NCBI RefSeq assembly: GCF_000423245.1
Contig: NZ_KE383993.1
Location: 290,160 to 354,159, forward strand
Direction: 5' to 3'
Origin: Ligilactobacillus ceti DSM 22408
GTDB taxonomy: Bacteria > Bacillota > Bacilli > Lactobacillales > Lactobacillaceae
DNA length: 64,000 nucleotides
In this document: positions 1 to 64,000 of the stretch, one piece after another
Numbering within the stretch: position 1 is the first letter of the stretch
How the letters are laid out: each line of letters opens with the position of its first letter
Made by a program: the position numbers and the translations under genes
Notes under the pieces: generated by a model
Databases searched by the model: none
What the model was told of the DNA's origin: nothing
Seen by the model: only the letters and a program-made list of their open reading frames with translations

Positions 1-35
1 CTGAAAAATTAAATTAATTAAGGAGTTTATACAAA

Positions 36-1811
36 ATGAAAAGAACAACTTATTGTGGTTTAGTTGATGAATCTTATATCGGAAAAGATGTTGTCTTAAA
101 AGGTTGGGTTCAAAAATATCGTAACTTAGGTAACTTGATTTTTATTGATTTACGTGATCGTGAAGGTTTAGTGCAATTAGTTTTCAACCAAGAATCTGGT
201 GAAGAAAACTTCCAATTAGCCAAAACATTAAGAAATGAATTTGTAATTGAAGTTCAAGGTAAAGTTGTTGCTCGTGATGAAGCAATGATTAACAAACGTA
301 TGAAAACAGGTAAAATTGAAGTTGAAGTTAATCAATTAACAATTTTAAACAAAGCTAAAACAACTCCATTTGAAATTAAAGATGATGTTGATGCAGCGGA
401 TGAATTACGTTTACAATATCGTTACATTGACTTACGTCGTCCTGAAATGCAAAAAGGTTTGTTAATTCGTAACAAAATTACTCAAGCGGTGCATAGCTAT
501 TTAGCAGAAAATGATTTTATTGATATTGAAACACCATATTTAACAAAATCAACTCCAGAAGGTGCGCGTGATTACTTAGTACCTTCACGTGTCTACCCAG
601 GACATTTTTATGCTTTACCACAATCACCACAATTATTTAAACAATTATTAATGGGTGCTGGTTATGATCGTTATTACCAAATTGCCCGTTGCTTCCGTGA
701 TGAAGATTTACGTGGTGATCGTCAACCAGAATTTACACAAATTGACTTAGAAACATCATTTATGGACCAAGAAGAAATTATTGAAATGACTGAAGGTTTA
801 TTGAAACGTGTTATGAAAGTGGCGGTGAACTATGATTTAACAACACCAATTCCACGTATGACATGGGATGAAGCAATGTCACGTTATGGTTCTGATAAAC
901 CAGATGTTCGTTTTGGTATGGAATTAAAAGATATGGCAGATGCTGTGAAAGGTATTGGTTTTAAAGTCTTTGATATGGCTTTAGAAAATGGTGGTCAAGT
1001 TAAAGCGATTGCCGTTCCAGGTGGAGCTGATAAATATTCACGTAAACAAATCGATGCTAAACAAGAATACATCAAACGTTTTGGTGCTAAAGGTTTAGCA
1101 TGGGTGAAAGTAACTGAAGAAGGCTTTGCTGGTCCAATTGCTAAATTCTTAACAAATGATGTTGAAGCTATTAAAGCAGCTGCTGAAGCTAATGTTGGCG
1201 ATTTAATTTTATTTGTTGCTGATAAAGATAGTGTTGTAGCTGATTCATTAGGTTATTTACGTTGTGAATTTGCTAAAGAATTAGATATGATTGATAAAAG
1301 TCAATTTGCCTTTGTTTGGGTTGTTGATTGGCCAATGTTTGAATATAGCGAAGATTTTGGTCGTTATATTGCAGCACACCATCCATTCACAATGCCAAAT
1401 GAAGAAGACGTAGAATTATTAGCGACAGATCCACATGCATGTCATGCACAAAGTTATGATATCGTCTTAAATGGTTATGAATTAGGTGGCGGTTCTATCC
1501 GGATTCATGAAAGTGAAGTTCAAGAAGCAATGTTCAAAGCATTAGGCTTTACTGAAGAAAGTGCGAAAGCACAATTTGGTTGGTTTATTGAAGCTTTAGA
1601 CTATGGTTTCCCTCCACATGGTGGTTTAGCACTTGGTTTGGATCGTTTCGCGATGTTATTAGCTGGTAAAGAAAATATCCGCGAAGTTATTGCCTTTCCA
1701 AAGAACTCTAAAGCAACAGAACCATTAACAAAAGCACCTAGTGAAGTTGCACCTGCTCAATTAGCAGAACTTCATATTGATTTAGCTGAAACAGAAGAAA
1801 AAGCAGATTAA
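36..1811 (+). CDS. aspS: Aspartate--tRNA ligase
   Basis: This cytoplasmic class II aminoacyl-tRNA synthetase charges tRNA-Asp with aspartate. At 591 residues it is the normal bacterial size. An N-terminal OB-fold anticodon-binding domain (residues about 1-110, [19 protein letters not shown]) is followed by the class II core with motif 2 ([17 protein letters not shown], near residue 215) and motif 3 ([15 protein letters not shown], near 530); the bacterial GAD insert lies between. The ATG follows an AAGGAG ribosome site at about 21-26. The preceding bases may be the tail of an upstream gene, often hisS in this group, but too little is present to tell. A strong terminator ends the unit. Confidence 0.97.
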
Positions 1812-1823
1812 TTAAATTACAAC

Positions 1824-1877
1824 TAAAAAAGCTAGTTAAGTTCACTCCGTTTCAGGAGTACTTAACTAGCTTTTTAA
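1824..1877. terminator. Bidirectional rho-independent terminator
   Basis: A 10-bp perfect stem (GCTAGTTAAG at 1831-1840 with its complement at 1861-1870) is flanked by an A-run on the left and a T-run on the right. It therefore can serve aspS on the plus strand and the convergent HAD gene on the minus strand. Confidence 0.9.
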
Positions 1878-1884
1878 TTTATAA

Positions 1885-2697
1885 TTATTTCGCCAGATTC
1901 AAATAGTTGCTGAGGTAATCAGCTAAACCATCTTGATCATTGGTAAGTGGGGTAATATCATTAGCGAGATTTTTTAATTCAGTTGTTCCGTTTTGCATCG
2001 AAACGCCCCAACCAACATAATCTAACATTTCTGTATCATTATGTTCATCACCAAAAGCAATAATATCTTCACGGGCAATATTGTAGTTATCGGCTAAGAA
2101 TTTCACACCACGGGCTTTATTGATCCCTTTAGGTGAAAGTTCCAAAATAGAATAAGGTCCACCCCAGATACCAACATTAATGTAATCACCAAATTCTTTT
2201 TGTAATTTTTGGATGACATTTTGTTTGTTTTCCGGTTCAATCCACATTGTCATGGCGGATGGATCTTGGCGTAAGTTTTTCGCAGTTAAAAGTTGTTCTG
2301 GTTGAGTGATAACTGGGAAAAATTCATTCACGTTATTATTAACTGTGTCAGAAAGAACTAATGTTTTTCCTTCGGCAGCTGACATTTTGATACCTAATTC
2401 ATTTCTTTTTTCGAGTAATTCGAAGACGATATCACGACTGAAAGTATCAGCATATTCTTTATTCCAATTTTCATGTGGGATATGTCCTAAGGCACCATTA
2501 AAGTTAATCATCGGTGTTTTAATACCTAAATCATCATAAAATTGTTGCGAAATACGGTAGGGACGGCCCGTAACGATCGAAACAATGTGGCCAGCTTGAC
2601 TTGCGGCATGTAAGACTTCTTTTGTTCTGGGTGTAATTTCACTTTGACTATTTAAGGTTGTACCATCTAAGTCAATCGCAATAAGTTTTTGTTTCAT
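1885..2697 (-). CDS. HAD superfamily Cof-type phosphatase
   Basis: A 270-residue Cof/YidA-type haloacid dehalogenase hydrolase. Motif I with the nucleophile Asp is at the N-terminus (IAIDLDGTTLNS), motif II is the Thr of SIVTGRP (near residue 44), the conserved Lys is in INKARGVKFL, and motif IV is AFGDEHNDTEML (near 216). The large insert between motifs II and III is the C2B cap. Members dephosphorylate sugar phosphates or cofactor phosphates such as FMN or PLP; the substrate cannot be read from sequence. A good AGGGAGG site precedes the ATG. The gene is single and convergent with aspS. Confidence 0.9.
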   Translation of the reverse strand: MKQKLIAIDLDGTTLNSQSEITPRTKEVLHAASQAGHIVSIVTGRPYRISQQFYDDLGIKTPMINFNGALGHIPHENWNKEYADTFSRDIVFELLEKRNELGIKMSAAEGKTLVLSDTVNNNVNEFFPVITQPEQLLTAKNLRQDPSAMTMWIEPENKQNVIQKLQKEFGDYINVGIWGGPYSILELSPKGINKARGVKFLADNYNIAREDIIAFGDEHNDTEMLDYVGWGVSMQNGTTELKNLANDITPLTNDQDGLADYLSNYLNLAK

Positions 2698-2843
2698 AAC
2701 AAATCCCTCCTTGTTTTAATTTCATTAGTTTAACATATTAACATAAAAAATAATCAATTACCAGTCTCTAAAAATGAAATTTGCTGAATTTTAAATGAAA
2801 GCTAAATTTTTAATTAAAACCAATTGAAAAAATCTGATAACTT

Positions 2844-2872
2844 TTAAACTCAGCAGGTAAGTGTTGTATAAT
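2844..2872 (+). promoter_or_regulatory. Sigma-A-type promoter of the esterase operon
   Basis: A perfect TATAAT (2867-2872) lies about 75 bases before the esterase start. The -35 region (2844-2849, TTAAAC) is weak at 17-bp spacing, so only the -10 is convincing. Confidence 0.5.
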
Positions 2873-2948
2873 AAGACTGTTAAAGAAAAATAGTATTATG
2901 AGAAATATTTAAATGGAAACTCTTCAGAAACGAAGGAGGAAATCAGTT

Positions 2949-3704
2949 ATGATTAATGTGATCGAAAAAAAGATTAACGAAATTCCCGTATTAGAAGTTG
3001 TTGATGCTAATTTAGCGGATCAAGCCTTACCTTTAGTTGTGTTTTATCATGGTTGGACAGGTTGTAAAGAAAAAGTGATTGGTCAAGGATATGAATTAGC
3101 TAAACAAGGTATTCGTGCTATTATTCCGGATGCTTTATATCATGGTGTGCGTCAAGCTGGTCCATTCAATGAACATTTAATGGAGTTTTGGGAAATTATT
3201 ATTAATTCATTGAAAGAATATCCAGAAATTGTGACTTATTATAGTGATCAAGGACTGGTGTTGCCGCATCAATTAGGTGTTGCCGGTTTATCAATGGGTG
3301 GGATTACTACTACTGCTTTAATGGCAAGTTATCCAGAAATTAATGCCGCTTTTTGCCAAATGGGGACAGCTAGTCCAGTTGCTTTTGCCCAAGAATTATT
3401 AAAAAATCTACCAGAAGTAACTGCAATTGCACCAGCTGAAATTAAAGATCAGCTAGCAACATTAGCTGAAATCGATTTGAGTTTACAGCCTGAAAAAATC
3501 AATGGACGTCCTTTACATTTCTGGCATGGTAAAAAAGATAGTGTTGTACCATATCAAGTTACGCGTGATTTTTATGAAAAACATCAAGGTCAAGCTGGTA
3601 TGGAACAAATGACATTTATGACAAGTGAAACAAGTGGGCACCAAGTACCATATCAAGTCACAGTTGAAACAGCCAAAAGGTTTGCCCAAGATTTTAAAAA
3701 TTAA
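2949..3704 (+). CDS. Alpha/beta hydrolase, YitV-like esterase
   Basis: A 251-residue alpha/beta-hydrolase resembling B. subtilis YitV and the prolyl oligopeptidase-like esterases. The nucleophile elbow is GLSMGG (Ser near residue 122), the oxyanion region is VFYHGWTG (near 35), the acid is likely the Asp of GKKDSVVPY, and the catalytic His is in SGHQVPYQ near the C-terminus. The start chosen is the ATG at 2949, after AAGGAGGAAATC; a longer frame from 2913 has no ribosome site. The gene lies 11 bases before the DUF59 gene, the order of yitV-yitW in Bacillus. The substrate is unknown. Confidence 0.85.
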   Translation: MINVIEKKINEIPVLEVVDANLADQALPLVVFYHGWTGCKEKVIGQGYELAKQGIRAIIPDALYHGVRQAGPFNEHLMEFWEIIINSLKEYPEIVTYYSDQGLVLPHQLGVAGLSMGGITTTALMASYPEINAAFCQMGTASPVAFAQELLKNLPEVTAIAPAEIKDQLATLAEIDLSLQPEKINGRPLHFWHGKKDSVVPYQVTRDFYEKHQGQAGMEQMTFMTSETSGHQVPYQVTVETAKRFAQDFKN

Positions 3705-3715
3705 AGGTGGAAAAG

Positions 3716-4039
3716 ATGGCCGAAAGACGTGAATTAGAATTAATTAAAAATGATATCCTTGATAACCTCGAACAAGTTGATGATCCAGAATTAGGTATTG
3801 ATATTGTGAATTTAGGTTTGGTCTATCAAGTTGATTTAAAAGAAAGCGGCTATTGCTTAGTTCAAATGACGTTGACAACAATGGGGTGTCCATTAACACA
3901 TGTGATTGCGAACTCAGTAGAAGAAGCTCTTTTGAAGATTCCAGAAATTGATGAAGTCAAAGTTGAATTTATTTGGGAACCAGCTTGGAGTATTGACCGT
4001 ATGTCACGTTATGCTAAATTAGCGCTTGGTGTACATTAA
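3716..4039 (+). CDS. DUF59/MIP18-family iron-sulfur assembly protein (YitW-like)
   Basis: A 107-residue MIP18 (DUF59, PaaD-like) protein. It has the family signature: DPELGIDIVNLGLVY near residue 23 and MTTMGCPLTH-like TLTTMGCPLTH with the conserved Cys (near residue 60), then VEFIWEPAWSIDRMS. Members such as SufT take part in iron-sulfur cluster maturation. The start is the ATG at 3716, five bases after AAAGGTGG; an in-frame GTG at 3707 overlaps that site. It is translated directly after the esterase, suggesting one operon. Confidence 0.88.
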   Translation: MAERRELELIKNDILDNLEQVDDPELGIDIVNLGLVYQVDLKESGYCLVQMTLTTMGCPLTHVIANSVEEALLKIPEIDEVKVEFIWEPAWSIDRMSRYAKLALGVH

Positions 4040-4060
4040 GGAAGAGACAGGAGAAGAATC

Positions 4061-5038
4061 GTGTTAAGAAGGAAGTTTGTCGTTATTATATATATTGCAC
4101 TTTTGGCTTTTATCAGTGTTTTTACATTTTATAAGATTCAAGAACGTGATTATATTAATAAATTGAATAATAGTAATTTGTCATTAGATGCTTATAAAGT
4201 AACTTTTAAAGATAATCCGACTTTTGAGGATGTATTTAATAAGATTCATAATGACAAAAAAATTAAAAATATCCAAATGCATTTAACAAATCCGCAGCAA
4301 CCACAAATTACTTATTTTTATGGAAAAGGTGATTTTGCAACACCACCAATGGATTCGGGAGATTTTTTCTCAGATGCTGATTTTTCTACGAATGTGAGCG
4401 TGGCAGTTGTTGGGAAAAATATTGTTAAACAATTATATACACCTAAAGATCAATCATATTTAAAAATGGGGAATAAATATATTCCAGTGATTGGTGTTAT
4501 GGGTGATAAATATACATCAAAATTAGATAATAAAATCTTTTTAACATGTCCAATTAAAAAATCACAAGAGCTTCATTTAAAAGGATATCAAGTGAAGCTT
4601 GATGGTAAAGCGAAATTGGATCCAGATACTTTGAAAAAAGAGTTATCATTGACTACGGTTCAACTTGTAACACCGAAAAACATTTTAGTACCAAAACAAT
4701 CATGGATTGGTAAACATAAATGGGAAGTTGTAGCCTTGGTGGCAGTAGTAATTGGTGTGATTTTTGAAATGGTAATTTGGATTACATTATCACGTAAACA
4801 ATATTTAGAAGCGATATTTATGAATAAAACACCAGAAAGATTTGTTTTTGAACAATGGGAGTATTATGCATTATTTACAGGATTAGGTTCGATTTTAGGA
4901 ACGCTAATTGGATTATTTAGTGTGAATTTAGAAACATATCGTTGGGTGTTAACGTATTTAGGTATCATATATATTTTGGCGAATATTTTATTCTATTTAT
5001 TAATGCAAGCTAAAGTTAAAACGTTTAAAAAGAATTAG
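4061..5038 (+). CDS. MacB/FtsX-like membrane protein
   Basis: A 325-residue membrane protein with one N-terminal membrane segment (about residues 5-24), an extracytoplasmic domain, and three C-terminal membrane segments (about 222-244, 270-290, 296-318). The outer domain has the pattern of MacB periplasmic core domains: a MDSGDFFSDADF-like segment, AVVGKNIVKQL, and PVIGVMG. The layout resembles half of an FtsX/MacB permease, but no ATPase gene is adjacent, so its function is open. The start is a GTG after GACAGGAGAAG. It sits 21 bases after the DUF59 gene and 17 bases before the methyltransferase. Confidence 0.65.
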   Translation: MLRRKFVVIIYIALLAFISVFTFYKIQERDYINKLNNSNLSLDAYKVTFKDNPTFEDVFNKIHNDKKIKNIQMHLTNPQQPQITYFYGKGDFATPPMDSGDFFSDADFSTNVSVAVVGKNIVKQLYTPKDQSYLKMGNKYIPVIGVMGDKYTSKLDNKIFLTCPIKKSQELHLKGYQVKLDGKAKLDPDTLKKELSLTTVQLVTPKNILVPKQSWIGKHKWEVVALVAVVIGVIFEMVIWITLSRKQYLEAIFMNKTPERFVFEQWEYYALFTGLGSILGTLIGLFSVNLETYRWVLTYLGIIYILANILFYLLMQAKVKTFKKN

Positions 5039-5055
5039 AGAGTTGGAGCGAAAAG

Positions 5056-6453
5056 GTGAAATTACCGAACGAATTTATTGAAAAATATACAAATTTATTC
5101 GGCGACGAAGCAGCAGCTTTTTTTGCTAGCTTGCAAGAAGATGTCGTTGAAAAAGGATTCCGATTAAATCCTTTAAAAAATCAATTTGAAAATGTCAGCT
5201 ATTCTTTAGCAGAACCTGTACCATATGTTCCAACTGGTTATTATGGTAATGTTTCTGGTAAAAGTTTAGAACACCAAACGGGCTATGTTTATAGTCAAGA
5301 TTTGAGCGCTATGTATGTGGCGGAAGTTTTAGATATTGAACCGGGTGATCGCGTACTTGATCTATGTGCAGCACCTGGTGGGAAATCAACACAATTAGCA
5401 GGGAAATTAAATGATACAGGTTTGCTTGTTAGTAATGAAATTAATTTAAAACGGGCTAAAATTTTGGCGGAAAACATGGAACGAACAGGGGCTAAAAATG
5501 TCGTTGTTTTAAATGAAAATCCAGCTAATTTAGCCAAGCATTTACCGGGCTATTTTGACAAAATTATTGTGGATGCTCCTTGTTCTGGTGAAGGGATGTT
5601 CCGTAAAGATCATAATGCGATTGATTATTGGCATCAAGATTATCCAGCGGAATGTGCTTTGAGACAACGAGATATTTTACAAGATGCGGTGAAATTATTA
5701 GCGCCGGGGGGACAATTAGTTTATTCGACTTGTACTTTTGCACCAGAAGAAGATGAACAAATCATTGACTGGTTAGTCACAAGTTATCCTGATTTTGAAA
5801 TTTTACCGATTGAAAAATATCCAGGAATGGATCAGGGGATTCCGGCCGTTACACAGGATCAGAATCTGGAATTAGAAAAGACAGTCCGTTTAATGCCGCA
5901 TCATTTCAAAGGTGAGGGACATTATATTGCTAAATTACAAGATACACGTACTAAAACAAGCGATGTCGTAAAATCACCTAAAGTGAAAAAGAAGAAAAAT
6001 AAAAAGCAACAAGATAAGACTGTTCTTAGTAAAGAAGAATATCAATTATGGCAAGCTTTTCAAAGTGAGGTTGTACCAGCCTTAGCGTATGCACAACAAG
6101 ATTTAAAAGTTTATGGTTCATACCTTTATTATTATTCTAAAAATTGGTTCTCATTAGATCAATTAAAATTTGTCCGTCCGGGTTTATTGTTAGGGACTTT
6201 TAAGAAGAATCGTTTTGAACCAAGTTATAGTTTAGCGGTGGCATTGAATCCAACTACTGAATGTGCTAAAACTATTACAATTACACGTGAAGAATGGGCA
6301 ACTTATGTTTCCGGGAATGTTATTAATGTTTCACGTGATTTGCCAAATGGATGGTATTTATTGGAATGTGAAGGCAAAGCGGTTAGCTTTACGAAAGTTG
6401 TTCAAGGTGTTGCCAAGAACTTCTTCCCGAAAGGGTTACGCTTTAATGTTTAA
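5056..6453 (+). CDS. RsmF-type rRNA (cytosine-C5) methyltransferase
   Basis: A 465-residue NOL1/NOP2/Sun methyltransferase of the RsmF (YebU) type, which methylates a cytosine of 16S rRNA with SAM. It shows motif I (DLCAAPGGKSTQLA, near residue 104), motif IV with the first Cys (VDAPCSGEGMF, near 173) and motif VI with the catalytic Cys (YSTCTFAPEEDEQ, near 226). A Lys-rich linker (near residues 310-322) joins a C-terminal PUA-like domain. The start is GTG at 5056. It ends in a strong terminator shared with the convergent fni. Confidence 0.9.
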   Translation: MKLPNEFIEKYTNLFGDEAAAFFASLQEDVVEKGFRLNPLKNQFENVSYSLAEPVPYVPTGYYGNVSGKSLEHQTGYVYSQDLSAMYVAEVLDIEPGDRVLDLCAAPGGKSTQLAGKLNDTGLLVSNEINLKRAKILAENMERTGAKNVVVLNENPANLAKHLPGYFDKIIVDAPCSGEGMFRKDHNAIDYWHQDYPAECALRQRDILQDAVKLLAPGGQLVYSTCTFAPEEDEQIIDWLVTSYPDFEILPIEKYPGMDQGIPAVTQDQNLELEKTVRLMPHHFKGEGHYIAKLQDTRTKTSDVVKSPKVKKKKNKKQQDKTVLSKEEYQLWQAFQSEVVPALAYAQQDLKVYGSYLYYYSKNWFSLDQLKFVRPGLLLGTFKKNRFEPSYSLAVALNPTTECAKTITITREEWATYVSGNVINVSRDLPNGWYLLECEGKAVSFTKVVQGVAKNFFPKGLRFNV

Positions 6454-6456
6454 ATA

Positions 6457-6501
6457 AAAAAAGACTTGATAAAGTTAATTTAACTTTATCAAGTCTTTTT
6501 A
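6457..6501. terminator. Bidirectional terminator between rsmF-like gene and fni
   Basis: A long perfect stem (AAGACTTGATAAAGTTA with its complement to about 6497) has A and T runs on opposite sides, so it can stop transcription from either strand. It overlaps the last codons of fni. Confidence 0.9.
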
Positions 6502-7530
6502 TTTTTGGATTTGTTTTTGAAAATTTAATAGTTCTGGCGATAAAATGTAGGGGACTTCGCGTAATTCGGCAATTGATTTACAACCAAGCAATAACATAAT
6601 TTGTTTGATTTGCATGGTTAAATCAGCGATTAATTGATTTAATCCAGCTTCATCACTTTCTAAGAGGGTGTGTAAAAATAAACCAGAAATCCCCACATTA
6701 TCTGCACCAAGAACGAGACATTTGACAATATCTAAAGCAGAACGAATCCCCCCGGAAGCTGTTAAGGAAAAATCAGCTTGGTATGGTTGCGCAGCAATTA
6801 AAGATTCTGCGGTTGAGAGTTGTAATTCATTCAAGAAAGCCAATTCTTTACGTTCCCGGCGTTCATTTTCAATAGATACAAAACTAGTTCCACCAGCACC
6901 GGCGAGATCAACATATTTTACGTTAGCCGCTTTGAGAACATCTAATCCGCGCGGAGTCATTCCAAAACCGACTTCTTTGACCAAAATGGGAACAGGGCTA
7001 TTTTCGACAATGTTTTGAAGATTAGCTAACCAATGGAATTCCCGATCTCCTTCTGGCATAACGAGTTCTTGGCTCGCATTGAGATGGATTTCTAAAGCGT
7101 CAGCTTGAATTAGGTTAATGGCTTTAATTGCATTATGCAAATCATGTCCAGCACCTAAATTGCCTAATACAAATCCTGTTGGATTAACCTTTCTTAGTGT
7201 ATCAAAACCGACGGGAGAATTTTCTTTTAAGGCGACGCTTAATGAACCAGTAGCCATTGGAATATCATTTTGTAATGCACAAAGAGCTAATTTTTCGTTA
7301 ATTACAGTTGTATGTTGACTCCCACCTGTCATAGCGTTAATAAAAAAAGGAACAGGGATAGTGGTGTTTAAGAACTTGGTTTCTAAATTGATTTCATTTA
7401 ATGAAAGTTCTGGTAAGTTCTGACTAATTAAACGAATTTGATCCAGTCCATTTTGACTCTTAGCTTGATACTGTTTTTCAGCGATAAAAACATGTTCATT
7501 TTTACGTTGGGCATGTAGACTTTTTTCCAT
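6499..7530 (-). CDS. fni: Isopentenyl-diphosphate delta-isomerase, type II (FMN)
   Basis: This 343-residue enzyme converts IPP to DMAPP, the last step of the mevalonate branch. It is the FMN-dependent type II family: N-terminal RKNEHVFIAEKQ, NAMTGGS (near 65), MATGSLSVAL, VLGNLGAG, the KEVGFGMTPRGLDVL segment (near 184), DLAGAGGTSFVSIE and TASGGIRSALD for the phosphate and FMN site. It is the last gene of the minus-strand operon mvaK1-mvaD-mvaK2-fni, 17 bases after mvaK2. Confidence 0.95.
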   Translation of the reverse strand: MEKSLHAQRKNEHVFIAEKQYQAKSQNGLDQIRLISQNLPELSLNEINLETKFLNTTIPVPFFINAMTGGSQHTTVINEKLALCALQNDIPMATGSLSVALKENSPVGFDTLRKVNPTGFVLGNLGAGHDLHNAIKAINLIQADALEIHLNASQELVMPEGDREFHWLANLQNIVENSPVPILVKEVGFGMTPRGLDVLKAANVKYVDLAGAGGTSFVSIENERRERKELAFLNELQLSTAESLIAAQPYQADFSLTASGGIRSALDIVKCLVLGADNVGISGLFLHTLLESDEAGLNQLIADLTMQIKQIMLLLGCKSIAELREVPYILSPELLNFQKQIQK

Positions 7531-7547
7531 AAAAAGCTCCTTTCGAT

Positions 7548-8621
7548 TTAATTTAAATTCCAGACTTTAAAAGGTAAGACTTGAATTTGATTGGCTTCCC
7601 AAGTTTTTAATAAAGTATTTATTTTGGGATGTGATTTTTGAGTGAGGGCGATTCCACAGTCTCCGCCGCCAGCCCCCGATGATTTAGCGCTAATTTGATA
7701 ATTAAGTGCCGTGCTGACTAATTTATTTAATAACGGTGTTTCGATTTCAACACCACTTAAGCGACTTAAAGTTAGTAAGGCTTGACGATTGTTTTGTAAG
7801 GCAGTAAAAATTATTTCATAATTACCATTTTGTAAACCAGTGATTAATTCCAAAACACTATTTTTACTAGCAGTTAAAAATTTTTGGTAAGCTGCAGGCT
7901 GAGCTAGTTGACTTTTTTTAATAGCTGCTACCAGTTTTTTGGAACTAGCAGGTGACCCCGTCCAACCAATTAATAAACTTAAATCAGCTGGAGGTGTTAG
8001 GGGGGTGATTTTTAAAGCTGGCCAATCGCTAGCTAATAAAGATGTGATAGTAGCTGATGTTTGTTGTCGTAACCAAGTACGATCAAATGAAGTATAAGCA
8101 ATCCATCCGCCGTAGACACTAGCGGCGACATCACCTAAGGAACCATTACCTTGGACTTGATAGTGAGTCAGTGCAGCGATTTTAAAGATTTCTAATAAAG
8201 ATAATTTGCAATTGTAAAATTTTAAAATTGCTTTAATAGTGGCAACTGTGACAGCTGCTGAGGAACCAAGTCCATATTTTTTACCAGCTTGCACTAATTG
8301 ACTATCTAATGTTAAGCGATAATTTTGTAGTGGAATTTGTTGTTCTAAACAATATTGTTCGGTATTAATTATGGCTTGTTTGACGAAATTTAAATTCGAA
8401 TCATCCGTGCTAAAGTGAATTGTTTCGATTTCCCAAAACCAAGTTAATTTGCTGGTAGGGAATTGTTCGGAAGTTACTTGACTGGCTGTTGCTGAGGGTG
8501 AAGCTGTTAAATTTGCAGTCACAAATTGATCAACAGCGACAATGACAGCTGGATAACCAGGTTCAACAACCGCATATTCACCAGCTAAATAGAGTTTACC
8601 TGGGGCTTTAACTTCAATCAC
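7548..8621 (-). CDS. mvaK2: Phosphomevalonate kinase
   Basis: A GHMP-family kinase of 357 residues that phosphorylates mevalonate 5-phosphate. It shows the GHMP N-terminal KAPGKLYLAGEYAVVEPGYPA, the nucleotide loop KKYGLGSSAAVTVATIKA (near residue 112) and the C-terminal SSGAGGGDCGIAL motif (near 315). The order, between mvaD and fni, is the standard arrangement in lactic acid bacteria and separates it from mvaK1. The ribosome site is AAAGGTGG before the ATG. Confidence 0.93.
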   Translation of the reverse strand: MIEVKAPGKLYLAGEYAVVEPGYPAVIVAVDQFVTANLTASPSATASQVTSEQFPTSKLTWFWEIETIHFSTDDSNLNFVKQAIINTEQYCLEQQIPLQNYRLTLDSQLVQAGKKYGLGSSAAVTVATIKAILKFYNCKLSLLEIFKIAALTHYQVQGNGSLGDVAASVYGGWIAYTSFDRTWLRQQTSATITSLLASDWPALKITPLTPPADLSLLIGWTGSPASSKKLVAAIKKSQLAQPAAYQKFLTASKNSVLELITGLQNGNYEIIFTALQNNRQALLTLSRLSGVEIETPLLNKLVSTALNYQISAKSSGAGGGDCGIALTQKSHPKINTLLKTWEANQIQVLPFKVWNLN

Positions 8622-8639
8622 AAAGCCACCACCTTTCTT

Positions 8640-9623
8640 TTATGCTTCGCAGCGAGCGATGATTTTGGCACCGGGACCGGCTGCAGAAACTAGTACTTTT
8701 TCTGGTGCAAATAAATTAGTAAGATAGTCACTAATTTTTTGCGTGTCTTGTTTTTGACAGATGATTTTCACATTAGGGCCGGCATCCATTGTGTAGTAAC
8801 AAGGAATACCTTGGGCACGTAATTCAGCTACTGCATCCATTACTTTAATGCTATCAGGTTCGATATAACTAAAGTGTGGGGTTGCTGACATATTTAAAGC
8901 ATGCATTTTCATTGCGTTACTTTCAGCAATTTCACCAACTGTTGTAAAGTCTCGAGCTTGAATAGCTGTTTTTATTTTTGTTAAATCAGCAGTCGTAGAT
9001 TCGACCCAAGCAGGATAATAAGGTGAAGTCGCGACAACTGTTTGCATACCAGCACGAGAAGAGATTTTCTTTTCATTAGGATCTAAAACAATCGCAATCA
9101 TTTGTAAATCCCAATCTACATCTTCTTCAAACGGTACGGCATAAGAATCTAAATCATTTGTTCCAGCTTGCCATTCGACGAAGCCACCATAAATAGAACG
9201 ACTAGCTGAACCTGAACCACGGCGAGCTAAACGTGATAGATCTTTGCGGTCTAAATTCAGACCAGCAGCTTGGCTAGCAGCTAAAGCTAGAGCAGCATAG
9301 GCACTTGCTGAAGAAGCTAAGCCTGCCATAGTAGGGACATGGTTTGTGGAATCGATTTTTGCAAAAGTTGAAATATTAGCTAAATCACGGACAATATCCA
9401 TAAAGTGACTAACTTTTTCATCATGATATGTTTTTCCATCTAAAGTGAAAATATCTTCAGTTAACGTAGAATCAAATTGAACAGTTGTATCAGTATAAAA
9501 ATGATCTAAAGTTAATGAAAGTGAATTGTTCATAGGGATAATTAATTCTTGATTTTTTTTACCCCAATATTTAATTAAGGCAATATTTGTATGGGCACGC
9601 GCGGTAATTTTGGGTGATTTCAT
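8640..9623 (-). CDS. mvaD: Diphosphomevalonate decarboxylase
   Basis: A 327-residue GHMP-fold enzyme that converts mevalonate diphosphate to IPP with ATP, phosphate loss and CO2 release. Diagnostic segments are ARAHTNIALIKYWGK at the N-terminus, MNNSLSLTLD, the loop AGLASSASAYAALALA (near residue 103), RRGSGSASRSIYGGFVEWQ with the conserved Ser/Arg, and YTMDAGPNVKII (near 280). It starts one base before the mvaK1 stop region and is clearly co-translated with its neighbours. Confidence 0.96.
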   Translation of the reverse strand: MKSPKITARAHTNIALIKYWGKKNQELIIPMNNSLSLTLDHFYTDTTVQFDSTLTEDIFTLDGKTYHDEKVSHFMDIVRDLANISTFAKIDSTNHVPTMAGLASSASAYAALALAASQAAGLNLDRKDLSRLARRGSGSASRSIYGGFVEWQAGTNDLDSYAVPFEEDVDWDLQMIAIVLDPNEKKISSRAGMQTVVATSPYYPAWVESTTADLTKIKTAIQARDFTTVGEIAESNAMKMHALNMSATPHFSYIEPDSIKVMDAVAELRAQGIPCYYTMDAGPNVKIICQKQDTQKISDYLTNLFAPEKVLVSAAGPGAKIIARCEA

Positions 9624-9624
9624 A

Positions 9625-10575
9625 TTAATCTAAGCTCCTCTGTAAATTTTGAATCCAAGTTTGTTGCACACCAGCTTGTTTCATTTGGGTGGCGAGTTTT
9701 TCGGCAGTGGGCAGATCAGCAGTTAAACAAATCAAGCAACCACCACGACCGCCGCCGGTAATTTTACTTCCCAATGAACCATAAGTAAGGCTTTGGGCAA
9801 TTAAATTATCGATTTCTGGTAAACTCACACCTAAAGCTGCTAAAGAGGCTTGCGCTTGCGTAAAAGTTTGTCCTAAAGCGTGGACTTGATTCGTTGCAAG
9901 TTGTTCTTTGGCTTGATAAGTTAATTTTTCTAAATTATCTAAATGAGCTTGTGCTGTTTGAGGATTATTAGTTAAATTATTTTTGACAATTTGGATTGCT
10001 TCTTTAGTTTGACCTAAAATACCAGTATCACAAATGACTAAATAACCATCTAAATTTAATTCTAACGGTTTAATTTCAGTGTTTTTAATCATCCAAATTG
10101 GCTGATCACTGGCACAAGTTGTTGCATCTAAACCACTAGGAGATTTATGCATGTAAGTTTCGGAAATATTTGCTAAACGAAGTAATTCATTGTTTGTTAA
10201 ATCCCAATTAAAATAGTTATATAAGGCCCGAATGATAGCAATCCCAACTGCTGCAGATGATCCCATACCGCGTTCGTGTGGGATTTTACTAATGATTTTT
10301 AAATTAAGATCAGGCGTAGCAACTTGATGTTCAGCTAAAATTGTTTGAATTAAAAGTTTAATTCCGGTTAGTTTTTCTGGGATTTGTGTCAAAGGACCAG
10401 TGTAGTAGTCGCTAAGTAAAGCGAGTCCTTGACCAGGTTGATTTGGTGTTATTTGAACGGTAATTGTTAAAGTGTTCAAAGGCAAAGCAATGGCTGGTTT
10501 ATTATAAACAACTGCATGTTCACCTATTAAAATCGTTTTGGCATGACTTGTACCCAGGATATTTTTATTTTTCAA
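9625..10575 (-). CDS. mvaK1: Mevalonate kinase
   Basis: A GHMP kinase that phosphorylates mevalonate. It shows SHAKTILIGEHAVVYNKPAIA at the N-terminus (broken here at the conserved EHAVVY), ERGMGSSAAVGIAIIRA (near 100), SGLDATT with the catalytic Asp, and KITGGGRGGCLICL near the C-terminus. The frame is open to 10599, but the AAAGGAG ribosome site lies inside that extension (10585-10591), so I place the start at the TTG at 10575, giving 316 residues. First gene of the mevalonate operon, which supplies precursors to the plus-strand ispA at 23.4 kb. Confidence 0.92.
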   Translation of the reverse strand: MKNKNILGTSHAKTILIGEHAVVYNKPAIALPLNTLTITVQITPNQPGQGLALLSDYYTGPLTQIPEKLTGIKLLIQTILAEHQVATPDLNLKIISKIPHERGMGSSAAVGIAIIRALYNYFNWDLTNNELLRLANISETYMHKSPSGLDATTCASDQPIWMIKNTEIKPLELNLDGYLVICDTGILGQTKEAIQIVKNNLTNNPQTAQAHLDNLEKLTYQAKEQLATNQVHALGQTFTQAQASLAALGVSLPEIDNLIAQSLTYGSLGSKITGGGRGGCLICLTADLPTAEKLATQMKQAGVQQTWIQNLQRSLD

Positions 10576-10908
10576 ATGTAAAAAATTCTCCTTTATCAAT
10601 AACTAATTTAGCTATTAAGCAAGTTAAATTATACACAGAAAACGAAATCCACTCAAACTTATTAAAGAAAAGGATCTTGAATTTAGTGATTTTTTATAAA
10701 AATATAACTAATTGATGAAAAATAGCATAAAGTAATAGTAACTAGTTACTATTACTTTAGGAGGAACGTTTATTAATTAACGGTAACTTACATAATTTCA
10801 GAGTTAAACAAGTGATAACAAGAAGCTAATTTAATTTAAAGCGGAGTATATAAAAATAAAGTGAGGTATGCTAAAATTTAAGAGACTTAGGGGGCGAAAT
10901 TTAAGTAT
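10576..10908. other. Divergent intergenic region mvaK1/dinG
   Basis: About 330 AT-rich bases separate the divergent mvaK1 and dinG. No gene is apparent. It holds a 32-bp perfect palindrome (listed separately) and, near dinG, an extended -10 (TGCTAAAAT, 10869-10877) that may drive dinG. A stray AGGAGG at 10759-10764 has no start codon at proper distance. Confidence 0.6.
10728..10759. repeat. 32-bp perfect palindrome, possible operator
   Basis: The two 16-base arms (TAAAGTAATAGTAACT and its exact complement) meet without a spacer at ACTAGT. There is no T-run, so it does not look like a terminator. A binding site for a dimeric regulator of the divergent genes is the simplest reading, but that is inference. 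Confidence 0.6.
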
Positions 10909-13737
10909 ATGAAAGTAAATGAAACATATGCGGTTGTTGATTTAGAGACAACCGGAACAGCACTTAATGGTAAAGAACGAATTATTCAATTTAGTTGTGT
11001 TTTTATTAAAAACAACAAAATTAGTAAAACTTTCAATACCTATGTGAATCCACAAATGAAAATCCCGACAGAAGTTCAAAAATTAACCGGGATTACTGAT
11101 AAAGATGTTAGAAAAGCGCCTCTATTTGAAGATGTAGCCGGAACGATTTATGCTTTATTACAAGATACAATTTTTGTGGCGCATAATATTGAATTTGATT
11201 ATCGCTTTTTAAATTTGGCGTTAGAACAAGCTGGTTATCCTGAATTAGATTTAGTTGGAATTGATACTGTACAATTAGCCAAAATTGTTTTACCAACCTT
11301 ACCAACTTATCGTTTAACTAACTTGGGTGAATATTTAAATATAAAAAATGAAAATCCACATCGAGCTGATAGTGATGCTAAAGTTACTGCGGAAATATTT
11401 TTGCTTTTATTAGAAAAAATCAAAGAATTTCCCTTACCTTTGTTACAAATGTTGAGCCAGATGGGGAATAATTTGCTTTATGATACCGGACGTTGTTTTC
11501 GCAAAGCGTTTCATAAGAAAGAAAAGCAAAGCGCGACATTGCCAGCTGATTTAGTTGTAGTGGACGATTTAGTCTTACAACGTTTATCCAACCAAGAACC
11601 AGCACCAAGTAAACAACCGCAACCTTATTTGTACGATTTAGCAGCTAAAGCAGAATTGTTCCAATCTGAATTAGAGATTCGAAAAAATCAAGTGATGTTA
11701 ATGGATGATATCGCTGAATTTTTTGAACAAGAAATTACTGAAAAAATTATTTTAGAAGCACCAACTGGAATCGGAAAGACTTTGGGATATTTATTGCCAC
11801 TTGCGTATTTAACAACGAAAGGCAAAAAATTCGTAATTAGTACAGCTACGACAGCTTTGCAGCAACAGCTCTTAGAAAAAGATTTCGTGCAATTACAAAA
11901 ATTATTACCATTCTCAGTGCAAGCTGTTTCTGCTCAAGGAAGTCAAAATTATCTTGATTTAGCGAAGTTTCGAGCTTCATTACGTTTGCCACATAATAAA
12001 AATACTCGTTTATTACAGATGCGTATTTTAGTGTGGTTAACGCAAACTACAACGGGGCTGTTTTCTGAATTGAATTTAACTACATTGCAAGAACCATTGT
12101 TTAAAGAAGTCGCACATAAAGGTCCACAAAGCATTCAAAAAGGTGATGTCTTTTATGAATATGATTTTGTTCGGCGTCAAGAACAACAAATTAAACAAGC
12201 TGATTTAATTGTGACGAATCATGCTTATCTATTAAGACATGCTGATCAGTTAAGTTTAGAAGCAAGTGAATTAGTTGTTGATGAAGCACATAATTTAGCT
12301 CAAGTCGCGAATTTGCATAATCGTCAAGTTTTAGATTTTGATCAAATTAAGATTATTAGTGATACGATTTTAGTGAAAATGGAATCACAAATTAATTATT
12401 CCTTTGCGCAATTAGTTGACTTAGGCTTTTTAACTGAGGCTCAATTACAACAATTATTAAAGAATTTACGTGTGATTAATCGGTTAGTCCCTGATTTACG
12501 TTTGAAATTTCAAGAACGTTTTATGCAAAAACAAATGAAATTCCAAGGTGATGAATATTTAGAAGTTATTTTGGATAAGAATAAATATTATGGTTTCTTG
12601 AAAAATAATTGGATGACTATTAGTAAAGTCCAAAAAGCTTTAGCGAAAACAAAAGCTTTAAAACATGAAATGGAATTAAAATATATTCAAGTTCGGGGTC
12701 AAGGTTTCTTTGATCATCAAGCGGTCTTATTATTGGCTGATTATTTTAAATTGATTGAACGTTTAAATCGCGCTTTAAAAGGATGGCAACAATTTGATTT
12801 AGAGAATTTAGAAGAACAAGAACAAGTGATGTTATGGTTGAGTTTATCTGCCCAAAGAGAAAATGCTCATTTAAAATTACAGTCTGCTGTGTTAGAGGGA
12901 CAAGATTATTTAGCACCTGAATTATATAATTATTTCAATCATACATTATTGATAGGGGCGTCTTTGTTTTTACCACAAACAAAAGAGTATCTCTTGAAGC
13001 AACTTGATTTGCCGTTGAATACTAAAATAAAAAAATATCCTAGTTCATTTAATTATCAAAAACAAGCACTTGGTTTGGTAGTGACAGATGCACCGAATAT
13101 TGGTGAAATGAATGAAGAGGATTATTATCAAGAAATGGCTGAAATTTTAAGTGATATTGTGAAACATAATCCTGTACAAACTTTGATTTTGTTTAATTCA
13201 TTAGATGCAATTCGGAAAGTTTATAGTTATATGATGCAAACAAATGATTTTAGTCGGCAAGAGATTTTAGCGCAAGGTGTGACCGGCAGTGTTGAAAAAT
13301 TAAAGAAACGTTTCTTATTAGGTACGAATAAACATAAAGTTTTATTAGGAACCGGAAGTTTTTGGGAAGGTGTCGACCTACCAGGTGATGCATTAGAGTT
13401 ATTAATTGTTGTGAAATTACCATTTCAAGCGCCAAATACAAGCTATAATCGAGTTCGTTATCAAAAAGTTACTAACCAAGGTGAAAGTGCTTTTTATAAG
13501 ATTGCATTACCAGAAGCTATTATCCGTTTGAAACAAGGTTGGGGACGTTTATTGCGGAATAATCAGGATTCAGGAGCGTTTATTTTATTAGACCCACGTT
13601 ACTGTGCGAAAAATTACGGTAAGTATTTCAAAGCTGCTTTTCCTAATGAATTTAAACTCCAAAAAGTTCAAAAAGAGCAAGTGAATCGTAAATTAAAAGC
13701 TTTTCAAAAGAAATTAGCAGCTACAAAGGAAGCATGA
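10909..13737 (+). CDS. dinG: DinG-type helicase with N-terminal DnaQ exonuclease domain
   Basis: A 942-residue fusion typical of Firmicutes. The N-terminal 170 residues form a DEDDh 3'-5' exonuclease: Exo I VVDLETTGT (near 8), Exo II AHNIEFDYRFL (near 94) and Exo III HRADSDAKVT (near 152). The rest is an XPD/DinG superfamily 2 helicase with Walker A APTGIGKTLGY (near 287), DEAH box VVDEAHNLA (near 462) and motif VI QGWGRLLRN (near 878). I do not see the four-Cys iron-sulfur cluster of E. coli DinG, which agrees with Gram-positive members reported to act as nucleases. ATG follows a weak GGGGGCG site. ypsA starts four bases after its stop. Confidence 0.93.
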   Translation: MKVNETYAVVDLETTGTALNGKERIIQFSCVFIKNNKISKTFNTYVNPQMKIPTEVQKLTGITDKDVRKAPLFEDVAGTIYALLQDTIFVAHNIEFDYRFLNLALEQAGYPELDLVGIDTVQLAKIVLPTLPTYRLTNLGEYLNIKNENPHRADSDAKVTAEIFLLLLEKIKEFPLPLLQMLSQMGNNLLYDTGRCFRKAFHKKEKQSATLPADLVVVDDLVLQRLSNQEPAPSKQPQPYLYDLAAKAELFQSELEIRKNQVMLMDDIAEFFEQEITEKIILEAPTGIGKTLGYLLPLAYLTTKGKKFVISTATTALQQQLLEKDFVQLQKLLPFSVQAVSAQGSQNYLDLAKFRASLRLPHNKNTRLLQMRILVWLTQTTTGLFSELNLTTLQEPLFKEVAHKGPQSIQKGDVFYEYDFVRRQEQQIKQADLIVTNHAYLLRHADQLSLEASELVVDEAHNLAQVANLHNRQVLDFDQIKIISDTILVKMESQINYSFAQLVDLGFLTEAQLQQLLKNLRVINRLVPDLRLKFQERFMQKQMKFQGDEYLEVILDKNKYYGFLKNNWMTISKVQKALAKTKALKHEMELKYIQVRGQGFFDHQAVLLLADYFKLIERLNRALKGWQQFDLENLEEQEQVMLWLSLSAQRENAHLKLQSAVLEGQDYLAPELYNYFNHTLLIGASLFLPQTKEYLLKQLDLPLNTKIKKYPSSFNYQKQALGLVVTDAPNIGEMNEEDYYQEMAEILSDIVKHNPVQTLILFNSLDAIRKVYSYMMQTNDFSRQEILAQGVTGSVEKLKKRFLLGTNKHKVLLGTGSFWEGVDLPGDALELLIVVKLPFQAPNTSYNRVRYQKVTNQGESAFYKIALPEAIIRLKQGWGRLLRNNQDSGAFILLDPRYCAKNYGKYFKAAFPNEFKLQKVQKEQVNRKLKAFQKKLAATKEA

Positions 13738-13741
13738 TGAA

Positions 13742-14287
13742 ATGAATTTATGGATTACCGGTTATCGCAGTTATGAATTAGGTGTATTTCAAAATAATGA
13801 CCCAAAAGTTGCCATTATTAAAAGTGCTTTGAAAAAAGCTATTATTAATCAAATTGAACAAGGTTTTCAATGGGTCTTAACGGGAGCGCAATTAGGGATT
13901 GAGCAATGGACGATTGAAGCTGTTTTAGAATTGAAACCAGAATATCCGGAAATTAAAATTGGTGTCTTGACACCATATCAAGCATTTGGGAGTAATTGGC
14001 AACCAGAAAAACAAGCTCATTTAGCACAATTGTGTAGTCAGGTAGATTTTTATGAAGCGATTAGTCAACAACCGTATACGTCACCGCAACAATTTAAAAA
14101 TTATCAACGTTTTATGCTTGAACATACAAGTAGTGCGTTATTAGTCTATGATCCTGAGTATCCAGGGAAAAGTGAGTATGATTATCGAGATTTACAAGAG
14201 TTTAGTCAAGAAAATGACTATCAATTGTTGTTGATTGATATGTATGATTTGCAAGAAGCGGCTCAAAATTTTCAAGAAACAGATTAA
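13742..14287 (+). CDS. ypsA: DUF1273 / YpsA family protein
   Basis: A 181-residue member of the DUF1273 (YpsA) family, which has a Rossmann-like SLOG-type fold and is linked to cell division in Bacillus and Staphylococcus. Family marks are the N-terminal LWITGYRSYELGVF, the glycine-rich VLTGAQLGIEQWTIEA (near 46), and SSALLVYDPEYPGKSEYDY (near 137). It overlaps dinG's end region closely and precedes gpsB, the same order as ypsA-ypsB(gpsB) in Bacillus. A biochemical function is not known to me. Confidence 0.88.
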   Translation: MNLWITGYRSYELGVFQNNDPKVAIIKSALKKAIINQIEQGFQWVLTGAQLGIEQWTIEAVLELKPEYPEIKIGVLTPYQAFGSNWQPEKQAHLAQLCSQVDFYEAISQQPYTSPQQFKNYQRFMLEHTSSALLVYDPEYPGKSEYDYRDLQEFSQENDYQLLLIDMYDLQEAAQNFQETD

Positions 14288-14303
14288 GAATTATTAAAAT
14301 GAT

Positions 14304-14331
14304 TTGCAAACTAGTTATTGTTTGCTATAAT
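14304..14331 (+). promoter_or_regulatory. Promoter of gpsB
   Basis: TTGCAA (14304-14309) and a perfect TATAAT (14326-14331) are 16 bp apart, about 55 bases before the gpsB ATG. Confidence 0.75.
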
Positions 14332-14385
14332 TAGATATGTTATGGACAATTTGATCCATTTTAGATAAAATGAGGTGCAATTTCT

Positions 14386-14721
14386 ATGGAAAAAGTAAAT
14401 CTTACGCCTAAAGATATTGTCAAAAAAAGTTTTAGCACTAAAATGAGAGGTTATGACCAAGACGAAGTGGACGCATATTTGGATTTAATCATTCAAGATT
14501 ATGAAAAATATATTAAAGAAACACAACGTCTTCAAATGGAAAATGACCGCTTGTTAAGCAAAGTCGATGAATTAACGAAGCAACTTGCTGTCAGCAAAAC
14601 GGGTAATACAACACGTCCTGCTGCTAGCACAACTAACATGGACATTTTAAAACGTTTATCGAATTTAGAACGACATGTATTTGGTGCTCAAGTTAATAAC
14701 GACGAAGGCAATCGTTTTTAA
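14386..14721 (+). CDS. gpsB: Cell cycle protein GpsB
   Basis: A 111-residue DivIVA-domain protein that coordinates peptidoglycan synthesis and division-site switching at the membrane. The N-terminus has the DivIVA lipid-binding segment ([28 protein letters not shown], in two halves around residue 20), then a coiled coil to about residue 70, a variable Thr/Ala linker, and the conserved C-terminal trimerisation helix [29 protein letters not shown] precedes ATG. rnpB follows within 15 bases. Confidence 0.95.
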
Positions 14722-14732
14722 AAACCAATAAT

Positions 14733-15134
14733 ATATAAGTCTCAGGTAATCGCGGTTTATATTTTTTCGAAAATATAGGCTGAGGAAAGTCCAAGCTTGC
14801 ACAGGCTGAGATGCTTGTAGTGATCGTACTTGCTGAAAAAATAAGGCAAGATACCTTTGTACAAAGGTAATGGCAGATAAAAGAGCTAAGGCTAAAAGCT
14901 ATGCTCGAGTAGTCTTGAAAAGTGCCACAGTGACGAAGCAATTTAGGAAACTGAATTGGTGGAACGCGGTAAACCCTGCGAGCAGGTAACCCAAACTTTG
15001 GTAGGGGCGCTTCATGACGGAAATGAACTAATCATGGGGGCGAATATTTATATTCGGAGATAGATGATTACCACGTAATTAAACGAACCTGGGTTTAGTT
15101 ACGGACAGAACGTGGCTTATCGAGGCTTATATAC
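14733..15134 (+). ncRNA. rnpB: RNase P RNA, bacterial type B
   Basis: The catalytic RNA that removes 5' leaders of pre-tRNAs. Conserved sequences are recognisable: GAGGAAAGTCC near 14773, GGAACGCGGTAAACCC near 14961, and ACAGAACGTGGCTTATCGA near 15105. The 5' end (ATATAAGTCTC) pairs with the 3' end (GAGGCTTATAT), which sets the limits to within a few bases. The position between gpsB and the ypsC-like gene is as in Bacillus. Confidence 0.95.
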
Positions 15135-15140
15135 AGGCAA

Positions 15141-15177
15141 GCTAGGATATTAGTTTACTCTAATTATCCTAGTTTTT
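15141..15177 (+). terminator. Terminator of rnpB
   Basis: A stem with arms CTAGGATA and TATCCTAG (with one bulge further in) is followed by TTTTTT. It is right after the mature 3' end of the RNase P RNA. Confidence 0.85.
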
Positions 15178-15214
15178 TATTATATAAATTAAATAATCTT
15201 AAGGAGATTAATGA

Positions 15215-16363
15215 ATGAAACAATATAACTTAATTGCAACGGCAGCTGCCGGAATCGAAGCAATTGTCGGCAATGAATTACGCCATATGGGCTATGAAAC
15301 ACAAGTTGAAAATAGTCGAGTGCGTTTTAAAGGTGATATTAGTGATATCATCAAAACCAACTTATGGTTAAGAACAGCCGATCGTATTAAAATCGTGATT
15401 GCTGAATTTGAAGCCAAGACTTTTGATGAATTATTTGAAAGAACAAAAGCTTTAAACTGGAGTGATTATTTACCATTAGATGCGGAATTTCCAGTATCTG
15501 GTAAATCACAAAAATCAATCTTACACCACGTGCCAAGTGCGCAAGCGATTGTGAAAAAAGCAATTGTAGCTAAGATGAGTCAAGTGTATCATCGTAGAAC
15601 ACGTTTACCAGAAACGGGTGCAAAATTCCCAATCGAAGTGGCAATTAACAAAAATAAAGTTATTTTAACACTTGATACGACTGGAAGTAGTTTGTTTAAA
15701 CGAGGTTACCGGGTAGATAAAGGTGGCGCTCCATTGAAAGAAAATATGGGGGCTGCATTAGTTTTATTAGCACGTTGGTATCCAGATAAACCATTTGTTG
15801 ATCCAGTGTGTGGTTCTGGTACATTACCGATTGAAGCAGCCATGATTGGTTATAATATGGCACCGGGCTTAAATCGTAAATTTGTGTGTGAAGGATGGAA
15901 TTGGATTCCTAATGAATTAATTGCACAATTACGTCAAGATGCGCGCGATCAAGCGAACTTTGATATTGATTTAGATATTAGTGGTTATGATATTGATGGT
16001 CGCATGATTGAAATTGCAAAACAAAATGCTAAAAACGCCGGCTTAGAAGGTAAAATCTTCTTCAAACAAATGGCTGTGAAAGATTTTAAAACAGATAAAG
16101 AATATGGTGTTATTTTAGCTAACCCACCTTATGGGGAACGTTTAAGTGATCAAGAAAGTGTTCATGTTTTATATAAAGAAATGGGTGATGTTTATCGTCC
16201 AATGAAAACATGGAGTAAATATATTTTGACAAGTGATTTACAATTCGAACAATATTATGGTGAAAAAGCGACAAAACGTCGTAAATTATACAATGGTTCT
16301 TTAAGAACAGATTTATTCCAATATTGGGGTTTACGTAAACCACGTCCGAAAAAAGAAGATTAA
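15215..16363 (+). CDS. THUMP-domain RlmL-type rRNA guanine-N2 methyltransferase (YpsC-like)
   Basis: A 382-residue methyltransferase equivalent to B. subtilis YpsC and to the N-terminal half of E. coli RlmL, which makes m2G in 23S rRNA. The THUMP domain covers about residues 1-160. The Rossmann domain has motif I DPVCGSGTLPIEAA (near 195) and motif IV LANPPYGERL (near 304). ATG follows TTAAGGAG. It is an intact methyltransferase of the class that the mobile elements downstream have disrupted; its DPVCGSG and NPPY motifs are unbroken. Confidence 0.92.
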   Translation: MKQYNLIATAAAGIEAIVGNELRHMGYETQVENSRVRFKGDISDIIKTNLWLRTADRIKIVIAEFEAKTFDELFERTKALNWSDYLPLDAEFPVSGKSQKSILHHVPSAQAIVKKAIVAKMSQVYHRRTRLPETGAKFPIEVAINKNKVILTLDTTGSSLFKRGYRVDKGGAPLKENMGAALVLLARWYPDKPFVDPVCGSGTLPIEAAMIGYNMAPGLNRKFVCEGWNWIPNELIAQLRQDARDQANFDIDLDISGYDIDGRMIEIAKQNAKNAGLEGKIFFKQMAVKDFKTDKEYGVILANPPYGERLSDQESVHVLYKEMGDVYRPMKTWSKYILTSDLQFEQYYGEKATKRRKLYNGSLRTDLFQYWGLRKPRPKKED

Positions 16364-16374
16364 TTAAAGTTGAT

Positions 16375-16416
16375 AAACAACTGTGAAACCAAAAGGTGGA
16401 GCAGTTGTTTTTTTAT
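16375..16416 (+). terminator. Rho-independent terminator
   Basis: Arms AAACAACTG (16375-16383) and CAGTTGTTT (16402-16410) form a 9-bp stem followed by a T-run. Confidence 0.88.
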
Positions 16417-16489
16417 TTAAGGGGTAATTGCTAGCGGAAAGAAAAGAATAGTAATACAATAAAGTGTATTTTAAAAGGAGGTCGGTTTT

Positions 16490-18088
16490 ATGGACGAAAA
16501 AACAGTGCAAGTCCGTAATAAATGGATGATTTTAGCGATTTTAGCTTTAGCTGTATCCATTATTGTAATTGATGGAACGATCATCAATGTTGCTTTACCG
16601 GTGATTATTAAAGATTTACATTTGAATTTTACTAATGCAGAATGGATTATTACTTTGTATTCGTTGATATTTTCTTCGTTATTAATTACAACTGGTCGGA
16701 TTAATGATGTCTTAGGTCGTAAGAAACTGTTGATTATCGGTGTTGTCTTTTTTATTATCGGTTCTATTTTAGCGAGTTTATCACATGGAATTGAAATGAT
16801 GTTAGTCGCTCGTTCAGTGCAAGGGGTTGGTGGTGCGATTGTTTTACCAACTACATTATCAACCGTGAATACTTTCTTTAAAGGTCATGAAAGAATTATC
16901 GCTTTTGCTGTTTGGGGATCGGTTATTTCCGGTATGGCTGCCGTTGGACCACTATTAGGTGGGATTTTTACAACGTATTTAAATTGGCGTTGGGTCTTTT
17001 GGATTAATTTACCAATTGGTTTATTAATTATTATCGGGGCATTAATTTATATTCCTGAAAATTATGGGGAAAAATGGGAAGGTAAATTTGATATTTTAGG
17101 CTTTTTACTTTCTGTTATTTCGTTTGGTTCATTAGTTTATGCTTTGATTGAAGGTCGTAATTATGGTTGGATCTATGCTAAAGAAGCTAGTCAAGCCATC
17201 GATGGACTCTCCAGAATTCCTTATTTATTATTGCTGGGAATTATTATTTTGATTTGTTTAGTTTTCTGGGAAAAACATTTAATCAAACAAGGAAAATCAC
17301 ATTTGATTTCTTTGAATTTGTTTAAAGTTAAAAGTTTTTCAATCGGAAATTTAATTGCTTGTATTGTGGCAATTGGTGAATTTGGTTTGTTATTTGTTTT
17401 ACCATTATTTTTACAAAATGTACTCTTCTTATCAGCGATGCAAGCAGGGTTATTATTATGTTTATTAGGTGTCGGGGCCTTTTTTGCAGGAGGTTTTGCA
17501 ACACCATTTGTTAAAAAAACTTCACCAGCGATTGTAGTTTCGACTGGTTTATTATTAGAAGCTTTAGCCTTATTAGGATTCTTCTTAACGATTAAAGTTA
17601 ATACAAGTACTGTTTGGATTGCTGCTTGGTTAATTGTCTATGGGATTGGTTTAGGCTTTGCTTCTGCGCAATTAACTTCGATTGTGATGCGTGATGTTCC
17701 GGATGAAAAAGCCGGGCAAGGCTCTTCCATTCAATCGACTGTTCGACAATTAGGTTCTGCTTTAGGTGTCGCAATTATTGGGACGATTTTTGTCAGTTTC
17801 TTATGGCAAGACGTTCCCGGTTCTTTACGCGATATTCCGAATTTACCGCCTAAAGTTGCAGTTCAAGTAGAAAATTCAGTTATTAATTCAGCTGGATCTT
17901 CGATTGTGGCTTTGAAAAATGATCCGCAATATACTGCTATGTTACCCGAACCAGTGCGAAATCATTTAGTGAAAGATTTAAGCCAAACATTTACTAAAAG
18001 TGTTGTAAAAGCGATTGGTGTTAGTTCGATTATTTTATTTATGAGCTTCTTATTTACATTTTGGTTACCTAAGAAAAAAACAGAATAA
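16490..18088 (+). CDS. MFS exporter, DHA2 (EmrB/QacA) family
   Basis: A 532-residue, 14-helix major facilitator drug:H+ antiporter. It shows motif D1 IDGTIINVALPVI in helix 1 (near 24), motif A GRINDVLGRKKLL (near 68), motif B-like ARSVQGVGGAIVLPT (near 104) and motif C GPLLGGIF (near 147). The C-terminal half has the extra outer loop before the last helix, usual for this family. A strong AAAAGGAGGTCGG ribosome site precedes ATG. There is no adjacent regulator, so the substrate is unknown. Confidence 0.9.
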   Translation: MDEKTVQVRNKWMILAILALAVSIIVIDGTIINVALPVIIKDLHLNFTNAEWIITLYSLIFSSLLITTGRINDVLGRKKLLIIGVVFFIIGSILASLSHGIEMMLVARSVQGVGGAIVLPTTLSTVNTFFKGHERIIAFAVWGSVISGMAAVGPLLGGIFTTYLNWRWVFWINLPIGLLIIIGALIYIPENYGEKWEGKFDILGFLLSVISFGSLVYALIEGRNYGWIYAKEASQAIDGLSRIPYLLLLGIIILICLVFWEKHLIKQGKSHLISLNLFKVKSFSIGNLIACIVAIGEFGLLFVLPLFLQNVLFLSAMQAGLLLCLLGVGAFFAGGFATPFVKKTSPAIVVSTGLLLEALALLGFFLTIKVNTSTVWIAAWLIVYGIGLGFASAQLTSIVMRDVPDEKAGQGSSIQSTVRQLGSALGVAIIGTIFVSFLWQDVPGSLRDIPNLPPKVAVQVENSVINSAGSSIVALKNDPQYTAMLPEPVRNHLVKDLSQTFTKSVVKAIGVSSIILFMSFLFTFWLPKKKTE

Positions 18089-18096
18089 ATTAATTA

Positions 18097-18125
18097 AGAG
18101 TCACGTTTTTACGTGGCTCTTTTTC
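18097..18125 (+). terminator. Terminator of the MFS gene
   Basis: The stem AGAGTCACGT / ACGTGGCTCT (one G-T pair) is followed by TTTTTC. Confidence 0.88.
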
Positions 18126-18128
18126 GTC

Positions 18129-18157
18129 TGACGTTTTGAAAGAGATTTTGCTATAAT
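18129..18157 (+). promoter_or_regulatory. Promoter of the Xaa-Pro peptidase gene
   Basis: A perfect TATAAT at 18152-18157 has CTGACG 17 bp upstream (18129-18134), a near match to TTGACA. Confidence 0.65.
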
Positions 18158-18178
18158 AATAAAAAAGGGGGCTTTTGA

Positions 18179-19255
18179 ATGGAAAGTGTATATAACAAAC
18201 GAAGCAATCAATTACGCCAACAAATGGCTGCAATGCGCATTGATTGTTTTTTAGTGACAGATTTACGTAATGTTTATTATTTAAGTGGATTTACTGGCGA
18301 TGCAGGTGTTTTATTAATTACTGAAAATAATTTGTATTTAATTACTGATGGTCGTTTTACAAAACAAGTTCAAATTGAAGCTCCAGATTATCAAGCTTTA
18401 ATTACACGTGATTATTTAGGTGTGGCTTTAGACCTTGTTGAAAAAGAAAACTTGGTAGCTTTAGGATTTGAAAATACAATTAGTTACTTACAATATGACT
18501 TTTTAGATGAATATGCAGTAAGTGATATTGTGCCGATGGATCAAGTTATTGAGAAAATTCGTTCCGTTAAAGATCAAGCTGAAATTGATACGATTAAAGA
18601 AGCTTGTCGTTTAGCTAAATTAGGTTATGAATTTGTTTTAGATCATATTAAACCTGGGCAAACAGAACGTTATGTTGCTAATGAATTAGATTATTTTATG
18701 AAAAGTATTGGTGCTAGTGAAGCTTCTTTTGAAACAATCGTGGCTAGTGGGGAACGATCCGCTTTACCGCATGGAGTTGCGAGTGATAAAGTGATTGCGG
18801 CTGGCGATTTTGTGACATTAGACTTTGGTTATTATTTTAATCGTTATACATCAGATGTGACACGGACTTTTAGCGTTGGTGAAGGTGAACATACAGCACG
18901 GTTGAAAGAAATTCATGAGATAGTTTTAAAAGCACAACAAGCCACAATTGCGGCTGTTAAACCAGGCGTGACGGGTGCGCAATTAGATCAAATTGGTCGG
19001 CAAGTAATTGTTGATGCTGGCTATGGTGAATATTTCAGTCATGGAATGGGACACGGGATTGGATTAGATATTCATGAATTACCAAATGTCACTCGCGGCG
19101 TGGAAGAACCATTACAAGCTGGGCAAGTGATTACTGTCGAACCGGGTATTTATCTACCTAATATTGGTGGTGTACGGATTGAAGATGATATTTTAGTGAC
19201 AGAAAATGGTTATGAAATTTTAAGTGATTTCCCACGTGATTTTGTGCAATTATAA
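18179..19255 (+). CDS. pepP: Xaa-Pro aminopeptidase (M24B)
   Basis: A 358-residue metallopeptidase that removes N-terminal residues before proline. The N-terminal creatinase-like domain spans about 1-130. The C-terminal pita-bread domain carries the dinuclear metal ligands: the Asp of LDFGYYFNRYTSDVTRTF (near 217 and 228), His of GHGIGLDIHELP (near 291), Glu of TVEPGIYLP (near 321) and Glu of GVRIEDD (near 335). Its place directly before efp matches yqhT-efp in Bacillus. ATG lies after AAAAGGGGGC. Confidence 0.9.
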   Translation: MESVYNKRSNQLRQQMAAMRIDCFLVTDLRNVYYLSGFTGDAGVLLITENNLYLITDGRFTKQVQIEAPDYQALITRDYLGVALDLVEKENLVALGFENTISYLQYDFLDEYAVSDIVPMDQVIEKIRSVKDQAEIDTIKEACRLAKLGYEFVLDHIKPGQTERYVANELDYFMKSIGASEASFETIVASGERSALPHGVASDKVIAAGDFVTLDFGYYFNRYTSDVTRTFSVGEGEHTARLKEIHEIVLKAQQATIAAVKPGVTGAQLDQIGRQVIVDAGYGEYFSHGMGHGIGLDIHELPNVTRGVEEPLQAGQVITVEPGIYLPNIGGVRIEDDILVTENGYEILSDFPRDFVQL

Positions 19256-19296
19256 AGGGATTAAATTTTTCCCATAAAAATAACCAATAACTTTAA

Positions 19297-19325
19297 TTGC
19301 ATTGAAATGCGATAAATAATATAAT
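19297..19325 (+). promoter_or_regulatory. Promoter of efp
   Basis: TTGCAT (19297-19302), 17-bp spacer and a perfect TATAAT (19320-19325). This is the likely start of the efp-asp23-nusB transcript. Confidence 0.85.
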
Positions 19326-19346
19326 ATGCTTAATAGTGATAAAATT

Positions 19347-19394
19347 CAGGGAATAGTAGCAAATTGCTTAAAAATTTGCGCAAAATTGTTCCTG
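19347..19394 (+). promoter_or_regulatory. Imperfect hairpin in the efp leader
   Basis: Between promoter and ribosome site the leader can fold: GCAAATT and AATTTGC form the inner stem, and CAGG/CCTG pair at the base, just before the GAGGAGG site. It has no T-run. A role in translation control is possible but not shown. Confidence 0.4.
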
Positions 19395-19410
19395 AGGAGG
19401 AAAAGTAGAT

Positions 19411-19968
19411 ATGATTTCAGTAAATGAATTTAAAACTGGTTTAACAATTGAAGTAGATGGAGGAATTTGGCGCGTTGTTGATTTCCAACACGTAAAACCA
19501 GGTAAAGGATCAGCTTTCGTTCGTTCAAAATTAAAGAACTTACGTACAGGTGCTGTTCAAGAAAAAACATTCCGTGCCGGTGAAAAAGTAGCCTTAGCAC
19601 AAATCGATCGTAAGAAAATGCAATATTTATATGCAGACGGTACAAACCACGTCTTCATGGATATGGCAACATATGAACAATTAGAATTACCAGGTGATCA
19701 AATCGAATCCGAATTGAATTACTTAAAAGAAAACATGGAAGTAAGTATCATTATGTATGGTACAGAAACAATCGGTGTTGAATTACCAAACACAGTTGAT
19801 TTAGCTGTTCGTGAAACAGAACCAGGTATCAAAGGGGATACAGCTTCTGGTGGTTCAAAACCAGCTGTTATGGAAACTGGCTTAGTTGTGCAAGTTCCAT
19901 TCTTCATCAATGATGGTGATGTTTTAACAGTTAACACAACAGATGGAACATACATTTCCCGTGCTTAA
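19411..19968 (+). CDS. efp: Elongation factor P
   Basis: A 185-residue three-domain OB-fold protein that relieves ribosome stalling at polyproline. The domain I tip is [16 protein letters not shown], where Lys is the usual modification site (near residue 32), and the C-terminal signature is [24 protein letters not shown] (split around residue 170). Leader promoter and a strong GAGGAGG site suggest high expression, and codon use is the most biased of the host genes. Confidence 0.97.
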
Positions 19969-19986
19969 TTAAAAGGAGGGTTTCAA

Positions 19987-20424
19987 ATGGCTGAAGATAA
20001 CAATATTGTCTTAACAAGTCAAGAACCAAGTTTAGGAGAAGTTAGAATTGCTCCTGAAGTAATTGAAATTATTATTGGGATTGCTGCCAGCAAAGTTGAT
20101 GGCGTATATTCCATGCGTGGCTCTTTAGCAAATAGCTTATCCGAATTATTCGGACGTCACAGTCGTGGTAAAGGTGTTAAATTAGAAAAAGATGATTCTC
20201 AATTATCTGTTGATGTTTATGCCTTCTTAGACTACGGTGTAGCTGTTCCTAAAGTAGCAGTATCTATTCAAGAGAAAGTTCGTCAACAAGTATTATTTAT
20301 GACAGGTTTAGAACTTGCTGAAGTTAACGTTCATGTTGAAGGCGTTGTACCTGAACAAGAAAAAGAAGAACAAGTTGTAGATCCAGATAACTTATTTGAT
20401 GAAAACAATGGTGATGAAGCGTGA
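19987..20424 (+). CDS. Asp23/Gls24 family envelope stress protein (YqhY-like)
   Basis: A 145-residue DUF322 protein. The family core is GEVRIAPEVIEIIIGIAASKVDGVYSM (around residue 19-45), KGVKLEK and the ending LTGLELAEVNVHVEGVV. The acidic C-terminal tail is typical of YqhY. In Bacillus yqhY lies between accBC and nusB; here it links efp to nusB, and its stop overlaps the nusB start (GTGATTTT). YqhY-type proteins are tied to lipid and envelope homeostasis; the direct role is unclear. Confidence 0.88.
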   Translation: MAEDNNIVLTSQEPSLGEVRIAPEVIEIIIGIAASKVDGVYSMRGSLANSLSELFGRHSRGKGVKLEKDDSQLSVDVYAFLDYGVAVPKVAVSIQEKVRQQVLFMTGLELAEVNVHVEGVVPEQEKEEQVVDPDNLFDENNGDEA

Positions 20425-20870
20425 TTTTAAATAGACATGATACTCGCGAATTAGCTTTTCAAGCATTATTTATGCTTAATAGTAATATTGAAGCTGAAAG
20501 AAGCGAAATTTATCTTCAATTAGTCGATGAATGGAAAAACAATCTTGACGAAGCAGTAATTGAAGAAATGGAAACAACGGAAGCAGAAATTGCAATTCCG
20601 GAATATTTAGACCAATTAGTTTCAGGTGTTTTAGTTAACCAAGCTGATATTGATGCTGAAATTATCCAACACCTTAAAAAAGGCTGGTCATTAGGTCGCT
20701 TAACAAAAACTGATTTAATCATTTTACGTTTAGCGATTTACGAAATGAAATACGAAGAAGACGTACCTAATAACGTCGCAATTAATGAAGCACTACAACT
20801 ATCTAAAAAATTCAGTGACGATAAGACACGCGGTTTTATTAACGCTGTTTTAGATAAAGTAGCTCAATAA
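20421..20870 (+). CDS. nusB: Transcription antitermination factor NusB
   Basis: A 149-residue all-helical protein that binds the boxA of rRNA leaders with NusE. It starts with RHDTRELAFQALFMLNSN, the conserved Arg-rich first helix, and ends with DVPNNVAINEALQLSKKF and RGFINAVLDKVA, the family's C-terminal signature. The start is a GTG overlapping the preceding gene by four bases. Confidence 0.94.
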   Translation: MILNRHDTRELAFQALFMLNSNIEAERSEIYLQLVDEWKNNLDEAVIEEMETTEAEIAIPEYLDQLVSGVLVNQADIDAEIIQHLKKGWSLGRLTKTDLIILRLAIYEMKYEEDVPNNVAINEALQLSKKFSDDKTRGFINAVLDKVAQ

Positions 20871-20875
20871 AAACT

Positions 20876-20911
20876 TAGAGTCAGACTACATTTAGTTTGG
20901 CTCTATTTTTA
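20876..20911 (+). terminator. Terminator after nusB
   Basis: A 12-pair stem with a CATT loop (AGAGTCAGACTA against TAGTTTGGCTCT, including G-T pairs) is followed by ATTTTTAG. Confidence 0.75.
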
Positions 20912-20966
20912 GTGTATGGTAACAAATTATAAAAAAATAAAAATTCGCTAGCGAGGTAATTATACA

Positions 20967-21815
20967 ATGACAGTAATTATGAATGGGAATGAACTTTCTA
21001 AGAAGATTAAAGAGAATTTACGTTTGCGCGCTACCAAATTAAAAGAACAAAACATCGAGCCTAGTTTGGTCGTTGTTTTAGTAGGTGAAGATCCAGCCAG
21101 TCAAGTTTATGTTCGCAATAAAACAAGAGCAGCTGAACAAATTGGAATTAATGCAATTGATATTCGCTTACCAGAAACAACAACAGAGGCTGAAATTTTA
21201 GATTTAATTGCTAAATATAATGCTGATGAAACAGTCCACGGTATTTTAGTTCAGTTACCATTACCTAAACATATTAATGAAGATCGCATTACGCAAGCAA
21301 TCAGTCCGTTAAAAGACGTTGATGGTTTCCATCCTGTTAATATGGGACATTTATTTATGAATGAACCATTAGCTTTACCATGTACACCACATGGAATTAT
21401 GGAATTTTTCAAAGAATATAACATTGATGTGACTGGTAAAAACGCGGTCGTAATTGGCCGTAGTAATATTGTTGGCCGTCCGATGGCTGCTTTGTTATTA
21501 AATGCGAATGCCACAGTAACTGTGACTCATAGTCGGACACAAAATTTAAAAGAAATTGCTCGAGAAGCAGATATTTTAGTCGTCGCAATTGGGCGTGGTG
21601 AATTTGTGGATGCTGATTATGTTAAAGAAGGAGCAGTTGTAATTGATGTTGGTATGAACCGGAATGCGGCTGGTAAATTAGTTGGTGATGTTGATTTTGC
21701 TAGTGTAAATGGCAAAGCAGGTTACTTAACACCAGTCCCACGAGGAGTCGGTCCGATGACAATTGCGATGTTAATGCAACAAACGATCGAATTTGCAGAA
21801 AGAAGTTTGAATTAA
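20967..21815 (+). CDS. folD: Bifunctional methylene-THF dehydrogenase / methenyl-THF cyclohydrolase
   Basis: A 282-residue folate enzyme interconverting 5,10-methylene- and 10-formyl-tetrahydrofolate with NADP. The catalytic Lys lies in YVRNKTRAAEQIGI (near residue 55), folate-binding PLKDVDGFHP (near 117) and the nucleotide-binding VIGRSNIVGRPMAALL (near 158), with the C-terminal PVPRGVGPMTIAMLM. It lies first in a run folD-xseA-xseB-ispA, as in Bacillus. Confidence 0.96.
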   Translation: MTVIMNGNELSKKIKENLRLRATKLKEQNIEPSLVVVLVGEDPASQVYVRNKTRAAEQIGINAIDIRLPETTTEAEILDLIAKYNADETVHGILVQLPLPKHINEDRITQAISPLKDVDGFHPVNMGHLFMNEPLALPCTPHGIMEFFKEYNIDVTGKNAVVIGRSNIVGRPMAALLLNANATVTVTHSRTQNLKEIAREADILVVAIGRGEFVDADYVKEGAVVIDVGMNRNAAGKLVGDVDFASVNGKAGYLTPVPRGVGPMTIAMLMQQTIEFAERSLN

Positions 21816-21817
21816 GG

Positions 21818-23176
21818 ATGTCTACGAAACAAAATTATTTAACAGTATCGGCTTTGACGCAATATGTTAAACGAAAATTCACGGCTGATCCGTATTTAAA
21901 ACGGGTTTATGTGACCGGAGAAATCTCTAATTTTCGTATGCGTCCTAAGCATCAATATTTCAGTTTGAAAGATGATAAAGCTGTGATTGATGCTGTTATG
22001 TATAAATGGAATTTTTCTAAATTGAAATTTAATTTAGAAGAAGGAATGAACGTTTTAGCGATAGGATATATAGATGTTTATCCCCAAAATGGTAATTATC
22101 AATTTTATATTGAAGATATCCAACCAGATGGAGTGGGTGCTTTATATCAAGCTTATAACCAATTAAAAGCTAAGTTAGCTCAAGACGGTTTATTTGCTTT
22201 ACCGAAAAAACCATTACCTAAATTCCCGAAAAAAATTGCGGTTATCACTAGTCCATCCGGGGCCGTTATTCGCGATATTATTAATACTGTTCGGCGGCGT
22301 TACCCAATTGCGCAAATTGTCCTTTTTCCAGCTGTTGTGCAAGGGAACAATGCAGCACCGAGTTTGGTTAAACAAATCCAACAAGTTAATGAAATTGGTG
22401 GTTTTGATACCATTATTATTGGTCGTGGTGGTGGTTCGATTGAAGATTTGTGGGCTTTTAACGAAGAACCAGTTGCACGCGCGATTGTAGCGAGTCAGAT
22501 TCCGGTTATTTCTTCTGTTGGACATGAAACGGATACAACGATTGCTGATCTTGTAGCTGATCAACGAGCTGCCACACCAACCGCGGCTGCTGAATTAGCT
22601 GTTCCAGTTCTAACGGAAGAAGTTTGGAAATTAGAACAACAAAGGAATCGTTTAATTCAAGCTTTAAAACGCAAAATTGATTTGTTAAATGCTCGTTTAA
22701 ATCAAAGTTTACAGTCATATTTATTTATGCAACCAACACGTTTGTATGAAGCTTATTTACAAAGAATTGATAATTTAACAATTCGGAATCAACAAGCTGT
22801 CGCTGCGCTTTTACGCAATAAACAACAAGCTTATTTCCAACAACAAGCCCAATTGCAGACTGTTGATCAACGACAAAAAATTCAACAATTGCATGATAAA
22901 ATAGCTTATCAAGAAGAGTTCTTAATGCGTAATGTAGAACGCTTATTGCATGATAAAAAACAAGCTTTTGCGAATCAATGTCAAGCCTTAGATATGTTAA
23001 GTCCGTTAAAAATCATGGGTAAAGGTTATTTATATGCTACTTATGATCATCAAGTAGTGACCAGTGTAGCTGATTTAACGTTAGAACAAGATTTGGATTT
23101 GTATTTGCAAGATGGACAAGCAACAGCCACAATTAAAGAAATAAAAAAGGGTGATAATTTTGACAGAACAAAATAA
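21818..23176 (+). CDS. xseA: Exodeoxyribonuclease VII large subunit
   Basis: A 452-residue large subunit of the single-strand exonuclease. The N-terminal OB domain begins with YLTVSALTQYVKRKF and includes VYVTGEISNFR (near 29). The catalytic region has ITSPSGAVIRDI (near 144), GRGGGSIEDLWAFN (near 202), and VGHETDTTIADLVADQRAATPTAAAE (in two parts near 235). A long coiled coil rich in Gln (about 270-390) follows. It begins two bases after the folD stop and overlaps xseB. Confidence 0.95.
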   Translation: MSTKQNYLTVSALTQYVKRKFTADPYLKRVYVTGEISNFRMRPKHQYFSLKDDKAVIDAVMYKWNFSKLKFNLEEGMNVLAIGYIDVYPQNGNYQFYIEDIQPDGVGALYQAYNQLKAKLAQDGLFALPKKPLPKFPKKIAVITSPSGAVIRDIINTVRRRYPIAQIVLFPAVVQGNNAAPSLVKQIQQVNEIGGFDTIIIGRGGGSIEDLWAFNEEPVARAIVASQIPVISSVGHETDTTIADLVADQRAATPTAAAELAVPVLTEEVWKLEQQRNRLIQALKRKIDLLNARLNQSLQSYLFMQPTRLYEAYLQRIDNLTIRNQQAVAALLRNKQQAYFQQQAQLQTVDQRQKIQQLHDKIAYQEEFLMRNVERLLHDKKQAFANQCQALDMLSPLKIMGKGYLYATYDHQVVTSVADLTLEQDLDLYLQDGQATATIKEIKKGDNFDRTK

Positions 23177-23396
23177 ACTTAGTTTTGAAGAAGAACTTGG
23201 GCAATTAGAACAAATTGTGCAACAATTAGAACAAGGTGACGTTCCTTTAAAAGAAGCACTAGATAAATTTCAAAAAGGTGTAATTTTAAGTAAGAAATTA
23301 CAAAATGAACTCACTCAAGCTGAAAAAACGTTAGCCAAAATCATTAATGAAGATCAAGTTGAAGAACCATTTGAAAAAGGCGCGGCAGATGAATAA
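23160..23396 (+). CDS. xseB: Exodeoxyribonuclease VII small subunit
   Basis: A 78-residue helical partner of XseA with the family core LSFEEELGQLEQIVQQLEQGDVPLKEALDKF (split around residue 20) and a coiled C-terminal helix. I chose TTG at 23160 because AAAAAGGGTGAT ends four bases before it; a GTG at 23151 lies inside that site. The gene overlaps xseA by 17 bases and ispA by 8, so translation is coupled. Confidence 0.92.
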   Translation: MTEQNKLSFEEELGQLEQIVQQLEQGDVPLKEALDKFQKGVILSKKLQNELTQAEKTLAKIINEDQVEEPFEKGAADE

Positions 23397-24270
23397 TTTA
23401 AGTCAATTTATGCAAGAATATCAACCATTAATTGAAAAAGAAATGGTGCAATATTTAGAAGCTTTAGATTGTCGACCTGAAATTAAAGACGCTATGCTTT
23501 ATTCGATTACAGCTGGTGGTAAAAGATTACGACCATTATTAACTTTAGCTGTAGTTCAAAGTTTTCAAGGTGAAATTCAAGCAAATGAACTCAAAGCAGC
23601 GTGTGCGTTAGAATTTATTCATACGTATTCGTTGATTCATGATGATTTACCCGAGATGGATAATGATGATTTACGTCGTGGTAAACCAACGAATCATAAA
23701 GTTTTTGGACAAGCAATGGCAGTTTTAGCAGGAGATGGTCTTTTAACGACAGCTTTTGAATGGTTAGCACAAATTAAACTCCCAGCTGAAATTAAACTGC
23801 AATTAATTGCTAATTTAGCGCAAGCTGCAGGGCCAGCCGGTATGATTAATGGACAAGTTGGCGATATTTTAGGCGAACAATTGAAATTAACTTTGACCGA
23901 ACTAGCCGCCGTCCATCATGATAAAACAGGTGCTTTGTTAGTATATGCTTGTGAAGCTGGTGGGATTTTAAGTCAAGCGACAGCTCAACAAAACCAAGCT
24001 TTACGTGCTTTTGGACAAGCCTTTGGTTTAGCTTTTCAAATTTATGATGATATTTTAGATGTTGTGGGGACACAAGCAGAACTAGGGAAAGCGGTCCAAA
24101 AAGACGCTGACCACGCTAAAAATACTTATCCCGGCATTCTAGGGCTCAAAGGTGCTTATCAAGCTTTAGAAGAGACGCTACAAGCTGCTCAGCAAGCTTT
24201 AAACCAATTAGCACAAACAGGATTAGACATTCAGTTAATTAGTGAGTTTTTAAAATATTTTAAAATGTAA
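23389..24270 (+). CDS. ispA: Farnesyl/geranylgeranyl diphosphate synthase
   Basis: A 293-residue trans-isoprenyl diphosphate synthase of the IspA type that condenses IPP with DMAPP and GPP. The first Asp-rich motif is HDDLPEMDNDDLRRG (near residue 82) and the second is YDDILDVVG (near 219); AGGKRLRP binds IPP (near 42). It depends on IPP and DMAPP from the mevalonate cluster. Its ATG lies inside the end of xseB; an open extension to 23347 has no ribosome site. Confidence 0.94.
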   Translation: MNNLSQFMQEYQPLIEKEMVQYLEALDCRPEIKDAMLYSITAGGKRLRPLLTLAVVQSFQGEIQANELKAACALEFIHTYSLIHDDLPEMDNDDLRRGKPTNHKVFGQAMAVLAGDGLLTTAFEWLAQIKLPAEIKLQLIANLAQAAGPAGMINGQVGDILGEQLKLTLTELAAVHHDKTGALLVYACEAGGILSQATAQQNQALRAFGQAFGLAFQIYDDILDVVGTQAELGKAVQKDADHAKNTYPGILGLKGAYQALEETLQAAQQALNQLAQTGLDIQLISEFLKYFKM

Positions 24271-24272
24271 AT

Positions 24273-24317
24273 AAAAAGTATCCCTATCAAAATATTGGTA
24301 GTGGATGCTTTTTTTGT
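24273..24317 (+). terminator. Terminator after ispA
   Basis: A long stem built from AAGTATCC with GGATGCTT and CTATCA with TGGTAG, followed by a run of T. Confidence 0.85.
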
Positions 24318-24412
24318 TTGATTTTGTAAAAAAGATTTATGTTATAATTAAATGATAAGAATTGCCTAGTTTAAAGAGGCAAGATAACGATTAAATTGAG
24401 GTATAAAAATAC

Positions 24413-25231
24413 ATGAAGAAAAAAGAACGTATTGATGTTTTATTAGTTGAACAAGGTTTATTTGAAACACGAGAACAAGCTAAACGTGCTGTTATGGCGG
24501 GAGAAATTCTCGGTGAAAATGAAGAACGACTTGATAAACCAGGAATGAAAATCTCACCGGAAACTAAATTGCATTTTAAAGGAACTAAAATGCCATATGT
24601 TAGTCGTGGTGGTTTAAAATTAGAGAAAGCGTTGAAAGTTTTCAAACTTAATATTAAAGACAAGACTGTCTTGGATATCGGCTCTTCAACAGGGGGCTTT
24701 ACTGACGTTGCCTTACAAAAAGGGGCTAAATTAAGCTATGCTTTAGATGTTGGAACCAATCAATTAGCTTGGAAACTTCGCCAAGATCCACGGGTTGTTG
24801 TGATGGAAAATACTAATTTCCGTTATAGTGAATTAGCTGATTTTACGCAAGGACAACCAGATTTTGTAACGATCGATGTGTCTTTTATTTCTTTACAATT
24901 AATTTTACCGAACTTACATACCATTATTAAACCTGGTGGGACTGTAGTAGCTTTAATTAAGCCACAGTTTGAAGCTGGACGTGAAAAAGTTGGTAAAAAA
25001 GGGATTGTGAAAGATGAAAAAGTTCATTTAGAAGTTTTAGAAAAAATCTTAGGTTTTGCGGCTCAAAGTGGTTATCTGGTAAAATCATTAGACTTTTCAC
25101 CAATTACTGGTGGATCTGGTAACGTTGAGTTTTTAGCTGAATTAGAAGCTTGTGAACTCGATCAAGGTGCGATTTCTGCTGACATTGATCCGCAAGCTGT
25201 GATTAAACAAGCACAAGCAACTTTAAAATAA
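24413..25231 (+). CDS. TlyA-family rRNA methyltransferase / hemolysin A homologue (YqxC-like)
   Basis: A 272-residue protein with an N-terminal S4 RNA-binding domain (ERIDVLLVEQGLFETREQAKRAV, in two parts near residue 4-26) and a C-terminal FtsJ-like SAM domain (DIGSSTGGFTDVAL near 84; VTIDVSFISLQLILP near 153; KPQFEAGREKVGKKGIV near 183). TlyA homologues 2'-O-methylate 16S and 23S rRNA in mycobacteria. The position before argR and recN is the conserved Bacillus order. A TATAAT at 24343-24348 likely starts this unit. Confidence 0.9.
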   Translation: MKKKERIDVLLVEQGLFETREQAKRAVMAGEILGENEERLDKPGMKISPETKLHFKGTKMPYVSRGGLKLEKALKVFKLNIKDKTVLDIGSSTGGFTDVALQKGAKLSYALDVGTNQLAWKLRQDPRVVVMENTNFRYSELADFTQGQPDFVTIDVSFISLQLILPNLHTIIKPGGTVVALIKPQFEAGREKVGKKGIVKDEKVHLEVLEKILGFAAQSGYLVKSLDFSPITGGSGNVEFLAELEACELDQGAISADIDPQAVIKQAQATLK

Positions 25232-25255
25232 ACATATGAGGAATGGTGATCGTCC

Positions 25256-25711
25256 ATGAAAAAGAATGATCGACACAAACTTATAAAGAAATTAATTGCC
25301 GAAAAAGAAATTTGTCGCCAAGAAGATTTTGTTGTTTATTTAGAACAACAAGGTGTGATTGTGACCCAAGCCACAATTTCCCGGGATGTGAAAGATTTAC
25401 AATTAATTAAAGTCCCAATGGAAAATGGTCAATATCGTTATAGTTTACCAATTGAACATAAATTAGACACAGAATATAAATTAAAGAAAGTCTTACATGA
25501 TGTTTATGTGATGTCTGATTATAATCAATCATTTTGTGTTTTAAAAGTACTACCCGGAAATGGTCCTTTAGTAGCTAATTTAATTGAACAAATGAATTAT
25601 GAAGAAGTTTTTGCGGTCATGGATAATGATGAAAAAGTCATGATTTTTGCGCGGTCTGAAAATGATGCTCAAAAAATGCAAAAAATTATCTTTGCCTTAT
25701 TAGATAAGTAA
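25256..25711 (+). CDS. argR: Arginine repressor ArgR/AhrC
   Basis: A 151-residue hexameric repressor that uses arginine as co-repressor. The N-terminal winged helix has QEDFVVYLEQQGVIVTQATISRDVKDL (around residue 23-49), with the TQATISRD recognition signature. The C-terminal domain has VLPGNGPLVANLIEQM and FAVMDNDEKVMIF, where the family's GTIAGDDT Asp pair appears as VMDNDEKV. Arginine binding by this copy is therefore likely but not certain. The ATG lies after GAGGAATGG. Confidence 0.9.
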   Translation: MKKNDRHKLIKKLIAEKEICRQEDFVVYLEQQGVIVTQATISRDVKDLQLIKVPMENGQYRYSLPIEHKLDTEYKLKKVLHDVYVMSDYNQSFCVLKVLPGNGPLVANLIEQMNYEEVFAVMDNDEKVMIFARSENDAQKMQKIIFALLDK

Positions 25712-25744
25712 TTTAGCTTACAGTTAGAGAAGAGAGGTTGTTAG

Positions 25745-27415
25745 ATGTTACAAGAATTAACTATTCGTGATTTTGCGATTATCGAAAAAATGAATATTGA
25801 TTTTGAAAGTCAAATGACGGTCTTAACTGGTGAAACTGGTGCCGGTAAGTCAATTATTATCGATGCTTTAGGCTTGTTAGCTGGTGGGCGTGGTTCGAGT
25901 GAATATATTCGCAAAGGCGCTAAGAAAGCTATTATTCAAGGCTTTTTTGTAATTAACGATAAAGCTAAGACGCAAGCTTTGTTAGCTGAATTAGGTATTG
26001 ATAATGAAGCTGATGGTTTAATTTTAGAACGTGATTTATATCAAAGTGGCCGTAATATTTGTCGAATTAATGGTGTTATGGTCAATTTATCGACTTTACG
26101 CCGCGTAGGTGAATCATTAATTGATATTCATGGACAAAATGAACACCAAGAATTAATGAATGCTGATAAACATTTACAGTTACTTGATGATTATAGTTTG
26201 GAAATCATGCCGGTCAAAGCTGCTTACCTGGAGGCTTTTGCTAAATATCAAAAAGCCCAAAAAGCATTAGCGGAACGTGAAAAGAATGAAAAAGCTTGGG
26301 CGCAACGATTAGATATGTTGCAATTTCAAGTTGAAGAAATTGAAGCTGCTATGTTAAATGAGGATGAAGAAGCCGAGTTACAAGCAGAAAAGAAAAAATT
26401 AGATAATTATCAAGTTATTAGTGCAGGGTTAAATGAAAGTCATCAAATTTTAGCGGGAGAAACGCAAGATGTGGTCGGTCAGTTAGGCTATGCGATGTCA
26501 TCGTTAGAAGCATTAAGTGATTTATCTGATGAATTCAAACAAATTTATGAAAAAGTTTCGGAATCTTTTTATAATTTACAAGATGTTACTTATGAAATTT
26601 CTAATGAATTAAGCTCTCTAGAATGGGATGAAGAACGACTCGATGAAGTGGAACAACGATTAGAGTTAATCCATCAATTAAAACGTAAATACGGTAATTC
26701 GATCCCACAAATTTTGCAGTATTTAACTGATATTAAACAAGAACTCGATGATATGCAGGCGACAGAAACTAACGCTAAAGAACAAGCAGATTTTGTGGCA
26801 AAAACATATCAAGAAGCAGCAGAACTAGCGCGCGAATTAACGCAATTACGGCAGAAGACAGCGCAATCCTTAGTCCAAGCGGTGCATCAACAATTAAGTT
26901 CACTTTATATGGAAAAAGCAATCTTTGAAGTGCGTTTCCAAGAACAAACAGAATTAACTAAAAATGGATTTGATCAAGTTGAATTTTATATTCAAACGAA
27001 TCCGGGTGAGTTGATGGGGCCATTAGTTAAAATTGCTTCCGGTGGGGAACTATCACGGATTATGTTAGCTTTGAAAACAATTTTTGCCCAACAACAAGGC
27101 ATTACAAGTATTATTTTTGATGAAGTTGATACGGGTGTGAGTGGTCGAGTAGCTCAGTCTATGGCAGAAAAAATTAGTCAAATTGCACAACATTCACAAG
27201 TTTTATGTATTACGCACTTGCCGCAAGTAGCTGCGATTGCGAACCATCATATTTATATTGTGAAAGAAGTTATCAATGGTCGCACAGAAACAAAAATGCA
27301 AGATTTAAATCAGGAAGAGCGTATTTTAGAATTGGCGCGTCTTTTATCTGGATCGAAAGTAACTGAATTAACGATTAGTCACGCTAAAGAAATGTTAAAA
27401 ATGGCACAAAACTAA
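25745..27415 (+). CDS. recN: DNA repair ATPase RecN
   Basis: A 556-residue SMC-like ATPase for double-strand break repair. It starts MLQELTIRDFAII and has Walker A LTGETGAGKSIIIDAL (near 28), a Q-loop segment DIHGQNEHQELMN (near 128), a long coiled coil (about 150-380), the ABC signature SGGELSRIMLALK (near 431) and Walker B IIFDEVDTGVSG (near 457). In many Firmicutes recN is in the SOS regulon; I found no clear LexA box in its 33-base upstream gap. Confidence 0.95.
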   Translation: MLQELTIRDFAIIEKMNIDFESQMTVLTGETGAGKSIIIDALGLLAGGRGSSEYIRKGAKKAIIQGFFVINDKAKTQALLAELGIDNEADGLILERDLYQSGRNICRINGVMVNLSTLRRVGESLIDIHGQNEHQELMNADKHLQLLDDYSLEIMPVKAAYLEAFAKYQKAQKALAEREKNEKAWAQRLDMLQFQVEEIEAAMLNEDEEAELQAEKKKLDNYQVISAGLNESHQILAGETQDVVGQLGYAMSSLEALSDLSDEFKQIYEKVSESFYNLQDVTYEISNELSSLEWDEERLDEVEQRLELIHQLKRKYGNSIPQILQYLTDIKQELDDMQATETNAKEQADFVAKTYQEAAELARELTQLRQKTAQSLVQAVHQQLSSLYMEKAIFEVRFQEQTELTKNGFDQVEFYIQTNPGELMGPLVKIASGGELSRIMLALKTIFAQQQGITSIIFDEVDTGVSGRVAQSMAEKISQIAQHSQVLCITHLPQVAAIANHHIYIVKEVINGRTETKMQDLNQEERILELARLLSGSKVTELTISHAKEMLKMAQN

Positions 27416-27448
27416 AAAAGACTCCGTTCAATTGAACGGAGTTTTTTA
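27414..27448. terminator. Bidirectional terminator recN/lexA
   Basis: A perfect stem ACTCCGTTCA/TGAACGGAGT with an A-run before and a T-run after; it lies between convergent recN and lexA. Confidence 0.9.
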
Positions 27449-28024
27449 TTATGTTAAATCACGTAAGAAGCCTACGATTTTACCTAAGATAATTAAATCA
27501 CGTGAAAAATCTTCTTTGGTATAAGCTTGATATGTAATTTGTTGGTTTTCATCAACGGCAATAATTAAGTCATTTTCAGCTGCAATATTTTGTTTTTGAA
27601 TAATTAAAGAATCGCCTTTTAAGATACCGAATTCTTTTAAGTTGTTATGAGGTATTTGAAACATAAATAGATCAGCATAAGCATGATATTGATTCGGGAT
27701 GGGACAATAATTTAACACTTCTTCTTGGGATAAATCGGCATGGTCGCTAGTGATTTGTGCGATAATTGGCATTTTTGTTAATAAAGGTGCCAGACCTAAA
27801 GTGCTAATACCTTTGGCAGTGATCCCCATAGCACGTGGTTTAGTCTTATCTTTTTCTAAAAAACCTTTTTCATTTAAGCGTTTTAAGTGACCATGAACTG
27901 TCGATGATGAAGAAAGATTAACGCCCAGACCGATTTCGCGGACGGTTGGAGGATAACCTTGATCGGAAATATAGTCATAAATATAACGTAAAACGGCTTT
28001 TTGGCGTTCGGTAGGTTGCGACAT
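27449..28024 (-). CDS. lexA: LexA-like repressor lacking the self-cleavage residues
   Basis: A 191-residue protein with an intact LexA DNA-binding domain: TERQKAVLRYIYDY, GYPPTVREIG and SSSSTVHGHLKRL in the first 50 residues. The C-terminal domain is recognisable by MPIIAQ, GILKGDSLIIQKQ and ILGKIVGFLR, but aligned by eye with B. subtilis LexA the scissile Ala-Gly reads Ser-Asp (AQITSDH), the nucleophile Ser of GDSM reads Asn (PHNNL), and the catalytic Lys of TVKRF reads Gln (TYQAY). About 12 residues before ILGK are also missing. It probably still binds operators but should not self-cleave; how it would be induced is unknown. It is divergent from ynzC with a LexA-box-like site between. Confidence 0.85.
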   Translation of the reverse strand: MSQPTERQKAVLRYIYDYISDQGYPPTVREIGLGVNLSSSSTVHGHLKRLNEKGFLEKDKTKPRAMGITAKGISTLGLAPLLTKMPIIAQITSDHADLSQEEVLNYCPIPNQYHAYADLFMFQIPHNNLKEFGILKGDSLIIQKQNIAAENDLIIAVDENQQITYQAYTKEDFSRDLIILGKIVGFLRDLT

Positions 28025-28082
28025 TTTTAGACCTCCTCAGATGATTTTAAGTAAGTATAACATAGAATTAAATCTTTACAAA

Positions 28083-28096
28083 CAAACGTTCGTTTA
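28083..28096. promoter_or_regulatory. LexA-box-like operator
   Basis: The 14 bases CAAACGTTCGTTTA have inverted AAAC/GTTT half-sites with a 4-bp spacer, like the Gram-positive SOS box CGAAC-N4-GTTCG but with weaker ends. The site lies just upstream of the lexA -35 (TTGTAA, then TATACT on the minus strand) and just upstream of the plus-strand ynzC promoter. Confidence 0.65.
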
Positions 28097-28098
28097 GC

Positions 28099-28127
28099 TT
28101 GTATTTTAGCTGAAATTTCGCTATTAT
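28099..28127 (+). promoter_or_regulatory. Promoter of ynzC
   Basis: TTGTAT (28099-28104), a 17-bp spacer and TATTAT (28122-28127). It abuts the LexA-box-like site. Confidence 0.6.
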
Positions 28128-28181
28128 AAGTATATAAAAAAATAGTACTTTTAAAGTATTTCAAGAAGAGAGGTTTTTGAA

Positions 28182-28439
28182 ATGGAAGCAAACAATGGTG
28201 CAATTCCACAAGAATTAATCGATCGTATTAATGAATTATCTAAAAAGAAAAAAGAATCTGGCTTAACTGCTGAAGAAACAAAAGAACAAGAAAAATTAAG
28301 AAAGAAATATCTTAAAATGTTCCGCGAAAACTTCCGGAGTCAAGTTGAAATGTTACAAGTTTACGATAAAGACGGCAACGAAGTAACACCAGATAAAGTT
28401 AAAGATATTCAAAGAGAACGCGGATTGCGTGACGATTAA
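28182..28439 (+). CDS. DUF896 family protein (YnzC-like)
   Basis: An 85-residue DUF896 protein: IPQELIDRINELSKKKKESG at the N-terminus, then helical TAEETKEQEKLRKKYLKMFR, and the conserved ending VTPDKVKDIQRERGLRDD. In Bacillus the gene follows yneA and yneB beside lexA in an SOS-controlled operon. Here yneA and yneB are absent and this gene alone faces lexA. The molecular role is unknown. Confidence 0.88.
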   Translation: MEANNGAIPQELIDRINELSKKKKESGLTAEETKEQEKLRKKYLKMFRENFRSQVEMLQVYDKDGNEVTPDKVKDIQRERGLRDD

Positions 28440-28451
28440 TGAAATGTTTGA

Positions 28452-28491
28452 GAGCATAGTGGCTTAGAAAGTAGTTGCTATGCTTTTTTAG
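28452..28491 (+). terminator. Terminator after ynzC
   Basis: The stem AGCATAG/CTATGCT with an internal mismatched part is followed by TTTTTTAG. Confidence 0.7.
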
Positions 28492-28571
28492 ACTTTTGAA
28501 TAAAATGCTTTATTTTTAAGCTTTTTTTGTGTAAACTTATTTTTGAGTGATTAGAAAGGGGTTTTATATAC

Positions 28572-28793
28572 ATGTCAACAGGAGTATGGATCGTATTGAT
28601 CGTTGTTGCTTTAGTAGCAGGATTGGTTATCGGCTTTTTCGCATCCCGTAAATATATGGAAAGTTACTTGCAAAAGAATCCACCTATCAATGAACAAATG
28701 CTAAAAAGTTTAATGATTCAAATGGGTCAAAAACCATCCCAAAAGAAATTGCGTCAAATGATGAACGCAATGAAAACAACTTACGACAAATAA
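28572..28793 (+). CDS. UPF0154 membrane protein YneF
   Basis: A 73-residue protein with one N-terminal membrane helix (about residues 5-25) and the family signature [20 protein letters not shown] (near residue 23) followed by [22 protein letters not shown]. The location near lexA and ynzC agrees with B. subtilis yneF. Function unknown. Confidence 0.88.
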
Positions 28794-28800
28794 TCGTAAC

Positions 28801-28839
28801 CAAACTTACCATAATGAAAGTTATGGTAAGTTTTTTTAT
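28801..28839 (+). terminator. Terminator after yneF
   Basis: A 13-bp perfect stem (AAACTTACCATAA with its complement) and a long T-run. Confidence 0.92.
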
Positions 28840-28892
28840 TTTTGATATGATAGATTATAAACAGAAATTTTATGAGGAAAGCAGGTGATTGG

Positions 28893-30638
28893 GTGAGCAT
28901 TTTTAAGAAATTAAGTTGGTTTTTCAAAAAAGAAAAAGGTCTGTATATACGAGGCGTTATTGCGCTGATTTTAGTCGCGGCTTTAAATGTTATTCCACCG
29001 CATGTGATTGGTTTAATCGTTAATAAATTAAATCAACATCAGATTAGTCTAACTTATTTATTTTTTGCAGTGAGTTCTTTAATTGTGATTGGCTTTTTGC
29101 AATATTTATTACGTTATTTATGGCGGAGGTATATTTTTGGTGGTTCGTTGATTTTGGAACGGAATTTACGTTCGCGTATTTTCAAACATTATATGAAAAT
29201 GGATCGAACTTTTTATCAAAAACATCGGATTGGTGATTTAATGGCGCATGCGACTAATGATATTGATGCTGTGCGTGACGTTTCAGGGATGGGGATTTTG
29301 ACTTTAGCTGATTCGATTATTACTGGTGTCGCAACCTTATTAGCTATGTGTATTTTTGTTGATTTTCGTTTAACTTTATTAGCAATTATTCCTTTACCAT
29401 TTTTAGCTTTAATGGCTAGTTTGTTAGGGAAGAAGATTCATAGTTCTTTTATGCAATCACAAGCCGCTTTTTCTGAGCTAAATAATAAAACCCAAGAGAG
29501 TGTTTTAGGGGTAAAAGTAATTAAAGCTTTAGGTCAAGAAAAAGAAGATACACAAGATTTCAAAAAATATATCCAACGAGCAATTCATGCCAATAAAAAA
29601 GCTTATTTATTAGATGCTTTATTCGATCCGTTTACAACCATTATTATTGGTTTATCATATGTGGCAATTATTTATTTTGGTGGAAAATATGTCATTCAAC
29701 AAACAATCACCATTGGACAATTAGTGAGTTTTATTGCATATATGGGGACTTTAGTGTGGCCGATGTTTGCGATTGGTTATTTGTTCAATATTTTAGAACG
29801 TGGGAATGCTAGTTATGATCGTATTATGAAAATGTTAGCGGAACAACCAGAAGAAAATCCGGTTACAGCAACACAACCATTAACTCATATTTCTGAAATT
29901 AAATTTCAGATTGCTGATTTTAAATATCCAAATAGTACAAGAGAAGTCTTGAAAAATATTAATTTTGAAGTCCGCAATGGAGAAACTTTAGGGATCGTCG
30001 GACCAACTGGAGCTGGTAAATCAACTATTTTGAACTTGTTAATGCGTGATTTCAAAACATATCAAGGTGAAATTACAATTAATCAACATAATATTTTCAC
30101 GTATGAAATTAATTCATATTTAAAACAAATTGGTTATGTCCCACAAGAAAGCTTTTTATTTTCAACGACCATTCAAGAAAATATTGCTTTTGCGCAACCC
30201 GAGGCAACTTTGGCTGAAATTCAAGCGGTAGCTCAGATGGTCGGCTTAGATGAAGCGATTAAGGCGATGCCGCAGCAATATGCGCAACCTGTTAAGGAAA
30301 TGGGGAACTCATTATCTGGGGGACAACGGCAACGGATGGCAATGGCGCGGGCCTTATTATTGAATCCAGAGTTATTAATTTTAGATGATTCTTTATCGGC
30401 TGTCGATGCTAAAACAGAACATCATATTTTGGCGGAATTACAAAAAGTTCGTCAAAATAAAACCACCTTAATTGCAGCGAGTCGCTTAAGTTCTGTCATT
30501 AATGCTGACTGGATTATAGTTGTGCAAGATGGTCAAATTATTGAACAAGGTACGCATCAACAACTCTTAGCGCAACAAGGTTGGTATTATCAAACATATA
30601 CTATGCAAAAATTAGTGACAGAAATGGAGGCTGAATAG
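28893..30638 (+). CDS. ABC exporter half-transporter with degenerate nucleotide site (LmrC/YheI-like)
   Basis: A 581-residue type IV ABC half-exporter: six membrane helices (about 1-310) and an ATPase domain with Walker A GPTGAGKST, Q-loop GYVPQESFLF, signature LSGGQRQRMA and Walker B ELLILDDSLSAVD. The catalytic Glu after Walker B is Asp and the switch His is replaced (IAASRLSS), so its own Walker site is likely inactive. The pair with the next gene fits heterodimeric multidrug exporters such as LmrCD or BmrCD. I chose the GTG at 28893, after AGGTGAT; the upstream ATG at 28872 has no site. Confidence 0.9.
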   Translation: MSIFKKLSWFFKKEKGLYIRGVIALILVAALNVIPPHVIGLIVNKLNQHQISLTYLFFAVSSLIVIGFLQYLLRYLWRRYIFGGSLILERNLRSRIFKHYMKMDRTFYQKHRIGDLMAHATNDIDAVRDVSGMGILTLADSIITGVATLLAMCIFVDFRLTLLAIIPLPFLALMASLLGKKIHSSFMQSQAAFSELNNKTQESVLGVKVIKALGQEKEDTQDFKKYIQRAIHANKKAYLLDALFDPFTTIIIGLSYVAIIYFGGKYVIQQTITIGQLVSFIAYMGTLVWPMFAIGYLFNILERGNASYDRIMKMLAEQPEENPVTATQPLTHISEIKFQIADFKYPNSTREVLKNINFEVRNGETLGIVGPTGAGKSTILNLLMRDFKTYQGEITINQHNIFTYEINSYLKQIGYVPQESFLFSTTIQENIAFAQPEATLAEIQAVAQMVGLDEAIKAMPQQYAQPVKEMGNSLSGGQRQRMAMARALLLNPELLILDDSLSAVDAKTEHHILAELQKVRQNKTTLIAASRLSSVINADWIIVVQDGQIIEQGTHQQLLAQQGWYYQTYTMQKLVTEMEAE

Positions 30639-32426
30639 ATGGAAAAAACAAACCAAGTTAAAACGCAACCAACTTTAACGCGGCGCGAACAATTAAATGT
30701 GTTAAAGCGTTTATTGCCATATTCACGTCGTTTCAGTCTGCAATTTATAGTTGCGATTATTTTTGCGGTGGCAGTGAGTGCCTTAAATATTTATTTACCA
30801 GCTGTTTTGGGTAAATTTATGGAAGATGATTTACGCCCTAATGATTTGAATTTACATGTTTTAATGATGATGGCGGGTTTTTATTTTACATTAGTCTTAG
30901 TTAAAGCTTTTTCTCAATTTTTACAACAGTTTCTATTTTCTATGGGGGCTGAACGTACACTAGAAGCTATTCGGTTTGATTTATTTAAAAAATTACAAAC
31001 ATTAGGTTTAAAATATTTTGACTTAACACCAACTGGGGCAATTATTTCGCATGTGACCAATGATACGAAAGTCTTATACGATTTTTGGACTTTGTTTTTA
31101 AATATGATTGTGGCTAGTTTAGCGATTATTACGGCCTTTATTGGGATGGCAAGAGTGAATTTAACGGTAGCCTTCTATGTAGCGCTGTTTTTACCGATTT
31201 TAGGGCTTGTAATGGCTTTATATCGTTCTTATAGTACGAAAATTTTTCAAAAAGATCGGACCTATTTAAGTGCGATTAATACGCAATTGAATGAAAGTTT
31301 AATGGGAATGAGTTTGATTCAACAATTCCAACAACAAGCCAAGTCTTTAAAACAGTTTGAAATCAATAATCAAGCTTATGCTAAAAATCAAATGCGGATG
31401 ATTAAAATTAATTCGTTATTTTTATATCCGATTGTTTCGTTAGGTTTTATTTTAGCTGAAGTTATTGTTTTGACTTATTTTGGTATAACACCTCATTATG
31501 GAGCTGCTTATATTAGTGCGGGGACTTTATATTATTTTTTAGCGACGTTACAAATCTTTTTTAACCCTTTAGCGAATGTTTTGAAATATTTAGCTGTTTT
31601 TCAAAAAGGGATTGTAGCTGGTAAACGTATTTTAGATTTATTAGATAACGAAGAAACGATTCCTCAACAAGCTCAAGTGAGTGATTTAAGTATTGAAGAA
31701 GGTGCGATTGAATTTAAAGATGTCTCTTTTTCTTATGAAGATGAGTTAATTTTGGATCGGATTAATTTAAAAATTGCCCCAGGAGAAACGGTGGCGATTG
31801 TCGGAACTACAGGTAGCGGTAAGAGTTCATTGATCAATGTTTTATTACGTTTTTATGAAATTCAAAGTGGTCAAATTTTAATCGATGGTGCTGATGTTCG
31901 TGACTATACACAAGCTGAATTACGGAAAAAAACGGGTCTCGTTTTACAAGAACCATTTTTATTTCATGGTGATGTGAATTTTAATATTCGTATGTATAAT
32001 CAAAATATTAGTGATCAAGCTGTACAAGCGGCGGCTGAATTTGTAAAGGCAGATACTTTTATTGAAAAGTTACCCCAAAAATATCAAACACCAGTGACGG
32101 AACGGGGCCAAGAATTTTCAGTTGGTGAGCGGCAATTAATCGCTTTTGCGCGAACTATTGTGCAAGCTCCGAAAATTTTAATTTTAGATGAAGCTACATC
32201 GAATATTGATACGCAAACGGAAAATCATATTCAAGAAAGTTTAGAAAAAATGCGTCAAAATCGGACGACAATTATGATTGCACACCGTTTATCAACGATT
32301 AAAGATGCCGATAAGATTGTTGTTTTAGATCAAGGTCGGATTGTAGAAATGGGTAATCACCAAAGTTTAATGCAAGCGGATTGTCGCTATGCAACACTAT
32401 ATAAATTACAAAGTTTAGAAAATTAA
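30639..32426 (+). CDS. ABC exporter half-transporter, catalytic partner (LmrD/YheH-like)
   Basis: A 595-residue half-exporter. Helices cover about 30-330; the ATPase domain has Walker A GTTGSGKSS, Walker B ILILDEATSNID with the catalytic Glu, and H-loop IAHRLST. Its signature is FSVGERQ in place of LSGGQ. Since each composite site uses one Walker A and the other subunit's signature, its intact Walker site pairs with the canonical LSGGQ of the upstream subunit and makes the working site. It begins right after the upstream stop. The substrate is unknown. Confidence 0.91.
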   Translation: MEKTNQVKTQPTLTRREQLNVLKRLLPYSRRFSLQFIVAIIFAVAVSALNIYLPAVLGKFMEDDLRPNDLNLHVLMMMAGFYFTLVLVKAFSQFLQQFLFSMGAERTLEAIRFDLFKKLQTLGLKYFDLTPTGAIISHVTNDTKVLYDFWTLFLNMIVASLAIITAFIGMARVNLTVAFYVALFLPILGLVMALYRSYSTKIFQKDRTYLSAINTQLNESLMGMSLIQQFQQQAKSLKQFEINNQAYAKNQMRMIKINSLFLYPIVSLGFILAEVIVLTYFGITPHYGAAYISAGTLYYFLATLQIFFNPLANVLKYLAVFQKGIVAGKRILDLLDNEETIPQQAQVSDLSIEEGAIEFKDVSFSYEDELILDRINLKIAPGETVAIVGTTGSGKSSLINVLLRFYEIQSGQILIDGADVRDYTQAELRKKTGLVLQEPFLFHGDVNFNIRMYNQNISDQAVQAAAEFVKADTFIEKLPQKYQTPVTERGQEFSVGERQLIAFARTIVQAPKILILDEATSNIDTQTENHIQESLEKMRQNRTTIMIAHRLSTIKDADKIVVLDQGRIVEMGNHQSLMQADCRYATLYKLQSLEN

Positions 32427-32429
32427 AAA

Positions 32430-32483
32430 AGAAGATTAGCTTGCAACCAAGATACTAGGTTCCAAGTTAATCTTCTTTTTCGT
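32430..32483. terminator. Bidirectional terminator ABC exporter / plsC
   Basis: Arms AAGAAGATTA and TAATCTTCTT with an inner CTTG/CAAG pairing, flanked by A and T runs; sits between convergent genes. Confidence 0.85.
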
Positions 32484-32488
32484 TATAA

Positions 32489-33079
32489 TTATTTTAATTC
32501 AGCTTCAATAGCTTTGAAACTATCTTCCATTTCTTTAATCACGGCTGCTTGGTTTTCGTCAGTTAATTTCATTTTACGATCAACATGAATAGGATCACCA
32601 AAAGCAACAACGACTTTTTTACGTGTACATAACTTTTTAAAAGATAATGGACCTTGATAAACAGCTGGTACAATAGGTACGCCAGCTAATTTTGCGATTA
32701 AGACAACGCCACCTTTTAAGTTTTCGGAATGACGTGTGCCGGAAGGGAACATAATAAGTGATAGATCACTTTTCTTTAATGTTTTAACCGGTGTTTTAAT
32801 AACAGAAGGACCAGGATCTTCACGATCAACAGGAAAAGCGTTCGCGTGAGTTAAAATAAAACGCATCAGCGGATTTTTAAATAATTCTTTTTTTGCCATG
32901 AAGGAGAATTTCTTCGGTGCGGCTGCTAAAGCAAAATAAATTGGGTCAAACCATGTACGGTGAGGACCAACTAAGATATAATTTCCTTCAGGGAGTTTTT
33001 CTTTATTAAGATAGTGAGCATTACCATTAAAGATAAAAACGATAAAACGTGCAATTGCTCGTACGAATGAATAGAACAT
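32489..33079 (-). CDS. plsC: 1-acyl-sn-glycerol-3-phosphate acyltransferase
   Basis: A 196-residue membrane-bound acyltransferase that makes phosphatidic acid. It has the HX4D catalytic block in GPHRTWFDPIYF, the substrate block FPSGTRHSE (FPEGTRS in most members, with Glu replaced by Ser), and VPIVPAVYQG. An N-terminal hydrophobic segment anchors it. The start is the ATG at 33079 behind GAAAGGA; the frame is open to 33103 but lacks a site there. It is divergent from the broken trmN6, a common neighbour. Confidence 0.9.
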   Translation of the reverse strand: MFYSFVRAIARFIVFIFNGNAHYLNKEKLPEGNYILVGPHRTWFDPIYFALAAAPKKFSFMAKKELFKNPLMRFILTHANAFPVDREDPGPSVIKTPVKTLKKSDLSLIMFPSGTRHSENLKGGVVLIAKLAGVPIVPAVYQGPLSFKKLCTRKKVVVAFGDPIHVDRKMKLTDENQAAVIKEMEDSFKAIEAELK

Positions 33080-33180
33080 TATCGTAACATTCCTTTCTAA
33101 CAACTTATAAATGATTCAAATCTTTACTAAGTATGCACAATTTTAAAGGAAGTTGCAAGTTGCAGACTAAAGGAGGTCTT

Positions 33181-33554
33181 ATGGAAGAGATAACTTTACA
33201 TGAAAATGAACGCATTGATCAACTTTTTACAAATGAAGTTCAAGTTATTCAAAGTTCTGAAGTGTTTTCGTTTTCACTAGATGCGGTTTTATTAGCGCAT
33301 TTTGCCGAACCAAAAAGAGGCTATAAGACTAAGCTGATTGATTTTTGTGCTGGAAATGGCGCGGTTGGTTTGTTTTTAAGTTCTAAAACCAATGGCCAAA
33401 TAACTAGTGTGGAAATTCAACCTAAATTAGCCGAAATGGCGCAAAGAAGTGTCCGTTTGAATAATTTAACTGAACGGATGGAAGTTTTGAATATTGATTT
33501 AAATGATAGTTTGAAATATTTACGCAAAGATAATTTTGATACAATTGTTTGTAA
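33181..33554 (+). pseudogene. trmN6-like tRNA1(Val) adenine-N6 methyltransferase, interrupted
   Basis: The first 124 residues of a YabB/TrmN6-type methyltransferase: MEEITLHENERIDQL, FSFSLDAVLLAHF, SAM-binding IDFCAGNGAVGLFL and VEIQPKLAEMAQRS. The frame then reads FDTIVC and breaks where family members have NPPYF. After the first two bases of the Asn codon (33553-33554) homology ends and the frame closes at a stop at about 33605. The missing catalytic NPPY and C-terminal half mean the product is inactive unless element 1 excises. ATG follows AAAGGAGG. The 3' half is presumably beyond the window. Confidence 0.88.
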
Positions 33555-33579
33555 AATAACAATACCACATATTATACAA
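33553..33579. other. attL of element 1 (host AA plus left arm)
   Basis: The junction is AA|AATAACAATACC. The first 25 bases of the insert (33555-33579) match the first 25 bases of element 2 at 20 positions and of element 3 at 15, with AT-N-ATACA at the same distance (insert positions 17-24) in all three. Core position is inferred, as the right ends are not visible. Confidence 0.7.
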
Positions 33580-33602
33580 AGTATTCCTTTTTTGACACTC
33601 AC

Positions 33603-33709
33603 CTAAAATCACTGATAATAAGCTAGTTGCGTAAATTAAACTAAAAATCAGCATAATAAAAAATATGAATATGGGCTTTAACGGATGTCGTTAAGGGCTT
33701 TTTTTATTT
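33603..33709 (+). terminator. Left-end non-coding region with terminator-like hairpin
   Basis: After the stop of the broken gene there is no reading frame of note. At 33673-33709 an imperfect stem (TTAACG/CGTTAA) is followed by a run of seven T. Equivalent hairpins with T-runs occur at the same relative place in elements 2 and 3, and would isolate the element from host transcription. Confidence 0.55.
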
Positions 33710-33751
33710 GTAGGGTGTGTGGGAATTTTTTAGGGGATCAAAAACTCCTGA

Positions 33752-33803
33752 AAGCCTTGATATATAAAGGCTTGACTTATTTTTCTCTTTGAGTGATGTA
33801 TGT
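33752..33803 (+). promoter_or_regulatory. Conserved hairpin and leader upstream of recombinase operon 1
   Basis: AAGCCTT (33752-33758) pairs with AAGGCTT (33767-33773) around a GATATAT-type loop. TTGACT follows, then a block of over 20 bases that is also present in front of the recombinase operon of element 2. In element 2 the stem is AAACCTT/AAGGTTT, so one pair changed on both sides. A promoter with operator, or an RNA leader, is likely. Confidence 0.6.
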
Positions 33804-33820
33804 TAGCAAGGAGGAAGATG

Positions 33821-34009
33821 ATGAAAAATGTCAAGGAATGCATAGATGCAGAGATGAATTATAGGCTTGCATCAATTTTTATCGATTATCTATATCACAA
33901 GGAAGCTATCGATAAAAAGGAGTTAAATAGAGTAAGAAAGAAGTTAAAGAAAAAATATAATCCTCCTACAAAGAGGCTGGAGGGTTTAAGTGGAAAAAGA
34001 AATAATTAA
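33821..34009 (+). CDS. Small SHOCT-like protein upstream of serine recombinase (element 1)
   Basis: A 62-residue protein (MKNVKECIDAEMNYRLASIF, then KEAIDKKELNRVRKKLKKKY) resembling the small SHOCT-domain proteins that often precede large serine recombinases in Firmicute elements. It is clearly homologous to the 61-residue protein of element 2. The ATG at 33821 is six bases after AAGGAGG; the frame extends upstream to 33800 without a site. It overlaps the recombinase by 20 bases. A role in control of the recombinase, for example direction, is inference only. Confidence 0.75.
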   Translation: MKNVKECIDAEMNYRLASIFIDYLYHKEAIDKKELNRVRKKLKKKYNPPTKRLEGLSGKRNN

Positions 34010-35858
34010 GATAAAAACGCCTACCTATAAGAAAAAGCATAAAAAACTAAAGGTGGCAGCGTATGCTAGAGTTTCAACGGATAAAGAAGAGCAGCACACA
34101 AGTCTTGTAGCACAAAAGGAATATTATAAAAGCTATATTAGATTAAATCCTCAGTGGGAATATGTAGGCTTATTTGTAGATGATGGTATAAGTGGGACTT
34201 CATATAAAAATCGTGATGGTTTTAATCAGATGATAGATAAGGCTATACGGGGAGAAATCGATCATATTGTTACGAAATCTATAAGTAGGTTCGCAAGAAA
34301 TACAGTAGATACCATCAACATAATAAGGTTATTAAAAAGTAAGAATATATCGGTGTTTTTTGAAAAAGAAAACATCAATACCCTAGATAGTAAGGGCGAG
34401 TTTTTACTGACGATTATGTCTAGCTTTGCACAAGAAGAATCAAGGAGTATATCTGAAAACTGCACCTGGGGTCAGCGTAAAAGATTTAGAGACGGAAAAG
34501 CTAGCGTAGCCTTTACTAATTTTCTTGGATATGACAAAGGAGAAAATGGCGAGTTTGTTATAAATAAAGAAGAAGCAGAGGTTGTAGAAGCAATTTATGC
34601 CATGAAGATAATAGGATATAGTCTTTCTAAAATAAAAGAAACACTAGAGAAAAATAATATCTTATCTGCTGGTAAAAAAGAATCCTGGTATCTTCAGCCT
34701 CTTATAAATATATTAATGAATGAGAAGTATATAGGCGATGCCTTACTTCAAAAATATTACACGGTAGATTTTTTAACTAAAAAGCAAAAGAGAAATGAAG
34801 GCGAGCTTCCTAAATATTATGTTGAAAATAATCATAAAGGCATTATTCCAAGAGAGGTGCAAGAGTATGTAATCTCCTGTATGGAAGAGAATAAAGAAAA
34901 ATACCCTACAAAACTTGCTTGCAAGGAATGCGGAGCTTATCTTGGAAGATTTAGGATTCATGCTGAGTTTAAGGGTGGAAGTTGGGGTTGGCGGTGTAGG
35001 AATAGATATAGCAAGATTAAAAAGTGCCATTTACGTCATATCTATGATAGAGAATATGTAAAAAGCCTTCAGAAGGCGACTATGCTTTTATTAGAAGAGA
35101 AATTTGGCTTAGTGAATGAAGTGCTAGATTTATTTGATTTTGATGAGAAAAGGTATAAGGAGCTAGTAGGGCTTATTAGGTTTAGTGATTATGGTGATTT
35201 TGTAGCTGATAGAGAAGACCTAGAGACCATACTTAAAGTTTGCAGGGTTGATAGCGAGCATATGGCTGAATTTGAATTTATTGATGCTAGCAAGATAGAA
35301 AATATAAAAATAGAAGGTACAGGCAAAAGAGCTGGAGATAAGGTTAGAGAAGAACTTAGATATGAGGCTGAATATCTAAAGTGGCTAGAACTAAGGCATA
35401 CAGAAAGAACAGCTAAAAATATAAAAAACAGGGTCAAATGCCTAAATGATATTATAAAGATAGAATATCTAGATACTTATACCCAAGAGCTAAACGAGAA
35501 TGCTTGGTTTAATGAGCACACAGATGAATATAAAAAAGCACTAGTAAGAGCGGTGAAGAGCTATTTTGAGTTTTTAGAATATGGAACTAAAACAGAAGTA
35601 CCAAAGCATTATGAAGAATTTAAAAGCTGGCTAAAAAATGATAACTACTATGCAGCGGAGACTAAGAAGGGCTTTAGAAAGAATGTAAGAAAAGCTCATA
35701 AGATATTATCGTTAGATGATTTTAGCTATGAAGAGTATATAGACCTACTTGTAGAGGATAAAGCCTATAAGCGTTTATATAAAACTAGGCAAAGTGCTGT
35801 CAAGGTGGGAGTAAAAGTTTATTTTAAGTTTTTGGACGAGAAAAGCAAAAGACCATAG
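33990..35858 (+). CDS. Large serine recombinase of element 1
   Basis: A 622-residue site-specific recombinase. The resolvase domain (about 17-165) has the nucleophile Ser in AYARVSTDKEE, then FVDDGISGTSYKNRDGFNQM and SISRFARNTVDT; the recombinase domain follows, and a zinc ribbon near 311-350 (CKECG, then GWRCRNRYSKIKKC). About 260 residues remain after the ribbon, more than in most large serine integrases, all helical, with two similar segments (AVKSYFEFLEYG and GVKVYFKFLDEK) that recall the SAM-like core-binding domain of tyrosine recombinases. GTG start after GGAGGG. It is a full-length relative of the recombinase at 57.2 kb and should integrate and excise element 1. Confidence 0.92.
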   Translation: MEKEIIKIKTPTYKKKHKKLKVAAYARVSTDKEEQHTSLVAQKEYYKSYIRLNPQWEYVGLFVDDGISGTSYKNRDGFNQMIDKAIRGEIDHIVTKSISRFARNTVDTINIIRLLKSKNISVFFEKENINTLDSKGEFLLTIMSSFAQEESRSISENCTWGQRKRFRDGKASVAFTNFLGYDKGENGEFVINKEEAEVVEAIYAMKIIGYSLSKIKETLEKNNILSAGKKESWYLQPLINILMNEKYIGDALLQKYYTVDFLTKKQKRNEGELPKYYVENNHKGIIPREVQEYVISCMEENKEKYPTKLACKECGAYLGRFRIHAEFKGGSWGWRCRNRYSKIKKCHLRHIYDREYVKSLQKATMLLLEEKFGLVNEVLDLFDFDEKRYKELVGLIRFSDYGDFVADREDLETILKVCRVDSEHMAEFEFIDASKIENIKIEGTGKRAGDKVREELRYEAEYLKWLELRHTERTAKNIKNRVKCLNDIIKIEYLDTYTQELNENAWFNEHTDEYKKALVRAVKSYFEFLEYGTKTEVPKHYEEFKSWLKNDNYYAAETKKGFRKNVRKAHKILSLDDFSYEEYIDLLVEDKAYKRLYKTRQSAVKVGVKVYFKFLDEKSKRP

Positions 35859-35885
35859 GGAGTAATCCTTATGGTCTTTATTTTG
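35847..35885. terminator. Terminator between recombinase 1 and hsdR
   Basis: The stem AAAGACCATA/TATGGTCTTT around GGGAGTAATCCT ends in TATTTT; the A-run on the other side suits the convergent hsdR. Confidence 0.8.
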
Positions 35886-35895
35886 ATTGCACTTT

Positions 35896-38886
35896 TTATT
35901 TTTCTCGTAGTTTTTTATAGATTGAGCTTGAGAAGACTCCTAGTAGTTCTTTTTTGCTTTCTTTATCTTCTAAGAGTTTTGAGCAAAAATCTCTGTTTTG
36001 TTCGATGCCATCAAGCAGGGCATCATCTATTTTGTCGTAGTATGCAAAGTTGAAATCTTGCTCGGTGTTGTTTTTTGCACTGAGTTTCAAATCTTCTGAT
36101 TTTAATAGTATATCTTGTATTTGTAGTAAGAATTTAACTACTACATCTTTGTCAAAGTCTACTCCGTGTCTTGCATTAAATTCTTCTAAAAGCACTGATA
36201 TATGTTCGATCTTATCTTCTCCGATACTTGAAAGAGCCTCAGCTATAGGAAGTTTTACAACAGGTTTTGCGATGATTTTTGGTTTTTCATAGCTTTCGTT
36301 TTTCTTTTGAATAAAGTTTTTAGCTTTTATCATGCTGGTAATATCAAAACCACCACCGCTATGTTTTACGCTAATATAACGAAGTAGGTAAGTAATAAGT
36401 AGATATTTTTTGTGAAGCTCGTTATCTAAAAACTGGGTAACCTGAATCAAAAATTCATAAAAGCGTATAAACTTGCGAAGAAGTTTTACAAACTCATCTC
36501 TTTGTTCTTCATCTAGCTCGTCTAGTTTCTTTTGAGTCCTTCTTAGGATATAGTTAAGTTTCTTTTTATCTTTCGGATCTATTCGTTCTTTACATAAGAT
36601 TTCACTTGCTCTATCTATATAATCTGGATCAAACATAAGATAGGCATCAATTTTTGCTTCTAGCTCATAGATTCCAGATGGGGTTATGGTGTTTGATAAA
36701 AGCGTGGTTGAATAATACTTTGAAAAAGCATCTTCTATATCTTTATAATCATTTACAAAATCAAGTATAAAAGTAGTTTTATTAAATGGTGGACAGATAC
36801 GGTTTAGCCTTGATAGGGTTTGCACGGCTGCTACACCTTTTAGGGTTTTTAGCACATACATGGCACATAGTTTAGGCTGGTCAAAACCTGTCTGATATTT
36901 ATTTGCAACAAGTAAGACTCTGTTTTCATCTTTATCAAACTCTTTAGCAGTTTTCTTTTCTGAAAAGCCATTGATACCAGCTTCTGTATATTCTATATCT
37001 TCATCATCTAATGTTACCTTGCCAGAAAAAGCAACCAGAGCTTTGATGTCTTTATAGCCTTTTTTATCGATATACTCATTAAACGCCTTATGGTATTTTA
37101 CAGCTTCCTCACGAGATGCCGTTACTACCATAGCTTTTGCTTTGCCACCAAGTTCATCCATAATAGAGGTCTTAAAATGCTCTACAATGATTTCTATTCT
37201 TTGAGCGATATTTGTTTCATGCAGGCGTATAAAACGAGCTATTTGAGCTTTAGCCTGTCTTGTATTCACCCTTGGATCGTCTTCTACTTTTTTATTTAGC
37301 TCATAAAAAGTCTTATAAGTTGTGTAATTTTGAAGCACATCAAGAATAAAGCCCTCTTCAATAGCTTGTTTCATTGAATAAAGATCAAAGGCTTCACGCA
37401 GCCCTTTTTGGTTTTCCTGTGCAAATAGCTGCAAGGTGGTTGGCTTTGGTGTCGCAGTAAAAGCAAAAATTGAAACATTATCCTGCTTACCATTTCTTAA
37501 TATTTCATCAGCGATTAAATCCTCAACATCACTGCTTTTTGCCTCAGTAGAAGAAAGAGTCCTACTTACTGCTGCCATATTTTTGCCAGCGGTAGATGAG
37601 TGTGCCTCATCGATAATAACAGCAAATCTTTTATCCTTTAGCCCCTTTACGCTGTGAATAATATGAGGGAACTTTTGAATAGTAGTAGCTATTATTTTAG
37701 TTTTACCAGCTAGGGCATCTGCTAGGTCGTGAGATGTTGATTTATCATCCATTACTCTGATAAAGCCTGATTTATGTTCTAAGCCCATAACCGCTTTTTG
37801 CAGCTGACGATCCACCACAACTCTATCAGTTACAACGATGACATTATCAAAAATATTCTGATTATCTTTATCATGAAGTGTTGCAAGCCTATGAGATAGC
37901 CAAGCGATAGAGTTTGTTTTACCACTACCTGCAGAATGCTGAATCAGATAGTTTCTACTGCTTTTATGCTCATAAACATCATCAAGAAGTTTTTTTACGC
38001 ATCTTCTTTGATGAAAACGAGGAAAAATTATCGTCTCCTTTGTTTTCTTCGTATCTCTTACAGGATCGATTTCTTCCTTTTTCTCTAAAAAGATAAATTT
38101 TGAGATAAGCTCCAAAAGGCTATCTTTACTTAGTACATCTTCCCACATATAAGAAGTAGAGTATTTATCAGGCAAAATAGGGTTACCCTTACCAGTATTT
38201 ACACCCTCACCACAGCCCTTATTAAAAGGTAAAAAATAGGTGCTTTTACCATCTAATTTTGTGCTCATATGAACTTCATTAAAATCAAGTGCAAAATAAA
38301 CAAGAGCTCCTACCTTAAACATAAAAAGCCTAGTTTTAGGATTGCGATCTTCACGGTATTGCAAAATAGCATCCTCATAAGACTGCCCAGAAGCATTAGA
38401 CTTAATCTCAATACAAATAATAGCTAAACCATTAAGAAAAATAACAAGGTCCACACGCTCCTTAGGCTTGCCATGCTGATCATTTGATGCAATTACTTCT
38501 TCCATAACAGAAAAAATATTCTGCTCATACTTTTTATATAGTTCTTTATTTAGAGTGCTTGCAGGCTTTGGATACATAAGACGCAAAGTAGTATTCGATA
38601 TTTCAATACCATTTTTAAGCACATCAATAAGAGAACTACCCTTACTGGTAATCTTAGTGTTAATCGTATTTATAATCGTATCTTCGGTCTTTTCCTTAAA
38701 GATTTTAGAAAGTTTCTCCATCTCTTTGCTTTGCGTAGCATAAAGAAACTTAAGCAAAAGCTCTCTATCTAAAGCAAAGTGCATATCATAATCTTTATTT
38801 GTTCTTCTAATATAGCCCTGATTATCTTCTAAATAATCTAAAATCTCTTGCTGAAAATCATAGCGTTCACTAATAAGCGTTCTCAT
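35896..38886 (-). CDS. hsdR: Type I restriction enzyme HsdR (translocase/endonuclease)
   Basis: A 996-residue motor and nuclease subunit that cleaves unmodified DNA. The N-terminal PD-(D/E)XK domain has VDLVIFLNGLAIICIEIKSNA (near residue 152; the D and E-x-K are present). The helicase part shows Walker A HSAGSGKTNSIAW (near 318), DEAH VIIDEAHSS (near 425), motif III FTATPKPTT (near 475) and LSRLNRICPP (near 695). The ATG lies after AAAGGAGGTTAATC, itself inside the hsdS end, overlapping it by 17 bases. It is the last gene of the defence operon. Confidence 0.95.
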   Translation of the reverse strand: MRTLISERYDFQQEILDYLEDNQGYIRRTNKDYDMHFALDRELLLKFLYATQSKEMEKLSKIFKEKTEDTIINTINTKITSKGSSLIDVLKNGIEISNTTLRLMYPKPASTLNKELYKKYEQNIFSVMEEVIASNDQHGKPKERVDLVIFLNGLAIICIEIKSNASGQSYEDAILQYREDRNPKTRLFMFKVGALVYFALDFNEVHMSTKLDGKSTYFLPFNKGCGEGVNTGKGNPILPDKYSTSYMWEDVLSKDSLLELISKFIFLEKKEEIDPVRDTKKTKETIIFPRFHQRRCVKKLLDDVYEHKSSRNYLIQHSAGSGKTNSIAWLSHRLATLHDKDNQNIFDNVIVVTDRVVVDRQLQKAVMGLEHKSGFIRVMDDKSTSHDLADALAGKTKIIATTIQKFPHIIHSVKGLKDKRFAVIIDEAHSSTAGKNMAAVSRTLSSTEAKSSDVEDLIADEILRNGKQDNVSIFAFTATPKPTTLQLFAQENQKGLREAFDLYSMKQAIEEGFILDVLQNYTTYKTFYELNKKVEDDPRVNTRQAKAQIARFIRLHETNIAQRIEIIVEHFKTSIMDELGGKAKAMVVTASREEAVKYHKAFNEYIDKKGYKDIKALVAFSGKVTLDDEDIEYTEAGINGFSEKKTAKEFDKDENRVLLVANKYQTGFDQPKLCAMYVLKTLKGVAAVQTLSRLNRICPPFNKTTFILDFVNDYKDIEDAFSKYYSTTLLSNTITPSGIYELEAKIDAYLMFDPDYIDRASEILCKERIDPKDKKKLNYILRRTQKKLDELDEEQRDEFVKLLRKFIRFYEFLIQVTQFLDNELHKKYLLITYLLRYISVKHSGGGFDITSMIKAKNFIQKKNESYEKPKIIAKPVVKLPIAEALSSIGEDKIEHISVLLEEFNARHGVDFDKDVVVKFLLQIQDILLKSEDLKLSAKNNTEQDFNFAYYDKIDDALLDGIEQNRDFCSKLLEDKESKKELLGVFSSSIYKKLREK

Positions 38887-40168
38887 GATTAACCTCCTTT
38901 TTACCTGTTACATACTCAAATATCACAGACTTCTTATAACTATCAAGTGTGCCAAGTTGGTTTTGCTTATCCTCTATAATCTTGTCAATCTCTAAGCATT
39001 TACTATCGAGATAGTTTGTAATTGCCTCTTGCTCAGCTAGGGGTGGGAGTATGATTGAGAGGTTTGATAGGTCTGTTGTGGATAGTTCAATAAATGTTGT
39101 GCCTCTTCCTAGCAAAGTTAGTTCTTCTACAGCAATCAACATAAAGTAGTAATAGTATTTGTTGAATTGATCTTGCACTAATGCTTTACATCCTTGATTT
39201 ATGCATAACTCGGCTGTTGTATAGTTGATTTTTCCTATAGGTGCTCTGTTGGATACGATTATGCTGTTTGCTGGTATTTTTTGTGTTCCGCAAGATAATA
39301 ATCCTTGTTGTGTGATTGTTCTACTACCTCCGTTTATATAACCGAATGTTTGCATATCTGCGGGTGTTATCCATTTAATATCGCCGTTCCAATAGTTGGG
39401 ATTATCAGATTTAGGAGTAGAACCATTAACAACATTAAAACGGTATTTTACCTTAACAACCTCCCAGTGTTCTGGTATTTCGCCTATCCAGGGGATAGTG
39501 CTGTTTTTCATAGGGGTGTTTTTTTGTAAGCCTTTGGTTACTGTTTCTGTGATGAGGGACTTTTTATAGTTTTTAAGCACCTCAATTTGTTTTGCTATGG
39601 CATCTTTTATGCTATCAATCTCAGAGCATTTACTATCGAGATAGTTTGCTATTAGCTCTTGCTCAGCTAGGGGTGGGAGAGGGAGTTGTAATTCGTTAAT
39701 ATCTTTCATAGATATGTTTTTTTGAGTATTGCTAGTACAACGCAAATCAATTTCAATTTGACCGCACTCGGATAGCAAAGTATAAAAGATAAATTTATTA
39801 TGGTTCTTATTATTTATTCTTATCAAGGCTAGTGGAGACCATATTTGTATCCTTGTATCTTTTTTTATGATTGCAATTTTGCCTGTGGATGCTGCTTTTC
39901 CTAATAAAATATCTCCCTTTTGAGGTTTACTTTTTTTGTCATATCTATTTGCATCTTCAAATGAAATATATCTACAAGGCTCATAAATGAGTTCATTATT
40001 AGATATGCTATCAACGGAATAAAATGGTATACCTTCATCTAAAAATACTGGTGTTTCGTGTGGACCATCTGATATAGGAGTTTCAACTAGATGTTTTAAT
40101 CTTACAACCTCCCAATGCTCAGGTATTTCACCTATCCAGGGGATAGTGCTGTTTTTCATTTTTATCAT
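38870..40168 (-). CDS. hsdS: Type I restriction specificity subunit HsdS
   Basis: A 432-residue DNA-recognition subunit with two target-recognition domains and two helical spacers. Each half begins with nearly the same segment, NSTIPWIGEIPEHWEVV (near residues 6 and 222), and each spacer has LPPLAEQE and NYLDSKC. The two halves give a bipartite target. The repeats are also near-identical at DNA level and in frame with each other. Its ATG overlaps the hsdM stop (ATGA). Confidence 0.94.
   Translation of the reverse strand: MIKMKNSTIPWIGEIPEHWEVVRLKHLVETPISDGPHETPVFLDEGIPFYSVDSISNNELIYEPCRYISFEDANRYDKKSKPQKGDILLGKAASTGKIAIIKKDTRIQIWSPLALIRINNKNHNKFIFYTLLSECGQIEIDLRCTSNTQKNISMKDINELQLPLPPLAEQELIANYLDSKCSEIDSIKDAIAKQIEVLKNYKKSLITETVTKGLQKNTPMKNSTIPWIGEIPEHWEVVKVKYRFNVVNGSTPKSDNPNYWNGDIKWITPADMQTFGYINGGSRTITQQGLLSCGTQKIPANSIIVSNRAPIGKINYTTAELCINQGCKALVQDQFNKYYYYFMLIAVEELTLLGRGTTFIELSTTDLSNLSIILPPLAEQEAITNYLDSKCLEIDKIIEDKQNQLGTLDSYKKSVIFEYVTGKKEVNHENAY
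39458..39511. repeat. HsdS direct repeat, copy A
   Basis: A 54-base block encoding the start of the second recognition half. It matches copy B at 40106-40159 at all but a handful of positions; the copies are 648 bases apart, a multiple of three. A second pair, at 38995-39049 and 39625-39679 (630 bases apart), encodes the spacer segment. Confidence 0.85.
40106..40159. repeat. HsdS direct repeat, copy B
   Basis: Partner of the block at 39458-39511, encoding the start of the first recognition half. Recombination between the copies would keep the frame and remove or add a recognition domain. Confidence 0.85.
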
Positions 40169-42270
40169 ATTTCACCTCTTTTAAATAAGTTAGTAAGGTG
40201 AGTTTTGATTTGTTCTTCTAGATCTTTAAATTCTTTGGCGTAGGTTTCTGATTTTTCTAGTGTTTCGTATTTGTAGAAGTATCTTGTGAATGGTATTTCT
40301 GCTCCTGTTTTGATAATTGGTTTTTTGGCTCCTAGTTTTTCTTCAAAGAATGCTTTGGCATCTGGGATATGTGGTAGTACTTCTTTTTCCATATAAGTTT
40401 CGATGCTTATTTTGATAGGTACGATTTCTGTGTCTTTATATTCTTTGCTTGTATCGTAAATAATATTTCCTTTTTTATCTTTTTGGATATCTGCGTTTTT
40501 ATCCATTATTGATAGAGCGTTTATGATTTTTTCTTCTAGTTTTTTATCAATTTCTATATGTTCTACTGTTTGTCTAAAGACTGGGGTAAACGCCTCTTTA
40601 TTCATATAGATTTTTTCATCTATATTTTCTTTAAGGGCGTCTATAATGGCGTCGTATTTTTCTTTATTCTCTCTAAATGCTTCTAGCTGTTTCTTTTCTT
40701 TGGTGCTTAGTTTTTCTTTTTCAGTAAGCTCTGCTGCTTTTACTTCATTATATAAAGTATTTAGTGCATCAGATGCTATTAGGTTTTCTATTCTTTGCTT
40801 AGTTATAGCGTATGAGCGTTGAAGAGGTTGTAAAATAGTGTATTCACGGTACATAAAGTCTTCGTTATCATAAATTTTTGAGTATTCGTTTTCGCTAAAT
40901 TCTGCATAGAGTTTGGTTATTTTTTCGCGATCTATAGCATCTAATTCGTTTCTTTTGTTTCCTAGAGCTTTACGAAGTTTATTAAAAAATGAGCTTGCAT
41001 CTATTAGTTGTACTTTGCCTTTTCGCTCGTTACGTTTACATTTTGATAGTATCCAGATGTATGTGGCGATTCCTGTGTTATAGAATAAGTCAGTTGGAAG
41101 AGCGATGATTGCTTCTATAAGGTCGTTTTCTAGGAGGTAGCGTCTTATTTGGCTTTCGCCTGATGAGGTTCCTCCAGAAAATAGGGGGCTTCCGTTTTGG
41201 ATAATGGCAGCTCGCCCGTGTTTATCGTCCATTTTTTCTATGGCTGCTTGTAAGAAGAGCATTTGCATGTCATTTGTTTTGGGAAGCCCTGCAGGGAAGC
41301 GTCCTGTTTTTCCTTTTAGGTATTCTTCTTTGACGGCTTTTTCTGTGCCACTTGCTGCATCTTTTCCGCCCCATGATGTGCCAAATGGTGGATTTTCTAT
41401 TACAAAACGCATTTTTGTATTCTCAAAAGAATCTTTTTTCATAGAGTCTTGGTATTTAATAGCTTCTGCATTTTGGTCTTTTATGAGCATCTCTGCAAGG
41501 CAGATAGCGTAAGATTCTGGATTGATTTCTTGACCAAATAGGCGAATGTCGGCGGTTGGGTTATATCTTTTTATATAGTTATATGAGGTTGAGAGCATGC
41601 CTCCTGTTCCGCAGGCGTAGTCTGCGATGGTGATGACTTTGTGGTCGTCAAAAATATCATCACAGCCTTCAGCTAAGAGAATGCTTACCATAAGTTTTAT
41701 GATGTCACGCCCTGTGTAGTGGTCACCAGCTTCGGCATTTTCTGAAAAGCGTCTTATGAGGTCTTCAAAGATATAGCCCATTTTCATGTTGTCGATGGTT
41801 TTTGGGTCAAGGTCTAGCTCTGAGAAGGCTTTAACCACATTATATAGGCGGTCATTTTTATCCATTTTGTCGATTTGTTTTTCAAAATCAAGACCTTTTT
41901 CCACGGAGAAAAGAATGTCTTTTACATTGCTAGAAAAGGCATTGATATAGGATTTTAGATTATCAGCTATTCCTTCTGGATCGTTACATAGTTTTTCTAG
42001 GTCAAAAGGGCTTGTGTTATAAAAAGGAAAGCCAGATATTTTACAAAGTTCCCTATAGGTTCTGTTAGGGTTTTTGCTCATAGCTTCTAGGACTTTTTCT
42101 TTTGTGTCTGCTAGAGCACATTCAAAACGGCGGATTATAGTCATAGGTATTATGACATCTTTATATTTTTCTTCTGTATAGGTAGGGCGTAGTTTGTTTG
42201 CTATGGACCAAATAAAATTAACTTCGGTTGTTACATTGATAGCAGAATCATCCCACATTACTTCGTTCAT
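40165..42270 (-). CDS. hsdM: Type I DNA adenine methyltransferase HsdM
   Basis: A 701-residue N6-adenine methyltransferase subunit. HsdM_N is at the N-terminus (NFIWSIANKLRPTY, IIPMTIIRRFECAL), SAM motif I is IADYACGTGGML (near 237) and the catalytic motif IV is ENPPFGTSWGG (near 290). A long charged C-terminal region (about 480-640) probably contacts HsdS. Motif I reads DYACGTGG, not DPxCGSG, so it lacks the Asp-Pro codon pair where element 3 entered the other hsdM. The gene is 13 bases after the XRE regulator. Confidence 0.94.
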   Translation of the reverse strand: MNEVMWDDSAINVTTEVNFIWSIANKLRPTYTEEKYKDVIIPMTIIRRFECALADTKEKVLEAMSKNPNRTYRELCKISGFPFYNTSPFDLEKLCNDPEGIADNLKSYINAFSSNVKDILFSVEKGLDFEKQIDKMDKNDRLYNVVKAFSELDLDPKTIDNMKMGYIFEDLIRRFSENAEAGDHYTGRDIIKLMVSILLAEGCDDIFDDHKVITIADYACGTGGMLSTSYNYIKRYNPTADIRLFGQEINPESYAICLAEMLIKDQNAEAIKYQDSMKKDSFENTKMRFVIENPPFGTSWGGKDAASGTEKAVKEEYLKGKTGRFPAGLPKTNDMQMLFLQAAIEKMDDKHGRAAIIQNGSPLFSGGTSSGESQIRRYLLENDLIEAIIALPTDLFYNTGIATYIWILSKCKRNERKGKVQLIDASSFFNKLRKALGNKRNELDAIDREKITKLYAEFSENEYSKIYDNEDFMYREYTILQPLQRSYAITKQRIENLIASDALNTLYNEVKAAELTEKEKLSTKEKKQLEAFRENKEKYDAIIDALKENIDEKIYMNKEAFTPVFRQTVEHIEIDKKLEEKIINALSIMDKNADIQKDKKGNIIYDTSKEYKDTEIVPIKISIETYMEKEVLPHIPDAKAFFEEKLGAKKPIIKTGAEIPFTRYFYKYETLEKSETYAKEFKDLEEQIKTHLTNLFKRGEI

Positions 42271-42283
42271 TCATTTACCTCCT

Positions 42284-42487
42284 TTACTCATCTACAGTCT
42301 CTAAGATGTCTTCAATACCGCAGTTTAGTGTTTTACATATTTTAAGTAAGACATCAGTTGTTACATTTTCGCATTTTCCTAGTTTTGCCATTGAGGAAGA
42401 GCTGATGCCTGCTTTTAGTCTTAGGTCTGTTTTGGTCATGTTTTTATCGATGAGTAGTTTCCATAGTTTGTTGTAGCTTAATTTCAT
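42284..42487 (-). CDS. XRE-family regulator of the defence operon
   Basis: A 67-residue Cro/CI-type helix-turn-helix protein: MKLSYNKLWKLLIDKNMTKT, recognition region LRLKAGISSSSMAKLGKC, and the ending LNCGIEDILETVDE. It lies between the ABC-3C genes and hsdM and shares one base with the upstream stop. It is the obvious candidate to regulate the operon, possibly through the 10-bp repeats at 45473-45500, delaying restriction until methylation is established; this is inference. Confidence 0.88.
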   Translation of the reverse strand: MKLSYNKLWKLLIDKNMTKTDLRLKAGISSSSMAKLGKCENVTTDVLLKICKTLNCGIEDILETVDE

Positions 42488-44133
42488 TATTCCACCTCTT
42501 TATTCCATGCTACGCCGTATAGTTCATTGCCGTTTTCTGATAGGCGTAGGACTTCGTTTTGTTTTATGATTTTCTTTGTATCTTCTAGGTATGCACCATC
42601 TTTATCAAAAGCGATAAAGATTTGTTTGGTTTGCATTTCTTTTTGTGCGTAGATTTGCATGATGCCATTTATTGTTTCATCATCTATGTTTTTAAATAAT
42701 AGTGAGTCGTGGATGATAGCAGGCAATTCTGTACTTGATAGTACGGAAAGGTCAAAAAGAATCATGCCTTTATAGTTTGTTCCTGTTCCATCATCTTTGG
42801 GAGTATAGAACTCATAGCTATTATAGCTTGCTAGATTTAGATGTGGGGCGTGCCTATTTTTGCCATGAATGAGGCTATTAAATTCTTTTAGCTTATTATT
42901 TATTGTTAGCTCTATTTCATCTAGGACTTCTTTGATGCTTCGTTCTAGATTTTCCTTAGCTTGCTTTTTAGCGTTTCTTATTCGTTCTTCTTCGATGTAG
43001 GCGTTGTTTTGTTCTTCTTTTTCGCGGATTTCTTGTTTTAGTTCATCGTGTTTTTCTAAAAATTCTTTAGGTAATGCCTGAATGATACCTAAATCTTTTA
43101 TTTCAAGCTGAACCTTATTCATTTTAGTTTTTATATCCTTTATTTGATGTTCTAAAACCTCGCTTTCGCTTTTAAATTCTTCATCTAAGATGCGTGCAAG
43201 TTTCTTATGGTATTTTTCTATTTCATAAATCTTTTTGATATTTACATTAGGGAAGAACTTAGTTAGCTCTTCAAGGTCAGCTTCGCTAGGGTATAGTCCA
43301 TATTCAAGACTGATATTTACAAGGGTTTGTCTTCTTTTCAGATCGCTTAAAATTTCTTCTAATTGAAGCAGGTGAGAAGATAGCTCGTATTTTTTATGTG
43401 TCTTTTCGATTGTATCTTCTGCAAACCAAGAGTTTTGCCTTATAGGAAGATTCTCTAGCTCATATTTTAAGGCTTCAATTCTAGCTTCATTATCCTCAAA
43501 CTCTGTTTTACTTTTTATTTTATTAGGGCTATATCCATAGCTTCTAGAGTTTTTGAAAGTCGTTAGTCTTTTTTCTTCTGATTCTAGCTTTTCACTAAAG
43601 GCTTTAATCTCTTTATAGAAATTAAATAAAGAGACTAGATTGCGAACAGAATCTCTTGTGCTTTGCTCTGGGTAGGCTTTTAGTAGTTTCTTTTCGTTGT
43701 AGTTATATTTTCCATATATTCTAAAATAAGTACCTACTAGCTCTCTAAAAGAGCGTGGGGTATCAAGTGTGAAGTATTTTTCTTTTAGCCATCCTATGAA
43801 TTCTTGCTTTGAGATAGACTCACCGATAACTTCATATTTATTATTGCAAGGATAGATTTCATTTTCAGTATCTGTTTTTCTTACAAAGTAATATTTTTTA
43901 TCAAATTCAAAGCAAAAATATATGCTGTGATGACCTAGGTATTTTACGCCTTCACTGTTTAGATAGGTATTTCCACCAAAGACAAAGTCAATTGCTAAAA
44001 GAGCAGAGGATTTACCGATAGAGTTAGCTGCATTCTTATCGCCACTAATAACATTTAAGCCTTTATGAAATACTATCTTTTCACGAGTTTTGCCGTGAGT
44101 TTTAAAGACCTCAGAAAACATTTCTATAAGCAT
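42487..44133 (-). CDS. DUF2326 SMC/Rad50-like ATPase of an ABC-three-component defence system
   Basis: A 548-residue ABC-type ATPase. The N-terminus has the P-loop in NVISGDKNAANSIGKSSALL (near residue 29), typical of DUF2326, followed by a long coiled coil (about 160-410) and a C-terminal half ATPase with the Walker B strand KQIFIAFDKDGAYLED (near 507). DUF2326 proteins belong to the ABC-3C conflict systems described from genome analysis by Aravind and colleagues: an ATPase, a small middle component and a larger third protein. All three genes are here and overlap one another. It is likely an anti-phage or anti-plasmid sensor. Confidence 0.85.
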   Translation of the reverse strand: MLIEMFSEVFKTHGKTREKIVFHKGLNVISGDKNAANSIGKSSALLAIDFVFGGNTYLNSEGVKYLGHHSIYFCFEFDKKYYFVRKTDTENEIYPCNNKYEVIGESISKQEFIGWLKEKYFTLDTPRSFRELVGTYFRIYGKYNYNEKKLLKAYPEQSTRDSVRNLVSLFNFYKEIKAFSEKLESEEKRLTTFKNSRSYGYSPNKIKSKTEFEDNEARIEALKYELENLPIRQNSWFAEDTIEKTHKKYELSSHLLQLEEILSDLKRRQTLVNISLEYGLYPSEADLEELTKFFPNVNIKKIYEIEKYHKKLARILDEEFKSESEVLEHQIKDIKTKMNKVQLEIKDLGIIQALPKEFLEKHDELKQEIREKEEQNNAYIEEERIRNAKKQAKENLERSIKEVLDEIELTINNKLKEFNSLIHGKNRHAPHLNLASYNSYEFYTPKDDGTGTNYKGMILFDLSVLSSTELPAIIHDSLLFKNIDDETINGIMQIYAQKEMQTKQIFIAFDKDGAYLEDTKKIIKQNEVLRLSENGNELYGVAWNKEVE

Positions 44134-44348
44134 ATTTTCACCTCACCTTCGTCATTTATGTCTACTGCATTTAGAGCATATAAAGTATCCATTACTGATA
44201 GAAAATCAGTAGGAACATCTAAATGCTTTTTTACTGCAAAAAATAGTTCTTTTACATTACTGTTTCCATTTTTAATTTCTTTTAGCACTATTGGTATCAA
44301 CGCCAAGGTGCTTTTGTTATATGAATAAAGTTTATTTGGTAACTGCAT
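44124..44348 (-). CDS. ABC-3C middle component
   Basis: A 74-residue protein (MQLPNKLYSYNKSTLALIPI, then FFAVKKHLDVPTDFLSVMDT and ALNAVDINDEGEVKICL) with the look of a small winged-helix domain. It is positioned between the third component and the DUF2326 ATPase and overlaps both (17 and 10 bases), as middle components do. The assignment rests mostly on context and size. Confidence 0.72.
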   Translation of the reverse strand: MQLPNKLYSYNKSTLALIPIVLKEIKNGNSNVKELFFAVKKHLDVPTDFLSVMDTLYALNAVDINDEGEVKICL

Positions 44349-45450
44349 TAAACACCTCGCAACTTTGAATAAAATAAGAGACTACTATGTCGCAATATAG
44401 TTTATTTGCAAGAGTAGTTTTATGTATTTTGTTAGAGATTTCATAGAATATCTCTTGTTCACTTCGTTTTGTTTTAGCCATTTTCAGATAAAGGGTACGC
44501 ATCTGATTTTGAAGTATCTCATATTCGATTACGCCTTGTTTATCAAGATTTATCATTATCTTTTTAATAGATAGAAAATAGGTTGTTACATTGTTTTTAA
44601 CTAGAAGATATAAGTTAGGGTCTGTAACTTTTTGAGATATCTCTTTTGGATCTAGTGAAACTGATATCGTCATTGGATTTAGTTTAGAAAGATTAGACAA
44701 AACATCAGTTAGTCCTTTTTCTAAATGTATGGGGTCTAATAGCTCTTCAGAAACAAAATGCTTGGATAACATCTTTTTAGATAGCTTTAGCTCTTTTATG
44801 CGGGTTTTATCATCATCTAGTTGAAATATAGAAAAACACTGAGGACAAAGGGCTATTAGATTATTAAGACCATCTTTTTTATCTTTTTCAATAAGGCTTA
44901 TTTCATAGACATAATCTAATTTTCCATTTATCTCTTTAGCTAAAGATTTACCGCACTTCATTGGGCAATTCCCGCGGCATTCTTTTAAAAGGTAATTTCC
45001 GTATTTAGTTTTATAGTCTTGAGAGCTTTGTTTGATTTTTTTAGTAGTAAGTGCGTCTTTATCTATATATCCAGCAGTTTCTTTTATGTAATTATAAAGC
45101 CAATTGGCAATTTTTTTTGCAACATTATTTTTAGTTACAGACGGATCATAGGATTTGAATTCATCAGCTAAAGCCTTTTTTACATCATCTGGCCTCGAGT
45201 TTATATTTTCTATTAAGTTTTCAAGAGTAAGTCTATAAGCGATTTTCTTACATAGGTTTTTTGAAAATCCCCTATCTGCAAAATTTCTTAAAGTTCTATC
45301 TGAAACACTCTGAGAGGGATCACTTCCGTTTGTCCAATCTGACTCATCTAAATCTGTAATCATCTCTATTACCGAGCGACAAAATATAGGCGTATCGCTA
45401 CCATCACTTATATATTTTTTCATTATTCTAAAAAGCGTTCTGAAATCCAC
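44332..45450 (-). CDS. ABC-3C third component with degenerate HNH-like zinc domain
   Basis: A 372-residue protein. Residues about 150-210 hold a Cys cluster (CRGNCPMKCG, then YEISLIEKD, NLIALCPQCFSIF) that follows the spacing of an HNH/zinc nuclease, including the NLI-x-LC-x-x-C strand, but the usual first His after YEI is Ser and the final His after C-x-x-C is Phe. The C-terminal 120 residues are the likely family domain that partners the ATPase. The start is GTG at 45450 after AAAGGGGG; GTG 45459 is inside that site. First gene of a seven-gene overlapping operon. Confidence 0.7.
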   Translation of the reverse strand: MDFRTLFRIMKKYISDGSDTPIFCRSVIEMITDLDESDWTNGSDPSQSVSDRTLRNFADRGFSKNLCKKIAYRLTLENLIENINSRPDDVKKALADEFKSYDPSVTKNNVAKKIANWLYNYIKETAGYIDKDALTTKKIKQSSQDYKTKYGNYLLKECRGNCPMKCGKSLAKEINGKLDYVYEISLIEKDKKDGLNNLIALCPQCFSIFQLDDDKTRIKELKLSKKMLSKHFVSEELLDPIHLEKGLTDVLSNLSKLNPMTISVSLDPKEISQKVTDPNLYLLVKNNVTTYFLSIKKIMINLDKQGVIEYEILQNQMRTLYLKMAKTKRSEQEIFYEISNKIHKTTLANKLYCDIVVSYFIQSCEVFNAVTK

Positions 45451-45472
45451 TATTAACACCCCCTTTCTATTT

Positions 45473-45500
45473 TTGAGGAATCTTGAGGAACTTTGAGGAA
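45473..45500. promoter_or_regulatory. Three direct repeats with 10-bp period upstream of the defence operon
   Basis: TTGAGGAA occurs at 45473-45480, 45483-45490 and 45493-45500, exactly one helical turn apart, starting 23 bases upstream of the first gene. Candidate -10 boxes (TATAAT on the minus strand) are at about 45535-45545 and 45580-45590. An operator for the XRE protein of the operon is a fair guess. Confidence 0.65.
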
Positions 45501-45663
45501 AACAAGGGTTAAATCAAAATTCCGATTTTATAGAATTATATTGAGCAGGGAAAACGAGTCTTCCTAGCAAATAAATTATATCACAAAATTTATTTTTGAT
45601 AAATAAAAAGTTTGCAATAAGGATATTTTGTTTGAACTGTACCTAAAGAAAGGAGGTAAACAA

Positions 45664-45801
45664 ATGGCTAAAAATTCTAAACAAACATCAAAGAATGTAG
45701 CTTCTAAAGCCAGCAAAATTTTAAGAGACGGTAGATACAGTCAAACTAGTAAATCTGTAGCTGCTAGTTGTTTGGCTCAGACTAAGACTAAAAAGAAATA
45801 G
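45664..45801 (+). CDS. Small basic phage/ICE-associated protein, 45 residues
   Basis: MAKNSKQTSKNVASKASKIL, then RDGRYSQTSKSVAASCLAQT and a Lys-rich end. Such small Ser/Lys/Thr-rich proteins are common in early regions of Firmicute phages and conjugative elements, with no known function. A near-perfect AGAAAGGAGG site precedes the ATG by eight bases, which supports translation. It is divergent from the defence operon. Confidence 0.75.
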   Translation: MAKNSKQTSKNVASKASKILRDGRYSQTSKSVAASCLAQTKTKKK

Positions 45802-45814
45802 TCTATTTAAGTTA

Positions 45815-46044
45815 TAACCGCTAGGTATCAAAAGTAAATAAATCCTAGCAGAAATCAAAAATCTCAATACTAGTCTAATAGACGCGCGTATTTAGACGGC
45901 GAGATGCATAAGAGAATTAAAAACTTACCTAAGGGAAGTTAGAAGTTCGATGCACTTACCGTGTTTTTGACGTGCCTTATTTTTAGGACTTTTAGAAACT
46001 GCAGTGCTTCGGCTCTGCAGTTTTTCTTATGCATCTCGCCTTTG
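45815..46044 (+). ncRNA. Candidate structured RNA, undescribed
   Basis: A 230-base stretch with no convincing gene but several nested inverted repeats. The outer pair is a 15-bp perfect match (45898-45912 with 46026-46040) that extends to about 19 with a G-T pair. Inside are a UUCG-capped stem (AAACTGCAG at 45996-46004 with CTGCAGTTT to 46023), GCAC/GTGC (45952/45972) and CCTAA/TTAGG (45928/45983). Upstream is GCTAGG/CCTAGC. It lies between a well-translated small gene and the next early gene, so it could be a leader or a separate RNA. I do not recognise a known family. Confidence 0.5.
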
Positions 46045-46062
46045 AGAAGAAAGGCGATAAAT

Positions 46063-46716
46063 ATGCAAAGAAAAAAAGAAAACAAAATCATTATTGATTG
46101 GAGACATGAATATAACATAGAGTCTATCGAACTTGATATGGAGTCTGCAAAAAAGTGGACAAATATCGATATTGAAGATTCTGACACGCTAGAAGATTAC
46201 CAAAAAAGGGTTCAAGAGTTTATAGACGCTGAATATAACCGTCCTGAATATAACACCATCAGAAAATTTGATAGGCATAGAGGCTATTCGCTGGCTTTGC
46301 CAGATGAAGATGGGTTTTGTGATGATGAACCTTTGATGTGCGAGGTTAGGGATAAAAGTATCTTTTATAAAGACAAGCTAAAAATAGAAGAAAAAGAAAG
46401 CCGTGAAGATATAGAAATGCTAATCCAAACGGCACTAAAAAAGGATGTAGCTGATTTAGTTATCGCTCACATCCTAGATAGCGTCCCTATAAGAGAGTTT
46501 GCCATGATGCGTAATCCTAGAGAAAAAGGCATGACTGATGTTGATTATAGGGAGCTTATAAATAGAAAAGCAAATAATCTCGGTCACCAATTAGCAAGGG
46601 CTAAAAAGATTCTGAAAAATATTTTTGAAAAAACATCCGATTTAGCTATCTCCCAAGGCTACTTATTAGAGGGACAAGAGATTCCTTCTAAGAAAAAGTC
46701 AAGTCATAGGAGGTAA
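46063..46716 (+). CDS. Phage early protein of unknown function
   Basis: A 217-residue protein, charged at both ends. Near residues 140-195 (ADLVIAHILDSVPIREFAMM, then NNLGHQLARAKKILKNIF) it resembles the helix-turn-helix of sigma-like regulators, but the match is weak and I do not assign a function. I chose ATG 46063 behind AGAAAGG; the frame is open to 45961, but that extension would lie across the structured region. It is six bases upstream of the antirepressor gene. Confidence 0.65.
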   Translation: MQRKKENKIIIDWRHEYNIESIELDMESAKKWTNIDIEDSDTLEDYQKRVQEFIDAEYNRPEYNTIRKFDRHRGYSLALPDEDGFCDDEPLMCEVRDKSIFYKDKLKIEEKESREDIEMLIQTALKKDVADLVIAHILDSVPIREFAMMRNPREKGMTDVDYRELINRKANNLGHQLARAKKILKNIFEKTSDLAISQGYLLEGQEIPSKKKSSHRR

Positions 46717-46721
46717 AAGAA

Positions 46722-47477
46722 ATGACAAAATTACAAGTATTTCAAAATGCAGAGTTTGGAACACTGCGTGCTATCGAAAAAGATGGCAAGGTATGGTTTA
46801 TCGGTAAAGAGGTAGCAGATGCCCTAGGTTATACCAATACGCAAAAGGCGATAAGGGATCATGTGGATATTGAAGATAGGCTGGGTGAACGAATCGTTCT
46901 GTCAGGTCAAAATCGACAAGTTATTTTGATTAACGAATCTGGTATTTATTCACTTATCTTTTCAAGCAAGCTAGAAAAAGCAAAAGAATTTAAACACTGG
47001 GTAACAAGTGAAGTCTTACCATCTATTAGAAAAAACGGTGGATATATCAAGGGTCAAGAGCGTTTATCCAACGAGGAATTATTATCTAAAGCACTGCTTG
47101 TAGCTAACAATGTGATTGAAGCTAAAAATAAGCAGATTGCTTACCTTGAGCCTAAAGCTTTATTTGCAGATAGCGTTACGGCTTCTAATACTACGATTCT
47201 TATTGGAGAACTTGCCAAAATCCTAAAAGGCAACGGTATCGAGATAGGTCAAAACAGGCTTTTTGATTGGCTACGTTCTAATGGTTATCTAATTAAGCGT
47301 AAAGGCACAGATTACAACATGCCAACGCAAAAAAGTATGGAACTTGGTCTTTTTAAGATTAAAGAGACAACAATTACGCATTCTGATGGTCATACCACAA
47401 TTAGTAAAACCACAAAAGTAACAGGTTATGGTCAGCAGTATTTTATAAATCTATTTTTGAAAGGAGGAGAAAAGTAA
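46722..47477 (+). CDS. Phage antirepressor (BRO-N plus KilA-C)
   Basis: A 251-residue protein with an N-terminal Bro domain (VFQNAEFGTLRAIEKDGKVW, FIGKEVADALGY, SEVLPSIRKNGGYI) and a C-terminal KilA-C/ANT domain (IEIGQNRLFDWLRSNGYLI, then MELGLFKIKETT and TKVTGYGQQYFINLF). Such proteins relieve CI-type repression or act in phage early regulation. Its stop overlaps the next start. A cognate phage CI repressor is not evident nearby. Confidence 0.92.
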   Translation: MTKLQVFQNAEFGTLRAIEKDGKVWFIGKEVADALGYTNTQKAIRDHVDIEDRLGERIVLSGQNRQVILINESGIYSLIFSSKLEKAKEFKHWVTSEVLPSIRKNGGYIKGQERLSNEELLSKALLVANNVIEAKNKQIAYLEPKALFADSVTASNTTILIGELAKILKGNGIEIGQNRLFDWLRSNGYLIKRKGTDYNMPTQKSMELGLFKIKETTITHSDGHTTISKTTKVTGYGQQYFINLFLKGGEK

Positions 47478-47833
47478 TGAAAAAAGAATTTAGACCACTT
47501 GTATATATTTGTGCTCCATATAAAGGAGATATCAAAAGCAATATCAAAAAAGCGAGAGCCTTTGCAGCGTTTGCCTATAAAAAAGGAGCGATTCCCGTTA
47601 CGACTCATCTGATGTTTCCTTTTCTTGATGATGAAAAAGATAGAAGCACGATTCTTTTTATGGATATTATCCTGCTTGGTAAATGTGATGAAGTGTGGGT
47701 GCTTGGAAAAACTATCAGTGAAGGTATGAAAAGAGAGCTTGAAGTATCTAAAAGAAGAAGACAAAAAATCAGATACTTTAGTGATGATTTTAAGGAGGTG
47801 AGCGGTTTTGAAAGTAATTCAAACAGAGTATAA
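47477..47833 (+). CDS. DUF4406/DUF7768-type phage protein
   Basis: A 118-residue protein of the nucleoside deoxyribosyltransferase-like fold: PLVYICAPYKGDIKSNIKKA at the N-terminus, AIPVTTHLMFPFLDDE, then LLGKCDEVWVLGKTISEGM. The pattern is common in phage early genes; enzymatic activity has not been established for this group. It overlaps the next gene by 26 bases. Confidence 0.82.
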   Translation: MKKEFRPLVYICAPYKGDIKSNIKKARAFAAFAYKKGAIPVTTHLMFPFLDDEKDRSTILFMDIILLGKCDEVWVLGKTISEGMKRELEVSKRRRQKIRYFSDDFKEVSGFESNSNRV

Positions 47834-48368
47834 AGGCTATCTTTTCCGCTCACGCCTTGAAGCTAGATGGGCAGTATTCTTTGATTCTGTAGGTGTTGAT
47901 TGGGAGTATGAGGTAGAAGGTTTTGAGTTAGAAGATGGAAGTAAGTATCTGCCCGATTTTCTAATTCATGGAGTAAAAGGGTGTTATGAGGGAGATTTGT
48001 ATGTTGAGGTAAAAGGGTATCTGTCAAAGTCTGATGCAAATAAGATAAGGCTTTTTGCTAAAGAACATCCAATCTTAATAGTTTCCCGTATCCCTTATGG
48101 AAGCGACATCTCATATATCACTGAAAACACTTCTAACATGTCTAGAAAAAGTGTCCATGGGATAGTTCCATTTAATTTTAAGTTTATTGATGGAAGAAAT
48201 GCACCAGCACACATGGGTCTTAATAAAAAGGGAGGCTTTGAGCTTTTTCAAAACGGCTCATTCTTTTTAGAAGAGCGTAATGATGAAAGCACGGAAAAAG
48301 CCTATCGAAATGCCCGTCAAGCTAGGTTTGAGTTTGGAGAAAGTCCGAAATTAGTGGGGGTGAGATAA
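47808..48368 (+). CDS. PD-(D/E)XK nuclease-like phage protein
   Basis: A 186-residue protein with a likely restriction-endonuclease fold: FRSRLEARWAVFFD (near residue 12), YLPDFLIHG with the motif Asp (near 47) and LYVEVKGYLSK with E-x-K (near 64). The arrangement D-(n)-E-x-K is as in PD-(D/E)XK enzymes of phages. It starts with TTG after AAGGAGGTGAGCG, inside the upstream gene. Confidence 0.75.
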   Translation: MKVIQTEYKGYLFRSRLEARWAVFFDSVGVDWEYEVEGFELEDGSKYLPDFLIHGVKGCYEGDLYVEVKGYLSKSDANKIRLFAKEHPILIVSRIPYGSDISYITENTSNMSRKSVHGIVPFNFKFIDGRNAPAHMGLNKKGGFELFQNGSFFLEERNDESTEKAYRNARQARFEFGESPKLVGVR

Positions 48369-50620
48369 TGAAGTTTAATCTTTATGTATCAGATAAGGTT
48401 CAAAGAAAAGATAACTGCTACTACAAAGCAAATCACCTAATCAAGAACGCTAGCGATATGCTATCAGCCGTGAGTTTTGATCATACTTGCGGTGAGTTTA
48501 AGGGAAGCTACCGCTCTAAAGCAAACTTTATATCTTCTAATGTAGATGTCTTTGATCTTGATAATGACCATAGTGAAAATCCCGATGATTGGATTTATCC
48601 AGAAGACTATGAGTTTATTTTAGGAGATGTATCCTACGTTATTGTTCCAAGTAGGAACAACCTAAAATCAAAAAACGGCAAAGCTCCTAGACCAAGGCAT
48701 CATGTGTATCTAGCTCATAAGCCTTTTAATAGTGCAAGTGAATGTGAAGAGTTTAAAAAGAAGGTTTTTGAAAAGTTTAGCTTTTTTGATTCTAACGCAC
48801 TTGATGCTTCAAGGTTTGTTTATGGTCATAGCGTAAAAGCTGATGAGATTATTTGGAATGAAGGCTCTTATACTTTTGATGAAGTCTTATCTCAAGAAAT
48901 TGATGCTTTTGAGGTTTTTGATAAGGAAAGTGAAAATATCAAAGAGGGTCAAAGAAACTCTAACATGAGTAGAATGGCAGCTAGACTTATAAAAAGGTAT
49001 GGGAACTCTGATGAGGCAAAAAGAATCTATCTTGAAAAATCAAGGCTATGTGATCCTCCTTTATCAAAAGAAGAGTTATCTAGCATTTGGTATAGTGCGG
49101 TTAAATTTGGAAAACGCATAAGTAAAAGTGAAGGCTATATTCCGCCAGAAGAATATAATAAGCCCATCGAGTGGGAAGAGCCGATTGCTTTTAATGATTA
49201 TGAACTTCCCCCATTTCCTACCCACGCATTGCCTAGCGTTATCTCTGATTATGTGATGGAGTTATCTGAAAGCACGCAAACACCTATTGATATGGCAGCG
49301 ACTTCATCTCTTGCAGTCCTTTCTGTTGCCATGCAAGGCAAATTTAAGATTAAAGCAAAAGATGACTGGATAGAGCCTGTTAATACTTTTGTGCTTGATG
49401 TAATGGAGCCATCAGAACGAAAGTCTGCCGTGCAAAGTGCAATGATAAAACCTCTTAATATGTATGAGACAGAGCAAAATAGAATCAATCAAGGCATTAT
49501 CGAATCAAGCAAAATGCGAAAGCGAATCCTTGAAAAAAAGCAAAAAGCGATCGAAGACCAAGTCGCCAAAGGAAAAGCTGGAAAAGAAGAAATAACTAAA
49601 ATTGCTGATGAGATTGCTAGCTTTGAGGAAACAAAGCCACTAAAACTTTATGTTGATGATATTACAACAGAAAAGCTAATCTCTGTCATTGCACAAAACG
49701 ATGGAAGAGCTGCGATTCTTTCAACAGAAGGCGGTATTTTTGATACGCTATCTGGTGCTTATTCTAAGACAGTAAATATTGATGTCATGCTTAAAGGCTA
49801 TTCTGGAGATAGCATAAGGGTTGATAGGATTGGAAGAGATAGCGAGAGCATTTTAAGTCCTACCTTAACCATTCTTTTAATGGTGCAACCAAGCGTTCTA
49901 TCTGGACTTATGCAAAACGGAGTGTTCAGAGGCAGGGGGCTTACTGCAAGGTTTTTATACTGCATACCAAGGTCTCTTGTTGGAAAAAGAAAGTATTACT
50001 CAAAGCCAGTAAATAAAGATACCTATAAGGCGTATGAAGCTAGAATCGTAAACATCTTAGAAGATTCAGAAGAAGAACTAATAACCTTATCTAGTGAAGC
50101 TGATAGGCTTATTGCTACTTTTGCCCAAGACCTTGAAGGAAAGCTAAAGACTCAATATGAAGACATTATCGAGTGGGCAGGAAAGCTAGTAGGTAACATT
50201 TTAAGAATCTCAGCCCTTTTAACAAGAGCACAGATAGAAAGAAAGCACGACTTTTTAGATGTGAATGAGCCTCTTATCGTAGATGAAAAGACAATGGAAA
50301 ACGCCATCAGCATTGGCAGGTATTTTATAAGCCATGCAAAAGCAGCTTTTATTCTTATGGGAATTGAAGATAGTGAAAAAGAAGTGCGTAAAGTCCTAGA
50401 ACAAATCAAGGAAAAAGGCATAACCGAATTTAGCGTCAGAGATTTAATGAGAACTTGTAGAAACCTTAAAAATAGAACGGTAGCCCTTAGCGTCATTGAA
50501 AAACTCATAGATTATGGCTATGTGAACGAAAAAGATGATCCAAATTATGCAGGCGTTGGTAGACCAAAAGGAAGAAAGTATTTAGTAAATCCTATGATTT
50601 ATGGAGGTAAAAATGATTGA
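48368..50620 (+). CDS. Phage replication protein: primase-like with PriCT and DUF3987 domains
   Basis: A 750-residue protein. The N-terminus (about 1-180) is archaeo-eukaryotic-primase-like (FDLDNDHSENPDDW with Asp pair, RPRHHVYLAH, FDSNALDASRFVYGH). A PriCT helix bundle follows (NMSRMAARLIKRYG, LSKEELSSIWYSAVKFGK, about 198-250). The C-terminal 470 residues are DUF3987, with a P-loop-like VMEPSERKSAVQSAM (near 346) in place of a standard Walker A. It likely primes and unwinds phage DNA. It overlaps neighbours at both ends. Confidence 0.88.
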   Translation: MKFNLYVSDKVQRKDNCYYKANHLIKNASDMLSAVSFDHTCGEFKGSYRSKANFISSNVDVFDLDNDHSENPDDWIYPEDYEFILGDVSYVIVPSRNNLKSKNGKAPRPRHHVYLAHKPFNSASECEEFKKKVFEKFSFFDSNALDASRFVYGHSVKADEIIWNEGSYTFDEVLSQEIDAFEVFDKESENIKEGQRNSNMSRMAARLIKRYGNSDEAKRIYLEKSRLCDPPLSKEELSSIWYSAVKFGKRISKSEGYIPPEEYNKPIEWEEPIAFNDYELPPFPTHALPSVISDYVMELSESTQTPIDMAATSSLAVLSVAMQGKFKIKAKDDWIEPVNTFVLDVMEPSERKSAVQSAMIKPLNMYETEQNRINQGIIESSKMRKRILEKKQKAIEDQVAKGKAGKEEITKIADEIASFEETKPLKLYVDDITTEKLISVIAQNDGRAAILSTEGGIFDTLSGAYSKTVNIDVMLKGYSGDSIRVDRIGRDSESILSPTLTILLMVQPSVLSGLMQNGVFRGRGLTARFLYCIPRSLVGKRKYYSKPVNKDTYKAYEARIVNILEDSEEELITLSSEADRLIATFAQDLEGKLKTQYEDIIEWAGKLVGNILRISALLTRAQIERKHDFLDVNEPLIVDEKTMENAISIGRYFISHAKAAFILMGIEDSEKEVRKVLEQIKEKGITEFSVRDLMRTCRNLKNRTVALSVIEKLIDYGYVNEKDDPNYAGVGRPKGRKYLVNPMIYGGKND

Positions 50621-50909
50621 AAAACAAATAGAAAATTACCTAGTAAAGAAAGTTAGAAACGCAGGCGGGGTGGCTTTTAAGTTTGTGAGTCCAGGAAATG
50701 CTGGCGTTCCAGATAGGTTAGTTCTACTTCCAAAAGGGATAGTAGCTTTTGTAGAAGTAAAAAGTAAAGGTAAAAAGCTAAGAGGTATTCAAGAGGCGAA
50801 GAAAAGGCAGATAGAAAAATTAGGTTTTAAGGTTTATGTGGTTGATGAAAAAGAGAAAGTTGATGAGTTAATGAATAGTTTTGTCCTTTTGTCCGAATTA
50901 AATTCTTAA
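50613..50909 (+). CDS. VRR-NUC domain nuclease
   Basis: A 98-residue stand-alone VRR-NUC protein (PD-(D/E)XK superfamily): EKQIENYLVKKVRNAGG, FKFVSPGNAGVPDRLVLLPKG with the motif Asp, and VAFVEVKSKGKKLRGIQEAK with E-x-K. Such nucleases usually lie next to SNF2-type helicases in Firmicute phages, as here. ATG 50613 follows ATGGAGGTAAAA; it overlaps the primase by eight bases. Confidence 0.92.
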   Translation: MIEKQIENYLVKKVRNAGGVAFKFVSPGNAGVPDRLVLLPKGIVAFVEVKSKGKKLRGIQEAKKRQIEKLGFKVYVVDEKEKVDELMNSFVLLSELNS

Positions 50910-51117
50910 TTATGTCCCACGCCAAAAGCCTTATTTTATGCGGTTTAGAGGAGATTTTTAATTTTGTCCTTTTGTCCCAGCTTATGTGTGCGTATAAATG
51001 CTTTTATGTCCTTTATAAAAGTTTTGTCGTATATAATACTTATTTTTTATATATTATATTATATTTTAAATTCTTATATACACTTTCACACACAAGCCTA
51101 GGGACAAAAGGACAAAA
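50879..51117. repeat. GTCCTTTTGTCC repeats around a 310-base gap
   Basis: TTTTGTCCTTTTGTCC occurs at 50879-50894 and 50962-50977 in direct orientation, and its complement at 51102-51117, so 50962-50978 and 51101-51117 form a 17-bp perfect inverted repeat enclosing a very AT-rich 122-base stretch. No convincing gene is in the gap (50910-51219). The place between primase/nuclease and helicase suits a replication origin, which is inference. Confidence 0.6.
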
Positions 51118-51219
51118 AGGACAAAAGCACTGAAGCCCTTATAAATCAAGGTTTACAGGCGTTGGAGTTTTTGAAAATAAATGTGGACACCTCGGACAAA
51201 AGTGTGAAAGGAGGAATAT

Positions 51220-52599
51220 ATGGAATACATTGCACATAACTATCAAAAAGTAGCAACTAACTTTATTTTAGATAGAAAAATATCAGCCCTATTTCTAAAC
51301 TGCGGACTTGGAAAAACAAGTATAACCTTATCAGCCATTGATGAACTGATGCTAGATAGATTTGATGTAGCAAAAGTACTCGTTATTGCACCACTTAGAG
51401 TTTGTAATGTTTGGAAAGATGAAATCAAAAAATGGAATCATCTAAAAGACCTAAGCTACTTACTTATCGTTGGAAGTAAAAAGGATAGAGAAAAAGCACT
51501 CAGCCAAAAAGCACATATCTATGTAATCAATCGTGAAAATGTAGACTGGTTAATAACAAAAAGTGGATACCATTTTGATTTTGATATGCTCGTCATTGAT
51601 GAATTATCGAGTTTCAAAAATGGACAATCAAAAAGGTTCAAAAGCCTTATAAAAGTTAGACCTTTTATAAAAAGAGTAGTAGGACTTACTGCAACACCTG
51701 CATCAAATGGACTGATGGACTTATGGGCAGAGTTTAAGCTAATAGATGGTGGAAGAAGATTAGAAAAATATATCACACATTACAGAAAAAAATACTTTGA
51801 ACCAGATCTAAGAAACGGAATGCAGATATACTCATACCTTCCAAAGCCAAATGCAGAAAAAGCAATCTATAAACAAATATCAGACATAACCATCTCAATG
51901 GAATCAAGTGATTATCTAGATATGCCAGATTTAGTTTTTAACAAGGTAAAAGTATATATGGATGATGGCGAGAAGGAAATCTATGATGAGATGAAGAAAA
52001 AATTTGTAGTAGAGGTGCTTCGTAGAAAAAGAGAGGAGGATATACAAAATAACTGGGCAAGCGTAGAAATTGATGCAGTAAATGCTGGCGTGCTATCTGG
52101 AAAACTACTGCAACTAGCAAGTGGTGGAATTTATGATGAAGACTCAACTGCTCACTTTATCCACGATAAAAAGCTATATGCACTAGAAGACTTGATAGAA
52201 GCAGCAAATGGAAATCCTGTGCTTGTCGCATACTGGTTTGGCTTTGATAGAGAAAGGATAAAGGAGCGATTCAATGTAAGAGAAATAAAAACAGAAAAAG
52301 ACATCTCCGATTGGAACGAAGGTAAAATTCCTGTTGCGATTATGCATCCAGCAAGTGCAGGACACGGACTTAACCTTCAAAAAGGCGGATCAACTCTTAT
52401 CTGGTATTCACTCACATGGAGTCTAGAACTGTACCAGCAGACCAACGCTAGACTTTATAGGCAAGGACAAGACCAAACAGTTATCATTCATCATATTGTT
52501 TGCAGTGGAACGATTGATGAACAGGTAATGAAAGCACTGAAAAATAAGAAGAAAAATCAAGACAGTCTTATAGAAGCTGTGAAAGTACACATTGAGTAG
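51220..52599 (+). CDS. SNF2-like DEAD/DEAH-box helicase of phage type
   Basis: A 459-residue superfamily 2 ATPase: Walker A LNCGLGKTSITL (near 27), DEAH variant VIDELSSFK (near 124), motif III LTATPASNGLMDLW (near 155), and C-terminal motifs ASAGHGLNLQKGGS and QQTNARLYRQGQDQ (near 407). The tail (MKALKNKKKNQDSLIEAV) is the usual end of this phage family. It forms the replication module with the primase and the VRR-NUC protein. Confidence 0.92.
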   Translation: MEYIAHNYQKVATNFILDRKISALFLNCGLGKTSITLSAIDELMLDRFDVAKVLVIAPLRVCNVWKDEIKKWNHLKDLSYLLIVGSKKDREKALSQKAHIYVINRENVDWLITKSGYHFDFDMLVIDELSSFKNGQSKRFKSLIKVRPFIKRVVGLTATPASNGLMDLWAEFKLIDGGRRLEKYITHYRKKYFEPDLRNGMQIYSYLPKPNAEKAIYKQISDITISMESSDYLDMPDLVFNKVKVYMDDGEKEIYDEMKKKFVVEVLRRKREEDIQNNWASVEIDAVNAGVLSGKLLQLASGGIYDEDSTAHFIHDKKLYALEDLIEAANGNPVLVAYWFGFDRERIKERFNVREIKTEKDISDWNEGKIPVAIMHPASAGHGLNLQKGGSTLIWYSLTWSLELYQQTNARLYRQGQDQTVIIHHIVCSGTIDEQVMKALKNKKKNQDSLIEAVKVHIE

Positions 52600-52643
52600 A
52601 GGTTCTATAAGAGAACTTACCTCAAAGAGAAAAGAGGTAAGAA

Positions 52644-53087
52644 ATGAAAGCAAAAGACTATTTTAAGAAAATAGAAAAACTAGAAAAAGGCATCGACCTT
52701 AAAAAACAAAGAGTAGAAATCTTTAGGCAAATAGCAGGAAGTCCCGCGTCTCCTAGATATTCACACATGCCAAAGCCACCACAACGAAGAAGCATGTCGC
52801 CTATGGCTGATGCTCTTGATAAAGCCCTAGACCTAGAAGAAGAAATCAAAACAGATGAAATAAAACTAAATGCAATGAAGGTGGAAGCGTTAGATATTAT
52901 TGGTGAAATGCCTAGTACTGTGCATCAGCAGATTTTGATTGGTAGATACTTTGAGCATTTAAGCTGGGATAAGCTGATAGCAAAAGTCTTATATGAAAGA
53001 CGCTATGTTTATAAAATGCACGGCAGAGCTTTGTGTTCTTTTGAAAAAATAGTACATGATAGAAAAAAGACACTAAAAGACACCTAA
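52644..53087 (+). CDS. DUF1492/ArpU-like late regulator
   Basis: A 147-residue protein. The central Pro-rich SPRYSHMPKPPQRRSMSPMA and the C-terminal sigma-region-4-like part (QQILIGRYFEHLSWDKLIAK, then RRYVYKMHGRAL) match the DUF1492 group of sigma-like phage regulators, which usually sit just before the packaging genes and control late transcription. Ribosome site GAGGTAAGAA precedes ATG. Confidence 0.82.
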   Translation: MKAKDYFKKIEKLEKGIDLKKQRVEIFRQIAGSPASPRYSHMPKPPQRRSMSPMADALDKALDLEEEIKTDEIKLNAMKVEALDIIGEMPSTVHQQILIGRYFEHLSWDKLIAKVLYERRYVYKMHGRALCSFEKIVHDRKKTLKDT

Positions 53088-53145
53088 AGACACTATAAAA
53101 CACAAGTTCACCTGTGTTATTATATAATCAGCAAAAAGTATAAGA

Positions 53146-53176
53146 GCCCTTGCAGGACAAACCTGTGAGGGTTTTT
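53146..53176 (+). terminator. Terminator or attenuator before the HNH gene
   Basis: Arms CCCTTGCAGG (53147-53156) and CCTGTGAGGG (53162-53171) with an ACAAA loop, followed by TTTTTC. A TATAAT lies at about 53121-53126, so the hairpin may sit in the HNH leader and act as an attenuator or a late-control point. Confidence 0.65.
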
Positions 53177-53202
53177 CTTATGCCCAATAAAGAGGAGGTC
53201 TT

Positions 53203-53565
53203 ATGCCAAGGAAACCGAAAAGACCATGCTCTTTTCCAAACTGTCCAAAACTTACTGATGGTAGGTTTTGTGAGAGGCATGAAAAAGAAGATAACAAGAG
53301 GTATGAAAAGTATGGTCGTAAGTATAAGAGTTCTCAAAGGTATGGAAGAGTATGGAAACGAATAAGAGATAGTTATGTTAGGACTCATCCTTTTTGTGAG
53401 ATGTGTTTTAAGGCTGGAGTTATGAAAGAAGTGGAACAAGTCCACCATAAGCTACCGCTTAATGAAGGTGGAACGCATGATATAAATAATCTTATTTCTT
53501 TATGTCAAAGCTGTCACTCACGAATTCACGCCGAGCGTGGTGATAGATGGAATAACAAAAAATAG
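53203..53565 (+). CDS. HNH endonuclease
   Basis: A 120-residue phage HNH nuclease. N-terminal zinc pattern CSFPNCPKLTDGRFCERH, then CEMCFKAG, the core VEQVHHKLPLNEGGTHDINN (His-His) and NLISLCQSCHSRIHAE. HNH proteins beside terminase genes assist DNA packaging in cos phages, and a terminase small subunit lies 760 bases downstream. ATG follows AAGAGGAGG. It is convergent with yafQ. Confidence 0.93.
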   Translation: MPRKPKRPCSFPNCPKLTDGRFCERHEKEDNKRYEKYGRKYKSSQRYGRVWKRIRDSYVRTHPFCEMCFKAGVMKEVEQVHHKLPLNEGGTHDINNLISLCQSCHSRIHAERGDRWNNKK

Positions 53566-53580
53566 CCACCTTGTTAGTGG

Positions 53581-53859
53581 CTATTTCTTAAATAAATCTG
53601 AATGCGTGCCAGTATCTGCAAGGGTTAATGTTAAAATGTCATCTTCTATCAAATAGATGAGTAACCAGTCTGGTTGCAGGTGACATTCATGATAACCGAT
53701 GAAGTTACCTTTTAAAGCGTGAGGTTTATATTTTGCATCGAGTTCTTTACCCTGACGTAAAGTATCGATAACGCTTTCTAGTATAGACATATCTAAACCA
53801 CGCTTTTTAGCACGCTTATAGCTTTTCTTAAAAGCGTTGGTGTACTTAACTATATACAT
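53581..53859 (-). CDS. YafQ-family toxin (mRNA interferase)
   Basis: A 92-residue RelE-superfamily toxin of the YafQ type: MYIVKYTNAFKKSYKRAKKR, LDAKYKPHALKGNFIGYHEC, HLQPDWLLIYLIEDD, and the C-terminal TLADTGTHSDLFKK with catalytic His. YafQ enzymes cleave mRNA on the ribosome. It is two bases downstream of its antitoxin gene, the usual dinJ-yafQ order. The pair sits as a module inside the phage region, opposite to its neighbours. Confidence 0.94.
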   Translation of the reverse strand: MYIVKYTNAFKKSYKRAKKRGLDMSILESVIDTLRQGKELDAKYKPHALKGNFIGYHECHLQPDWLLIYLIEDDILTLTLADTGTHSDLFKK

Positions 53860-53861
53860 TG

Positions 53862-54137
53862 TTAAGCGTCCAAAGCTGACATTAGGTCATGCATATTTGT
53901 ATAGCCTTTGACATCAGGATCGTGAGCGATACGCTTAGCTTCAACCATAGCTTCTAGTGTTTCTTGATTGTATTCTGGCATGCTTACAGTAAATGGTAGA
54001 CCATTTCTTAGCACGCATTGACTAAGAAACATGTTAACGGCAGTGGACATATCAAGACCAAGCCTTGCAAAAAGTTCTGATGATAATTTTTTAGTATCTG
54101 AATCGATACGAATTTGAGTTGGAATTGTTTTAGCCAT
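53862..54137 (-). CDS. RelB/DinJ-family antitoxin
   Basis: A 91-residue ribbon-helix-helix antitoxin: TIPTQIRIDSDTKKLSSELF, ARLGLDMSTAVNMFLSQC and a C-terminal toxin-binding tail. It neutralises YafQ and represses its own promoter. I chose ATG 54137, nine bases after AAGGAGG; an in-frame ATG two codons earlier is too close to that site. Confidence 0.94.
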   Translation of the reverse strand: MAKTIPTQIRIDSDTKKLSSELFARLGLDMSTAVNMFLSQCVLRNGLPFTVSMPEYNQETLEAMVEAKRIAHDPDVKGYTNMHDLMSALDA

Positions 54138-54159
54138 AATCATTGCCTCCTTCGAGATG

Positions 54160-54188
54160 ATTATAATACAAATAGTTTACAATGTCAA
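54160..54188 (-). promoter_or_regulatory. Promoter of the toxin-antitoxin pair
   Basis: On the minus strand, a perfect TTGACA (54183-54188) and a perfect TATAAT (54160-54165) are 17 bp apart, just upstream of the antitoxin ribosome site. Confidence 0.9.
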
Positions 54189-54325
54189 TCAAAATACAAG
54201 ATAGATAACGGGTAGGGGCGGTCATTATCTGTAAAACCTAGCCTGCAGAACAACGGGCGTCCAGTCTTACGCAGAAAAAATGTTTTTCAAAGGGGGTATA
54301 GCCCCTATTTTTTATGAAAGGGGTG

Positions 54326-54889
54326 ATGATTATTAGTAAAGATGGAACTATGAGAGGTGGAAGACGAGTAAAAACAGGTAGAAAATCAAAGCCTCTAACA
54401 GAAAAAATCGCACAAGGCGAAAAAGCAAAAGTATTAGAAATTGAAGATTTGTTTGTCGGCGATATACCAGAAGGTGCTGACATAGATTACGGCGATGTAA
54501 TTCCAGAACCAAGCAGCTATTTATCAGCTACACAAAAAGATGGGACAAGTCTTGGTGCTGATCAAATTTATAAAGAGATATACAAGTGGTTAAAAGAGCG
54601 TGGATGTGAAAAGTTAGTCAGTCCAAGGACAGTTGAAAGTTATGCCCAGTCGTTTGCTCGTTATGTGCAATGCGAAAGTGCAATCAGTCAGTTTGGTCTA
54701 CTCGGTAAACATCCAACAACAGGCTCTCCTATGGCGTCTCCTTTTATATCGATGAGTCAGTCCTTTCAAAAGCAAGCGCAGGCAGTGTGGTATGAGATAG
54801 GACAAATTGTAAAAGAGAATTGCTCGGTTGAATACAGTGGAGATCCTAATGCTGATGCAATGGAAAGGTTACTTCGTATGAAGAGATAG
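54326..54889 (+). CDS. Phage terminase small subunit, P27 family
   Basis: A 187-residue DNA-packaging subunit that recognises phage DNA. P27 marks: the N-terminal RRVKTGRKSKPLTEKIAQG, the central LVSPRTVESYAQSFARYVQC and LGKHPTTGSPMASPFISMS, and the C-terminal GDPNADAMERLLRMKR. The start is uncertain: ATG 54326 is just after GAAAGGGGTG, and 54314 is also in frame. This is the first structural-module gene; the large subunit is not in the window. Confidence 0.88.
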   Translation: MIISKDGTMRGGRRVKTGRKSKPLTEKIAQGEKAKVLEIEDLFVGDIPEGADIDYGDVIPEPSSYLSATQKDGTSLGADQIYKEIYKWLKERGCEKLVSPRTVESYAQSFARYVQCESAISQFGLLGKHPTTGSPMASPFISMSQSFQKQAQAVWYEIGQIVKENCSVEYSGDPNADAMERLLRMKR

Positions 54890-54902
54890 AAAGGAAAATT
54901 TT

Positions 54903-55685
54903 ATGATAGAAAAAGTAAATCCAAAACATCCAGATAAAATCTCGGATAGAATAGCGGGTGCAATTCTTGACCTAGCTTACAAGTTAGAAAAAGAGCCAAA
55001 GGTAGCAGTTGAAGTGCTACTGGGTCATGGCAAATGCCATACCATTATTGAAACCACGGTCGGTTTTAAGGTAAAAGCGATTGAGGAGATTATTAAACGC
55101 ATCGCTGGTGATGTTGTTTGTGATGTGGTGGTTGTAAAACAAGATGAGCATTTAACAAGAAACCAAACAGGCAAAATCAGATGTGGTGATAACGGAATAT
55201 TTAAGGGCATGCCTTTAACAGGTGAATCTAAAAAGCTATCAAAGATAGCTAGGGGTATTTATAGTAGGTATCCATTTGATGGTAAGTACATTCTTGATGG
55301 AGAAAAGCTAATCATCTGCCAATCCAATGCTAAAACAAGTGAGCTAGAAACTCTGTATCCAAGTGCGGTGGTTAATCCTCTTGGTGATTGGACTGGTGGA
55401 TCTGATGTTGATTCGGGAGCTACGAACAGAAAACTAGGAAGCGATATGGCAGATAGTGTTACTGGTGGTGGCTTGCATGGTAAGGATTTATCAAAGGCAG
55501 ATGTATCAGTAAATATTTATGCGTTTTTGAAAGCACAAGAAACTGGTAAGGAAGTAAAACTGTCATGTGCTATTGGTGATACCGAGATTGATGGAAAACC
55601 TTATGAAGAGATAGTGAAACTTGCGAGAGATTACATTGATGCTGTTGGTGGTTTTGAGGAGTTTGCTAAGTGGGGTCTTTTTTAA
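54903..55685 (+). CDS. Compact phage S-adenosylmethionine synthetase
   Basis: A 260-residue MetK-like protein; cellular enzymes are about 390. Visible motifs: HPDKISDRIAGAILD near the N-terminus (methionine/ATP site), QDEHLTRNQTGKIRCGDNG, PLTGESKKLSKIARG, and SVTGGGLHGKDLSKADVSVN (the P-loop-like GGGA-F-S-GKD of MetK). It should make SAM from ATP and methionine. It directly precedes the SAM-dependent methyltransferase gene, so local SAM supply for phage DNA methylation is a reasonable reading. Confidence 0.85.
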   Translation: MIEKVNPKHPDKISDRIAGAILDLAYKLEKEPKVAVEVLLGHGKCHTIIETTVGFKVKAIEEIIKRIAGDVVCDVVVVKQDEHLTRNQTGKIRCGDNGIFKGMPLTGESKKLSKIARGIYSRYPFDGKYILDGEKLIICQSNAKTSELETLYPSAVVNPLGDWTGGSDVDSGATNRKLGSDMADSVTGGGLHGKDLSKADVSVNIYAFLKAQETGKEVKLSCAIGDTEIDGKPYEEIVKLARDYIDAVGGFEEFAKWGLF

Positions 55686-55698
55686 CAAGGAGGAATAG

Positions 55699-56750
55699 AT
55701 GAATAAAGAAACTAAATATTTTATAGCTGATATTGATGAGCTTATTCCTTATGTTAATAATGCAAGAACTCACTCTGAGGCACAGGTTAATCAAATCGCA
55801 TCAAGTATTAAAGAGTTTGGATTTTTAAATCCTGTTCTTATTACGGGAGATAATACTATCTTGGCTGGGCATGGGAGAATCTTAGCTGCAAGAAAGCTAG
55901 GGCTTAAGAAGATACCTTGTATTAAAGAAGAACATTTAAGTGAGTCACAAAAGAAAGCCTACATTATTGCAGATAACAAACTAGCTCTTAATGCTGGCTG
56001 GGACATGGAGCTTTTAAGTATTGAGTTAAGTGAGCTTGAAGGTATGGATTTTGATATTGACCTTATCGGTTTTACTGGTGAGGAGCTTTCTAAAATCTTT
56101 GATGAAGGAAAAGAAGCAACCGAGGATAAGTTTGATGTTGAAAAAGAACTAGAAAAACCTAAAACTTCTAAGCTAGGTGATGTTTGGCATATCGGAAAGC
56201 ATACAGTGATTTGTGGTGATTCAACAGATGGAGAGGTTTATTCAAAGCTACTGGAAGATAAAAAGGTAAATCTAGTATGCACCGACCCGCCATATATGAT
56301 CGACCTTGATAGTGCATCGGGGAAAATCAAAAACGATAACCTGAAAGATAAGGAAGCCTATGAGTTTTTACTGGGGGCTTTTACTAATTTTAAGGACTAT
56401 ATGTCAAAGGATGCATCAATCTATGTTTTCTATGCAACGATGAAAGCTCGTATTTTCTATGATGCTTATGAAGATGCAGGTTTTAAGGTTGGAGCTGGTC
56501 TTATATGGAAAAAGCCTCGTGCTCCTCTTATGAGAACTGATTGGAAATTTAACATGGAGCCAATCATCTGGGGGTGGAGAAAAGATGGCAAGCATATCTG
56601 GTATGGAGACCAAAAACAAAAAGCCGTGTTTGAGTTTGATGGACTTTCTAATTCCAAGACAGAGGGATTTGGTCATCCATCAAGTAAACCAGTGCCACTT
56701 ATTGCTTATTTGATTAAACAATGCACACAAACAAATGGTTTAGTGCTTGA
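55699..56750 (+). pseudogene. Phage ParB-like / DNA methyltransferase, interrupted by element 2
   Basis: 350 residues survive. The N-terminus is a ParB-like nuclease domain (IDELIPYVNNARTHSEAQVN, LITGDNTILAGHGRILAA, KEEHLSESQKKAYIIADNKL). From about 160 it is an N6-adenine/N4-cytosine methyltransferase with the catalytic CTDPPYMIDL (near 193) and SSKPVPLIAYLI (near 333). It reads GLVL and breaks after GA of the Asp codon where family members continue with D-x-FGGSG, the SAM-binding motif. An unrelated 25-codon tail runs to a stop at 56829. Without motif I it should be inactive. Confidence 0.9.
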
Positions 56751-56775
56751 AAGAATAATACCTAATATAATACAA
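56749..56775. other. attL of element 2
   Basis: The junction is GA|AAGAATAATACC. The first 25 insert bases (56751-56775) match element 1's left end at 20 of 25 positions, including ACAA at the end. The position of the crossover core is inferred from the codon break. Confidence 0.72.
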
Positions 56776-56829
56776 TTAAATTTTTTCACGCACCCTTTGA
56801 AATCCCCTTATAATAAGGCGTTTGTTTAA

Positions 56830-56900
56830 CAATAGCTACTAATTACAACTAAAAACACATCAAATTTAACTCCAACTTTTAAGGTTTGGGGCTTTTTTAT
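56830..56900 (+). terminator. Left-end non-coding region of element 2 with terminator-like hairpin
   Basis: No gene is seen between the end of the broken frame and the SHOCT-like gene (56830-57050). CCAAC and a GTTTGG-type arm at 56872-56890 form a short stem followed by CTTTTTTATTTTT. It corresponds in place to the hairpin of element 1. Confidence 0.5.
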
Positions 56901-56944
56901 TTTTAGGGGTGTCAAGAAATTGCTATGGGTGTCAAAACTCTCTA

Positions 56945-57030
56945 AAAACCTTGATAAATAAAGGTTTTCTTTATATTCGAGTTGTATTAAACATATTGCT
57001 TGACTATTTTTTCTCTTTGAGTGATGTATG
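56945..57030 (+). promoter_or_regulatory. Conserved hairpin and leader upstream of recombinase operon 2
   Basis: AAAACCTT (56945-56952) pairs with AAGGTTTT (56961-56968). Further on, CTTGACT and a block TTTTCTCTTTGAGTGATGTA (about 57009-57028) are the same as in front of recombinase 1, but an insertion of about 30 bases separates hairpin and block here. Confidence 0.6.
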
Positions 57031-57050
57031 TGTAAAGGAGAAAAAGGGCT

Positions 57051-57236
57051 ATGAAAACAGTAAAAGAAATAATAGATGGACAACTGAATTATGGACTATC
57101 AAGCATCTTAGTAGATTATATTTTGGATAAAAAACTTATCGCTAATATGAAAGCTAAAAGTATAAAAGACAAGCTAAATAAAAAATATGCTCCTGCTAGT
57201 CGAATGTTGGAGGGGCTAGATGAAAGAAATAATTAA
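57051..57236 (+). CDS. Small SHOCT-like protein upstream of serine recombinase (element 2)
   Basis: A 61-residue protein (MKTVKEIIDGQLNYGLSSIL, then KLNKKYAPASRMLEGLDERN) aligned end to end with the 62-residue protein of element 1, sharing MK-VKE-ID, NY-L-SI-DY, KL-KKY-P, and LEGL. Ribosome site AAAGGAG precedes ATG. It overlaps the recombinase gene by 17 bases, indicating translational coupling. Function unknown. Confidence 0.75.
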   Translation: MKTVKEIIDGQLNYGLSSILVDYILDKKLIANMKAKSIKDKLNKKYAPASRMLEGLDERNN

Positions 57237-59160
57237 GATTGAAAATACTACTTTTAAAATCAAAAAAATTAACAAGTTAAGAGTAGCTGCTTATGCTAGA
57301 GTATCAACGGAAAAAGACGAACAGAAAATAAGCATTGAGGCACAAAAAGAATATTTTAAATACTTCATATTAAATAATCCAAAGTGGGAATTTGCAGGTC
57401 TATTTGTAGATGAAGGGTTAAGTGGAACATCCTATCATAAGCGTGAAGGCTTTAATCAAATGATAGATAAAGCAAGAAACGGTGAAATAGATCGTATAGT
57501 AACAAAGTCGATTAGTAGATTTGCTAGAAACACAGTAGATACAATTAGCATCATAAGAGAACTTAAAGCTAAAGGTATATCTGTGTTTTTTCAAAAAGAA
57601 AATATTGATACCTTAGATGCTAAAAGTGAGTTCGTTCTTACTTTAATGTCTAGTTTTGCACAGGAGGAATCTAGGTCAATCTCTGAGAATATAACATGGG
57701 GTCATCGTAAAAGATTTAGGGATGGAAAGGTTACTGTTCCTTTTAGTAGTTTCTTAGGATATAGCAGAGGAGAAAAAGGAGAACTTGTTGTTAATGAACA
57801 AGAGGCAAACATTGTAAGAGCTATCTACTACTTAAGGGTTATAGGATGCACTATAAATCAAATAGTCAAAGAATTAGAAACAAATAATGTTCTAACACCT
57901 CAAAAGAAAGAAAAGTGGAATCATAGTGTGGTGCTAAGCATTATTAGAAATGAAAAATATAAAGGTGATGCTCTACTACAAAAAAAGTTCACAGTAGATT
58001 TTCTAACTAGAAAACAGAAAGTAAACGAGGGAGAACTACCACAATATTATGTAGAAAATAGCCACCCACCGATAGTTTTAAGAGATACCCATGAATACGC
58101 AAATAAATTATTAGAAACAGATGCGAAAAGTGAAAATAAAAAAACTATAACATCTGCACTATCATCAAAAATAGTATGCAAAGAGTGTGGGGACTATTAT
58201 GGTCGCTTTAAGATTCATCCTGAATGGCATGGTGGAAGATGGGCTTGGAGATGCAGAAATAAATATAGTAGAACCAGCAAATGCAAAGTAAGACATATCT
58301 ATGATGATGAATTAATAAAAAGCATCAGCAAAGCGATAATGGAATATATAAAAACTAGAGATGACTTAATTAAAGAAGTAGAAGATATATCAAAAGTTAG
58401 TATAAACAGTTATTTAACTGAAAATAAGTCCTTCATGAACTATGTACTTATTGATAGAACCATATCACCAATTATTAAAAGCATATATGTGAATAAAAAT
58501 CATGTAGCAGATATAGAACTTATAGATGGAACTGTTATAAAAGATATTGTTATTGAGGGAACATGTATAAAAGTAGGTAGACGACTAGATAAAAAGTATC
58601 TAAAACGCATTAAATATCAAGACTCATTTAAAAAATGGTTAGAGTTAAGATACCTAAAAAATCAAGTAAGAAACATATTACAAAAAGTAAACCAAGTAAA
58701 TAGAATACTAGAAATTAAAGATGCAAAAACTTATATAAATGAATTAGAAAAACAAGATGATTTTTCTAAATATCAAAGTGAAGTAAAGAAAGACTATATA
58801 TATGCTATTAGACTTTATTTTGAATTTTTATATGAATGCATACAAGATGAAATAGAGGACTTAGGACTTACTGGTTTTGAATGGCAAAGGATCAACTGGC
58901 AACAAACAACCAAAGAAGTAGATACATCAATTGATGAGTTTAAGGAGTGGTTAAATGAGTCAACCGAGTACAGTCCTACAACGCAGAAAAATATAATAAA
59001 AAAAGTTAGAAAAGCTCATAGAATATTATCTATCGCAAACAAAACAAATTATATTTATCAATTAGAAAAAACTAAAGAATATCAGTGTTTAAGCAACAAG
59101 ATACAATCAGTTATTAAATATTCGTATAAAGTATATTTGAGGTTTATTACAGAAAAATAA
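57220..59160 (+). CDS. Large serine recombinase of element 2
   Basis: A 646-residue recombinase homologous along its length to the one at 34 kb. The nucleophile Ser is in AAYARVSTEKDEQ (near residue 28); FVDEGLSGTSYHKREGFNQM and SISRFARNTVDT follow. The zinc ribbon (near 323-365) has CKECGDYYGRF and RCRNKYSRTSKCKVRH. The long helical C-terminal part again has YAIRLYFEFLYEC and YSYKVYLRFITEK segments. N-terminal identity to recombinase 1 is higher than C-terminal, as expected if the C-terminal part sets target choice. ATG follows GGAGGGGCTAG. Confidence 0.92.
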   Translation: MKEIIKIENTTFKIKKINKLRVAAYARVSTEKDEQKISIEAQKEYFKYFILNNPKWEFAGLFVDEGLSGTSYHKREGFNQMIDKARNGEIDRIVTKSISRFARNTVDTISIIRELKAKGISVFFQKENIDTLDAKSEFVLTLMSSFAQEESRSISENITWGHRKRFRDGKVTVPFSSFLGYSRGEKGELVVNEQEANIVRAIYYLRVIGCTINQIVKELETNNVLTPQKKEKWNHSVVLSIIRNEKYKGDALLQKKFTVDFLTRKQKVNEGELPQYYVENSHPPIVLRDTHEYANKLLETDAKSENKKTITSALSSKIVCKECGDYYGRFKIHPEWHGGRWAWRCRNKYSRTSKCKVRHIYDDELIKSISKAIMEYIKTRDDLIKEVEDISKVSINSYLTENKSFMNYVLIDRTISPIIKSIYVNKNHVADIELIDGTVIKDIVIEGTCIKVGRRLDKKYLKRIKYQDSFKKWLELRYLKNQVRNILQKVNQVNRILEIKDAKTYINELEKQDDFSKYQSEVKKDYIYAIRLYFEFLYECIQDEIEDLGLTGFEWQRINWQQTTKEVDTSIDEFKEWLNESTEYSPTTQKNIIKKVRKAHRILSIANKTNYIYQLEKTKEYQCLSNKIQSVIKYSYKVYLRFITEK

Positions 59161-59169
59161 AATAACAAA

Positions 59170-59183
59170 AAAGTAATTACTTT
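59170..59183. promoter_or_regulatory. Palindromic operator and promoter of the first Phd-like gene
   Basis: A 14-bp palindrome AAAGTAATTACTTT lies upstream of a perfect TATAAT (about 59211-59216). The whole block is repeated upstream of the second Phd-like gene. Autorepression by the Phd-like protein is the likely use. Confidence 0.65.
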
Positions 59184-59240
59184 ATAGATGATAAATTTTC
59201 TAAAAAATGGTATAATGTTGCTAATGGGAGGACTGTAATT

Positions 59241-59459
59241 ATGAGTAAAAATAATGCAAGTAAAGTAATGAAGAAAACAATGAAGTTTTACAACATGTCC
59301 GATTTTCTAAGAGGTAAATCATCACAGATTATTACGAAGACATCAGATGATGACGATACTGCATTTGTTATGAAACATGGCAAGCCAGTTGCAGTGTTAA
59401 TCTCTCATAAGAAATACGAGAGATTGATGCAAGAAGGCATTGACATAGAAGAAATTTAA
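59241..59459 (+). CDS. Phd/YefM-like protein, copy 1
   Basis: A 72-residue Phd/YefM-type antitoxin fold protein: NMSDFLRGKSSQIITKTS, then DDTAFVMKHGKPVAVLISHK and KYERLMQEGID. No toxin gene follows; 21 bases downstream is hsdM. The same pairing occurs again at 60350, so this seems to be a regulator dedicated to a type I restriction-modification operon and not half of a classical toxin pair. Ribosome site GGGAGGA before ATG. Confidence 0.82.
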   Translation: MSKNNASKVMKKTMKFYNMSDFLRGKSSQIITKTSDDDDTAFVMKHGKPVAVLISHKKYERLMQEGIDIEEI

Positions 59460-59480
59460 AAAGAAAAGGAAAACAAAGTA

Positions 59481-60058
59481 ATGGCAGTAAAAAAATCAAA
59501 GCTATACTCACTACTATGGGAAGCAAGTAATAAATTAAGAGGTGGTGTAGAGCCATCAAGATATAAAGACTATGTGCTTATATTGTTATTTTTTAAATAT
59601 GTATCAGATAAATATAAAGGTCAAAAATATGCAGAATTTAAGGTAACTCAAGGAGCATCATTTGATGACCTTATAGCATTAAAAGGAACAAAAAACATCG
59701 GAGAGGATGTAGACAAAATAATCCAAAGTTTCCTAGAAGCAAATGGGTTACAGGGATCACTACCAGATGTTAGTTTTAATAATCCAGAAGAATTAGGAAC
59801 AGGGAAAGAATTAGTAGATAAGGTTTCTGGACTAGTTAGAGTATTTGAAAATCCAATGCTTGACTTTAAAAACAACAGAGCAAGTGGAGACGATATTATT
59901 GGTGATGCATATGAATACTTTATGATGAAGTTTGCACAAGAATCAGGTAAGAGCAAAGGACAATTTTATACACCAAGTGAAGTATCAAGAGTATTAGCTA
60001 GTTTGGTAGGAATTAATAAAATTAAATATAGCAAAAATAAGTCTTGGACGCTCCACGA
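59481..60058 (+). pseudogene. hsdM of a second type I system, interrupted by element 3
   Basis: The first 192 residues of an HsdM: SLLWEASNKLRGGVEPSRYK, DYVLILLFFKYVSDKY, the end of the N-terminal domain, and GQFYTPSEVSRVLASLVGIN. It reads NKSWTLH and breaks after GA of the codon where homologues have the Asp of DPACGSGS, the SAM motif. An unrelated short tail (MTI) ends at the stop 60069-60071. This class of HsdM differs from the intact HsdM2 downstream. The 3' part and its hsdS/hsdR would lie beyond the right end of element 3. Confidence 0.9.
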
Positions 60059-60083
60059 AATGACTATATAGTAAATGATACAC
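60057..60083. other. attL of element 3
   Basis: The junction is GA|AATGACTATATAG. The first 25 insert bases (60059-60083) match the left end of element 1 at 15 of 25 positions, including AT-N-ATACA at the same place. No recombinase follows on this side. Confidence 0.62.
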
Positions 60084-60272
60084 TGAAATTCTAATTAAAT
60101 CCCCTATAAAATACCTTGAAATAAAGGGAAAAGACAGAATAGAATAAAAACAATTGAAAAATACACCATCCAATAAGCTCTAAATTTAGGGTCTTTTTTT
60201 ATGTAAAAATAATTTTTTAGGGGGTTTAAGGTTGTGTGTCTAAAAATAGGGGTGTTTAAAATATATTAAAAT
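60072..60272 (+). other. Left-end non-coding region of element 3
   Basis: About 200 AT-rich bases without a gene. GCTCTAAA and TTTAGGGT (60176-60193) form a short stem followed by CTTTTTTT, in the position of the terminator-like hairpins of the other two elements. Beyond it are GGGGTTTAAGG and AGGGGTGTTT, which recall the AGGGGTGT of element 2 (56906-56913). Confidence 0.5.
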
Positions 60273-60276
60273 TACA

Positions 60277-60294
60277 AAAAAGTAATTACTTTTT
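60277..60294. promoter_or_regulatory. Palindromic operator and promoter of the second Phd-like gene
   Basis: An 18-bp palindrome AAAAAGTAATTACTTTTT precedes a perfect TATAAT (60320-60325). About 80 bases here are a near-copy of the region at 59165-59240, including the GGGAGGACTGTAATT ribosome site. Confidence 0.68.
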
Positions 60295-60349
60295 AGATGA
60301 TAAAATTTTCATAAAATGGTATAATGAAGATAGTGGGAGGACTGTAATT

Positions 60350-60568
60350 ATGGATAAAAATAAAGAAGTCAAACAAATAAAAAAAGCAATGAAATTTTAT
60401 AGTATGTCAGATTTTTTAAGAGGACAGTCATCTAAGATAATAACAAAAATATCTAATGATGATGAGACAGCATTTGTAATGAAACACGGAAAGCCAGTTG
60501 CAGTGCTAATATCACATGAGAAATATGAAAGGTTAATGAAACAAGGAATTGACCTTGAAGAATATTAA
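60350..60568 (+). CDS. Phd/YefM-like protein, copy 2
   Basis: A 72-residue paralogue of the protein at 59241: YSMSDFLRGQSSKIITKIS, then TAFVMKHGKPVAVLISHEKY and LMKQGIDLEEY. It is again followed directly by hsdM, 22 bases away. It has no toxin partner. Duplication of promoter, operator and gene in front of two unlike hsdM genes suggests a transferable control cassette. Confidence 0.82.
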   Translation: MDKNKEVKQIKKAMKFYSMSDFLRGQSSKIITKISNDDETAFVMKHGKPVAVLISHEKYERLMKQGIDLEEY

Positions 60569-60590
60569 TAATAAAAAAGGAAGTAATTTA

Positions 60591-62450
60591 ATGAAAACAA
60601 CATATGACGCATTAGAATATAATAAATTAGTTAGCTTTATCTGGTCAGTGGCAGATGAATGCTTAAGAGATGTATATAACAGAGGTAAATATAGAGATGT
60701 GATTATCCCTATGACTGTTATACGAAGATTAGATTTAGTACTAGAACCAAAGAAAAAAGAAATTTTAGAATTAAAGGAAAGTCTATCAAAAAGTGGAGCA
60801 GAGGATATTTATAAAACATTAGATGTCGCTGTTGATCTACCATTTTATAATATTTCTAAATTTAACCTTAAAGATTTAAAAAGTGAAACAAATAAGCAGA
60901 ATTTAAAGAAAAATTTTGAAGAATATCTAAATGGATTTTCAGATAATGTAAAAGAAATTTTAGCTAAATTTAAGTTTTTTAACCAACTAGATACAATGAC
61001 AGAGGCGGGGATACTTGGTGATGTTATTGAAAAATTCACATCAAGTAAATTAAATCTTAGTCCATATCCAGTAACTAACAGTGATGGAGAAATTATTAAA
61101 CCTGCACTAGACAATCATGCTATGGGTACATTATTTGAAGAACTTATTAGAAAATTTAATGAAGAAAATAATGAAGAAGCAGGAGAGCATTTTACTCCAA
61201 GAGATGTAGTAGAACTTATGGCAGATATAGCTTTAATACCTGCAATAGATGATATCAAAGATGGTACATACACAATTTATGATGGAGCTTGTGGAACACT
61301 TGGTATGGGAACAGTTGCAGCAGAAAGATTTAAAGAGTTGGCAAAAAATAAAGATAAAAACATATCTGTATATCTAACAGGACAAGAAGTACAACCAGAA
61401 ACTTATGCCATATCAAAAGCTGATATGTTAATTAAAGGTGAAAATTTAAATGAAAATGAAGTGTTTTATGGTTCGACTTTATCTAGTGATGGAGCTTATG
61501 ATAAACATTTCGATTTTATGCTATCGAATCCACCATATGGGAAAAATTGGAAGACAGATTTAGCTAAACTTGGAGCTGGAAGTAACAAAGATGCTAAAAA
61601 GAATATTATAGATAAAAGATTTATTACAGAATTTGCAGGTGATGGAGATTACTCTATGATACCAGCAGTCAGTGATGGACAATTATTATTCTTACTTAAC
61701 AATATAGCTAAGATGAAAAAAGATTCAAAACTAGGTAGTCGTATTGTTGAAGTACATAATGGATCAGCACTCTTTACTGGTGATGCTGGAAGTGGTGAGA
61801 GTAACGCCCGTAGATATATGGTTGAAAATGACCTAATAGAAGCTATTATTCAGTTACCAGAAAATATGTTTTATAATACAGGTATTACTACTTATATTTG
61901 GGTTTTATCAAATAGAAAACCAGAAGAAAGAAAAGGAAAAATCCAACTAATAGATGCATCAAATTATAAGAGAGCATTACGTAAGAATATGGGTAAGAAA
62001 AACTGCGAGTTATCTAATCAAGACAAAAAAGATATTTTAAAATTATATCTTAATTTTGCAGAAACAGAAGAAAGCAAGATTTTAAATAATAGCGACTTTG
62101 GATACTATAAGATTGTAGTTAATCGTCCAGAAATAGATGAAAACGACAATTTCGTAAAAGATAAAAAAGGTAAGGTTAAGTTTGATAAATCATTAAAAGA
62201 TACTGAAATAGTACCTATGAACTATGAAGGTGGAATTGATGCCTATATGGAAAAAGAAGTATTGCCTTATTATCCATATGCAGAATATGATAAAAAATCA
62301 ATAAAGATAGGATATGAAATTAACTTCACTAAATATTTTTATAAACCAAAAGAACTGGAAAGTGTAGAAATTATTGTAGAAAAAATAAAAGTTCTAGAAA
62401 AAGAATCAGATGGAATGCTAAAAGGCATTTTGGAGGGTTTGCATGAATAG
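60591..62450 (+). CDS. hsdM: Type I DNA adenine methyltransferase HsdM (element 3)
   Basis: A 619-residue methyltransferase subunit. N-terminal domain: YNKLVSFIWSVADECLRD and IIPMTVIRRLDLVLE; SAM motif I is YDGACGTLGMGT (near 222), and catalytic motif IV is LSNPPYGKNWK (near 307). Motif I has Asp-Gly and LG in place of the usual Asp-Pro and GG. It is closer to the HsdM of element 1 than to the broken one next door. ATG 60591 follows AAAGGAAG; the frame is open to 60549 inside the Phd-like gene. It overlaps hsdS by eight bases. Confidence 0.92.
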   Translation: MKTTYDALEYNKLVSFIWSVADECLRDVYNRGKYRDVIIPMTVIRRLDLVLEPKKKEILELKESLSKSGAEDIYKTLDVAVDLPFYNISKFNLKDLKSETNKQNLKKNFEEYLNGFSDNVKEILAKFKFFNQLDTMTEAGILGDVIEKFTSSKLNLSPYPVTNSDGEIIKPALDNHAMGTLFEELIRKFNEENNEEAGEHFTPRDVVELMADIALIPAIDDIKDGTYTIYDGACGTLGMGTVAAERFKELAKNKDKNISVYLTGQEVQPETYAISKADMLIKGENLNENEVFYGSTLSSDGAYDKHFDFMLSNPPYGKNWKTDLAKLGAGSNKDAKKNIIDKRFITEFAGDGDYSMIPAVSDGQLLFLLNNIAKMKKDSKLGSRIVEVHNGSALFTGDAGSGESNARRYMVENDLIEAIIQLPENMFYNTGITTYIWVLSNRKPEERKGKIQLIDASNYKRALRKNMGKKNCELSNQDKKDILKLYLNFAETEESKILNNSDFGYYKIVVNRPEIDENDNFVKDKKGKVKFDKSLKDTEIVPMNYEGGIDAYMEKEVLPYYPYAEYDKKSIKIGYEINFTKYFYKPKELESVEIIVEKIKVLEKESDGMLKGILEGLHE

Positions 62451-63777
62451 ATATAAAGAATATAAAAAAGTAGAACTTCCATATTTACATGAGGTGCCAG
62501 AGCATTGGACGGTTAGAAGAATAAGTACTATTTTTGAATTAAGGAAAGAAAAAAACAAACCTATTAAAACAGAAAATATATTATCTTTAAGTGCTAAATA
62601 TGGAGTTACACTTTATTCAGAACGAATAGAAAAAGGTGGAAATAAACCAAAAGAAGATTTAACGGCATATAATATTTGTCATGAGGGAGATATATTACTT
62701 AATTGTATGAATATTGTAGCAGGTTCGGTAGGAATTTCTAAATATTTTGGAGCAATAAGCCCTGTTTATTATGCGTTAAAAGTTCGAGATGATAATGTAT
62801 CTTCTAAATATATGGAATATTTATTTAGAAATTATAATTTTCAAAGGAGTTTAGTCGGTTTAGGTAAAGGCATACAAATGTCCGAAACCGATGATGGTAG
62901 GTTATATACAGTTAGAATGAGAATATCTTGGGATAGTCTTAAAACACAAGAGTTTATAGTGCCGCCATTTAAAGAGCAAGAACAAATAGCTAATTATCTT
63001 GATTGGAAGATTAGTGAGATAAATAAACTTATTAAGATTGAGAAAGAAAAAATAACGGAATTAAAGAAAGCATTTAATAAAAAAATTCAATTTAATTATA
63101 ACTTGTTTGATTCAAGGTTAATTAAACTTAAATTTTTATTAAAAGAAAAATTAAAATATGGTCTCAATGTAAGTGGGAATTTAACAGGTGAATATAGGTA
63201 TATCAGGATTACAGATATTGATAAAAATGGAAAGTTAAAAGACGATAATAAACTTTTTGTAGACATTGAGGATGATAATTTTGTACTTCAAAAAGGTGAT
63301 GTATTATTTGCACGAAGCGGAGCAACAGTAGGAAAAACCTATATTTTTAATGATAGTGAGAAATGTTCATTTGCTGGATATCTAATAAGAGCTAGAGTGT
63401 CTGATAAAATAATTCCTAAATATTTATACGACTATACGAACACTGCCGATTATGAAGAATGGAAGGACAGTATTTTTATAAAATCAACAATTCAAAACAT
63501 AAGTGCTGAAAAGTATAATGACTTATTAATTCCCGTAATTGATTTAGAAAAACAGAAGATTGTAGTAGCAAATAATCAAAAAGTGTATGAGCAGTATACT
63601 GATTTAATTGATTTAACTAATAAAAAAATAGAAGAACTAAAATCTTTGAAACAATCGCTTATATCAGAAGTTGTAACAGGGAAGATTGATGTTAGGAATA
63701 TAAATATCCCTATATTTGAAGCTGTTGATATAGAAGAAGATATTGATTTAGAGGAATTAATTGAAGAGGAGAATTAG
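62443..63777 (+). CDS. hsdS: Type I restriction specificity subunit HsdS (element 3)
   Basis: A 444-residue specificity subunit with two recognition domains. The first begins VELPYLHEVPEHWTVRRIST and ends in a helical spacer (PPFKEQEQIANYLDWKISEI, near 170). The second starts LKFLLKEKLKYGLNVSG and includes LQKGDVLFARSGATVGK; a second spacer precedes LKSLKQSLISEVVTGKIDVR. The acidic tail (EAVDIEEDIDLEELIEEEN) is unusual. Ribosome site GGAGGG before ATG. No hsdR is seen in the window; it may lie downstream. Confidence 0.92.
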   Translation: MNRYKEYKKVELPYLHEVPEHWTVRRISTIFELRKEKNKPIKTENILSLSAKYGVTLYSERIEKGGNKPKEDLTAYNICHEGDILLNCMNIVAGSVGISKYFGAISPVYYALKVRDDNVSSKYMEYLFRNYNFQRSLVGLGKGIQMSETDDGRLYTVRMRISWDSLKTQEFIVPPFKEQEQIANYLDWKISEINKLIKIEKEKITELKKAFNKKIQFNYNLFDSRLIKLKFLLKEKLKYGLNVSGNLTGEYRYIRITDIDKNGKLKDDNKLFVDIEDDNFVLQKGDVLFARSGATVGKTYIFNDSEKCSFAGYLIRARVSDKIIPKYLYDYTNTADYEEWKDSIFIKSTIQNISAEKYNDLLIPVIDLEKQKIVVANNQKVYEQYTDLIDLTNKKIEELKSLKQSLISEVVTGKIDVRNINIPIFEAVDIEEDIDLEELIEEEN

Positions 63778-64000
63778 ATGAATTTAATAGAGTATTATTT
63801 AAAAAATATTACTGATAAAGAATATCACTATAAATTTTTAAAATCTATTACTAATATTTCTAATAAACCTAATATTGGTAGGAATTACTACGATGTTTAT
63901 GATTTAGATGATGCAATTGCTAAATTTAAAGATGTGTGTATGCCAGAAAATGAAAAGGATACTAGCGAAGAATATAAATGTTTATTTTATGTATTAACTT
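63778..64000 (+). CDS. Partial gene of unknown function in the element 3 operon
   Basis: A frame open for 74 codons to the window end, starting at an ATG directly after the hsdS stop and preceded by GAAGAGGAG. The visible part is Asn/Lys/Tyr-rich (MNLIEYYLKNITDKEYHYKF) and not HsdR-like. Type I operons often carry accessory defence genes between hsdS and hsdR, so that is a possible identity, but I do not recognise it. Confidence 0.6.
   Translation, partial: MNLIEYYLKNITDKEYHYKFLKSITNISNKPNIGRNYYDVYDLDDAIAKFKDVCMPENEKDTSEEYKCLFYVLT

What the first reader, a model, noticed from the sequence alone, without database searches (positions are those of the whole stretch)
33553..60083. Three nested insertions, each breaking a methyltransferase gene at the same codon position of a catalytic or SAM-binding motif
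trmN6 stops at the Asn codon of the expected NPPY, the phage ParB-methyltransferase at the Asp codon of D-x-FGGSG, and hsdM at the Asp codon of DPACGSG. In each case exactly two bases (AA, GA, GA) remain before foreign sequence. The likely original DNA at all sites begins RA|Y, followed by CC in at least two. This suggests that one recombinase family recognises conserved methyltransferase codons, which would secure sites in nearly every genome and inside other mobile elements. Serine integrases entering hsdM or RNA methyltransferase genes are known from streptococcal elements; three stacked events within 27 kb at the same codon phase are unusual.
Basis: partly seen in the sequence, partly recalled or inferred. 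Interest (0 to 1): 0.92.

Follow-up and report, generated by a model that had tools for sequence, protein, structure and literature searches.

The report
Prophages landing in methyltransferase motif codons
A small group of related phage recombinases inserts viral DNA at the same aspartate or asparagine codon inside very different methyltransferase genes, which would give these phages landing sites in most bacteria and, in several cases, breaks a restriction system.

Summary
Observation confirmed. Three left junctions (33553, 56749, 60057) cut trmN6, a phage ParB-methyltransferase and hsdM right after the first two bases (AA, GA, GA) of the Asn/Asp codon of NPPY, DGFLGS and DP(A/T)CGSG. Intact relatives carry that codon at the break: 25 of 25 same-genus trmN6, the sister phage's ParB-methyltransferase, 4 of 4 hsdM relatives examined. 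The trmN6 3' half lies 72.9 kb downstream with the same AA core. The other two 3' halves were not found in the genome; comparison with a colinear relative suggests one internal deletion removed them.

Outside the window, three more left ends with relatives of the same recombinase break MTases at the same kind of codon: two N6-MTase/hsdM-type genes at DPxCG, and a mod-like gene at DPPY (a complete prophage with GA at both ends). The five recombinases form one clade (support 0.97-0.98) and share a dyad attP, GTATC-N18-RA-N18-(G)ATAC.

Serine integrases entering hsdM and 'diverse methyltransferase' genes are known from streptococcal ICEs. The codon-level rule, the prophage clade and the RA core appear new in what I could search. 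New variant of a known kind.

The parts
33133..33606 (+). trmN6-like methyltransferase, 5' part fused at 33555 to foreign sequence; core AA 33553-33554 (attL 1). Its 3' half is L004:3474-3863, core AA at window-coordinate 106483-106484
33555..33577 (+). left attP arm of element 1 (phage A): 18 bases then TATAC
33818..34009 (+). small ORF before the left recombinase; homologous DNA precedes SR646
33990..35858 (+). SR622, large serine recombinase (Resolvase + Recombinase domains, long C-terminal extension)
35896..45459 (-). cargo of element 1: type I restriction-modification (hsdR 35896-38886, specificity-like 38870-40168 by eye, hsdM 40165-42270), DUF2326 protein 42487-44133 and ABC-3C/LmuA-like protein 44332-45459
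45961..56748 (+). phage A, left part (anti-repressor, terminase small subunit, up to the broken ParB-methyltransferase), colinear with the viral record G423
55699..56829 (+). phage A ParB-methyltransferase, 5' part; core GA 56749-56750 (attL 2)
56751..56773 (+). left attP arm of element 2: 18 bases then AATAC
57220..59160 (+). SR646, large serine recombinase of element 2
59241..59459 (+). Phd/YefM-type antitoxin-like gene preceding hsdM
59481..60071 (+). hsdM of element 2, 5' part; core GA 60057-60058 (attL 3)
60059..60081 (+). left attP arm of element 3: 18 bases then GATAC; no recombinase gene follows
60549..63777 (+). element 3 cargo inside the window: second hsdM (60549-62450) and specificity-like subunit (62443-63777, by eye); an hsdR-like ORF follows at L002:1551-4475 (by eye), then phage B

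Best explanation
These are attL sites of related temperate phages. A clade of large serine recombinases, each encoded just inside the left end, inserts the phage circle at DNA that encodes a hydrophobic strand followed by Asp or Asn of a methyltransferase motif: motif I (DPxCGxG, DxFxGS) or motif IV ([D/N]PPY). The 2-bp crossover core is the first two bases of that codon (AA for Asn, GA for Asp). attP is a dyad, GTATC-N18-RA-N18-(G)ATAC. In this chromosome phage A entered trmN6. A second element entered phage A's ParB-methyltransferase. A third, carrying phage B, entered the second element's hsdM. A later deletion from phage B's tail gene to phage A's endolysin gene removed the inner right ends with the hsdM and ParB-methyltransferase 3' halves. 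Shown: junctions, codon identity, homologous arms, clade, trmN6 and mod right ends. Inferred: that the left recombinase catalyses the reaction, the order of events, and the deletion.
For: Codon identity at all three window breaks. trmN6 3' half with the AA core 72.9 kb away. L067 and L068: 5' parts of N6_Mtase/hsdM-type genes cut after GA, 367 and 406 bp before their recombinases; relatives have the DPxCG Asp there, 2 of 2 examined for each. G1212: complete 54.6 kb prophage, left half ending MIYI, right half IDPPYNTGKDF, GA at both ends. Clade of the 5 recombinases with readable targets: support 0.965 in 112, 0.981 in 137 and 0.981 in 142 sequences, no other member. ATAC 19 bases after the core in 6 of 6 readable left arms (background 0.0038 per position) and GTATC at the mirrored place in 2 of 2 known right arms. 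G423 is colinear with phage A across the proposed deletion.
Against: A recombinase pair (SR424/SR524 here; SR454/SR523 in G1212) sits at the right end of the same elements and could be the active integrase. Only two elements have both ends; G423's contig ends beyond its pair without an hsdM 3' half. The third left end has lost or never had its recombinase. G357's left recombinase, nearest outside the clade, has an unreadable target. Two 3' halves are missing, and an assembly error between the two related phages cannot be excluded without reads. n is small: five recombinases, six junctions.
Confidence: 0.84

Rival explanations
1. The right-hand recombinase pair (SR424 + SR524) is the real integrase and the left recombinase is an accessory or directionality factor, so the methyltransferase specificity belongs to the pair or the trio.
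For: The pair ends 109 bp from the attR core in this genome. Recombinase pairs end other phages of the collections. Streptococcal triplets are described as catalysing integration together (PMC4701971).
Against: Of 168 recombinase clusters (overlapping, repeated) checked within 900 bp downstream, only this genome's own trmN6 end showed an MTase motif. Other pairs lie before HAD-hydrolase-like or other genes. The MTase targets follow the left-recombinase clade, and the conserved attL arms lie beside that gene.
Confidence: 0.2
2. The three left ends are not nested insertions but a mosaic made by homologous recombination or misassembly between related prophages.
For: Phages A and B share segments at 71-77% identity, and the region holds displaced modules and 60-75 bp repeats. 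Two 3' halves are missing.
Against: Each junction is exact to the base at the same codon position with a homologous arm. trmN6 is bracketed on both sides. Elements in other genomes and records show the same junction type. One deletion suffices.
Confidence: 0.1
3. The recombinase has low specificity (RA core only) and the methyltransferase pattern reflects selection on survivors or small numbers.
For: The six left half-sites share little beyond RA and a T-rich strand-encoding stretch (my reading). Tn1806-like ICEs are described as integrating with low specificity.
Against: Six of six readable junctions at one codon phase of MTase motifs; low specificity would scatter across codons and genes.
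Confidence: 0.08

Closest known systems
Tn1806-like streptococcal ICEs (PMC13006639, 2026; passages read)
   Same: Tandem serine integrases, insertion in hsdM, snf2 and 'diverse methyltransferase encoding genes', truncating them; nesting inside other mobile elements
   Different: GGG/GGGG direct repeats and conjugative elements; here a 2-bp RA core at the Asp/Asn codon, prophages with structural genes, one recombinase left and two right. No codon rule in the passages read
Streptococcal ICEs with a triplet of serine integrases (PMC4701971, 2016; passages and section 23 read)
   Same: Three serine recombinases, hsdM among the targets, 2-8 bp direct repeats
   Different: Described as triplets, clustered by position from the element's end; targets include mutT and traG; the position within hsdM is not given in the parts read
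Large serine recombinases surveyed in PMC10083194 (passages read)
   Same: Resolvase/Recombinase enzymes with a dinucleotide core, disrupting conserved genes
   Different: [quoted passage not shown] this clade hits several MTase families, four of six readable targets being restriction- or defence-type by annotation or my reading
Phages with a serine-recombinase pair (Javan255; records labelled Ca. Heliusvirales; phi1207.3 listed)
   Same: Recombinases matching SR646/SR548 over about the first 380-400 residues; adjacent recombinase genes in the four regions fetched
   Different: 0 of 446 matching records covered 80% of SR646; 62 of 446 covered 80% of the shorter SR548, the best such row listed at 42% identity. 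The four recombinases placed in a tree fall outside the clade; the other records were not placed

Membership tests
Large serine recombinases (serine integrases) | Resolvase catalytic domain plus Recombinase domain | tested here: met
   PF00239 and PF07508 in SR622, SR646, SR424, SR524
Large serine recombinases (serine integrases) | Short identical core (2 bp) shared by attL and attR, element between two halves of one gene | tested here: met
   AA for trmN6, GA for G1212 mod; not testable for the inner two elements, whose right ends are missing
Large serine recombinases (serine integrases) | attP near the gene, with dyad-symmetric arms | tested here: met
   GTATC-N18-RA-N18-(G)ATAC in the two elements with both ends; left arm in six of six readable
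Large serine recombinases (serine integrases) | Catalyses recombination | not testable with these tools
   needs a bench assay
Triplet serine-integrase ICEs (PMC4701971) | Three recombinase genes together on one side of the integrated element | tested here: not met
   one left and two right of the element; together only around attP of the inferred circle
Triplet serine-integrase ICEs (PMC4701971) | Conjugation module | tested here: inconclusive
   ORF lists show phage structural genes and none that I recognised as conjugative inside the elements (nine proteins checked with PHROGs); no dedicated search
Tn1806-like ICEs | GGG/GGGG direct repeat in the target | tested here: not met
   cores are AA or GA
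Tn1806-like ICEs | Integrase sequence relatedness | not tested
   no Tn1806 integrase was in hand
Temperate tailed prophages | terminase, portal, major head, tape measure, lysis genes | tested here: met
   PHROGs hits in nine phage A/B proteins; fuller sets by eye in the ORF lists of G357, G423 and G1212

The most novel reading that the evidence does not exclude
A clade of phage integrases has evolved to read, at the DNA level, the coding sequence of a protein motif shared by otherwise unrelated methyltransferases. The core dinucleotide chooses Asn (AA) or Asp (GA) targets. Phages that carry restriction and other defence cargo use it to land in, and so disarm, the restriction systems and methyltransferases of the host and of rival phages, producing nested prophages.
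Probability: 0.5. Interest if true: 0.82.

Novelty: new variant of a known kind. Interest (0 to 1): 0.68.

Why it matters
It links an integrase clade to a functional class of target through a single codon: the specificity is a DNA sequence that protein function keeps conserved across type I and mod-like restriction methyltransferases, a phage methyltransferase and a tRNA-type methyltransferase. That would secure attB sites in nearly every genome and inside competing elements. Breaking hsdM is a tidy way to disarm a type I system, because restriction also needs HsdM (general knowledge, not tested here). It gives simple predictions: core dinucleotide against Asn/Asp target, left recombinase against pair. 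It also contrasts with the LSR survey, which found no enrichment for defence genes.

Tried and rejected
Looking for the missing hsdM and ParB-methyltransferase 3' halves in the own genome: not found by family search. A protein search of the own genome was given wrong coordinates and failed; the trmN6 3' half came from the ORF list.

Collection scans that gave little: genome contigs returned 2 loci; one recombinase of L018 was placed in a tree and lies outside the clade, L019 was not placed. The viral scan with the Zn-ribbon segment returned only the three records already known; with the G1212 recombinase none. The viral scan with SR622 kept 80 of 278 loci; none of the 80 shows a broken MTase, which flagged only an MTase-like ORF 457 bp downstream in L173.

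Considered and set aside: that every serine-recombinase phage targets MTases. Against it: 168 clusters; 198 clusters; 18 loci; 14 loci. The limits: one search compared ORFs with 15 reference MTases and would have missed the G1212 5' half; one search looked only 900 bp downstream and would have missed G1212's right end, 2.7 kb past the pair; one search found two motif strings downstream (L275, L277) in frames that do not look like MTases; L184 and L173 have MTase-like ORFs nearby that do not look broken. Many loci overlap or repeat, so the counts are not independent.

Considered and set aside: that the C-terminal extension of SR622/SR646/SR548 sets the specificity. SR466 and SR458 lack it yet have the same kind of target.

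G357's left end: recombinase and arm present, target unreadable behind an IS-like fragment. I placed its core by the ATAC box, so it is not counted in the 6 of 6. Support for including it in the clade was 0.957, 0.428, 0.67 and 0.715 in four trees.

Only part of the loci returned by the genome searches went into the trees, and matches listed without a locus did not. An IQ-TREE run timed out with no output and was replaced by FastTree. One search stopped on an error after its L067 part; the rest was redone.

Full report
WHAT WAS CHECKED. The window is C1:290160-354159 of an unnamed 1.386 Mb genome in 17 contigs; contig C1 is 783,613 bases. I therefore read on to C1:433159 (L002-L005).

THE THREE BREAKS. 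trmN6 is cut after AA at 33553-33554. In the 25 other genomes of the genus that were searched the frame is open through the site in 25 of 25, and at the break all 25 have the Asn codon of NPPYF, AAT in 24 and AAC in 1. The phage ParB-methyltransferase is cut after GA at 56749-56750; the related copy in phage B reads GAT, Asp of LVLDGFLGSATT, at that place. hsdM is cut after GA at 60057-60058; four of four relatives examined, out of ten listed, align GAC, Asp of YDPTCGSG, there.

WHERE THE OTHER HALVES ARE. The 3' half of trmN6 begins at L004:3474, with the shared AA at window-coordinate 106483-106484, so the island is about 72.9 kb. In the own genome, PF02384 gives six matches and none is the missing 3' part of the broken hsdM; PF01555 gives two, the intact phage B copy and the broken one. 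Two of the three expected 3' halves are therefore not found.

WHY THEY ARE ABSENT. The IMG/VR record G423 (58.5 kb, source of L067) is a colinear relative of phage A: left recombinase, cargo, anti-repressor-like gene to ParB-methyltransferase, terminase, head, tail, lysis, DUF2800/DUF2815/polymerase genes (several names by eye), then a recombinase pair. Mapped onto it, the island has phage A's left part at 46.0-56.75 kb and its right part (endolysin end, polymerase, SR424, SR524) at about 98.2-106.4 kb. Between lie the left ends of elements 2 and 3 and phage B, which stops inside a tail gene at about 97.7 kb and runs into the endolysin gene. A single deletion from phage B's tail gene to phage A's endolysin gene would remove the right ends of elements 3 and 2 with both missing 3' halves. 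This is inference; reads were not available.

THE LEFT ENDS ARE HOMOLOGOUS. The three left arms align from the core onward. Elements 1 and 2 then have a small ORF and large serine recombinases SR622 and SR646 (52-53% identical). In element 3 the arm leads directly into a Phd/YefM-like gene and hsdM, with the stretch before hsdM homologous to that after SR646, so its recombinase is lost or never existed.

INDEPENDENT CASES. An IMG/VR scan gave two further relatives with readable left ends. L067 (SR548) follows a gene with N6_Mtase similarity cut at GETIY; L068 (SR466) follows an HsdM_N/N6_Mtase gene cut at GVLL. Both keep GA, and in both the next residue in relatives is the Asp of DPxCG, two of two examined for each. 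The stop of the broken ORF lies 367 and 406 bp before the recombinase, against 384 and 391 bp in the window. A genome search in the family of G357 gave G1212. There the left recombinase SR458 follows a gene half ending in MIYI, and the other half, IDPPYNTGKDF, with an N6_N4_Mtase match, lies 2.7 kb past the right-hand pair. GA is kept at both ends of a complete 54.6 kb prophage. The name 'type III mod' is my reading; the 5' fragment has no Pfam or NCBIfam match. In all, six of six readable left ends break an MTase after the first two bases of a motif Asp/Asn codon. A seventh, G357, has recombinase and arm but no readable target.

attP. After the core, 18 bases and then NATAC follow in all six readable left arms (and in G357, whose core I placed by that box). 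In the two elements with both ends, GTATC stands 18 bases before the core on the right side. ATAC has a frequency of 0.0038 per position in the island and GTATC 0.0010. The element thus has a dyad attP, GTATC-N18-RA-N18-(G)ATAC.

WHICH RECOMBINASE. The five left recombinases with readable targets are monophyletic in trees of 112 (support 0.965), 137 (0.981) and 142 sequences (0.981), with no other member; the first four were so in 106 sequences (support 1.0). Ordinary pairs at right ends do not share the target as far as tested. Of 168 clusters examined within 900 bp downstream, only the own trmN6 end has an MTase motif. Of 198 clusters (overlapping and repeated) compared with 15 MTase references, only SR622, SR646, L067 and L068 follow a broken MTase. 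Eighteen and fourteen further loci gave no convincing MTase. These negatives are limited in reach, as said under Tried and rejected. The genome searches covered 398, 395, 391, 335, 76 and 358 genomes (some overlap) with different E-value cut-offs from 1e-80 to 1e-145, and 13, 40, 31, 47, 1 and 15 genomes passed. Among the loci placed in the trees, only the own genome, the records of L067 and L068, G1212 and, more loosely, G357 contribute. In this sample the clade is rare.

CARGO. The elements carry defence genes between the left recombinase and the phage: type I systems (own elements), DUF2326 with ABC-3C proteins (own element 1 and G1212), a HamB-type helicase and a type III-like enzyme in L067, a cytosine methyltransferase in L068, and a PDC-S06 protein near the right end of G1212.

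MECHANISM, SHOWN AND INFERRED. Shown: exact junctions, cores, arms, clade, two complete element boundaries. Inferred: the left recombinase recognises DNA coding for a strand ending in Asp/Asn of an MTase motif, the core dinucleotide decides Asp or Asn, and the right-hand pair is secondary or cooperates. The target half-sites share little beyond RA and a T-rich stretch, so how the enzyme recognises them is open.

LITERATURE. PMC4701971 (passages and section 23): streptococcal ICEs with serine-integrase triplets disrupt hsdM, mutT and traG with 2-8 bp repeats. [quoted passage not shown] PMC13006639, 2026 (passages): Tn1806-like ICEs enter snf2, hsdM and diverse methyltransferase genes at GGG/GGGG and nest in other ICEs; this is the nearest precedent. 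[quoted passage not shown] PMC5053989 (passages): ICEs with three serine recombinases in Streptococcus suis. Other papers were seen only in search listings. I found no statement of a codon-level methyltransferase rule in searches; the library lacks most subscription journals.

VERDICT. It extends a known theme (serine integrases in methyltransferase genes) to a distinct prophage recombinase clade with a precise codon rule. New variant of a known kind; interest 0.68.

Noticed in passing
L264, L265, L266, L271 (downstream of the recombinase pair); G357 in L096: Some right-end recombinase pairs sit just before a HAD-type hydrolase gene beginning MIKLIA(T/I)D(L/M)DGT (naming by eye), so other integrase lineages of this group may also use conserved catalytic-motif codons.
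   Followed up: no
46601-46672; window-coordinates 70299-70372, 74570-74644, 98544-98615, 102849-102909: Imperfect 60-75 bp direct repeats flank the early-gene module (DUF2800/DUF2815/polymerase, naming partly by eye), which lies in different places in phages A and B, as if exchanged as a cassette.
   Followed up: partly
40165-42270 and 60549-62450: The element-borne hsdM genes have variant motif I (ADYACGT, YDGACGT) instead of DPxCG, while G357's has DPACGT; whether this protects against self-insertion is unknown.
   Followed up: no
59241-59459, 60350-60568, L050:3549-3767: A Phd/YefM-like antitoxin gene stands directly before hsdM in elements 2 and 3 and in G357, without an obvious toxin partner (first copy by Pfam; the others by likeness).
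   Followed up: partly
57220-59160, 33990-35858, L067:6327-7973: Three clade recombinases carry a C-terminal extension with a helical-looking repeat; in the first two it gives no Pfam match; two other members lack it.
   Followed up: partly
54903-55685; L002:18679-19461: Both phages carry a gene resembling S-adenosylmethionine synthetase (recognised from recall) beside the ParB-methyltransferase and, in phage B, a cytosine-methyltransferase-like gene.
   Followed up: no
L090 (Enterococcus lactis plasmid): A lone 524-aa recombinase of the wider group lies shortly before a McrC-family restriction pair, next to an IS1216 copy.
   Followed up: no
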